From a virus, in the IMG/VR virus record IMGVR_UViG_3300018080_000086, positions 1-30,637 of that record: a stretch of DNA of 30,637 nucleotides. One strand, written 5' to 3'. The notes beneath the pieces are model-generated. The model was not told where the DNA came from. It worked only from the letters and a program-made list of their open reading frames with translations, and made no database searches. The stretch's first letter is position 1. Every line of letters starts with the position of its first letter. Positions 1-30,637 of the stretch are shown here, piece by piece. The position numbers and the translations under genes were made by a program.

Positions 1-123
1 GCCTCGGCGACGTGCACCACTGGGATCGCGGCACCTACCGCCGGATCCTGGTCGCCCTGCACGCCGAGCTCCTGCGCCTGCTCTCCGGCCTGAACATCGG
101 CGTCGAACGCCTGGGCATCGAGC
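1..123. repeat. Terminal direct repeat, left copy
   Basis: These 123 bases are identical to the last 123 bases of the window. The repeat lies inside a protein-coding gene that reads correctly across the join, so the window is most simply a circular or circularly permuted genome written with a short overlap. A true physical direct terminal repeat of this length is possible, but it would sit inside a coding gene. The exact length resembles an assembly overlap. Confidence 0.95.
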
Positions 124-167
124 TGGAGGCCTTCGGCATCGTGCTGTTCCAGCGAGGGAGGGAATGA
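3..167 (+). CDS. 3' part of the early hypothetical gene that spans the genome join
   Basis: This is the end of the gene that starts at 30235; the reading frame matches across the 123-bp overlap. Its stop TGA at 165-167 overlaps the ATG of the next gene, a sign of translational coupling. The C-terminal part is rich in Leu, Arg and Glu and probably helical. No family is recognised. The complete protein is 148 residues. Confidence 0.85.
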   Translation, partial: LGDVHHWDRGTYRRILVALHAELLRLLSGLNIGVERLGIELEAFGIVLFQRGRE

Positions 168-508
168 TGGATAAAGATGGAGTGAGAGTCTACATCCAGC
201 GCAACCCGGTCACCGCCCTGCTGGACGTCTGGATCACGATGCGGCGCGGCGACCGGATCGGGGTTGCCCAGCCGCTCGCATTCGAGGAGCGGCCGGCCGA
301 GGATTACGCGGCCGCGATGCCCCGGCCCACGATGGAGCTGCAGATGTACGACAGCGAGCAGTTCATGCTCAGCCTGGCCGCCGCCCTGCAGCGCGAGGGC
401 TACCAGACGCCCCGCCAGATCGAGCAGGCGGGGGTGATCGAGGCGATGCGCGAGCACATCGGCGACCTGCGGCAGGTCGCTGGTGTCGCGGAGGCAAAGC
501 ATGGCTGA
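167..508 (+). CDS. Hypothetical early phage protein, 113 aa
   Basis: A small protein of unknown function in the early operon. Two adjacent ATG codons (164 and 167) are possible starts. A GGAGG at 157-161 lies 2 bases from the first and 5 from the second, so 167 is preferred. The sequence has an N-terminal part that looks like beta strands (VRVYIQRN, LLDVWITM) and a C-terminal helical part (LAAALQREGY, IEAMREHIGDL). It overlaps the gene before it and the gene after it, in keeping with a tightly packed early operon. No recognised domain. Confidence 0.8.
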   Translation: MDKDGVRVYIQRNPVTALLDVWITMRRGDRIGVAQPLAFEERPAEDYAAAMPRPTMELQMYDSEQFMLSLAAALQREGYQTPRQIEQAGVIEAMREHIGDLRQVAGVAEAKHG

Positions 509-863
509 GCCGACGAACGGGAACCAGGTGCAGCCGCCGGAGCGCGCGCAGCCCGACGAGGACCGCGCCCACCGGCTGGCGGAGCTCTACTTCAAGAGCC
601 CCGAGTGGCTGCTGGGCCTGGCCTGCAACCTCTGCTGGATCCAGGCCCACCCGCACTGCGGGATGCCCCACACCAGCCAGCAGATGACCAGTCGCCAGCG
701 CCACTTCGGCAGCCAGAGCAAAACCGTCCAGCGCGCCTGGATCGACACCGCCCAGGGCGTCGCCTTCAGCGTCTGCATGGGGCTCAGCGGCCAGCTGCAA
801 CTCGAGGACGGGCCCAGCGGCAAACTCTGGACACCGGACCAGACCCGAGGAGGCCAGGGGTGA
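501..863 (+). CDS. Hypothetical early phage protein, 120 aa
   Basis: Unknown function. The ATG at 501 follows GGAGG at 490-494 with good spacing and overlaps the end of the previous gene, so it is preferred over an in-frame ATG at 483. The N-terminus is polar and disordered-looking (Pro, Gln, Asp, Glu rich). The middle has several Cys and His residues (ACNLCWIQAHPHCGMPH), which could bind a metal, although no standard zinc-finger spacing is clear. The protein contains no Lys-rich or membrane segment. It sits between small early genes and upstream of a RuvC-like nuclease. Confidence 0.8.
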   Translation: MAEPTNGNQVQPPERAQPDEDRAHRLAELYFKSPEWLLGLACNLCWIQAHPHCGMPHTSQQMTSRQRHFGSQSKTVQRAWIDTAQGVAFSVCMGLSGQLQLEDGPSGKLWTPDQTRGGQG

Positions 864-1195
864 GCGTCGTGAGGGACTTCACCCAGTGGCAACGATTGCG
901 ATACGGCACGCCAGCGCTGGCAACGACCGGGCATCACGGCAAGTTCTGGGGCGCTGTCAGCGCACCACGACCGGGCGATCGTGTGCGGCGGCTCGATGGT
1001 GCCTACAGCACGGTGAGCTACCCGGTGGCCAGCCTAGCGGAGATCAAGGGCCACTGCCACTATGACTGGGCCATGTGGTTCATCGCGCTGGCCGATGGGC
1101 GGCTGATCGTGGTTCGCCTGTGTCTGCGACATAAGGGTCGTGTCTGGCGGGAGCTGCAGCGCGAGCATTATCCGCAGCTGGAGGTGGCGCAGTGA
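860..1195 (+). CDS. Hypothetical early phage protein, 111 aa
   Basis: Unknown function. The start is a GTG at 860 preceded by GAGGAGG at 847-853; a GTG at 869 is a less likely alternative. The gene overlaps the stop of its upstream neighbour, and its own stop overlaps the GTG of the RuvC-like gene. The protein is basic and aromatic-rich with no recognised domain. Its codon use is a little less GC-rich than its neighbours (for example cga, ata, act-type codons), which may mean a different origin from the surrounding genes. Confidence 0.75.
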   Translation: MSVVRDFTQWQRLRYGTPALATTGHHGKFWGAVSAPRPGDRVRRLDGAYSTVSYPVASLAEIKGHCHYDWAMWFIALADGRLIVVRLCLRHKGRVWRELQREHYPQLEVAQ

Positions 1196-1737
1196 GCGTC
1201 ACCGTGCTGGGGATCGACCCGGGGCCGCGCGAGCACACCGCCGCCGTGGTGACCCACAACGCGCCGGCTGAGACCGCGTTCGGCACCGTCGAGAGCGTGC
1301 GCACCGGCGGCTGCGACGGCATCCCGATCGTCTGGCTGGTCAACGAACACGGCCAGGCCATTGGACACTGGCTGCACTCGCGGCTGGTGGTGCTGGAGTT
1401 CCCGGAGTGCCAGGGGCGCCTCCGCAACGCCTGGCCCGTGCACAAGGCCGCCGCGGTGCTGCTGGGCCGGCTGCTGGACGCCGGCTGCCAGGTCTACACC
1501 CCGCCCAGCCGCGTGATCTGGGGCGCGATCGTCGGCAAGGCGACCGCCACCGACACCGAGAAGCTGGCCTGGCTGCGCAGCCAGGGCCATCAGACGGGCA
1601 AAGGCACCCCCTTCGCCCATACGCGCACTCACAACGTCGACGCCTGGCTGGCCGCCCGCTGGGGCCTCCAGTGGCAAACGGCGGATGCCGACGCGCGCCG
1701 CCACCACCTGGAACCGTGGCTGGAGCCACGCAGCTGA
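1192..1737 (+). CDS. RuvC-like Holliday-junction resolvase (RNase H fold)
   Basis: A nuclease that probably cuts branched DNA made during phage replication or recombination, clearing junctions before packaging. The N-terminal motif LGIDPGP carries the first acidic residue (Asp9). A second acid lies in VVLEFPE (Glu69), and the C-terminal THNVDAWLAA carries His147 and Asp150. Spacing and order match the four catalytic positions of RuvC. The segment VIWGAIVGKATATDTEK resembles the RuvC region with a conserved Gly and Lys. At 181 residues the length is typical. It starts at a GTG that overlaps the previous stop and is part of the early replication operon that also holds the DnaB-like helicase. 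The family call is by motif only. Confidence 0.8.
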   Translation: MSVTVLGIDPGPREHTAAVVTHNAPAETAFGTVESVRTGGCDGIPIVWLVNEHGQAIGHWLHSRLVVLEFPECQGRLRNAWPVHKAAAVLLGRLLDAGCQVYTPPSRVIWGAIVGKATATDTEKLAWLRSQGHQTGKGTPFAHTRTHNVDAWLAARWGLQWQTADADARRHHLEPWLEPRS

Positions 1738-1777
1738 GCGAACAGAAAAGCCAGTCAGGATCCTGAGAGGTAAACAC

Positions 1778-2467
1778 GTGTCCCGCCGCCAGCGCCTCAG
1801 CATCGCCGCCACCCCCGAACTGCGGGAGGCGATCGAGCGCGTGCGGGAGAGCCTGCTGCTGCCCACCGAGGCCGCCGCCGCCCACTGGCTGCTGACCTGG
1901 GCCGTCCGTGAACTGACCCGCGAGGAGGCGCCGCAGCTTGCCGCGCACGGTCGCGGGCGGGGGCTGCCGATTGGCGGCCAGACGGAGGCCAACGGGCAGC
2001 CACTCGGCGACCAAGCGGAGGCCGAACGGCTGCCACGAGGGGGGATTCAGGGGGGAGAGGATTTTGATCAGCCGGGGATGGGGGAGGAGTCTGAGGGGGG
2101 GGCAGGGGCCGCTGGCGGCCAGACGGAGGCCGATGGGCTGCCACTCCCCGCCGATCAGCTGGACCGTGAGGTGGAGGCCTGCCTGGTGGAGCTGCAGCTG
2201 ATCGAGGGCTGGCCGGCCGGGCGGCTGAAGGACCAGCGGCTGCTCCGCGAGCTGATCGCCGAGTTCCCGCGCGCCGATCCGCTGGAGGTGGCCAGGCGGC
2301 TCAAGACGGGCGCGATCGACAAGCCGATCAAACCGACGGGCGCCAGAAACCGGCTCAGAACCTATTTCGCCCGCGCCGAGAGCATGGGCCAGGTGCGCCA
2401 GGTGGCCGCCGCCCCGCGCGCCCCCGTGGCAACCGAATACGACGCCCCACCAGGGCTGGAGGAGTGA
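1778..2467 (+). CDS. Early protein with helical N-domain, repeat linker and conserved-looking C-domain
   Basis: A 229-residue protein of unknown function, perhaps a DNA-binding replication accessory factor (inference from position). The GTG at 1778 has GAGAGG at 1765-1770 seven bases upstream; the same frame is open further upstream, but without a good start. Residues about 1-50 look like a small helical domain (RLSIAATPELREAIERV). The middle is a Gly/Gln/Glu-rich linker made of three degenerate copies of a unit like GGQTEADGLPL. The C-terminal part ends in GARNRLRTYFARAE, like the basic helical tails of phage replication proteins. The last 60 bases are duplicated at 3017-3076. Confidence 0.75.
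   Translation: MSRRQRLSIAATPELREAIERVRESLLLPTEAAAAHWLLTWAVRELTREEAPQLAAHGRGRGLPIGGQTEANGQPLGDQAEAERLPRGGIQGGEDFDQPGMGEESEGGAGAAGGQTEADGLPLPADQLDREVEACLVELQLIEGWPAGRLKDQRLLRELIAEFPRADPLEVARRLKTGAIDKPIKPTGARNRLRTYFARAESMGQVRQVAAAPRAPVATEYDAPPGLEE
1972..2005. repeat. 34-bp in-gene direct repeat, copy A
   Basis: This segment matches 2113-2146 at 31 of 34 positions and codes for a GGQTEANGQPL-like unit in the linker of the early protein. A third, more degenerate copy lies between them near 2010-2040 and reads GDQAEAERLP. Confidence 0.85.
2113..2146. repeat. 34-bp in-gene direct repeat, copy B
   Basis: Second clear copy of the linker repeat (three mismatches to 1972-2005), coding for GGQTEADGLPL. 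Repeats of this kind can expand or contract by slippage without breaking the frame only if the period is a multiple of three; here the offset is 141 bp, which is. Confidence 0.85.
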
Positions 2468-2469
2468 TG
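2410..2469. repeat. 60-bp direct repeat, copy 1
   Basis: Perfect match to 3017-3076, offset 607 bp. This copy holds the last codons of the early gene ending at 2467, its stop, a GGAGGAG ribosome binding site and an ATG. It is read in its natural frame here. Confidence 0.95.
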
Positions 2470-2697
2470 TTTCGATTAGCTGGTCGAGTGCGTGATCCGA
2501 TGTTTGCTGGGGCATTTGACGAAGACGTGCTTGAGAAGGCGATGGGCGAGGCAGTAGTGGCGTTGGCGGGTGAAATCAAGCTGCCGCGCGGTGTTCGCTA
2601 CTCGTGCACGCTCAGGATCGAGCGCGGCGGTATGGGGAAGGGCGTTGATCGTTCTCATGCAATCGTCTGGGAACTGACGGAGGTTGACGATGGCTGA
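2467..2697 (+). CDS. Small hypothetical protein, 76 aa, of lower GC
   Basis: Unknown function. The ATG at 2467 follows GGAGG at 2458-2462 and overlaps the upstream stop. Its stop overlaps the ATG of the first Gp37-like gene. Third codon positions are less GC-biased than in neighbours (ttt, tta, gct, gca and gaa codons), so the gene probably came from a different source. It lies inside the 547-bp segment bounded by the 60-bp direct repeats and so could be gained or lost with it. Confidence 0.75.
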   Translation: MFRLAGRVRDPMFAGAFDEDVLEKAMGEAVVALAGEIKLPRGVRYSCTLRIERGGMGKGVDRSHAIVWELTEVDDG

Positions 2698-3403
2698 ATC
2701 GAGGATCGAGTGGACGGAGATGGTCTGGAACCCGGTCACAGGCTGCACGCCGGTCAGCGCCGGCTGCGAGCACTGCTACGCGAAGCGGATGGCGACGCGG
2801 CTGGCCGGTCGCTACGGCTACCCTGCTGACGAGCCGTTCGCCGTCACGCTGCACCCCGACCGCCTGACCGAGCCGCTGCGATGGCGCAAGCCCAGGACGG
2901 TGTTCGTGTGCAGCATGGGCGACCTGTTCCACGAGCAGGTGCCGGATTACTACATCGACCGGGTGCTCGCGGTGATGGCCGCGCGCGAACAGCACACCTT
3001 CCTGGTCCTGACCAAGCGCCCCGCGCGCCCCCGTGGCAACCGAATACGACGCCCCACCAGGGCTGGAGGAGTGATGGCTGAACTGCGATGCATTCCAATG
3101 ACCAAGCACCACCAGCAGCTGATCCTGTCCGGTCGCAAGACCACAACGCTGCGGGCCAAGCGCTTCGAGCCGGGCGTCTACCGGATGTTCAGCCGTGGCG
3201 CGGGCAGCCTCGGCTACCTGCGGGTGGCGCGCATCTTTGGCAGCCAGGTGCGGCCGGCGAGGGCGGGCATGGGCATCGTCGCGGCTGAGGGCTACGAGAC
3301 GCGCGAGGCGTTCATGGCGGCGCTCACGAAGCTGCGGCTGGACCCGGACAAGTTGTACTGGCTGCACGAGATCGAACCGTGCGAGGAGACACAGGATGCC
3401 TGA
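2690..3403 (+). CDS. Truncated Gp37/Gp68-like (DUF5131) protein joined in frame to an ASCH-domain protein
   Basis: Residues 1 to about 109 match the N-terminal half of the phage Gp37/Gp68 family, including the Cys cluster in TGCTPVSAGCEHCYAKR that resembles a radical-SAM-like or metal site, then FVCSMGDLFHE and FLVLTKRP. Directly after LTKRP the frame enters the second copy of the 60-bp repeat and reads it in an unnatural frame as an Arg/Pro-rich linker. It then continues into a complete ASCH-like protein. The Gp37 half is cut at about half its usual length. The fusion may be made, but the ASCH gene has its own start, so the Gp37 part may be a broken remnant. Confidence 0.6.
   Translation: MAESRIEWTEMVWNPVTGCTPVSAGCEHCYAKRMATRLAGRYGYPADEPFAVTLHPDRLTEPLRWRKPRTVFVCSMGDLFHEQVPDYYIDRVLAVMAAREQHTFLVLTKRPARPRGNRIRRPTRAGGVMAELRCIPMTKHHQQLILSGRKTTTLRAKRFEPGVYRMFSRGAGSLGYLRVARIFGSQVRPARAGMGIVAAEGYETREAFMAALTKLRLDPDKLYWLHEIEPCEETQDA
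3017..3076. repeat. 60-bp direct repeat, copy 2
   Basis: Perfect copy of 2410-2469. The 607-bp offset is not a multiple of three, so the repeat is read in a different frame here. It delivers a GGAGGAG site and an ATG to the ASCH gene, exactly as copy 1 does for the small gene at 2467. Confidence 0.95.
3074..3403 (+). CDS. ASCH-domain protein, 109 aa
   Basis: A small protein likely to bind RNA or act on modified nucleosides, as proposed for ASCH-domain proteins. Diagnostic features are ILSGRKTTTLRAKRF near residues 17-31, the following FEPGVYRMFSRG, and the C-terminal part with FMAALTKL and YWLHEI. The ATG at 3074 follows GGAGGAG at 3065-3071, supplied by the 60-bp repeat. It is also the in-frame end of the upstream fused reading frame. 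Its stop overlaps the ATG of the second Gp37-like gene. The substrate is unknown. Confidence 0.75.
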   Translation: MAELRCIPMTKHHQQLILSGRKTTTLRAKRFEPGVYRMFSRGAGSLGYLRVARIFGSQVRPARAGMGIVAAEGYETREAFMAALTKLRLDPDKLYWLHEIEPCEETQDA

Positions 3404-3973
3404 GAGCAGAATCGAGTGGACCGAGATGGTCTGGAACCCGGTCACGGGCTGCACGCCGGTCAGCCGGGGCTGCGAGCACTGCTATGCGAAGCGGATGGCG
3501 ACGCGACTGGCCGGCCGCTATGGCTACCCTGCTGACGAGCCGTTCGCCGTGACGCTGCACCCTGACCGCCTGACCGAGCCGCTGCGCCGCCGCAAGCCGA
3601 CGACGTACTTCGTCTGCTCGATGGGCGACCTATTCCATGAGCTGGTGCCAACAGAGTTCATCGATCAGGTGTTCGCGATCATGCTGATGGCTGCTGATCG
3701 CTATGACGGTACGGAGGACAACAACATCGTCAAGACCGCGCAGGGATTCCAGGTACTGACGAAACGCCCACAGCGCATGCGGGAGTACCTGACAGACAGC
3801 GACGCGGTCAACCGCTGGTTCGTGAGTGGGAGAAGTTGGAGACCATCTACGAGCGGTTCATCAGCGCCACGGACATGGACGACAGGGCGGCTATCGGCGC
3901 GGAGGGATACAAGCTCCTGCTCCATCTGTGCGGCGAGATGGAGCACAGCGCCATGCCGGAGCAGCCGGCGTGA
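3396..3973 (+). pseudogene. Second Gp37/Gp68-like gene, shortened and frameshifted
   Basis: Residues 1-85 differ from the first Gp37 copy at only about six positions, while the DNA differs at about 15 of 190 bases, mostly silent. The Cys cluster TGCTPVSRGCEHCYAKR is kept, as is QVLTKRPQRMREYL. After VNRWFV, near 3822, the natural frame runs on only to 3977 as unlikely sequence. Another frame continues as WEKLETIYERF to a TGA at 3971-3973 that overlaps the GTG of the helicase gene. One lost base in a gtggag-like stretch would explain this. Even when restored (about 192 aa), it lacks the usual C-terminal half of the family. Confidence 0.6.
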
Positions 3974-5385
3974 CTAAGCAGCAGCCGTCGCGGTCCATCC
4001 CGTCGGATCCCGAGCTCGAGCAGTGCGTGCTGGGCGGGATCATGCTGCTGCCACAGCAGGCCTTCCCGCTGGCCGCCGGCATCCTGAGCGCCGAGATGTT
4101 CTGGATCGAGGGCCACCGCGCCGTCTTCAGCGCGATGGGCGCCCTGATGAACCGCGGCGTCCCGCCCGACGTCGACGCCGTCCGCGGCGAGCTGAAAACC
4201 CAGGGCCGACTGGACGTGCCGGTCGGCGGGGCCGGCACCCTGCTCTCGATGATCAACGCCGTGCCGACCGCCGCCAACGTGGAGCCCCACTGCCGGATCG
4301 TCGCCGAGCTGGCCTACTTCCGCGCCCTGATCCGCGCCAGCACCCAGATCATCGAGGAGTGCTACCGCCGCGAGCTGAGCCTCGCCGACGTGCTGGCTCA
4401 GGCCCACAGCGGCATCGCGCAGCTCAGCGCCGGCGCCGTCCGCGAGCCGAGCGAGGCGCTGGCCGACATCATCGCCGAGACCTACGCCGGCATCGAGCAG
4501 CGGGCCCGCGAGGTCGCCGAGCTCAAGCGTGAGGGTAAACGTCACCAGCTGGTGCGCGGGATCCCGTCGGGCCTGCCGGACCTCGACCGCCTGATGCGCG
4601 GGCTGAAGGCGCGCCAGCTGATCATCATCGCCGGCGCCACCAGCATGGGCAAAACCGCGCTGGCACTGGAGCTGGCCTGCCACTGCGCCATCGAGCGCCG
4701 GCTGCCCGCCGTGGTCTTCAGCCTCGAGATGGGTGCCGACGAGCTGGGCGAGCGGCTGCTGGCGATGCGGACGCGCCACGTGCGGCAGGACAAGTTGCGC
4801 GGGATCCCGACGGACCGCTTCGACGCGCCGGACCTGACCGACGCCGACTGGCAGGTGCTGCGCCGTGCCCGCGCGGAGCTGAGCGAGGCGCCGCTCTACC
4901 TGCGCTGCCCGGGCCGCCTGACCGTCGACGACCTGCGCGCCGCCCTGCGGAGCGAGCAGAGCGAGCACCAGGTGCAGCTGGCGATCGTCGACCACCTCGG
5001 CCTGATGCAGGCCGACGACTCGCGCCAGAACCGCTACGGCCAGGTCAGCCAGCTCAGCCGCGGGCTGAAGCAGGTGGCGCGCGAGCTGGACATGCCGCTG
5101 GTGGTGCCGCACCAGCTGCACCGCATCGGCGCCGAGCGCAAGAACAAGCGCCCGCTGCTCAGCGACCTGCGGGACAGTGGCAGCGTCGAGCAGGATGCCG
5201 ACGTGGTGGTCGGGCTCTATCGCAAGGATTACTACGAGCGGCAGGAGGGGCGCGACCTGGGCACCACCGGCCTGCCCGAGGCGGAGCTGATCGTGCTGAA
5301 GAACCGCAACGGACCGACGGGCACGGCCGAGGCGTGGTGGTACGAGGCCATCACCCGCTTCCTGCCCAAGGCGCGGGGAGCGTGA
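3970..5385 (+). CDS. DnaB-type replicative DNA helicase
   Basis: The phage replicative helicase: an ATP-driven, ring-forming enzyme that unwinds DNA at the fork. Residues about 10-120 resemble the DnaB N-terminal domain (ELEQCVLGGIML, FWIEGHRAVF). Walker A is GATSMGKTA at 222-230, followed by VVFSLEMGADEL. Walker B is LAIVDHLGLM, where His replaces the usual Tyr. The C-terminal RPLLSDLRDSGSVEQDADVV and LIVLKNRNGPTG are classic DnaB motifs. The usual SQLNR-type motif is changed to PHQLHR. The GTG at 3970 overlaps the upstream stop. At 471 residues the length is typical. It is the last gene of the early operon. No separate loader gene was recognised. Confidence 0.93.
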   Translation: MTKQQPSRSIPSDPELEQCVLGGIMLLPQQAFPLAAGILSAEMFWIEGHRAVFSAMGALMNRGVPPDVDAVRGELKTQGRLDVPVGGAGTLLSMINAVPTAANVEPHCRIVAELAYFRALIRASTQIIEECYRRELSLADVLAQAHSGIAQLSAGAVREPSEALADIIAETYAGIEQRAREVAELKREGKRHQLVRGIPSGLPDLDRLMRGLKARQLIIIAGATSMGKTALALELACHCAIERRLPAVVFSLEMGADELGERLLAMRTRHVRQDKLRGIPTDRFDAPDLTDADWQVLRRARAELSEAPLYLRCPGRLTVDDLRAALRSEQSEHQVQLAIVDHLGLMQADDSRQNRYGQVSQLSRGLKQVARELDMPLVVPHQLHRIGAERKNKRPLLSDLRDSGSVEQDADVVVGLYRKDYYERQEGRDLGTTGLPEAELIVLKNRNGPTGTAEAWWYEAITRFLPKARGA

Positions 5386-5421
5386 GTCCGCGGGTGATCC
5401 TGTCCCGCCTGCCGACGCGGA

Positions 5422-5433
5422 CCCTGCGTGATG
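5422..5433 (-). promoter_or_regulatory. Operator-like site CATCACGCAGGG (minus)
   Basis: One of four exact copies of this 12-mer in the genome, followed in minus-strand reading by T, as at 6190 and 9594. It sits just after the helicase gene. Confidence 0.6.
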
Positions 5434-5538
5434 TCCACCAGATTCCCTGTCACTCCGGCAAGTCAGCCGGTAGCACGCGGCGGTCCCGCTCGCCGGCGCC
5501 GACCACTGCGGGGGCTCCAGGTATGCTTTCCCCACGGC

Positions 5539-5567
5539 TTGACAGGTTGACCCACAGGTGCTACTCT
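5539..5567 (+). promoter_or_regulatory. Sigma70-type promoter P1
   Basis: TTGACA at 5539-5544, a 17-bp spacer and TACTCT at 5562-5567. The -35 context GGCTTGACAG is shared with the promoters at 6179 and 9612. A perfect 7-bp inverted repeat (CTCTGCG, 3-base loop, CGCAGAG) at 5564-5580 overlaps the -10 and start point and could be an operator or the 5' end of a structured RNA. No gene follows for about 650 bp. Confidence 0.65.
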
Positions 5568-5580
5568 GCGCTCCGCAGAG
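5564..5580 (+). promoter_or_regulatory. Perfect inverted repeat over the P1 start point
   Basis: CTCTGCG-ctc-CGCAGAG, a 7-bp perfect stem with a 3-base loop. Another possible short stem (GGTGC 5583-5587 with GCACC 5595-5599) follows directly. It could be an operator for P1 or a 5' hairpin of a non-coding transcript. No T-run follows, so it is not an intrinsic terminator. Confidence 0.5.
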
Positions 5581-5736
5581 GCGGTGCTCAAGCCGCACCT
5601 GCCCTCCAGCTCAGCCGCGGGGTCCCCTGCTATTGAAGCCCACTTGCGGACGTCCACGGCGCGTCGATCAGTCCCACCGCGTGCGCCATCTCCCTGGCCT
5701 CCGCTCCAGGGAATCTCGGGGGTGGTGGGGGCAGGG

Positions 5737-5762
5737 CGTCACGCCTGCACCCCTGCGTGATG
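5737..5762. promoter_or_regulatory. Bipartite operator-like inverted repeat CGTCACGC-N10-GCGTGATG
   Basis: Two inverted half-sites separated by exactly 10 bases. The right half is part of an exact CATCACGCAGGG 12-mer on the minus strand (5751-5762). The same arrangement with the same 10-base gap is found at 26549-26574, and with one changed base at 5952-5977. Confidence 0.65.
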
Positions 5763-5951
5763 GGATTGGATCGTTCGTTCCTGTGTTGATCGGGGTTGAG
5801 CGCGGGCCGGCGGCGGGCGGGGCGAGGGCCGCGCCGACCGGCCGGCATCCCCCCATCGCCCCCCCTTCCCGTATTAGTGCTGCGGAAAATTTTCGGGTTT
5901 TGGGGGCTCCGCGGTGCGCGGCGAGGTGGAGTGACGGGCGTCGGCTGTGGG

Positions 5952-5977
5952 CGTCACGCAAGGGTTCCAGCGTGAAG
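5952..5977. promoter_or_regulatory. Bipartite operator-like site CGTCACGC-N10-GCGTGAAG
   Basis: Same layout as the site at 5737 with one mismatch in the right half. Together with its flanks (gggcgtcacgc, then gggttcca, then cgtgaa) it also matches the site at 6137. Confidence 0.55.
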
Positions 5978-6136
5978 GCGGGAGGGTTAACGGGGAAAGG
6001 GCGGAGGTTCGGGGCGCTGGCGGCGATTGGCAGGGGGAAGGAAGGAACAGGCCCCCGTCTGATCACTGTGGCCGAGGCCCAGGAGAGCATTCACGGGGGC
6101 ACCGCAATAAGTATACCATGCCGGCGGGGGTGGGGG

Positions 6137-6161
6137 CGTCACGCTGGGGTTCCACGTGAAA
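6137..6161. promoter_or_regulatory. Operator-like site CGTCACGC-N9-ACGTGAAA
   Basis: A close relative of the 5952 site with the same inner GGGTTCC but one base less between halves. It lies about 18 bases upstream of the -35 of the recombinase promoter. Confidence 0.5.
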
Positions 6162-6178
6162 CTGACGCAGACAGGGGC

Positions 6179-6207
6179 TTGACAGATGGCATCACGCAGG
6201 GTAGAAT
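6179..6207 (+). promoter_or_regulatory. Sigma70-type promoter P2 of the late operon
   Basis: TTGACA at 6179-6184, a 17-bp spacer and TAGAAT at 6202-6207, near consensus. The spacer holds an exact CATCACGCAGGG (6190-6201), so a bound regulator would sit between the -35 and -10. GAGGTG at 6215-6220 precedes the recombinase ATG at 6225, giving a very short leader. Confidence 0.8.
6190..6201 (+). promoter_or_regulatory. Operator-like site CATCACGCAGGG inside promoter P2
   Basis: Exact 12-mer lying between the -35 and -10 hexamers. The identity with the copy near 9594 extends to 16 bases (6189-6204 and 9593-9608). Confidence 0.65.
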
Positions 6208-6224
6208 GACCTGCGAGGTGACCA

Positions 6225-6923
6225 ATGGAGCGGAAGCGTGCCCTGATCTATCTGCGGGTATCGACCCGCGAGCAAGTTGAAAACGGGCTGAGCCTGGATA
6301 CGCAGGAGGAGCGGCTCTTAAGCGGCTGCGAGTTCTTCGGCTACGAGGTGGCGGGCGTGCTGCGCGAGAGCGGAGTCAGCGCCGGCAAGCCGCTGAAGAA
6401 CCGGCCGGCGGGCAAGCGCCTGCTGGCGGCGCTGGCGGCGGGCAAGGCCGATGTGGTGATGGCGGTCAGCCTGGACCGGCTGTTCCGCAGCCTGATCGAG
6501 TGCGGCGAGCTGGTGAAGGACTGGGATCGCCGCGGCGTGGTGCTGCGGACGCTGCGGGAGGGCGTGGACACGTCGAGCAGCATGGGCCGGTTCCTGGTAC
6601 ATATCGCGGCGAGCGTGGGTCAGATGGAACGAGAGCAGCTTGGTGAGCGGGTGAGTGAAGTGCTACAGCACAAGAAGCTGCGCCGCCGCCGGTACACGAA
6701 GCGGGTCTACGGGTTCCGCGACGAGCACGGGCTGATGGTGGAAGTGCCGGCGGAGCAGGCGGTGATCCGCCGGATGATCCGGCGCCGCAGCGAGGGCGCG
6801 AGCCTGAAGGCAATCGGCGAGGAGCTGATGGCCAAGGGCTGCAAGGCGCCGAACGGCGGCAAGCGCTGGCACCCGGAGACGGTGCGGCGGATAGTGGAGA
6901 ACGAGATCCATGCCGGAAGCTAA
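6225..6923 (+). CDS. Short serine recombinase (resolvase/invertase-type), 232 aa
   Basis: A site-specific recombinase using a serine nucleophile. The N-terminal catalytic domain starts with ALIYLRVSTREQ, with Ser13 as the likely nucleophile next to Arg11. It continues with VSLDRLFRS near 81-89 and a long helix region (GRFLVHIAASVGQMEREQ). The C-terminal part WHPETVRRIVENEIHAG matches only the beginning of the recombinase domain of large serine recombinases and then stops. It has no zinc ribbon or coiled coil, so it is between small invertases (about 180-200 aa) and large integrases in length. It is the first gene of the late operon and overlaps the next gene. It could act on sites in the region just upstream, or be a regulator. 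Function is inferred from family only. Confidence 0.88.
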   Translation: MERKRALIYLRVSTREQVENGLSLDTQEERLLSGCEFFGYEVAGVLRESGVSAGKPLKNRPAGKRLLAALAAGKADVVMAVSLDRLFRSLIECGELVKDWDRRGVVLRTLREGVDTSSSMGRFLVHIAASVGQMEREQLGERVSEVLQHKKLRRRRYTKRVYGFRDEHGLMVEVPAEQAVIRRMIRRRSEGASLKAIGEELMAKGCKAPNGGKRWHPETVRRIVENEIHAGS

Positions 6924-7266
6924 GAGCAAAGCACCGGAGGCGCCCGCGGCCCCGAAGTACCCGCAGATGCCGGAGCCGCTGGAAGCGAAGGACCGCGAGA
7001 TCCTGGAACTGATCGACTGGCACTGGCGGTGGGTGACGAGTCAGCTGCCAAGCGGCAAGCACTCGCTGGCGATGCGCAGCGACGCGATGATCAAGAACAT
7101 CGGCGTGCGGATCGACCTGCTGAAGGTGGAGCGCGGCGGCGCCGGCGCCCTGGGACTCAGCCTGGATGAAGTATTGGGAGCACTGAGTGCGGAGGGTCGC
7201 CCCCCGACAGTTGACGATGGCGCGGGTGGAGAGAATCCTGCGCCTGCTGCTGGCGGTGACGAGTAA
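6910..7266 (+). CDS. Putative terminase small subunit, 118 aa
   Basis: Called mainly from position: it lies directly upstream of, and overlaps, the large terminase gene. Small terminase subunits recognise the packaging site and hand the DNA to the large subunit. The N-terminus is Pro/Ala/Lys-rich and probably flexible. The middle (AKDREILELIDWHWRWVTSQL, MIKNIGVRIDLLKVE) is helical. The C-terminus is Gly/Ala/Pro-rich. No classic HTH was recognised, so it could be another small packaging-associated protein. It overlaps the end of the recombinase gene by 14 bases. Confidence 0.55.
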   Translation: MPEAKSKAPEAPAAPKYPQMPEPLEAKDREILELIDWHWRWVTSQLPSGKHSLAMRSDAMIKNIGVRIDLLKVERGGAGALGLSLDEVLGALSAEGRPPTVDDGAGGENPAPAAGGDE

Positions 7267-8491
7267 CCTGCCGGAGGACGACCGGCCCGGCTGGTGGCGG
7301 CCCTGGCAGCCGCAGATCCTCAGTTCCCTGCTGGCCCATCCGCGGGTGATCCTGCAGGGCTGCCGGCAGGCGGCGGGCAAGAGCTACGTGGCCGCCCTGT
7401 GGGCGGCGATCTACATCATCTGCGGCTACCGCGTGGCGATCGGGATGCCCTCGCTGCGGCAGTCGAGCCGGATCCTGCTGCGGCGCATCCTGCTGTGGAT
7501 GCTGTGCGTCGAGCAGGTGATGGGGCTCAAGCGCCGCACCAACAACGTGCTGGAGGTGGAGTGGAACAACGGCGGCGGCCTGATGGCGCTCTCCACCAAC
7601 GAGGCGGCGGAGAAGGGGGTGCAGGGCTACACCTGCGCGCTCTTGGTCATCGACGAGGGGCACGAAGCGCCCAATGATATGTTCGGCGCCTACTCCCCGC
7701 TGCCGGCGATCGCGCTCAAGCGGGGATATGGCTCGATCCTGATCCTCGGTGTCGGCGGACCGCAGGACACGGTGATCGAGGCCAAGAAGCCCGCTGGCTA
7801 TCACCTGGAGTTCTGGGACGACGAACGAGTGCTGGCGCTGGATCCAAGCTGGCGCGACTACTTCGAGCAGCAAAAGCTGGAGCTGAGCCAGGACGAGTAT
7901 GACAAGAACTTCCGCTGCCTGCCGGTCAGCGCGGGGCAGCGGCGGGTGTTTTTGCAGCTGGTGGAACATGCCGTGCCGCCCGGACCGGTGAAGCCCGAGC
8001 TGTACTTCGCGATCGACGTGGGGAAGATCGTGGACACCACCACGCTGCTGGTGGTGGAGCAGCGCGGTCCGGCGGCAAACGTGCTCAGCGATCGCCGCTG
8101 GCGCGGGACCAGCTATATCGACCAGGTGCAGGAGGTGGCGGCCTTCATCGACGAGGGCTACACGTTCAATCCCTACAACGTGGCGGTGGAGACCAACGGT
8201 CCGGGCGAGGTGTTCCTGGACGCGCTGCGCCGCGTGTATCCGTTCAGCGGGGCGCGGGGGGTGAAGACGACGGACAGCCCGGGCAGCCGCCGCAAGACGC
8301 TGTGGATCCAGCGCCTGCAGCGCCGGGCTGAGAAGGGCCTGCTGGGGGTGGTCAACCCACAGCTGCGCGCGGACCTGCTGAGCCTGGCCTACGAGGTCAA
8401 GGAGGACGGCCGGTATCTCTGGCCGCACAACGACAACCTCAGCGCCCTGTGGGTGTTTGAGAGCAATACCATGCACGCCGTGGGGGTGTGA
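7187..8491 (+). CDS. terL: Terminase large subunit
   Basis: The packaging motor: an ATPase that pumps phage DNA into the prohead, with a nuclease that cuts it. The Walker A-like motif is GCRQAAGKS at 58-66 and Walker B is ALLVIDEGHEA with Asp156 and Glu157. The C-terminal RNase H-like nuclease has Asp277 in YFAIDVGK, Glu335 in VAVETNG and Asp416 in WPHNDN. The GTG at 7187 has GGGAG at 7176-7180; an ATG at 7217 is an alternative giving ten fewer residues but no well-placed ribosome site. At 434 residues it is of usual size. It overlaps the small subunit gene and is followed within two bases by the portal gene. Confidence 0.93.
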   Translation: MRRVAPRQLTMARVERILRLLLAVTSNLPEDDRPGWWRPWQPQILSSLLAHPRVILQGCRQAAGKSYVAALWAAIYIICGYRVAIGMPSLRQSSRILLRRILLWMLCVEQVMGLKRRTNNVLEVEWNNGGGLMALSTNEAAEKGVQGYTCALLVIDEGHEAPNDMFGAYSPLPAIALKRGYGSILILGVGGPQDTVIEAKKPAGYHLEFWDDERVLALDPSWRDYFEQQKLELSQDEYDKNFRCLPVSAGQRRVFLQLVEHAVPPGPVKPELYFAIDVGKIVDTTTLLVVEQRGPAANVLSDRRWRGTSYIDQVQEVAAFIDEGYTFNPYNVAVETNGPGEVFLDALRRVYPFSGARGVKTTDSPGSRRKTLWIQRLQRRAEKGLLGVVNPQLRADLLSLAYEVKEDGRYLWPHNDNLSALWVFESNTMHAVGV

Positions 8492-8492
8492 A

Positions 8493-9584
8493 ATGACACT
8501 CGAAGTGAAGGCCGGACAGGCTGCCGTGGCCCGCAAATGGGAGTTCCAGCCAACGCAGCTGGGGCGGGACATCTATAACAAGCGGTCGATCACGTCGCTG
8601 GCACGCTCGCCGGTGGACGACCTGGTGAGCTTCGTGATCGGCGGGGTGACGGTGGTCAAGGGCGAGCCACCGCTGGAGCTGAAGGAGTTGGCGGAGCGGC
8701 GAATCACCCAGGGCTCGATCGTGATCGAGCAGGGTGACGGCGGCCCGCAACTGGTGGACGACGTCTACGCGCCGTCACAGAGGCGGTTCTACCAGTACCT
8801 GCGCGATAAGCAGGGCCGGATGGACCTCGTGGTGCCGGATAACAACATGGATCGGGTCTACACGAAGGTGACGCGGGTCTTCGAGGTGTCGGGCTCCGGC
8901 TGGTCAGAAAAACTGGTCGAGCAGCTGGGGGTGCCGGGGCGCGAGAAGACGGTCAAGGCCGTCGAGGGACCGGAGCTGGTGACCATCGACAAACAGCAGC
9001 TGCTGGTGTTCCCGGGCGGGCGCGGCCCGCTGTACTGGGCGCAGCATACGTTCAACGCGATCGAGGAGAACGCCCAGACCCAGCGCCACGTGATGACGGG
9101 GATCAACCTGCTGCCGATCATCAGCGGGAACGTGGGCAGCGCCGACGAGGCGAGCGCGGCAATCAACAGCGCCAGGAACGCGATCATCTTCCCGGGCGAC
9201 GTCAGCGTGGACCGCGTGATCAGCAACGCGGTGATCGGGCAGCTGATCAAGGAAGCGGCGGAGCGGCGCAGCGACTATATCGATGCGATGAACACGGTCG
9301 AAAAGGACACGCCGGAGCGGCCGGTGGCGGCGGACCGCGAGCAGCGCAGCCGGGCGATGACGCAGTTCGTGAACGATGAACGCAAGGCACTGGCGAGGAT
9401 CATGGCGGTGCTGGGGGTGGAGCTGCAGTTCGACCCGTTCATCGTCAAGACCGCCGCCGAGCGGAAGCTGGAGGGGGAGATCCTGCAGATGGTGGAGATG
9501 GAACTGACGCCCGAGGAGCGCAGCCGCAAGAAGCGGGAGCTGGTGGGGCTGCCCGAGCGTGACAAAGTGCCTGTGGCCCCATAA
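8493..9584 (+). CDS. Putative portal protein, 363 aa
   Basis: Called from position between the large terminase and the scaffold/capsid genes, and from general character: a mixed alpha/beta protein with an ERRSDYIDAMNTVEK-like helix and a C-terminal acidic/basic helical tail (LEGEILQMVEMELTPEERSRKK) common in portals. The portal is the ring at the capsid vertex through which DNA passes. The ATG at 8493 follows GGGGGTG and overlaps nearly with the terminase stop. At 363 residues it is on the short side for portals. No unique motif proves the call. Confidence 0.6.
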   Translation: MTLEVKAGQAAVARKWEFQPTQLGRDIYNKRSITSLARSPVDDLVSFVIGGVTVVKGEPPLELKELAERRITQGSIVIEQGDGGPQLVDDVYAPSQRRFYQYLRDKQGRMDLVVPDNNMDRVYTKVTRVFEVSGSGWSEKLVEQLGVPGREKTVKAVEGPELVTIDKQQLLVFPGGRGPLYWAQHTFNAIEENAQTQRHVMTGINLLPIISGNVGSADEASAAINSARNAIIFPGDVSVDRVISNAVIGQLIKEAAERRSDYIDAMNTVEKDTPERPVAADREQRSRAMTQFVNDERKALARIMAVLGVELQFDPFIVKTAAERKLEGEILQMVEMELTPEERSRKKRELVGLPERDKVPVAP

Positions 9585-9593
9585 TGCCGTACG

Positions 9594-9626
9594 CATCACG
9601 CAGGGTAGGGCTTGACAGAGCGTGAT
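9594..9626. promoter_or_regulatory. Operator-like site and inverted partner around the -35 of P3
   Basis: An exact CATCACGCAGGG lies at 9594-9605. An inverted GCGTGAT at 9620-9626 sits in the promoter spacer, so the 7-bp arms ATCACGC and GCGTGAT flank the -35 hexamer with an 18-base gap, unlike the 10-base gap at the other bipartite sites. Confidence 0.6.
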
Positions 9627-9640
9627 AATCAGGGTATAAC
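9612..9640 (+). promoter_or_regulatory. Sigma70-type promoter P3 inside the head gene cluster
   Basis: TTGACA at 9612-9617, a 17-bp spacer and TATAAC at 9635-9640. It lies in the 75-bp gap between the portal and scaffold-like genes. The -35 context GGGCTTGACAGA is the same as in P2. It would give extra transcription of the scaffold, capsid and downstream structural genes. Confidence 0.78.
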
Positions 9641-9659
9641 CCAAAGCGAGGACGCCGAG

Positions 9660-10325
9660 ATGGCGAAGAACACGAAGAAGGAATACAGCGCCGAGGAGAT
9701 CAGCGCAGCCCGCAGGAAGCTGGCGGCGGAGCACGGCGTGGACGACGATCTGGCGACGCTGGTTACGGGGCAGAGCCCCGAGGAGATCGAGGCCCAGATG
9801 AAGCTGGTGGGGGCGCTGACCAAGCGGATCCCGGCGGCGCCGACTGAGGAAGATAGGGACGACGATAAGCCGAAGGACGAGGACCAGACCACGGAGGGCG
9901 GCAAGTTCGACCCGGTGATCTTCGACCAGATGCTGGACAAGCTCATCGGTCGCTTCGGCGAGGAACAGGTTCAGCGGCACCTGGCGAAGCGCCTGGGGGT
10001 CGACACGCTCAACAAGAAGATGGCGGACTGGGAGCTGAGGACGGCGCGGGCAGAGCTCGCCGCCAAGCACAAGCTGACTCCCGAACAGGCCGCCGAGATT
10101 CCGGGCAGTACTCCAGAGGAGCTGCGGCGGAACATGGAATGGGCCGCGAAACAGACGGAGGGTGCGGCCCAGGATCAGCGCGCGGCGGGAGCCCAGAGCG
10201 GCGGCTCCGCGCGGATACCGATGCGGACAATCGCTGGAGGCGGGGCCAGGGAGCCCAAGACCGTCGAGGAGGCCGAGGCGGCCTTCGACGGCGTACCCCC
10301 GGCCTTTGACACGCGCCAGCGTTAA
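9660..10325 (+). CDS. Putative scaffolding protein, 221 aa
   Basis: Likely the prohead scaffold, placed directly before the major capsid gene, where scaffolds usually lie. It is highly charged and helical with no hydrophobic core: Lys/Glu-rich N-terminus (MAKNTKKEYSAEEISAARRK), a central acidic stretch (EEDRDDDKPKDEDQTTEGG), then helices and a Gly/Ala-rich tail. The ATG at 9660 follows GAGG at 9648-9651; upstream in-frame codons lie within promoter P3 and are unlikely to be translated. It is led by its own promoter. The call rests on position and composition. Confidence 0.6.
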   Translation: MAKNTKKEYSAEEISAARRKLAAEHGVDDDLATLVTGQSPEEIEAQMKLVGALTKRIPAAPTEEDRDDDKPKDEDQTTEGGKFDPVIFDQMLDKLIGRFGEEQVQRHLAKRLGVDTLNKKMADWELRTARAELAAKHKLTPEQAAEIPGSTPEELRRNMEWAAKQTEGAAQDQRAAGAQSGGSARIPMRTIAGGGAREPKTVEEAEAAFDGVPPAFDTRQR

Positions 10326-10408
10326 GCGGCAGAGCCGCACGACAAGGCAGAGCCTGCATCAACGGCTCAGAGAGCCATGTGTTCTGACACCCAGGGAAGG
10401 AGTCATGC

Positions 10409-11269
10409 ATGGCGGCATTTGGCACCAGAACGGAGCGCTTCACCGAGCTGTTTAACGCCCTGTTGAAAAGCGACGGTGGGATGCTCAACATGCTCAACGA
10501 CACCGCGATGGTGCCGGAGGGCGCACAGGCCGGCGCGATCACGACGCGGATCACCACGGCGGTGACGCTGCAGTCGACCACCGACGGGACGCCGCTGGCC
10601 AACAACGCGGCGCGGACGGAAGTGGGGCTGACGGTGTTCGAGGGCGTGCACACGATCTCGCTGTTCGAGTACGAGCTGCGCCAGTTCGACGGCAAGGCAG
10701 AGAAGAAGGAGGTCAAGGCCTTCGTCAGCGCGGCGCGGGTGGCGGCGGAGACGGAGATCATCGCGGATTTTGTGGCGGGAACACCGGGAGCGACGGAGAC
10801 GCTGCCGGCCGGCCAGATCAACTTCGGAACGGACGGCACGGACGCGGAGGCCTACACCACGATCGACAAGCTGGACCAAGCGATCGCCTACGTGGACGTG
10901 AACACGGCGGGCGCTGAGGATGGCCAGACATTCATCGTGGTGCCCAAGGCCTGTTACGGCAAGCTGATCAGCCTGCGCGGCGTCAGCCGGCTCAGGGGCG
11001 ACTTCGATCGTGAAGGCCGGCGGTGGTACTACCAGGGCTACCCGATCTTCAAGACGAGCGTGACGACGAACTTCGGCGGGGCCAGCAAAGCGGCCGCGTT
11101 CGTGGTCAACGTGGACGCGGAAGCGCTGGTGTGGACGGATATGACGATGCCGACGGAGGAATTCACGCACCACAGCGACAACATGTGGAAGCTGTTCCTC
11201 AACACCTACGGCTTCGCGGGGCTGATCCAGGCGTCGCACTATGCCGAGGTCGCGAACCCGTCGAGTTAG
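10409..11269 (+). CDS. Major capsid protein (HK97-like fold expected), 286 aa
   Basis: The main shell protein. It follows the scaffold-like gene after an 83-bp gap and has a strong ribosome site (AAGGAG at 10397-10402). The composition fits capsid proteins: few Cys, many short beta-prone segments, and VAAETEIIADF, TFIVVPKACYGKLISLRGV and YYQGYPIFKTSV, like the spine-helix and P-domain strands of HK97-type shells. It has no sign of a fused protease, and no separate head protease gene was seen, so the shell may mature without cleavage, or the protease was not recognised. The call is position plus composition. Confidence 0.72.
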   Translation: MAAFGTRTERFTELFNALLKSDGGMLNMLNDTAMVPEGAQAGAITTRITTAVTLQSTTDGTPLANNAARTEVGLTVFEGVHTISLFEYELRQFDGKAEKKEVKAFVSAARVAAETEIIADFVAGTPGATETLPAGQINFGTDGTDAEAYTTIDKLDQAIAYVDVNTAGAEDGQTFIVVPKACYGKLISLRGVSRLRGDFDREGRRWYYQGYPIFKTSVTTNFGGASKAAAFVVNVDAEALVWTDMTMPTEEFTHHSDNMWKLFLNTYGFAGLIQASHYAEVANPSS

Positions 11270-11275
11270 CAGATC

Positions 11276-11776
11276 ATGGCAGGAACCATCAACGAGTTCA
11301 GTCTGACGGACGAGGTCAAGCGGCGGCTCGACGACCTCAGTGGCGAGTGGTTCGACACCGACACCACGGAGGTCTATCGAGGGTTCCTGCTGGATCACGT
11401 GCTGGCCGATGAGAGGGAGTACGAAGTGACGAAACGCGGGACGGGGATCTTCACCTGTAGCACGGTGGAGAGCCCCGTCGCGCTGATCTGTACGGACAGC
11501 CCGCAGTTCACGGCGGAGGACGGCGTGACCTACAGGCTGTACAGCCTGGGGCTGAAGATCTACGTGACGGCCAGCGCCGCGACGGCGAGCTCGATCAGCG
11601 TGACCGGCGTGCGGGTGAACTTCCGCGAGGCCAGCGCGCGGCTGTTCGAGTACCTGGCCGGGCACGAGGCGCAGAAGATCAGCGAAAACCTGAGCGACCA
11701 CAGTCACAGCCCGGAGGACGTGGCGGCGCGGCTGACACTGATGGCCTCGCGAATCCGCGGGCCGATGGGAATCTGA
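11276..11776 (+). CDS. Putative head-tail connector protein, 166 aa
   Basis: Lies six bases after the capsid gene, where siphoviruses carry head-completion or neck proteins. The N-terminus is helical (EFSLTDEVKRRLDDLSGEWF), the middle is beta-rich and the C-terminus again helical (FREASARLFEYLAGHEAQKISE). That alpha-beta-alpha plan fits adaptor proteins, but no exact family is recognised. Confidence 0.55.
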   Translation: MAGTINEFSLTDEVKRRLDDLSGEWFDTDTTEVYRGFLLDHVLADEREYEVTKRGTGIFTCSTVESPVALICTDSPQFTAEDGVTYRLYSLGLKIYVTASAATASSISVTGVRVNFREASARLFEYLAGHEAQKISENLSDHSHSPEDVAARLTLMASRIRGPMGI

Positions 11777-11787
11777 AGGAGCAATCA

Positions 11788-12174
11788 ATGCTATACACCA
11801 TGACGCCGATTCAGCTGACTGAATACGGCAAGAAACACTGGCTGGTGGACCTCGGCTGCGAAGCGCCGAGCGGCGGCCGGCAGGTGGCGCGGACGGAAGG
11901 GCTGGACGGCGAGACGCTGTTGTTCGACAGCCGCGCCGAGGCCGAAGCCTGGATCAAGGCCAACCCCGACTGGGTGCAGACGACGCGGAAGCACGTCACC
12001 CCCGGCAGCCGCGGGTCCGGCGAGTGGGCGGACACCAGTGTCAAGAAGCTGCGGCCGCTGATCGCGGAGTGCACGGACGTGAACAAGCTGCGTGAGTTCG
12101 TCGAGACGGACGAGCGGAGCACGGCGGTCAAGCTGGCGGAGGCGCGGATCGCGGAGCTGGAGGACGCTAGCTAG
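11788..12174 (+). CDS. Hypothetical protein in the head-tail joining cluster, 128 aa
   Basis: Unknown function. The ATG at 11788 follows AAGGAG with good spacing. The N-terminal half is a short alpha/beta domain (GKKHWLVDLG, RAEAEAWIKANPDW). The C-terminal 45 residues (KKLRPLIAECTDVNKLREFVETDERSTAV) look like a small SAP- or Rho-N-like helical module often appended to phage structural proteins. Such modules can bind nucleic acid, but this is only a resemblance. Confidence 0.65.
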   Translation: MLYTMTPIQLTEYGKKHWLVDLGCEAPSGGRQVARTEGLDGETLLFDSRAEAEAWIKANPDWVQTTRKHVTPGSRGSGEWADTSVKKLRPLIAECTDVNKLREFVETDERSTAVKLAEARIAELEDAS

Positions 12175-12176
12175 CT

Positions 12177-12407
12177 ATGCCCAAGCTGATACCAGTCAAG
12201 GCGGGCACCTATGAGCCGGTGTTCGTGAAGATGGACGATGGCAGCGTGCTGTGCGACGACGGCAAGCCGGCGGAGTTCAGCCGGCGGGAGGCGCTCTGGA
12301 CGAGTTGCCACCGCCGGCCGCTGAAGGAGTGGCTGGCCGGCAAGGGCCGCACGCGCAAGAAGGTGAAGCTGCCGGGCGAGAGCAAGGCGACCGGTGGCGG
12401 CGCCTAA
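12177..12407 (+). CDS. Small hypothetical protein, 76 aa
   Basis: Unknown function. It starts two bases after the previous stop. The first half contains GTYEPVFVKMDDGSVLCDDG, which looks like a beta hairpin; the second half is basic (KGRTRKKVKLPGESK). Its end overlaps the start of the next gene. It may be a small neck or assembly factor, given the neighbours. Confidence 0.6.
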   Translation: MPKLIPVKAGTYEPVFVKMDDGSVLCDDGKPAEFSRREALWTSCHRRPLKEWLAGKGRTRKKVKLPGESKATGGGA

Positions 12408-12804
12408 GCACCAGTGGGGCAAGCTCAACTGGGCGCTGAACCTGGAGAAGCTGGTCAGCGCCTGGAAGCGGGAGCTGGCCGGCAGCAGCCGCAGCCACCG
12501 GCTCCAGCGAGTCCTCAAATTGAAAAGTGTGCGCGGCACGGTGAAGGACCGGCTGGTGCTGACGGTGCGGGCGGTGCCCTATGCCCGGATCCAGGACCAG
12601 GGCGGCCGGGTGCCGGCGAGATCGGCAAAGCCGCCCAGGCGGGTGATGCGGTTCAAGGCCAGGGACGGCCGGATCCTCTACCGCCGCCGGGTGAAGGGCT
12701 TCACGATGAAGCCCAAACACTGGGTGCGGAAGGGGTTCGACCGGTTCTGGAAGGCCGGCAGCTATCGCGGCGCCAGGCCGCTGGCGGTGGGCTGGAGTGA
12801 CTGA
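12394..12804 (+). CDS. Putative HK97 gp10-like neck/tail protein, 136 aa
   Basis: Called from position between connector and tail-terminator genes and its strongly basic, Arg/Lys-rich sequence with VPYARIQDQGGRVP, a segment like those of gp10-type proteins (an aromatic-Ala-x-Ile motif followed by Gly-Gly). Such proteins join the head to the tail tube. The start is a GTG at 12394 inside the previous gene; the stop overlaps the next ATG. Confidence 0.6.
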   Translation: MAAPKHQWGKLNWALNLEKLVSAWKRELAGSSRSHRLQRVLKLKSVRGTVKDRLVLTVRAVPYARIQDQGGRVPARSAKPPRRVMRFKARDGRILYRRRVKGFTMKPKHWVRKGFDRFWKAGSYRGARPLAVGWSD

Positions 12805-13214
12805 TGGCAAGTAAGTACGGCGCAGTCAGGGCGGCGATCGCGACGGCGGTGGCCACGGCGGCCACGCTGAGCTACTGCGGCGACTCGGCGCCGACCAAGA
12901 AGACGACGTTCCCATACGCCTGGCTGACCTTCAGCCAGGCGGAGTACGAGGTGAGCAGCGGCAACAGCGAGCTGCTGATCAAGCTGCCGTTCAGCATCGA
13001 GGTGCACGGCAAGAATGACGAGCAGGTGCAGACGGCGGTGGAGGCGATCGACGGACTGTGGCTGTTCAGCGACTCGGCGCTGACGGCCCTGCAGGCCGCC
13101 GGGGCGCAGTTCTGCTATCCCCAGTACTGCGCGCTGCCCCAGGCGAGTGGTGAGTCGGACAAGCACAGCTTCGCCGTGCTCGAGATGATGGTGCAAATCG
13201 GGAGGACATCGTGA
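12804..13214 (+). CDS. Putative tail terminator/completion protein, 136 aa
   Basis: Placed directly before the tail tube gene, the usual place for the tail terminator that stops tube growth and joins the tail to the head. The N-terminal helix (YGAVRAAIATAVATAATL) and the following strand ELLIKLPFSIEVHGKNDEQVQTAVEAIDGL give the alpha-beta layout of gpU-like terminators. The start overlaps the previous TGA and the stop overlaps the next GTG. Confidence 0.6.
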   Translation: MASKYGAVRAAIATAVATAATLSYCGDSAPTKKTTFPYAWLTFSQAEYEVSSGNSELLIKLPFSIEVHGKNDEQVQTAVEAIDGLWLFSDSALTALQAAGAQFCYPQYCALPQASGESDKHSFAVLEMMVQIGRTS

Positions 13215-14242
13215 CAACCGTGAGACTAATGTCTGAGAGCCAATTGCAGTGGGCCGCCGGTACGGTGGGCACCCCGGTGGCGAACGCGGCCTACGCGGTC
13301 TGGGGCCTGACGCCGACTGCCGAGTACATGGACATGATCGAGGGCAGTGCCCACGTCGGCTCGATGCAGCGCGGGCACAGCCGCAAGGGCAAGCGCTATA
13401 CCGGCGTCGGCTTCACCAGCCGGCTCCGCGGCGCCCACACCAGCGACCAGGCGCCACCCGAGGGGGCGCCACTGCGGGCCTGCGGGTTCAGCGAGAACTC
13501 GGGCGGCACCGGCAGCGGCAACCTGGCCTATACCTACATCCTGGCCAACCAGCGGCTGCTGACGGATACCCCCGCCGGCGCGCTGGACCCGATCGACCTG
13601 ACCCACAACGTCAGCCGGCTGGAGCGGATCCTGAAGGACTGCGTGGGCAACGTGCGGCTGGAGCTGGTGGCCGGTGAGTTCGGCCTGCTGCACTTCGAAA
13701 TGGCGGGCACGGTGGACACGGGCGAGGCGACCGATGCCAAGTCGAGCGCCGCCGAGGCCAACCTGGAAGCGCAGACGGACGGCAGCGCCGCCTACCCGTG
13801 GCAGAACTCGTCGCTGACGATCAAGGTGGGCAGCGACGGGGCGGTCAGCAGCCTGCTCGTTCCGAGCTTCGAGATCAACGCGGGCAACAAGATCGTGCAG
13901 CAGCCGGACGGCAACGGCGTCTTCGGCGTCAGCGCGGCGCGGCTGGCCGGGCGGCTGCCGACGGCGACGATCCAGGTGCGGGCCGACGAGGAGAGCGTGA
14001 TCAACTTCGAGGACGCCGCCGCCGCCGAGTCGATCATCGAGATCAAGGGGACGATCAACCCCAGCGGCGGGGTGCGCCAGATGATCAAGTTCGGCTGGCG
14101 GGGCTACATCCAGGGGATGCCGCAGCCGGAGGACGCCGACAGCCTGGGCTACTACCCGGTGACGATGGAGCAGAGCGAGACCAGCGGCGACGAGCTGTGG
14201 ATCAGCTGGGAGTCGGATCCCGAGTACACCTACCCGTTCTAA
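13211..14242 (+). CDS. Major tail tube protein, 343 aa
   Basis: The main protein of the tail tube, through which DNA passes. It has a typical tube-protein composition: many Gly, Ser, Thr and Ala residues, beta-rich, with few Cys. Features include an N-terminal GTPVANAAYAVWGLTP, a central GLLHFEMAGTVDTGEATD and LTIKVGSDGAVSSLLVPSFEIN, and a C-terminal YYPVTMEQSETSGDELWISWE. The gene lies between the terminator-like gene and the frameshifted chaperone pair, as in many siphoviruses. The GTG start at 13211 follows GGAGG at 13201-13205. At 343 residues it may include an extra surface domain. Confidence 0.8.
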   Translation: MTTVRLMSESQLQWAAGTVGTPVANAAYAVWGLTPTAEYMDMIEGSAHVGSMQRGHSRKGKRYTGVGFTSRLRGAHTSDQAPPEGAPLRACGFSENSGGTGSGNLAYTYILANQRLLTDTPAGALDPIDLTHNVSRLERILKDCVGNVRLELVAGEFGLLHFEMAGTVDTGEATDAKSSAAEANLEAQTDGSAAYPWQNSSLTIKVGSDGAVSSLLVPSFEINAGNKIVQQPDGNGVFGVSAARLAGRLPTATIQVRADEESVINFEDAAAAESIIEIKGTINPSGGVRQMIKFGWRGYIQGMPQPEDADSLGYYPVTMEQSETSGDELWISWESDPEYTYPF

Positions 14243-14244
14243 CG

Positions 14245-14739
14245 ATGGACAACGTGAGGAAACTAAGCGAGATCAAACCGCCGCGGCCACTGCTGCGGCG
14301 CCGGCTGCTGGGCGAGGAGTGGCCGGTGGGCGACGTGACGTTCAAGCTGCGGGCACTGCCGGCGGCGATGGACGCGCTGATCAGCACGGACACGATGGCG
14401 GGCAGCCGGCCCGGGGAAAACCTGCTGCTGACGGTGCGGCTGGGCGTGGTCGGGATCCTGGGCCTCTGCGACGAGGACGGCCTGGCGGTGCAGCCGAAGT
14501 TCGAGAAGATCGAGATCGCCGGCCACTACTTCGAGGTGCTGAGCTGGGAGACGCTGAGCGGGCTGACGGACGGCGAGGGTGGCGGCAGCCGCCTGCTGCT
14601 GGGGCAGCTGGCGCAGCGGATCATGGACCTGACCCGGGCCGGAGTGGAGGAGCGACAAGCGCAGGATTTTACTCCACCCGCCTCAGCGGCTTCCGATGCC
14701 GAGGAGGCGGGGGATGCAGCTGCGTCGGACGAACGGTAA
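14245..14739 (+). CDS. Tail assembly chaperone, G-like product
   Basis: The shorter product of the tail chaperone pair (lambda G analogue), which helps build the tail around the tape measure. It starts with an ATG two bases after the tube gene stop and is 164 residues. The body is alpha/beta (VGDVTFKLRALPAAMDALI, FEVLSWETLSGLTDG) and the C-terminus is Ala/Asp/Glu-rich. A second frame, one base back, is open over its end and continues to 14954, which is the standard arrangement for a -1 programmed frameshift. Confidence 0.78.
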   Translation: MDNVRKLSEIKPPRPLLRRRLLGEEWPVGDVTFKLRALPAAMDALISTDTMAGSRPGENLLLTVRLGVVGILGLCDEDGLAVQPKFEKIEIAGHYFEVLSWETLSGLTDGEGGGSRLLLGQLAQRIMDLTRAGVEERQAQDFTPPASAASDAEEAGDAAASDER

Positions 14740-14954
14740 CGCTGCACGACGCGGCGGGGACGCTGCTGGAAGTGGACTGCTGCGTGCACTCCCGTGACTG
14801 GGCGCAGGAGCGGTACGTGGAGGAGATGCTGATGCACAGCCAGCGGGGCCAGTCGGAACCGGCGGGGGCGATGCCGCGATGGCTGGCGGACCTGATGCTG
14901 ACAGCGGAGCAGGCGACGCGGCGCCAGCTGGAGAAACAACGTGCGCCAGACTGA
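14670..14954 (+). CDS. Tail assembly chaperone, -1 frameshift extension (T-like)
   Basis: An open -1 frame that has no good start of its own and runs from inside the G-like gene to 14954. Its clearly protein-like part (TVTLHDAAGTLLEVDCCVHSRDW, then RWLADLMLTAEQATRRQLEKQ) would form the extra C-terminal domain of a G-T fusion. Possible slip points are the TTTT at 14667-14670 (gat ttt act) and a run of five G at 14709-14713; neither is a perfect X-XXY-YYZ heptamer. The start coordinate given assumes the first. The end overlaps the tape measure start. Confidence 0.65.
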   Translation, partial: YSTRLSGFRCRGGGGCSCVGRTVTLHDAAGTLLEVDCCVHSRDWAQERYVEEMLMHSQRGQSEPAGAMPRWLADLMLTAEQATRRQLEKQRAPD

Positions 14955-16785
14955 GGAGCTGGAAATCATCATCCGCGGCCGCGGGGCCAAGGAGCTGGAG
15001 CAGGCGCTCGGCAAGCTGCAGGCGCGCGGCGAGAAGGCCGCCAAGGGAATCCAGGGCTGGTTCGCGAAGATCACACCGACGCTCGGCGACGTGCAGCGGA
15101 TCGCGGGGCAGGTGGCACAGATCTTCCGTGAGGCAAACCAGCTGGCGATCGACGCCGCTGAGTCGCAGAACATGGTCGCGACTTCATACGGCGATCTGAC
15201 GGACGCGATCAAGGAATGGTCCGACGAGACGGTGGCCGGTCACATCTCGGCGCGCTTCGAGGTGGAGCAGACGGCGGCGACGTTCTTCAACATGACCAAG
15301 GCGCAGGGGCTGAGCCGCGCGGAAGCCTTCGAGATGAGTAAACAGCTGACGGAGCTGAGTGCCGATTTCAGCAGCTTCTACAACCTGCGCCCCGAGTTGG
15401 CGATCGAGAAGGTCTCCGCGGCGATCACCGGCGAGTACGAACCGCTGAAGCGGCTGGGCATCGTGCTGAACGAGGCCACGATCAAACAGCAGGCCTACAA
15501 GGATGGGATCGCGGAGACCGGCACGGCGCTGACCCAAACACAGAAAGTGCAGGCGGCCTATAACGCGATGATCGAGCGAGCCGGCCCGGCGCTCGGCGAC
15601 CTGGCGCGCACGGCGGACGAGGCAGCGAACAACCTGAAAGCGATCGAGGCTCGCTGGAAGGAAATGCAGGTCGCGATGGGGCAGACCGGCAGCACCGAGG
15701 AAGCCGCCGCCGCGGCGGGCAATCTGGCCGGCAGCATCGAGCGAATGACGGAGGCGATCAAGGAGAACGACTCCTCGATCAAGGCCGGCGGCCAGACGCT
15801 GGAGAACCTGTCGATCGTGCTGGACAAGATCGTCGGGTTCCTCATCCTGGGGGACAAGTACGTCGGCCCGTTCGTGAAGTGGATCGCGAAGTTTCAGAGC
15901 TACGGGCTCGCCGGTGCGCCGAGTTGGAATGAGATTGCCACGAGCTGGGGGATCATCAAGGAGGAGGTCGAGGAGACGGTCGAGCCGGCGGAGGAGGTGG
16001 CGGGCAGTATGCAGGCGGCCGGCGCGGCGACCGGTGAACTGGCCGAGAATCTCGAGGGTGCCACGGAGGGCACCGACAAGCTGGCCTCGGCGACGGCCGG
16101 CCTGACCCGCGAGATCGAGAAGCGGGTCACGCACGAGCAGGCCCTGAGCCCGCTGCTGCAGAAGCGGCTGAAGCGCGAGCGCGAGCTGGCGGAGTTCGTC
16201 GAGCAGATCGCAACTGAACGCGAGGAGGCCAAGGCGCGCACGGAGGAGTGGCGGCTGGCGATCCTCGAGGCCTACACGGACGCCGAGGGCGCGTTCAAGC
16301 AATGGCTGGAAGTGCAGTACCCGGGCATCCAGCGCTGGGTCGGCTGGTACGACTGGGCGACGGCCTCCGTCAGCGAGAAGCTGCGGATGGTGTTCGACGA
16401 GCAGACGCGCCTGCAGCAGGCCGCGATGGGGATCAACACCGCCAACGTCGGCGGCGCACCCAGCGCGTCTGCCGGCGATGGCCCGCAGTCCGGCCCGGCC
16501 AGTGGCGGCGGCGACTACCGCCCCGGGGCTTCGGCCGCGGTGCTGAGCGGTGGTGGGGCTGGGGCGGCGGCGGGTGGCGGATCCTACTCCACCACCGGCA
16601 TGGCCAGCGCCCAGTCGCTGACGCGCGCGCGGATGCGGGCCAACCAGGCGCTGGGCTTCGAGAAGTACGACATCACGCTCAGCGACCTGCCCTACTACAC
16701 CGGCCGCGCCGTGGCCCAGGCCGTCAGCGAGACGATGCGCCGCCCGTCGATGCAGACGCGCCTCAGCGCGCTGGGGGTGGGCTAG
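14941..16785 (+). CDS. Tail tape measure protein, 614 aa
   Basis: Sets tail length and is thought to leave the tail with the DNA during infection. The central region matches the TP901-type tape measure core: SYGDLTDAIKEW, FFNMTKAQGLSRAEAFEMSK, then the diagnostic GEYEPLKRLGIVLNEATIKQ (near residues 164-183) and QKVQAAYNAMIERAG. The rest is helical with a Gly/Ala-rich, flexible C-terminal stretch. The start is a GTG at 14941 after GGAG. By the usual rule of about 0.15 nm per residue it would give a short tail of roughly 90 nm. It is preceded by the frameshifted chaperone genes as expected. Confidence 0.9.
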   Translation: MRQTEELEIIIRGRGAKELEQALGKLQARGEKAAKGIQGWFAKITPTLGDVQRIAGQVAQIFREANQLAIDAAESQNMVATSYGDLTDAIKEWSDETVAGHISARFEVEQTAATFFNMTKAQGLSRAEAFEMSKQLTELSADFSSFYNLRPELAIEKVSAAITGEYEPLKRLGIVLNEATIKQQAYKDGIAETGTALTQTQKVQAAYNAMIERAGPALGDLARTADEAANNLKAIEARWKEMQVAMGQTGSTEEAAAAAGNLAGSIERMTEAIKENDSSIKAGGQTLENLSIVLDKIVGFLILGDKYVGPFVKWIAKFQSYGLAGAPSWNEIATSWGIIKEEVEETVEPAEEVAGSMQAAGAATGELAENLEGATEGTDKLASATAGLTREIEKRVTHEQALSPLLQKRLKRERELAEFVEQIATEREEAKARTEEWRLAILEAYTDAEGAFKQWLEVQYPGIQRWVGWYDWATASVSEKLRMVFDEQTRLQQAAMGINTANVGGAPSASAGDGPQSGPASGGGDYRPGASAAVLSGGGAGAAAGGGSYSTTGMASAQSLTRARMRANQALGFEKYDITLSDLPYYTGRAVAQAVSETMRRPSMQTRLSALGVG

Positions 16786-17541
16786 ATGGCCAACGAGGGC
16801 CGCTTCCTGGTGACGGTCAACAACGGTGCGCCGGCCTACCAGAGCGCCGTCGATACGGGCGACGCCGGCACCTGGGCGGCCAAGACGATCAGCCTCAGAA
16901 TCGTGGCGTTCAAGACGGCGGCCGAGACGGACGCCGACTTGGCGGGGGTGGTGCGCGCTGCGGTGGGGGGCTGGGATAACATCGCGATCCCGGCGAACTG
17001 CACGGTGCAGCTGACCTGCGTGGTTCCCAGCGACGACTACGACCACCTGGCGTTCGTCTACCAGGTGGGGGCGACCTTCGATGCCAGCGCGGCGGCCACG
17101 TTCTGCACGGCGGTGGTGACCAACACCACGGCGGTGCAGGCGCTGGTGGTGGTGGCCGACGACGACGACACCGGCACCATCACGCTGGGCGCGGCCGCCA
17201 CGGAGATCGGGCTCAACCCGGTCTGGGGCACCCCCGCCCCGCGCCAGAACCTGGGCCGCGACCACGACGGCGGTGTCTACGGCCTGAGCCACGCGGTGGA
17301 CCGTGAGAACGACGCGCTGCGGCTGGACTTCGAGGCGGGCACGGTGACCCAGGCGCAGTACAACACGCTGCGCGACTGGGCCCAGGCCGGCGTGACCGTC
17401 AAGGTGGACGACGGCGACACGGGCGCGCGGATCGGCACCTACCACGGCAAGCTGAGCGGGCCCAGCAGCATCGACAGCCACTGGAAGAACCGCGCCTATC
17501 CGAGCCTGACGCTGCTGGTGGAGAGCGAGGAGCTGAACTGA
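16786..17541 (+). CDS. Putative distal tail protein, 251 aa
   Basis: Follows the tape measure gene with no gap, the usual place of the distal tail (Dit-like) protein that joins the tube to the tip. It is beta-rich with repeated Thr/Val/Ala strands (LTCVVPSDDYDHLAFVY, ALVVVADDDDTGTITLG) and a C-terminal domain with YHGKLSGPSS and YPSLTLLVESEE, as in other tail-tip proteins. The exact family is not recognised. Its stop overlaps the next ATG. Confidence 0.58.
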   Translation: MANEGRFLVTVNNGAPAYQSAVDTGDAGTWAAKTISLRIVAFKTAAETDADLAGVVRAAVGGWDNIAIPANCTVQLTCVVPSDDYDHLAFVYQVGATFDASAAATFCTAVVTNTTAVQALVVVADDDDTGTITLGAAATEIGLNPVWGTPAPRQNLGRDHDGGVYGLSHAVDRENDALRLDFEAGTVTQAQYNTLRDWAQAGVTVKVDDGDTGARIGTYHGKLSGPSSIDSHWKNRAYPSLTLLVESEELN

Positions 17542-19400
17542 TGGCGGCGCCCGCGCTGACACTGGTGATCACCACGCCCGACGGCAGCCAGACGCGCCGG
17601 GTCAAGCCGCCCTGGCTGCGGATCCCGCACGCCGAGTTCGGCGAGGCGGCGATGCTGATGTTCGAGCTCGACTCCAAGTTCGACGAGTACACGGACGAGA
17701 CGGACATGGCGAACTTCATCCAGGACGGCAGCTGGGCGGTGGTCACCCGCGGCAGCCAGAAACTCTGGGAGGGCAAGCTGCGCGGGCCGGCGCGCGAGGA
17801 GCAGCTGGGCGAGGCGCAGCGCGTGATCGTCGAGGGCGTCGATCCGCTGGAGGCGCTGAACCACACCCTGGCCGGCGTCGGCACGGAGCGCCTGTTCCTC
17901 AGCCAGGCGGAGGAGTACGAGGGCAGCGCGGTGCCGCTGGTCCTGGGCGAGAGCAGCGTCGACGCCCAGTACCCCTACTACCCGGCGCCCGGCCACACCA
18001 ACAACTACATGGACGACGGCGGCAGCTACGGCGCGGCCGAGGGCACGCTGGACGCCGACATCGGCAGCGGCGACACCTCGATCCGGCTGACGGCCATCAC
18101 GGACTCAGGGTTCCCGCCGCGCGGCTACGCCAAGATCGGCAGCGAGGTGTTCTGGTACGACGGCCTGCACCCCGATCCGGGCGAGTCGAGCAAGTACACC
18201 TTCCGCAACTGCGTGCGCGGGGCCAAGGGCACCAGCGCCGCGGGCCACACCGCCGCCGCCAGCATCTACGCCAACGTGGCGCTGCCGGTCTGCACCAGCG
18301 ACCGGATCCTGATCGAGGGTCAGGTGAGCAGCGGGCCCGACGTCTGGGAGCCGCTGGGCAGCGGGCAGTTCGACGTCAACCAGGCCGAGGGGCGCTTCGA
18401 GTTCAAGGGCGACCCGGAGGCCGCCCCCTACAACGCGGGCAGCGGCTACCTGGCGCTGCGGGCAACCTACACCATGCTGGACCTCAGCGACGCCGCGACG
18501 CCGACGCTGGAGAGCGTGGCCGACGCGCTGCTCAAGTTCAGCGGCGACGGCGGGCCGGCGATCGACGCGGGCAACATCGACATCGACATCGACCGCGTGG
18601 CGGTGGACCGGCTGAAGGTGGACCAGACCCAGCACACCCTGCCGGTGCTGCGCGGGCTGATCGCGCGGCTGGAGCTGGACGCGATGAACACCGGCGACGC
18701 CGTGGTGCCGTGGTACGACTCGGCAAACAGCAACTACTGCCTGCACAAGCTGACCCAGGCGGGCACGCCGGACCACGTGCTGCGCAAGTTCGAGCTGGTC
18801 AGCGAGCAGTTCGAGTCGGCGCGGCTGGCGAGCGCGGTGCTGGTCGGATGGCAGGGCAGCGGCCCGCCGCTGGCCAGCCCGACGCGCTGCTGGCACCCGG
18901 ACCGTGGCGACGCCTGGGGCGGCCAGACCGTCAGCGGCTACCGCTACCAGTACGTGGATCGCGAGCTGGGCAACGGCTGGAACCTGGACGAGGCCTCGAG
19001 CGGCAACAACCTCTACACCCACCTGATGTTCGACGGCAACGAGAACTCGAGCGGCTGGGGCCTGCAGTTCCCGGCCGCGATCAACTCGAACACGGTGATC
19101 GTGTACTTCTGGAACCCCGGCAGCCCGACCAGCTACCCGGTCGACCACATCCGCTGCGTGCTGGATCTGCGCCGGTTCATCAAGAGCGTCGAGACGCGGA
19201 TCGAGATCGTCGGCTACACCGGCTTCAGCACCGGCGACCCGCCGACACCGACCGGGCTGCTGCACCTCGACGACAACCTGATCTTCTGCCTCAGCGACGA
19301 CGTGGGGCCCAGCACGGGCGCGGCGGTCAAGCGCGTCGGCTGGGTGGGCGGCGCGTTCTACGACGACACCCCGCCGGGCAGCTTCGGGGGGCGGCGATGA
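17541..19400 (+). CDS. Putative tail tip / baseplate hub protein, 619 aa
   Basis: A large structural protein placed where siphoviruses carry the hub or central tip protein. The N-terminus (LTLVITTPDGSQTRRVKPPWLRI, ANFIQDGSWAVV, LWEGKLRGP, RVIVEGVDPLEAL) resembles the beta-domain of hub proteins, which start by describing a segment of curve-like strands and then a domain that ends with a Gly-Val-Asp. The rest is beta-rich with many Asp, Gly, Ser and Tyr. No peptidase or lysozyme motif was seen. It overlaps genes on both sides. Confidence 0.6.
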   Translation: MAAPALTLVITTPDGSQTRRVKPPWLRIPHAEFGEAAMLMFELDSKFDEYTDETDMANFIQDGSWAVVTRGSQKLWEGKLRGPAREEQLGEAQRVIVEGVDPLEALNHTLAGVGTERLFLSQAEEYEGSAVPLVLGESSVDAQYPYYPAPGHTNNYMDDGGSYGAAEGTLDADIGSGDTSIRLTAITDSGFPPRGYAKIGSEVFWYDGLHPDPGESSKYTFRNCVRGAKGTSAAGHTAAASIYANVALPVCTSDRILIEGQVSSGPDVWEPLGSGQFDVNQAEGRFEFKGDPEAAPYNAGSGYLALRATYTMLDLSDAATPTLESVADALLKFSGDGGPAIDAGNIDIDIDRVAVDRLKVDQTQHTLPVLRGLIARLELDAMNTGDAVVPWYDSANSNYCLHKLTQAGTPDHVLRKFELVSEQFESARLASAVLVGWQGSGPPLASPTRCWHPDRGDAWGGQTVSGYRYQYVDRELGNGWNLDEASSGNNLYTHLMFDGNENSSGWGLQFPAAINSNTVIVYFWNPGSPTSYPVDHIRCVLDLRRFIKSVETRIEIVGYTGFSTGDPPTPTGLLHLDDNLIFCLSDDVGPSTGAAVKRVGWVGGAFYDDTPPGSFGGRR

Positions 19401-19957
19401 CGGTGCTCCCCAGCGGCGACATCTGGCCCAGCGACGAGTTCAGCAGCGTGGTGCTGGAGGCGTTCGGGATCGGCAAGACGATCAAGGCGCTGGGCATCCG
19501 CGTGACCGGGCTGCCGCAGCTGACCGAGGACGGCACGGACTGCTGGCTGCTGGTGAAGGAGTTCCTGGCGACGATGAGCCCCTGGCGCGAGGCGCTGGTG
19601 AAGCTCAGCAGCGCCTACACCGGCAGCGCCGAGACGATCTACGCGCCGAACACACTGGCCAAGGTGGAGGACGCCCAGCTGGGGCAGCCGCGGGTGAAGA
19701 TCGCGCCGGGCCTCAACGCGGCGTGCGAGTATCGCGCGCTGGCGGCGGCGCGCTACCTGGCCTGGAACGGGATCAAGCGGCTGCAGGTGCGGACCTACAC
19801 GACGAGAAAGCCGCCCGCCACCCTGCCGGACCGCGCCGAGACGGTGACGATGGGCGACGGCTTCAGCGGGGTGGTCTTAAGCCGCGAGTTCGAGCGCGAC
19901 CGCGGGGCGGAGCGGCTGGAACTGCGGCTGCTCAATCTCAACTATGGACTGGACTGA
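19397..19957 (+). CDS. Hypothetical tail-tip-associated protein, 186 aa
   Basis: Unknown function, probably structural from its place between the hub-like and fibre genes. The ATG at 19397 overlaps the TGA of the hub-like gene. It has a mixed sequence with TKIKALGIRV-like strands, a helix in NAACEYRALAAARYLAWNGI and a C-terminal strand ELRLLNLNYGLD. No domain is recognised. Confidence 0.65.
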   Translation: MTVLPSGDIWPSDEFSSVVLEAFGIGKTIKALGIRVTGLPQLTEDGTDCWLLVKEFLATMSPWREALVKLSSAYTGSAETIYAPNTLAKVEDAQLGQPRVKIAPGLNAACEYRALAAARYLAWNGIKRLQVRTYTTRKPPATLPDRAETVTMGDGFSGVVLSREFERDRGAERLELRLLNLNYGLD

Positions 19958-19960
19958 ATA

Positions 19961-20473
19961 ATGACAGTGGTGCCGGGACGGACGAGCGAGGACCAGGTGC
20001 TTCAGCTGCTGAGGCGGCCGGCACCGCCGCTCGGCCGGCTGGCTGCCGCCGGCTACCAGGACCGCGGGCGGCAGGCGCCGTTCACGGAGAACGAGTTCAC
20101 GGTGGTGGCCGAGGATCTGGCCGACGACGGCGGGATCCCCGGGGCGCTGAGCGGCCGCCTCGACCAGTCGCTGGCCGACAACGCGACCACCAACATCACG
20201 CTGGGGGCGATCGCCGACATCACGGCGGCCTTCATCGACTACCACTGCATCCGCTCGACGGACACCGAGTGGGGGCAGATTCAGGTGGTGCTGCTGCAGG
20301 ACGGCTCGACGGTGGAGGTGTTCAAGGATCAGCACTGGCCCAGCGGGCAGAGCGGCTGCGGGCTGACGATCAGCGGCGACGTCAGCGGCGGGAACCTGCG
20401 GCTGGTGATCACCACGAGCTCGACGGGCAGTGCCGCCGACTTCCGCGCGACGTTCCGCACGGTGGTACCCTGA
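19961..20473 (+). CDS. Hypothetical tail protein, 170 aa
   Basis: Unknown, probably a small tail-tip or fibre-associated protein. The second half (TNITLGAIADITAAFIDYHC, IQVVLLQDGSTVEVF, LTISGDVSGGNLRLVITTSS) has the beta-sandwich look of phage fibre or carbohydrate-binding domains. It starts three bases after the previous stop and its TGA at 20471-20473 overlaps an in-frame ATG of the fibre gene. Confidence 0.65.
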   Translation: MTVVPGRTSEDQVLQLLRRPAPPLGRLAAAGYQDRGRQAPFTENEFTVVAEDLADDGGIPGALSGRLDQSLADNATTNITLGAIADITAAFIDYHCIRSTDTEWGQIQVVLLQDGSTVEVFKDQHWPSGQSGCGLTISGDVSGGNLRLVITTSSTGSAADFRATFRTVVP

Positions 20474-20499
20474 TGACATCTCGATTGTGGGAGGACCAC

Positions 20500-22251
20500 A
20501 TGGGTAGAATTGCGACATGGCTGGTGCTGCTGAGCGTGGTGGTGCTGCTGACCTGCAGCGCCTCGCGGCGCGGCATCGACGGCGATCCGGTGGTGCTGGT
20601 CAGCGGCAACCTGGACACCGAGACCAGCGAAATGGTGCTGAGCTACAACGGCACGGCGGGGCTGGAACTGAGCAGCGTGGGCTGGCAGATGGGGACGGGC
20701 GCCACCGTGCCGACGCTGGCGCTGGCCAGCAACACGCTGACGCTCTACACCTACGCCGGCACGACGGGCAGCCAGTACAACCTGCGGCTGGACACCGGCT
20801 CCAGCCACGTCGACAGCTACATCGAGCTGGACGCCAGCAACGTGCGCTACGGCGCCAACCAGAACTTCGCCGAGACCTTCGACGCCGGCGCGGGCAGCGA
20901 CTACATCGCGCGCTACACCTCGTCGGCGACGACGTTCAACTACGGCCAGGCCGATCTGGATACCATGTTCAGCGGCAGCGGTGCGGGCAACTTGCTCAAG
21001 ATCGACGCCGGCGAGTACGAGGTCATTATCGGCGGCGCGACTCCGAACGCCCTGCTGACAGTCGATGGCGTCGTGAGTCTGAAGGAAGTGGCTGCGCCGG
21101 GCAACACTGCGGCCTATGGCAAGCTCTACGCCGATAGCGGCGACACGCTGCTGTACTTCGTCGCGAGCGACGGCACGGCCTACGATCTGACGGCGGGTGG
21201 TGGCGGTGGCGGCGACTCGGACTGGACCGTCTCAGGTACTGACCTTGTTCCGTTCACGGCGGGCAACGACGTGGTCCTGCGCGCTGGCGAGACGATGGGG
21301 ATCAGCGCCGGCGCGGCAGGTACTGAGGTGCTGTTCTTCAGCGTGACGGCAGACGCCGACAGCCGCTTCAGCATCGAGGCCGGCGGCGACCTGAACTGGG
21401 GCGACGGCACGGCCGTGCCTGACGTGCGGCTGTACCGCAGCGCGGCGGACACCCTCAGCCTGGACGACCTGCTGGCGGTCGCCAGCGCCGCCACCAGCGG
21501 CAGCACGCTGAGCGTCACGCGCGACCTGGCCTTGGCCAGCACGGATAGCCCAGTGGTGAGCATCGTGCAGGACAATGCGAGCGACGATCAGGCAGCATTC
21601 GTCATTCAACAGGACGGCATAGGAATCGGGTTGGCCGTGTTTGGCAATCAATCCGAAGTTGCGATTCAGGCTGTCTCAAACACGGCAACCGCGATCCAAG
21701 CCCATGCTTCCGCTTCATCCGGTGTTATTCACGGCATTTACGGTTACACGGATAGCAGCCACAATGAGGCCTATGGCGGTAGATTCGATCAGACGTTCGT
21801 GGGGCGGGATACGACATATTTTGAGCAGAACCCTGCCGTTTCGCCGGCCCTCGCGGACCCGCCTGGGGGGCAGGGCCGGCTCGGCTGCACGGCGGGGGAC
21901 TGGTTCACCTGGGTGAACTCAGACGGCAAGGCGTACTCATACGCCGACGCGGACGGCGACACGCTGGTCCACGTTGAGGAGAGCGCTGACGAGGACAAGA
22001 TCCGGCTCGACACCGGCGGGACGGAGCGGGTGGTGATCGACTCGACCGGGGTGGACTGCAGCGTGGAGGTCAGCGCCACCGGGAACTTCGACGTCGGCGG
22101 CGTGAACGGCGTGAGCGGGCTGGTGACGGTGATCACGGACGTGGATATTAACACCCAGCAGGTCAAGACGCGCGAACTCACCTTCACCGGCGGAATCATC
22201 ACCAGCATTGGCGCGGAGTCCGGCTGGACTCCGGCGCCCCTGAACCCATAG
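20500..22251 (+). CDS. Tail fibre-like protein with N-terminal signal/lipobox-like segment, 583 aa
   Basis: A long, Gly/Thr/Asp/Ser-rich, beta-rich repeat protein typical of receptor-binding fibres (SIELDA-, DADSRFSIEAGGDLNWG-, NFDVGGVNGVSG-type segments, as in fibres with coordinate-like repeats). Uniquely, it starts MGRIATWLVLLSVVVLLTC: a basic residue, a hydrophobic core and Cys19 at a lipobox-like position (Leu-Leu-Thr-Cys; Thr at -1 is unusual). ATG 20500 is preferred over ATG 20473 because GGGAGG lies seven bases before it. Bases about 21590-21830 are clearly lower in GC, as if this receptor region was exchanged. The protein could be a fibre or an exported surface protein. Confidence 0.7.
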   Translation: MGRIATWLVLLSVVVLLTCSASRRGIDGDPVVLVSGNLDTETSEMVLSYNGTAGLELSSVGWQMGTGATVPTLALASNTLTLYTYAGTTGSQYNLRLDTGSSHVDSYIELDASNVRYGANQNFAETFDAGAGSDYIARYTSSATTFNYGQADLDTMFSGSGAGNLLKIDAGEYEVIIGGATPNALLTVDGVVSLKEVAAPGNTAAYGKLYADSGDTLLYFVASDGTAYDLTAGGGGGGDSDWTVSGTDLVPFTAGNDVVLRAGETMGISAGAAGTEVLFFSVTADADSRFSIEAGGDLNWGDGTAVPDVRLYRSAADTLSLDDLLAVASAATSGSTLSVTRDLALASTDSPVVSIVQDNASDDQAAFVIQQDGIGIGLAVFGNQSEVAIQAVSNTATAIQAHASASSGVIHGIYGYTDSSHNEAYGGRFDQTFVGRDTTYFEQNPAVSPALADPPGGQGRLGCTAGDWFTWVNSDGKAYSYADADGDTLVHVEESADEDKIRLDTGGTERVVIDSTGVDCSVEVSATGNFDVGGVNGVSGLVTVITDVDINTQQVKTRELTFTGGIITSIGAESGWTPAPLNP

Positions 22252-22263
22252 CACGGAGGCTCT

Positions 22264-22611
22264 ATGACGGAACAACTGATCGTGGCGCTGACGGGCAGCG
22301 GCGGGGCGATGATCGTCCTGTTCCTGCTGCTGTTCTGGTACATGCCGAAGCGCGACCAGCGCCACACGGAGACGATGCGGCGGATCAACGATGAGAATCG
22401 CGGGCTGGTGAAGGAGCTCGTGGACTCCCACGAGCGCTCGCTGGGCCGGCTGTCGGCGGCGCTGGAGCGCAACACCCGGGTGCTGTCGCTGCACAGCCGC
22501 GGGCGCCTGGTGCGGACACTGACCGAGCTGGGGATGGATCCCCAGGCCGCGATGCGCGAGGCGGAGCAGCAGATCCCGCTGAGCGCGGCGGCGGAGGTCC
22601 CGCTTGATTGA
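22264..22611 (+). CDS. Putative holin-like single-span membrane protein, 115 aa
   Basis: One clear membrane segment near residues 12-28 (GSGGAMIVLFLLLFWYM), then a long charged helical tail (RRINDENRGLVKELVDSHERSLGRL). A short outer N-terminus, one span and a charged tail fit a type III-like holin or a spanin-like or accessory membrane protein. It lies four genes before the endolysin in the lysis area. The ribosome site is GGAGG at 22255-22259. Its end overlaps the next gene. Confidence 0.55.
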   Translation: MTEQLIVALTGSGGAMIVLFLLLFWYMPKRDQRHTETMRRINDENRGLVKELVDSHERSLGRLSAALERNTRVLSLHSRGRLVRTLTELGMDPQAAMREAEQQIPLSAAAEVPLD

Positions 22612-23188
22612 CCTGTTCGCCGGCGGGCTGAGCCTGCCGGGCCGCGTGTACATCGTGTGCCCGGGGCCGAACGGCGTGGCGGCCTACGAAAAGGTGCCGC
22701 GCGGCGCCTGCGTGATCGCCGTCAACTACGGCGTCTGCGCGGGGGTGAAGCCGACCTACCACCTGGTGGCCGACGTGCGCGCGCCCTGGTCCTGCTGGTG
22801 GCCGGACCAGCTGCCGGACGGGGTGACCAGAATCTACAGCCGCGACCTGGCGGCGAAGGGGATCACCTGCGAGCGCAGCTTCAACCAGAACCCGCCGATG
22901 GGGGCGGGTAAGTACGAGCCGCAGTACGGCTGCCTGCGCTGCGGTGCGGGCGGGCTGGGCCAGGCGCTGCAGGCCTGCCACTGGTTCATGCCGGCGAAGG
23001 CCTGGGTGGGAATCATCGGCGCGGACCTGGACGGCGAGTGCTACTTCGACGGCACGGTGGTGAAGGCCTACCTGGGCGGCGACCACTGGCAGAGCCAGCG
23101 CCGGCGCGTGGAGCAGCTGGTGGACTACCTGCGCCGCCAGCGGGGGATGGTGATCGAGAGTCTGAGTGAAACGACACTGCGGATCTGA
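22604..23188 (+). CDS. MptE/sialyltransferase-like (DUF115-type) enzyme fold, 194 aa
   Basis: Likely an enzyme with a Rossmann-like fold. The N-terminus RVYIVCPGPNGVAAYEKVP has the Gly-Pro motif of MptE-like and GT42-type sialyltransferase proteins. It is followed by ACVIAVNYGV, KPTYHLVADVRAP and the conserved-looking GAGGLGQALQAC and VGIIGADLDGECYFDG. Such phage proteins may modify a sugar or surface polymer; no substrate can be told from sequence. The TTG start at 22604 follows GGAGGT at 22592-22597 and overlaps the holin-like stop. Its place in a lysis cassette is unusual. Confidence 0.6.
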   Translation: MIDLFAGGLSLPGRVYIVCPGPNGVAAYEKVPRGACVIAVNYGVCAGVKPTYHLVADVRAPWSCWWPDQLPDGVTRIYSRDLAAKGITCERSFNQNPPMGAGKYEPQYGCLRCGAGGLGQALQACHWFMPAKAWVGIIGADLDGECYFDGTVVKAYLGGDHWQSQRRRVEQLVDYLRRQRGMVIESLSETTLRI

Positions 23189-23205
23189 TCCGCGAAGGAG
23201 GACGT

Positions 23206-23499
23206 ATGTCCTGGATTTTGAAACTGTTGTCGAAGAAGCAGCTGCTGAGCCTGCTGTGGAGGATCCTGCGCAAGGTCTTCGGGCGGGTCTACGAGGACGC
23301 CGCGCGGCTGGTGGTCAAGGCCCAGCTGAACGGCGAGCTGAAGACCGGGCTGGAGCGCGCGCAGTGGGTGGCGCAGCACCTGCTCGGCAAGTACGACGAG
23401 CTCAGCGAGTGGCGCTGGGTGGTCAACCTGATCATCGAGGGCGCGGTCAGCGAGTACAAGCGCGACTTCCGCCCGCTCGAGCTGCTGAGGTTCGGGTAG
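23206..23499 (+). CDS. Hypothetical protein in the lysis cassette, 97 aa
   Basis: Unknown function. Strong ribosome site (AAGGAGGA just before ATG 23206). Residues 1-25 are amphipathic and basic (WILKLLSKKQLLSLLWRILRK), so it may attach to the membrane. The rest is helical and has no clear spanning segment. Its stop overlaps the GTG of the endolysin gene by one base. It may aid lysis, from position only. Confidence 0.65.
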   Translation: MSWILKLLSKKQLLSLLWRILRKVFGRVYEDAARLVVKAQLNGELKTGLERAQWVAQHLLGKYDELSEWRWVVNLIIEGAVSEYKRDFRPLELLRFG

Positions 23500-24164
23500 T
23501 GCTGACCATCACGGACCGGCTGTTGGAGAAGCTGGCCGATGCGGCGTATGTCCGGGCGGCCGTGGCTCGCGCGCGGAAGCTGACGGGCGGGCCCAATGCC
23601 TGTGCCGCGACGCTCACCACAGTGCTGAAGGACCTCGGCCTGGTCGACGCCGTCAGCACCTGGACCAGCCACGTTATCGGCACCGAGAAGCAGCTGAGCA
23701 AACTGGAGCAGCGCTACCCGATGCTGCGCGTCCTGCACCCCGCCGAGATGCTGCCCGGCGACGTCTGCGCCAGCCGCGACCGGCCCGACGACTCAAACGA
23801 CGCCCCCGACCACGTGTTCACCTTGGTCGGTGCGCCCGAGGGGCCAGACCGCGGCAACCCGTTCGCGCTGGTGGTCGACAACTACTGCCGCTCGGGCAGG
23901 CCGTACTGGCGCAACCTGGGCAGGAGCGGATGGTACAAGGGCGCCTGGCGCGGCAAGACGCCGGTGGCCTACGCGCTGCGCTTCGTCGACCAGCCCCTCT
24001 GCGACGACGCCGCGCACCTGGCTCGCCAGCGGGTCGTCGACGCCCTGGACGAGGTCTACCGCGCCACCGACGGCGCGTTGCTGCCCCAGGCGGTCCTGCA
24101 CCACCTCAATTTGTTCCGTTGGTCGCCAGAGCTTCGGGAGTTCAAGCCGCGATCAGCTGCGTGA
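23499..24164 (+). CDS. Endolysin-like cysteine peptidase (CHAP/NlpC-P60-like), 221 aa
   Basis: Likely cuts peptide or amide bonds in the cell wall at the end of infection. The possible catalytic Cys35 is in GPNACAATLTTVLKDLGL at the start of a helix, with His105 in PDHVFTLVG and a polar residue in VVDNYC (Asp127/Asn128), the order used by CHAP and NlpC/P60 enzymes. No binding domain such as LysM is visible, and no signal peptide. GTG 23499 overlaps the upstream stop by one base; the frame is open further up but through the previous genes. The end overlaps the convergent integrase gene by 23 bp. Another role for this cysteine peptidase fold cannot be excluded. Confidence 0.6.
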   Translation: MLTITDRLLEKLADAAYVRAAVARARKLTGGPNACAATLTTVLKDLGLVDAVSTWTSHVIGTEKQLSKLEQRYPMLRVLHPAEMLPGDVCASRDRPDDSNDAPDHVFTLVGAPEGPDRGNPFALVVDNYCRSGRPYWRNLGRSGWYKGAWRGKTPVAYALRFVDQPLCDDAAHLARQRVVDALDEVYRATDGALLPQAVLHHLNLFRWSPELREFKPRSAA

Positions 24165-25755
24165 GTCCGCGCAGCGGATATGAATACCCACCCGTTGGGG
24201 CTGCCAACTGCACGGTATTCATAACCGGGCGGAGGCGCAGCACGGGCTGGTCGAGGTTGAGATCCACGCAGTCGACCACGAGGCTGAGGAGCTCCGCGAG
24301 CTCCGGCCAGGCACCGCGCTGCCAGAGTTCGCGGATGGAATTGATGCGCTGGGTGGCGCGCACCAGGTCCGGCTCGCGCTGAGCGGCGGCGTCGAGCTCG
24401 AAGGTGAGCCGCTCCCGCCGCTGTTCGGCGCCGGCCACCAGCTGGCGCAGTTCACCCGCGCGGCGCTCCAGCACGTCGATCGTCACCGGCAGCGAGCCGT
24501 GACTGGCGGCCCTCAGCAGGCCGTCCTCGATCCGCCGCAGCTCCCCGCGCCGGCGAGCGAGTGAGCGCCCCAGGCTGGCAGCCTCCGCCCTGGCCTCCTC
24601 CAGTCGGGCCTCGCCGGCGTCGCGCAGCCGGCAGAGCAGCAGCCCGCTGCGGTCGCCCAGGCTGGCGAGCTCGGTCAGCACGGCGTGGTCCAGGGCCGGG
24701 GCGCTGACCGCCGCCCGCAGGCTGCCGTCACCGCGCAGTGGCGCACCGGACTCCGTGGCGACGAGCCCGCCCGATCCACGGATGCGGTCGGCACGGTAGT
24801 AGTAGGGGTAGCGCACCCCGCCGCGCCCCACGCACTGGCGGCAGTAAAGCGGCAGCGGCTCGCCGGCGCGGCGGGCCGGGCTGGTCAGGGTGTAGCTGGA
24901 ACAGACCACGCGCGGCAGCAGGTAAACGTACTGGCCGTTCCCGCGCGGGCGGCCGCCGCGGCGCCGGGGCTGGGCTTCACCCTGGGCCGCCTCCCAGAGG
25001 CCGCGCTCGATCCGGCACTGGTGCCGCAGCGTCAGCACCTCACCGTCCCGCCAGTACTCCCCCAGGTAGAACGGGTTGCCGAGGATCCGGCCGATGCTGC
25101 TCAGACTCCAGCCGCCGCCGCCGTTCGCCGGATGGCCCTCGGCCGTCAGCCAGCGCCGCAGCTCACCCCAGCTGGCGCCGTCCGCGGCGCGCTGAAACAT
25201 CTCGGCGAGGACGGGCCACTGCGCGGGATCCAGCACGGGCACGCCGCGCTCCTCGCCAGGCCGGCAGCCGAAGGGCGAGCGCGTGCACCAGTAGCCGGCC
25301 TCGAGGCGGCGCCGCCGGCCCTCGCGGGTCTTCCAGCTGACGAGCTCGCTGAACCGCTGGGCCTGGGTGACCTCGTCCTCCTCCATCCAGCGCGTCTGGA
25401 GGATCGCGGGATCGACCTCGATCCCCATCAGCGGCACGATCCGCACGTCGTAGCGGTCCAGCACCTCCTCGCGGAAGTCGGCGAACTCGCGGACGTTGCG
25501 GCTGATCCGGTCGCGGTGCCAGATCACCAGCACGTCGACGGCGCGCGCGCGGATCAACGCGACCACCCGCTGCCAGCCTTCGCGCCGGGCCATGCTGCCG
25601 CGTTTGAACGCGGTCAGCTTGTCCTGCTCCTCGGCGGCGATCTGCCAGCCCTCGCGCTCGCAGCGCAGCCGCCCGGAGGCCAGCTGGCTCTCGATGCTGG
25701 TGGCCTGCTCCTCGCGGGTGGTGGAGACCCGGGCGTAGATCACGGCGCGCGTCAC
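24142..25755 (-). CDS. int: Large serine integrase, 537 aa
   Basis: The enzyme that inserts phage DNA into the host chromosome. The catalytic domain starts AVIYARVSTTREEQ with Ser11 as nucleophile, then VLVIWHRDRISRN (Arg81, Arg83 and Arg86). The recombinase domain runs about 155-270 (GCRPGEERGVPVLDP, SLSSIGRILGNPFYLGEY). The zinc-ribbon region has Cys285, Cys305 and Cys308, but the expected fourth Cys is Tyr288. A coiled-coil region follows about 380-470. The GTG start overlaps the stop of the nuclease gene. The last 27 residues lie on and after the palindromic att-like site at 24179-24223. It is read leftward and converges with the endolysin gene. Confidence 0.93.
   Translation of the reverse strand: MTRAVIYARVSTTREEQATSIESQLASGRLRCEREGWQIAAEEQDKLTAFKRGSMARREGWQRVVALIRARAVDVLVIWHRDRISRNVREFADFREEVLDRYDVRIVPLMGIEVDPAILQTRWMEEDEVTQAQRFSELVSWKTREGRRRRLEAGYWCTRSPFGCRPGEERGVPVLDPAQWPVLAEMFQRAADGASWGELRRWLTAEGHPANGGGGWSLSSIGRILGNPFYLGEYWRDGEVLTLRHQCRIERGLWEAAQGEAQPRRRGGRPRGNGQYVYLLPRVVCSSYTLTSPARRAGEPLPLYCRQCVGRGGVRYPYYYRADRIRGSGGLVATESGAPLRGDGSLRAAVSAPALDHAVLTELASLGDRSGLLLCRLRDAGEARLEEARAEAASLGRSLARRRGELRRIEDGLLRAASHGSLPVTIDVLERRAGELRQLVAGAEQRRERLTFELDAAAQREPDLVRATQRINSIRELWQRGAWPELAELLSLVVDCVDLNLDQPVLRLRPVMNTVQLAAPTGGYSYPLRGLTQLIAA
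24179..24223. other. Candidate phage attachment site (attP) inside the integrase 3' end
   Basis: A 45-bp imperfect palindrome: outer arms of 10 bp match perfectly (TATGAATACC and GGTATTCATA), inner arms GTTGG and CCAAC share the same centre at base 24201. Serine integrases bind attP sites of about 50 bp with imperfect inverted arms around a central 2-bp core, next to their gene. Against this, the palindrome has odd length, while a 2-bp core predicts even. It is not a terminator, as no T-run follows. Confidence 0.45.
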
Positions 25756-26144
25756 CGGCGCACCCCGCCCCAGGCCTCGACGGCCAGGCCGGCCGTCACC
25801 AGCGCGGTGTTCAGCTCCACGGGCCCGCTGCCGCAGTCGGCCCACAGCCAGGCCAGGGTGCGGCCGTAGTGATCGAACTCCTCGCCGTCCTCGCGCTCCA
25901 GGTAGACGCTGCCCGAGCGCTCGAGCACGAACGCCAGCACGAAGGCGGCGGCGAACGCCGCGGCGCTGCCCTCGCCGAGCTCGGGTGTGTTGATCCCCAG
26001 CAGCCGGACGTGCAGCTCCTCGTCCCCCTCGACCACCACCACGGTGTCGCCGTCGATCGTCCTGATGTACTCGACCTCGGAGAGCTCCTGCGCCCAGGCG
26101 GGGCTGGCCGACAGGATGAGGAGCAGCGCTGCCAGCCACCTCAC
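25752..26144 (-). CDS. Secreted SNase-like (thermonuclease) nuclease, 130 aa
   Basis: A small exported nuclease of the staphylococcal-nuclease family. The N-terminus MRWLAALLLILSASPAWAQE is a signal peptide with a likely cut after Ala-Trp-Ala. The SNase motifs are present: IDGDTV (Asp33), VRLLGI (Arg47), TPE (Glu55) and HYGRTLAW (Arg95). At the position of Asp40 in the staphylococcal enzyme there is Asn52, so metal binding or activity may be changed. It is short for the family. The GTG at 26144 overlaps the upstream stop; the stop overlaps the integrase start. So a secreted nuclease is co-expressed with the integrase in lysogens, a possible lysogenic-conversion gene. Confidence 0.82.
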   Translation of the reverse strand: MRWLAALLLILSASPAWAQELSEVEYIRTIDGDTVVVVEGDEELHVRLLGINTPELGEGSAAAFAAAFVLAFVLERSGSVYLEREDGEEFDHYGRTLAWLWADCGSGPVELNTALVTAGLAVEAWGGVRR

Positions 26145-26551
26145 TGGTGGGCCTCCAGGGTGCCGCTCAGGGCGGTCAGGCAGCTGATGCAGTGGGTGCT
26201 GCCGCCGGGGCTCAGGGCGCCGCAGCGGGGGCAGGTGAGCGGCGGTGGCTCGGCGTGGGGCATTGCCGCCGGCGGCGGTGGTTCAGGCTCGCTGGGCGGG
26301 GGCTCGGGCTGGGGCGGCACCGCCTGGGCCTGCTGGTGCTCGTGCTGCGCGCGCCGCCACTGGTAGTCGCGTTGCTCGACGGCGCGCTGGGTCTTCACGT
26401 CACGTGCCAGCAGGTAGTACAGGACGGCGAAGGGACCGAACAGGCAGCCGCCGAGGCAGGCGTTGCCCTGACTGTGCCCCTTGGCACCTGCCATGTTGAC
26501 GCAGAGCACGATCCAGACGACGGTCAGGACGGCGATCAGTGCGGTCTCCAT
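26141..26551 (-). CDS. Membrane protein with C-terminal zinc ribbon, 136 aa
   Basis: Two hydrophobic segments near the N-terminus (METALIAVLTVVWIVLCV and CLFGPFAVLYYLLAR) anchor it in the membrane. A charged helix, a Pro/Glu-rich linker and a zinc ribbon (CPRCG and CISC) follow. It may sense or bind a partner on the cytoplasmic side. The ATG at 26551 (or GTG 26554) follows a G-rich stretch. The stop overlaps the start of the nuclease gene, so it heads a three-gene operon with the nuclease and integrase. No known function; a moron-like gene is possible. Confidence 0.7.
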   Translation of the reverse strand: METALIAVLTVVWIVLCVNMAGAKGHSQGNACLGGCLFGPFAVLYYLLARDVKTQRAVEQRDYQWRRAQHEHQQAQAVPPQPEPPPSEPEPPPPAAMPHAEPPPLTCPRCGALSPGGSTHCISCLTALSGTLEAHQ

Positions 26552-26574
26552 CACGCACCCCCACCGGCGTGATG
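26549..26574. promoter_or_regulatory. Bipartite operator-like site CATCACGC-N10-GCGTGATG
   Basis: A perfect 8-bp inverted repeat with a 10-base gap, the same layout as at 5737-5762. It lies in the divergent gap between the zinc-ribbon gene (whose start codon is inside the left half) and the small acidic gene, and touches the -10 of the latter. It may control both. Confidence 0.65.
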
Positions 26575-26583
26575 TGGTACAAT
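26575..26583 (+). promoter_or_regulatory. Extended -10 promoter for the acidic gene
   Basis: TGG followed by TACAAT at 26578-26583. No good -35 is seen, as allowed for an extended -10. The inverted repeat at 26549-26574 ends directly upstream, so a bound regulator would cover the -35 region. The leader to the ATG at 26614 would be about 24 bases and includes GGAGGTG at 26602-26608. Confidence 0.5.
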
Positions 26584-26613
26584 CCGGCTGGTAGAATCAG
26601 CGGAGGTGTGAGG

Positions 26614-26841
26614 ATGAACGCGACGACGCACTGGGACGCAGTCTGTGCCGACTTCCACTTCCCGACGGTCGCCAACGCGACGGTCGTCGGTACGTTCGCC
26701 AGCGAGTACTTCGGCGAGCACTTTGGCGACGACTTCGAGCAGATCCTCAGCGTGGTGGCCGAGGCCTGCGCGACCAACAGCCCGGACTACGACGGCGATG
26801 ACTTCCTGCGGGCGAGCATCGAGGGCTGGCCGGATCCGTAG
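26614..26841 (+). CDS. Small, very acidic protein, 75 aa
   Basis: Unknown function. It has 9 Asp and 5 Glu against one Arg and no Lys (net charge about -13) and is rich in Phe, Tyr and Trp. Such strong acidity in a small phage protein recalls DNA-mimic proteins that block restriction or other DNA-binding enzymes, but no fold is recognised. The strong site GGAGGTG lies 5 bases before ATG 26614. It stands alone on the + strand within the leftward lysogeny region and stops one base before the end of the convergent gene at 26843, so it is a likely moron expressed in lysogens. Confidence 0.72.
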   Translation: MNATTHWDAVCADFHFPTVANATVVGTFASEYFGEHFGDDFEQILSVVAEACATNSPDYDGDDFLRASIEGWPDP

Positions 26842-26842
26842 G

Positions 26843-27733
26843 TTAAGCATTGAGCAACTCCAGCTGTCGCTGGCAGCCCGGCACCATCGCGGCATACTCC
26901 AATTCGAGCGCCCGGCGGTATAGCAGCGCATCGTGCCCCTCAGCGGCAGCGGCTAATACCCGCTCGCGATGGCAGTGATCCAGATCCTCGATGGTCAGAT
27001 CGCCCGCCAGCCACAGCTTGCAGATCTCGTAGTCCCAGTAAAACGTCGCGTGGCCAGGGGGCGGTGCATCACCATAGCGGCAGTGCCCAACGTCGCATCT
27101 GAGTGCCGCGCCGTAGGTCAGGCCGCAGTGCGAGACTAGCTTCGCCACCTCGGGAGTGCTCAGCCAACGGGTCGCCATCTTGACAACCGCCAGCGACGTC
27201 CAGGCCAGGGACTCGACGATGCCCTGGCGGCGCTCCGCGCTGTATCGCGGCAGCTCACCGTGGACGTGGCGCTCGATCCCCCGGTACTCCTCGATCAGCT
27301 GCTCGGGCGTCAGCAGGCGGTCGCGGCCGCCCTCGGGCTCCTGCCACTTGACGTCGGCCAGCACCCGGGCCGTCACCCACAGCGCCTCGCTGTGCCGGCG
27401 CGCGCCCTCGCTGCGCTGCTGCACGTCCCGCCCCAGCTGGCGGACGTCGGCCACCAGCCGGTAGGCTCCCGCCCAGTCCCGTGACAGCGCCGCGCACTCC
27501 GCGAACAGCATCCCGAACATGATCAGCCCGTGGTCGTAGGCCGCACCGAGTCTGGCGTCGAGACAGTGCCGCTCCGCCCGGCAGTAGAGCTCGCGCAGCT
27601 CCTCGGCGGCCTCGATCTCGCCGCTGAGAGCGTGCTCGTGGGCGAGGCCGACGATGCCCAGCATGATCTCGCGGAAGTGGGCCTCGCTGCGGAGTGCCCC
27701 GTTGTCCCACCATTGACGACCGACCAGTGCCAC
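26843..27733 (-). CDS. Helical protein of unknown function, 296 aa
   Basis: Largest unrecognised gene in the lysogeny region. The sequence is mostly helical with repeated Ala/Glu/Leu/Arg stretches (LAHEHALSGEIEAAEELRELY, LIEEYRGIERHVHGEL, DLDHCHRERVLAAAAEGHDAL) and several Cys and His. This could be a TPR-like bundle. The GTG at 27733 follows AGGGAG; an ATG at 27802 is in frame, but the codons between (aaa, aca, caa, ata, aga) are unlike this genome's usage and overlap a -10-like TATACT at 27752-27757. It lies directly downstream of the repressor gene. It could be a superinfection or defence protein, with no direct evidence. Confidence 0.75.
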   Translation of the reverse strand: MALVGRQWWDNGALRSEAHFREIMLGIVGLAHEHALSGEIEAAEELRELYCRAERHCLDARLGAAYDHGLIMFGMLFAECAALSRDWAGAYRLVADVRQLGRDVQQRSEGARRHSEALWVTARVLADVKWQEPEGGRDRLLTPEQLIEEYRGIERHVHGELPRYSAERRQGIVESLAWTSLAVVKMATRWLSTPEVAKLVSHCGLTYGAALRCDVGHCRYGDAPPPGHATFYWDYEICKLWLAGDLTIEDLDHCHRERVLAAAAEGHDALLYRRALELEYAAMVPGCQRQLELLNA

Positions 27734-27751
27734 CGATGATCTCCCTGACCT

Positions 27752-27757
27752 GAGTAT
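27752..27757 (-). promoter_or_regulatory. -10-like TATACT before the helical protein gene
   Basis: TATACT on the minus strand, 18 bases before the GTG at 27733 and after the repressor gene. The -35 at 17-18 bases is weak. Two more minus-strand TATACT hexamers occur at 28355-28360 and 6110-6115 in this genome's control DNA. Confidence 0.35.
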
Positions 27758-27803
27758 ACCCGCAGTTGCGTCCGGTTGCGACTTTGTTTTGCGCCGCTGC
27801 ATG

Positions 27804-28304
27804 TCAGCCCGTCCGTTCGGTGGTGTCTTCCTCGCTGTCCCGCTGCTCCGCCAGCCGCTCGGCCTCGTCGCCGATGTCCTTCCGCAGCCGGCGGCGCGCG
27901 CGGGCCGTGCTGACGCCCGCCTGGAAGTGCTTGTCGCTCTCAAGGCCCAGCACGGGCTCCTCCTCGTCTGCCGGCTCGGCGACATCCGTACTCTCCCGCA
28001 GCTGGTCGAGCATCCACTCCGCCCGCTCGGCGCGGCGGCGGAGCTCGTCGACGCTCTCGGCGTCCGGATCGAGCTCGAACAGCCGGTCCATGCTGGCGCC
28101 GGCGAGCTCGAACAGCTTGATCAGCGCCTGGACCTTGTAGTTGTCCTGCGGTCCCGCCCGCCACTTGTGGATGGTGGACTCCGCGACTCCGATCTCCTCG
28201 GCGAGATCCGAGTACGACCACTTGCGCTGCCGGCAGGCAGTCTCGATTGTCTCCGCGACGATGGCCGCGATGCGCGAGGACTCCACACCCTGATTATAGG
28301 TCAT
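27804..28304 (-). CDS. HTH repressor (Xre/Cro-CI-like), 166 aa
   Basis: Likely the lysogeny repressor or a switch regulator. A helix-turn-helix lies at residues 30-52 (YSDLAEEIGVAESTIHKWRAG). The C-terminal part is a charged helical region (DELRRRAERAEWMLDQL), with an acidic stretch and then an Arg-rich tail. It has no RecA-dependent peptidase domain, so it is not a classic self-cleaving CI repressor. ATG 28304 is chosen from the HTH distance; ATG or GTG codons up to 28364 are alternatives. It is read leftward, divergent from the excisionase-like gene, with TCGGAG half-sites between them. Confidence 0.85.
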   Translation of the reverse strand: MTYNQGVESSRIAAIVAETIETACRQRKWSYSDLAEEIGVAESTIHKWRAGPQDNYKVQALIKLFELAGASMDRLFELDPDAESVDELRRRAERAEWMLDQLRESTDVAEPADEEEPVLGLESDKHFQAGVSTARARRRLRKDIGDEAERLAEQRDSEEDTTERTG

Positions 28305-28354
28305 ATCGGCCACTGTCGAGCCCGCCTGTGCCGTCCTGTCACACATGCACCAAC

Positions 28355-28360
28355 AGTATA
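28355..28360 (-). promoter_or_regulatory. -10-like TATACT for the repressor gene
   Basis: TATACT on the minus strand, 51 bases before the chosen repressor start. The matching -35 is weak (caagat at 17 bases). The weak -35 fits a promoter that needs help or is set low. A CTCGGAG site at 28367-28373 lies inside its spacer. Confidence 0.45.
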
Positions 28361-28366
28361 CCACGA

Positions 28367-28432
28367 CTCGGAGCGGAATCTTGCCACGAGGGGTTGACAG
28401 CTCCGATGCGTCGGAGTATACTCTGCTCGGAG
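28367..28432. promoter_or_regulatory. Switch operator cluster (TCGGAG half-sites)
   Basis: CTCGGAG occurs at 28367-28373 and 28426-28432, TCGGAG at 28411-28416 and its inverse CTCCGA at 28401-28406. The last two make the palindrome CTCCGATGCGTCGGAG that fills the spacer of the rightward promoter. Four half-sites in 66 bp between repressor and excisionase-like genes are a plausible binding cluster for the repressor. The motif is unrelated to the CRTCACGC sites. Confidence 0.65.
28394..28422 (+). promoter_or_regulatory. Sigma70-type early promoter P4
   Basis: TTGACA at 28394-28399, 17-bp spacer, TATACT at 28417-28422; near consensus. It is read rightward toward the early operon, divergent from the repressor gene. 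Its spacer is the palindrome CTCCGATGCGTCGGAG, so repressor binding would block it. Confidence 0.85.
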
Positions 28433-28445
28433 ATCGAAGCGTAGC

Positions 28446-28649
28446 ATGGAAAACAAGCTGCTAGAGCCCGAGGACATCGCCAAGCGGATGGGGGTCACAG
28501 TCTGGACATTCAACCGCTGGTGTTGTCAGGGCAAAGTTCCTGGGGCGATGAAGGTAGGCGGCCGCTGGAAGATGCGCGAGGAGATGTACGACCAGTGGAT
28601 CGCCGCGCTCGAGGAGCAGCAGCGGAACGGCCAGGGGGTCTCCGCGTGA
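28446..28649 (+). CDS. Excisionase-like HTH protein, 67 aa
   Basis: A small DNA-binding protein with the excisionase/MerR-type winged helix (HTH_17-like): LEPEDIAKRMGVTVWTFNRW at residues 6-25, then GKVPGAMKVGGRWKMREEMY. It may be the first early gene, acting as a regulator or recombination directionality factor for the serine integrase (inference). Its promoter is P4. The leader is about 16 bases and has only a weak ribosome site (GGAG 14 bases upstream). Two Cys residues lie between the helices. Confidence 0.85.
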   Translation: MENKLLEPEDIAKRMGVTVWTFNRWCCQGKVPGAMKVGGRWKMREEMYDQWIAALEEQQRNGQGVSA

Positions 28650-29143
28650 ACGAGGTATCCCGTAGTTTTCCGCCTTTCTCCCCGGGTCGGGTGTGCACCC
28701 CGTGCGCCCGGCCCTCTACTCGACATCAAACACACCTACCTCCTCAATCTGGTGGCGGCGCCCCCTTCCAGGCGCCGCTCGCCGGTCCATCGCGGGGGGC
28801 CGTCGCACCAACCACAGCGACGGCGGCTCCCCGCCACCAACCCGATATCTCCATCGTGATTGCGGACGGCCCCGCCTCGGCGGGGTCCCGCCTTCCCTTC
28901 AGCCTCCGGCTGGAGATCGCCGCCGGCCTTCCCACAGCGCGCGAGGTGACGCGCGTCCGCCGGCGGATCGAGACGCTCGTCGCCCAGGCGATGGGCCTGA
29001 CTACGCCACCAACTCCTCACGGAGGGGTGGAACCTGCTTGTGCGGCGGGGGGCCGCGGCGCGGGACACGCTGATCCATTGGTCACCTCCTCTGTGATCGG
29101 CGACGCGCCGCGGCTCACCCCGGCGGGAGGGCGCCGTGGCTGA
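28646..29143 (+). CDS. Doubtful early protein, 165 aa
   Basis: A possible gene filling an otherwise empty 486-bp gap. The GTG at 28646 overlaps the end of the excisionase-like gene. Only the middle (FSLRLEIAAGLPTAREVTRVRRRIETLVAQAMGL) has convincing codon use and helical character; the first 65 codons are pyrimidine-rich with low-bias third positions. There is a GC hairpin in 28868-28887. It may be a shorter gene starting inside, or a non-coding stretch. Its stop overlaps the next start. Confidence 0.4.
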   Translation: MNEVSRSFPPFSPGRVCTPCARPSTRHQTHLPPQSGGGAPFQAPLAGPSRGAVAPTTATAAPRHQPDISIVIADGPASAGSRLPFSLRLEIAAGLPTAREVTRVRRRIETLVAQAMGLTTPPTPHGGVEPACAAGGRGAGHADPLVTSSVIGDAPRLTPAGGRRG

Positions 29144-29375
29144 CGTCAGCCTGGACCGGATCATGCTCGACGGCACGCTGGAAGCGATGGTCGGCGACGA
29201 CCTGGCGCTGCTGCATGCGGAGCAGTACCCGGTGCTGCTGCGGGCCGCCCACCGGATGCTGGGCGACTGCGAACGCGAGATCGAGGACGTCGGAGCGCGG
29301 CTGCCGCTGCTCTACGAGCGCCGCGAGAAGCTGCTGGCGATGATCGGCCGGCTGGAGGGCAGCGAGGATGTCTGA
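29136..29375 (+). CDS. Hypothetical early protein, 79 aa
   Basis: Unknown function, helical (GTLEAMVGDDLALLHAEQY, MLGDCEREIEDVGARLPLLYERREKLLAMI). The GTG at 29136 follows GGGAGGG at 29125-29131. The second half may form a coiled coil. It overlaps the next gene by eight bases. Confidence 0.75.
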   Translation: MADVSLDRIMLDGTLEAMVGDDLALLHAEQYPVLLRAAHRMLGDCEREIEDVGARLPLLYERREKLLAMIGRLEGSEDV

Positions 29376-29685
29376 GGACGCCACCCTGCAGGGCCTCGAG
29401 GGGCCGCCCCCGCGGCGGCGCTACATGCTGACGGAGAGCGAGGCGCAGCTGATCGACCGCCGGCGGCGGGAGACGCGCGACACCCTGGCGCGGCGCACCT
29501 GGCTGAAACGCACCATCCTGGCCAACCTGCGCTACCCGACGGGCCAGAGCCAGCTGCACCGGCTGCTCTGCGCGGGGCGGATGGGGCGCATCAGCTACCA
29601 CCTGGTCGGCGAACTGCTGCAGGAACTCAGCCGCGAGGGCCGGGTGATCCGCGTCCGCCGCAGCAAAGGCTGGAGGCGGGTGTGA
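29368..29685 (+). CDS. Hypothetical basic early protein, 105 aa
   Basis: Arg-rich protein of unknown function. The C-terminal half (GRISYHLVGELLQELSREGRVIRVRRSKGW) looks like a winged helix, so it may bind DNA. The N-terminal half is a basic helical stretch (AQLIDRRRRETRDTLARRTW). The ATG at 29368 lies inside the previous gene. Its stop overlaps the next start. Confidence 0.75.
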   Translation: MSEDATLQGLEGPPPRRRYMLTESEAQLIDRRRRETRDTLARRTWLKRTILANLRYPTGQSQLHRLLCAGRMGRISYHLVGELLQELSREGRVIRVRRSKGWRRV

Positions 29686-29981
29686 TGGCGGAGCAGTCCG
29701 AAGTCCGAAGTCCGGAGTCCGACAACAGCGAGATCACGGTGGAGTACTTCGACGTCGGGCTGGGCGGGATCTTCGCCGCTCCCGGCCATCACGACCTCGG
29801 AAGATTCTGGGAGGCCTGCCTGGACCAGCATCCCTGGCTCAGGAAGTTCGACTGCTACATCTGGCGGGGCCACGTTTGGTATCTCAAGGTGCCCGACGAG
29901 AGCGGGGAGTACGCCTACCTCTGGGAAAACGTGTCAATCGGCACCCCCGGCGCGCTGCCGTTTACGGAGGCGACGATCTGA
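29685..29981 (+). CDS. Hypothetical early protein, 98 aa
   Basis: Unknown function. It starts at an ATG that overlaps the previous TGA by one base, eight bases after GGAGG (GTG 29682 is an alternative). The first codons contain a short tandem repeat, gtccgaa-like, about 3 copies at 29698-29720. The rest is a compact aromatic-rich domain (FWEACLDQHPWLRKFDCYIW, HVWYLKVP, YAYLWENV). Its stop overlaps the ATG of the next gene. Confidence 0.75.
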   Translation: MAEQSEVRSPESDNSEITVEYFDVGLGGIFAAPGHHDLGRFWEACLDQHPWLRKFDCYIWRGHVWYLKVPDESGEYAYLWENVSIGTPGALPFTEATI

Positions 29982-30238
29982 TGAGCGGGGCGGTGCTGAA
30001 CAGGAAGAGGCGGCCGCTGAGCCAGCTCCGGCTGGCGGTGACGGCGGCGCTGCGCGATGGGCGCTGGCTGACGACCCGCGACGTGGCGCAGCTGACGCAC
30101 CGGCTGCCCTGCACCATCCTGAACACCCTCAACGGCCTGGCCCGGGACGACCTGATCGTGAGCGACTGCGGCGAGCCCGAGCGCTGGCGGATCACGCCGG
30201 CTGGCCGGGCGGCACTGGCGGAGGCCAGAAAGAAATGA
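29981..30238 (+). CDS. Small winged-helix early protein, 85 aa
   Basis: Likely DNA-binding. LRLAVTAALRDGRWLTTRDV and AQLTHRLPCTILNTLNGLARDDLIVSD form a winged HTH, followed by the typical wing ERWRITPAGRAALAEA. ATG 29981 shares its A with the stop of the previous gene and follows GGAGG at 29966-29970. It may be a regulator of early or late genes; it is one candidate for the protein that binds the CRTCACGC sites (inference). Confidence 0.75.
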   Translation: MSGAVLNRKRRPLSQLRLAVTAALRDGRWLTTRDVAQLTHRLPCTILNTLNGLARDDLIVSDCGEPERWRITPAGRAALAEARKK

Positions 30239-30637
30239 GCAATCCACAGAATACGGCTTGTGACGGGCGGTGCGAGGATGGGGCGGCCGAGCTGGGTGAC
30301 GATCTCGGCCGCCTCGTTCTCGCTTTCGAGCCCCAGCTGCGCGAGGAGCAGGAGTGGACGCTCTGCACGGCGCTGCGGATCCAGGGCGGCGACAAGTTCG
30401 CCGCGGCGGTGCGGATCGACGGCCCGCTGAGCGTGATGGAACTGCTGCGGCCGGCGATGACGAGCGGCCCCGGGACGATCGAGCGGATCATGGCGGACTG
30501 GCCCGGTCCGGGCGGCCTCGGCGACGTGCACCACTGGGATCGCGGCACCTACCGCCGGATCCTGGTCGCCCTGCACGCCGAGCTCCTGCGCCTGCTCTCC
30601 GGCCTGAACATCGGCGTCGAACGCCTGGGCATCGAGC
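30235..30637 (+). CDS. 5' part of the early hypothetical gene that spans the genome join
   Basis: Starts with an ATG that overlaps the previous TGA and runs off the window end; it continues at base 3 and stops at 167. The complete protein is 148 residues, beta-strand rich in the middle (EWTLCTALRIQGG, AAAVRIDGPLSV) and helical at the end. Unknown function. Confidence 0.85.
   Translation, partial: MSNPQNTACDGRCEDGAAELGDDLGRLVLAFEPQLREEQEWTLCTALRIQGGDKFAAAVRIDGPLSVMELLRPAMTSGPGTIERIMADWPGPGGLGDVHHWDRGTYRRILVALHAELLRLLSGLNIGVERLGIE
30515..30637. repeat. Terminal direct repeat, right copy
   Basis: Exact copy of bases 1-123. Joining the two copies gives a 30,514-bp circle and restores the open reading frame that begins at 30235 and ends at 167. 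Confidence 0.95.

Follow-up and report, generated by a model that had tools for sequence, protein, structure and literature searches.

The sites of the DNA invertases Hin and Gin (hix and gix) are 26-bp dyads, with 12-bp arms around 2 bp. In the res site of Tn3 one resolvase binds to dyads with differing spacers, site II being 9 bp and site I 3 bp longer than site III (PMC9943657); site III lies proximal to tnpR, and the promoters embedded in res are repressed by TnpR (PMC7157771). For the larger serine recombinases, the recombinase domain of the LI integrase reads the major groove at half-site positions 9–11, within an RD region of positions 1–12 (PMC3783163). Mycobacteriophage L5 represents another kind of dispersed operator, with more than 20 asymmetric 13-mers oriented according to the direction of transcription (PMC9283540).

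The window analysed here is the whole of a 30,637-nucleotide viral stretch (IMG/VR record IMGVR_UViG_3300018080_000086). Its ends are an exact 123-bp direct terminal repeat (1–123 and 30515–30637), so that the contig probably represents an entire phage genome of about 30.5 kb, in circular or circularly permuted form. The gene order begins with a DnaB-like helicase (ending at 5385), an 840-bp gap, a small serine recombinase, a 118-aa protein, terminase and portal; a 75-bp gap follows the portal, and then come a scaffold-like protein, capsid and tail genes. A leftward nuclease and large serine recombinase are followed by an acidic gene, a leftward operon that includes an XRE repressor, and finally a rightward early operon. 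The phage thus has both a large serine recombinase, the integrase (24142–26139, minus strand), and a small one of resolvase type (6225–6923, plus strand).

The first-pass annotation had reported four exact copies of a 12-mer, CATCACGCAGGG, and all four are present (5422–5433 and 5751–5762 on the minus strand, 6190–6201 and 9594–9605 on the plus strand). It had also judged four copies to be very improbable; the count alone does not bear this out, as four copies are also found for each of two further GC-rich 12-mers, but the non-randomness itself stands and placement is the stronger evidence for it. The core CRTCACGC is found 17 times against 6.26 expected, and none of the dinucleotide shuffles reached 17 (maximum 12). 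Eight of the 17 copies lie within the 5.3% of the genome that we count as non-coding, using gene bounds set from the list of open reading frames (binomial p = 1e-6); one more, at 26549, pairs with another copy in a dyad overlapping a start codon, and the remaining eight are isolated within genes, near the expected background. A position matrix built from the seven strong sites gives these 16.3–21.4 bits, compared with a mean best score of 14.1 bits in shuffled sequence. Seven of the eight best scores belong to the sites named below and six of the eight exceed 17 bits, the only other high scores being at 20194 (a near-perfect coding copy, CATCACGCTGGGG; 18.5 bits) and 17178 (14.9 bits). Codon and GC bias that makes the motif frequent by chance would suit the coding copy at 20194 and the other fourfold 12-mers, but is barely credible beside the non-coding enrichment and the matrix scores. 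Within this genome the motif is not evenly spread in coding DNA and clusters at the late promoters and the integrase operon, as had been proposed. We count the sites as real because of this non-coding placement, more than because of the number of 12-mers: they are non-random and of operator type, with at least six predicted protein-binding sites at the starts of late and integrase genes.

The best inverted partner of each strong half-site was sought over gaps of 0–30. The summed partner score is 34 at a gap of 10 and 29 at a gap of 18, with 12–26 at the remaining gaps. Paired arms of about 12 bp, set at either of two spacings (N10 and N18), make up the sites, an arrangement that had been overlooked. 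The seven sites are:

Site A, 5401–5433, minus strand: 33-bp dyad, strong half CATCACGCAGGGT (5421–5433, minus strand), partner TGTCCCGC matching at 7 of 8 positions.
Site B, 5737–5762, minus strand: 26-bp dyad CATCACGCAGGG-GT-GCAGGCGTGACG.
Site C, 5952–5977, plus strand: 26-bp dyad CGTCACGCAAGG-GT-TCCAGCGTGAAG.
Site D, 6137–6161, plus strand: imperfect 25-bp dyad CGTCACGC-N9-ACGTGAAA, partner matching at 6 of 8 positions.
Site E, 6190–6202, plus strand: strong half-site CATCACGCAGGGT, lying between the -35 and -10 of the late promoter.
Site F, 9594–9627, plus strand: 34-bp dyad CATCACGC-N18-GCGTGATA, second arm perfect, enclosing a -35 hexamer.
Site G, 26549–26574, minus strand: perfect 26-bp dyad CATCACGC-N10-GCGTGATG.

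The N10 dyads of sites B and G and the one-mismatch dyad of site C had been described before and are confirmed, as is the occurrence of inverted pairs, most sites being two-armed; the second arm of site F (9620–9627), the 25-bp dyad of site D and the 7/8 partner of site A (5401–5408) had been missed. The partner arm of site A is moderately likely to be real (by our estimate it would arise by chance in about 3% of cases). For site E no convincing second arm was found at gaps of 0–30; an apparent partner in the 34-bp frame (6216–6223) was rejected, since it is the Shine-Dalgarno sequence AGGTGA of the recombinase gene, which starts 2 bases after that frame. Placed in a 26-bp frame, sites B, C and D have a central GT in common, with B inverted relative to C and D. 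Sites A–E all fall in the 840-bp gap immediately before the small recombinase gene, and site F in the gap after the portal gene. Site G lies between the leftward nuclease/integrase operon, whose first start codon it overlaps, and the rightward acidic gene; a perfect CRTCACGC dyad thus stands upstream of the operon of the large integrase.

The position of the cluster between the DnaB-like helicase gene and the recombinase and terminase genes, together with a threefold repeat of GGCGTCACGC, could indicate that it mainly serves packaging, or replication as an origin whose iterons adjoin the DnaB gene, the copies at promoters being incidental. Iterons are evenly spaced direct repeats, however, whereas the spacing here is 215, 185 and 53 bp with mixed orientation, and sites F and G are located elsewhere, at promoters; we regard an origin or packaging site as very improbable.

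A relaxed scan returned six sigma70-like sites, with a full TTGACA in four (5539, 6179, 9612 and 28394). Three of these are:

5539–5567, plus strand: promoter in the intergenic region of sites A–E, TTGACA-N17-TACTCT, with no motif on the promoter.
6179–6207, plus strand: promoter of the recombinase/terminase operon, TTGACA-N17-TAGAAT, with the motif within the spacer.
9612–9640, plus strand: promoter of the scaffold and capsid genes, TTGACA-N17-TATAAC, with the 12-mer just upstream of the -35.

Of the four best sigma70-type promoters, those at 6179 and 9612 therefore carry CRTCACGC sites, and the placement of two 12-mer copies at promoters, one in a spacer and one just upstream of a -35, is as first described; the second arm of site F also falls in the promoter spacer. 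The fourth promoter, at 28394 (TTGACA-N17-TATACT), has CTCCGA-N4-TCGGAG in its spacer and more TCGGAG half-sites flanking it on both sides (28360–28440), and these are likely to be the operators of the XRE repressor (27804–28304). Like the CRTCACGC sites they are dyads within promoter spacers, but they differ in sequence, in spacing and in the promoter that they occupy, so that CRTCACGC is, as had been stated, a second and distinct operator-type motif. Directly downstream of the XRE repressor gene and in the same direction is a long protein (26843–27811, minus strand) that appears helical or TPR-like by eye; a family search with its product gave no convincing match, and it may work together with the repressor.

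A likeness to the stoperators of L5 had also been suggested. An asymmetric 13-bp core repeated at several non-coding positions of a phage genome is indeed common to both, but the resemblance does not extend further: there are about seven sites here, in both orientations and mostly as inverted pairs. No repressor of the L5 type, a monomer with two domains, was recognised, and the PHROGs matches of the XRE protein are to general regulators.

The gene that follows the cluster is the best-placed candidate for the binder, and the first-pass annotation had passed it over:

6225–6923, plus strand: small serine recombinase, 232 aa, with a catalytic domain, a long helix and a DNA-binding domain of the recombinase-domain type.

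Pfam finds Resolvase (PF00239, E 1.6e-31) and the start of Recombinase (PF07508) in its product, and in PHROGs it matches DNA invertase and integrase families (PHROG 95/125). The catalytic motifs YLRVST and DRLFR are present and conserved in the alignment. In an AlphaFold2 model (pLDDT 88.8) a helix at residues 119–152 is followed by strands and helices at 164–231, so that the protein is short, with a long helix and then a single DNA-binding domain, and the nearest structures in Foldseek are the Bxb1, TP901-1, Tn3 and gamma-delta recombinases. A truncated or broken integrase was considered and rejected, because about 40 viral relatives and several from plasmids have the same length of 220–280 aa. 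By its sequence and predicted fold, the protein is assigned to the small serine recombinases of the resolvase/invertase group.

We propose, with a probability of roughly 0.4, that the CRTCACGC sites are dimer-binding sites of this recombinase, through which it would damp its own promoter, that of the capsid genes and that of the integrase operon. A dimer would occupy two inverted half-sites of about 12 bp in a total of 25/26 or 33/34 bp. The late operon opens with the recombinase gene, and the rising level of the protein would fill sites D and E on its own promoter; at the -35 of the capsid promoter, which site F spans, it would damp scaffold and capsid transcription, and on site G, at the start of the integrase/nuclease operon, it would keep the integrase low. 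Together this would amount to negative feedback in late transcription; with their central GT, sites B, C and D could double as recombination or synapsis sites. We infer the recombinase as binder, repression upon binding and any recombination; repression is preferred to activation because the sites lie inside or across the -35 and -10 elements of promoters with near-consensus hexamers. Positions 9–11 from the centre, those read in the LI integrase, correspond in the 26-bp frame to the TCA of CRTCACGC. The N10 and N18 spacings differ by 8 bp, and a single rigid HTH dimer would not be expected to accept both.

The arrangement resembles res of Tn3 and gamma-delta, in which a small serine recombinase is likewise found beside several inverted-pair sites of differing length that overlap promoters. 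Within the 840 bp there are dyads of 26 bp (B and C), 25 bp (D, imperfect) and 33 bp (A, with one arm at 7/8), and the repression of res promoters by the Tn3 and gamma-delta TnpR is what we propose for the phage recombinase. The sites do not form the compact array of site I, linker, site II and site III, however, as they are 50–300 bp apart with F and G remote. The phage further differs in having sites at other promoters 3 and 20 kb off, a DNA-binding domain of the large-integrase type, and no transposase. We know of no precedent for the dispersal of resolvase-type sites over a genome, although each step of the mechanism has one in the Tn3 resolvase and the res promoters that it represses (PMC7157771). 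In size the 26-bp dyads also resemble hix and gix, but no invertible gene segment or enhancer was seen, and the 34-bp dyad is not of the invertase type.

Relatives of the recombinase provide a further comparison. One that is 38% identical, in an otherwise unrelated virus (L112), is preceded by two neighbouring dyads, one of 34 bp, GGCGCAAC-N18-GTTGCGCC, and one of 26 bp, GGCGCAAC-N10-GTTGCGCC, and by a third, more distant one of 24 bp. The tandem array is compact, 50–157 bp before the recombinase; its perfect 34- and 26-bp dyads have no other copy in that record and, with the 26-bp dyad nearer the gene than the 34-bp one, are ordered like Tn3 sites II and III. The relatives nearest to L112 were fetched in order to look for recurrence of this geometry. 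In plasmid pDMC1 (L193) a perfect 26-bp dyad, TGTCACGA-N10-TCGTGACA, lies 98 bp before the recombinase and is unique in 58.7 kb, and pALVIN02 (L194) has the 26-bp dyad CTTCAAGC/CTTCAAGA. The pDMC1 half-site matches YRTCACGC at 7 of 8 positions, but this likeness may be chance, because the proteins are only 29% identical and several dyads were examined. Across 47 relatives, 28 even-centred dyads precede the recombinase compared with 13 in shuffles, but the excess is weak when set against the remaining upstream regions within those loci (p = 0.06), and the pair of 26 and 34 bp is absent upstream of most recombinase relatives examined. TGTCTA repeats upstream of an Oscillatoria recombinase, considered as 34-bp sites, were rejected as 11-bp direct repeats beside a CopG-type gene. 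A small HTH gene is adjacent to or overlaps the end of the recombinase gene in L112 (2489–3390), L193 (1986–2995) and a further relative, L186 (1486–2731), a pair that recurs in plasmids and phages.

The HTH gene could itself be the binder in L112 and L193, and in the phage a separate regulator could bind CRTCACGC and repress the late and integrase promoters, the recombinase being merely one of its targets. Sites in or near strong promoters at three loci have the layout of a classic operator regulon, the strong half is an asymmetric 13-mer whose second arm is weak or absent at some sites, and putative small DNA-binding proteins are among the products of the early region. The candidates are an HTH_17 protein (28446–28649), two predicted winged-helix proteins (29368–29685 and 29981–30238), or a protein that was not recognised; the promoters of these genes lack the motif, and no link between it and any of them could be made. 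The XRE repressor and the winged-helix proteins had been put forward as binders, and nothing favours either: the former has its own CTCCGA-N4-TCGGAG operators, and the latter have no family match. The combination of N10 and N18 would also be unusual for one HTH dimer, and both spacings recur before the L112 recombinase. A separate regulator is nevertheless quite possible and a serious rival, because of the weak p value, the few 26+34 pairs, the HTH neighbours and the remote sites F and G; it would make this an ordinary yet real second operator regulon for the late genes of a phage without close relatives.

Searches for phage relatives by terminase, capsid, repressor, DnaB and recombinase yielded nothing beyond a contig of 99.99% identity and a single distant DnaB locus, and scans of the genome collection found no provirus and no close host. 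A host transcription factor that links the late genes to host physiology would fit the resemblance of the motif to an ordinary bacterial palindrome. Throughout the viral collection, however, the 26-bp dyad occurs in just 88 stretches, which by our estimate is about the chance number, and in none of them is a recombinase near the dyad except in the sibling contig; a host factor is thus improbable.

Binding by the recombinase has its own difficulties, in that site E lacks a second arm and the distance to the gene is 3 kb for site F and 20 kb for site G, whereas the L112 sites stay beside their recombinase. If the recombinase is the binder, the local promoter repression known for resolvases would be spread across a phage genome, and phage and plasmid recombinases of about 230 aa, mostly annotated simply as integrase or recombinase, would gain predicted 26- and 34-bp targets. 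The broader idea, that a small serine recombinase has turned into a genome-wide regulator of transcription whose dispersed dyads couple recombination, late expression and integration, we consider doubtful.

In the first part of the genome, the start of a DUF5131 (Gp37/Gp68-like) gene is present twice, in 2684–3403 and 3195–3977, and the first copy is apparently fused to another domain, which is ASCH-like by eye.
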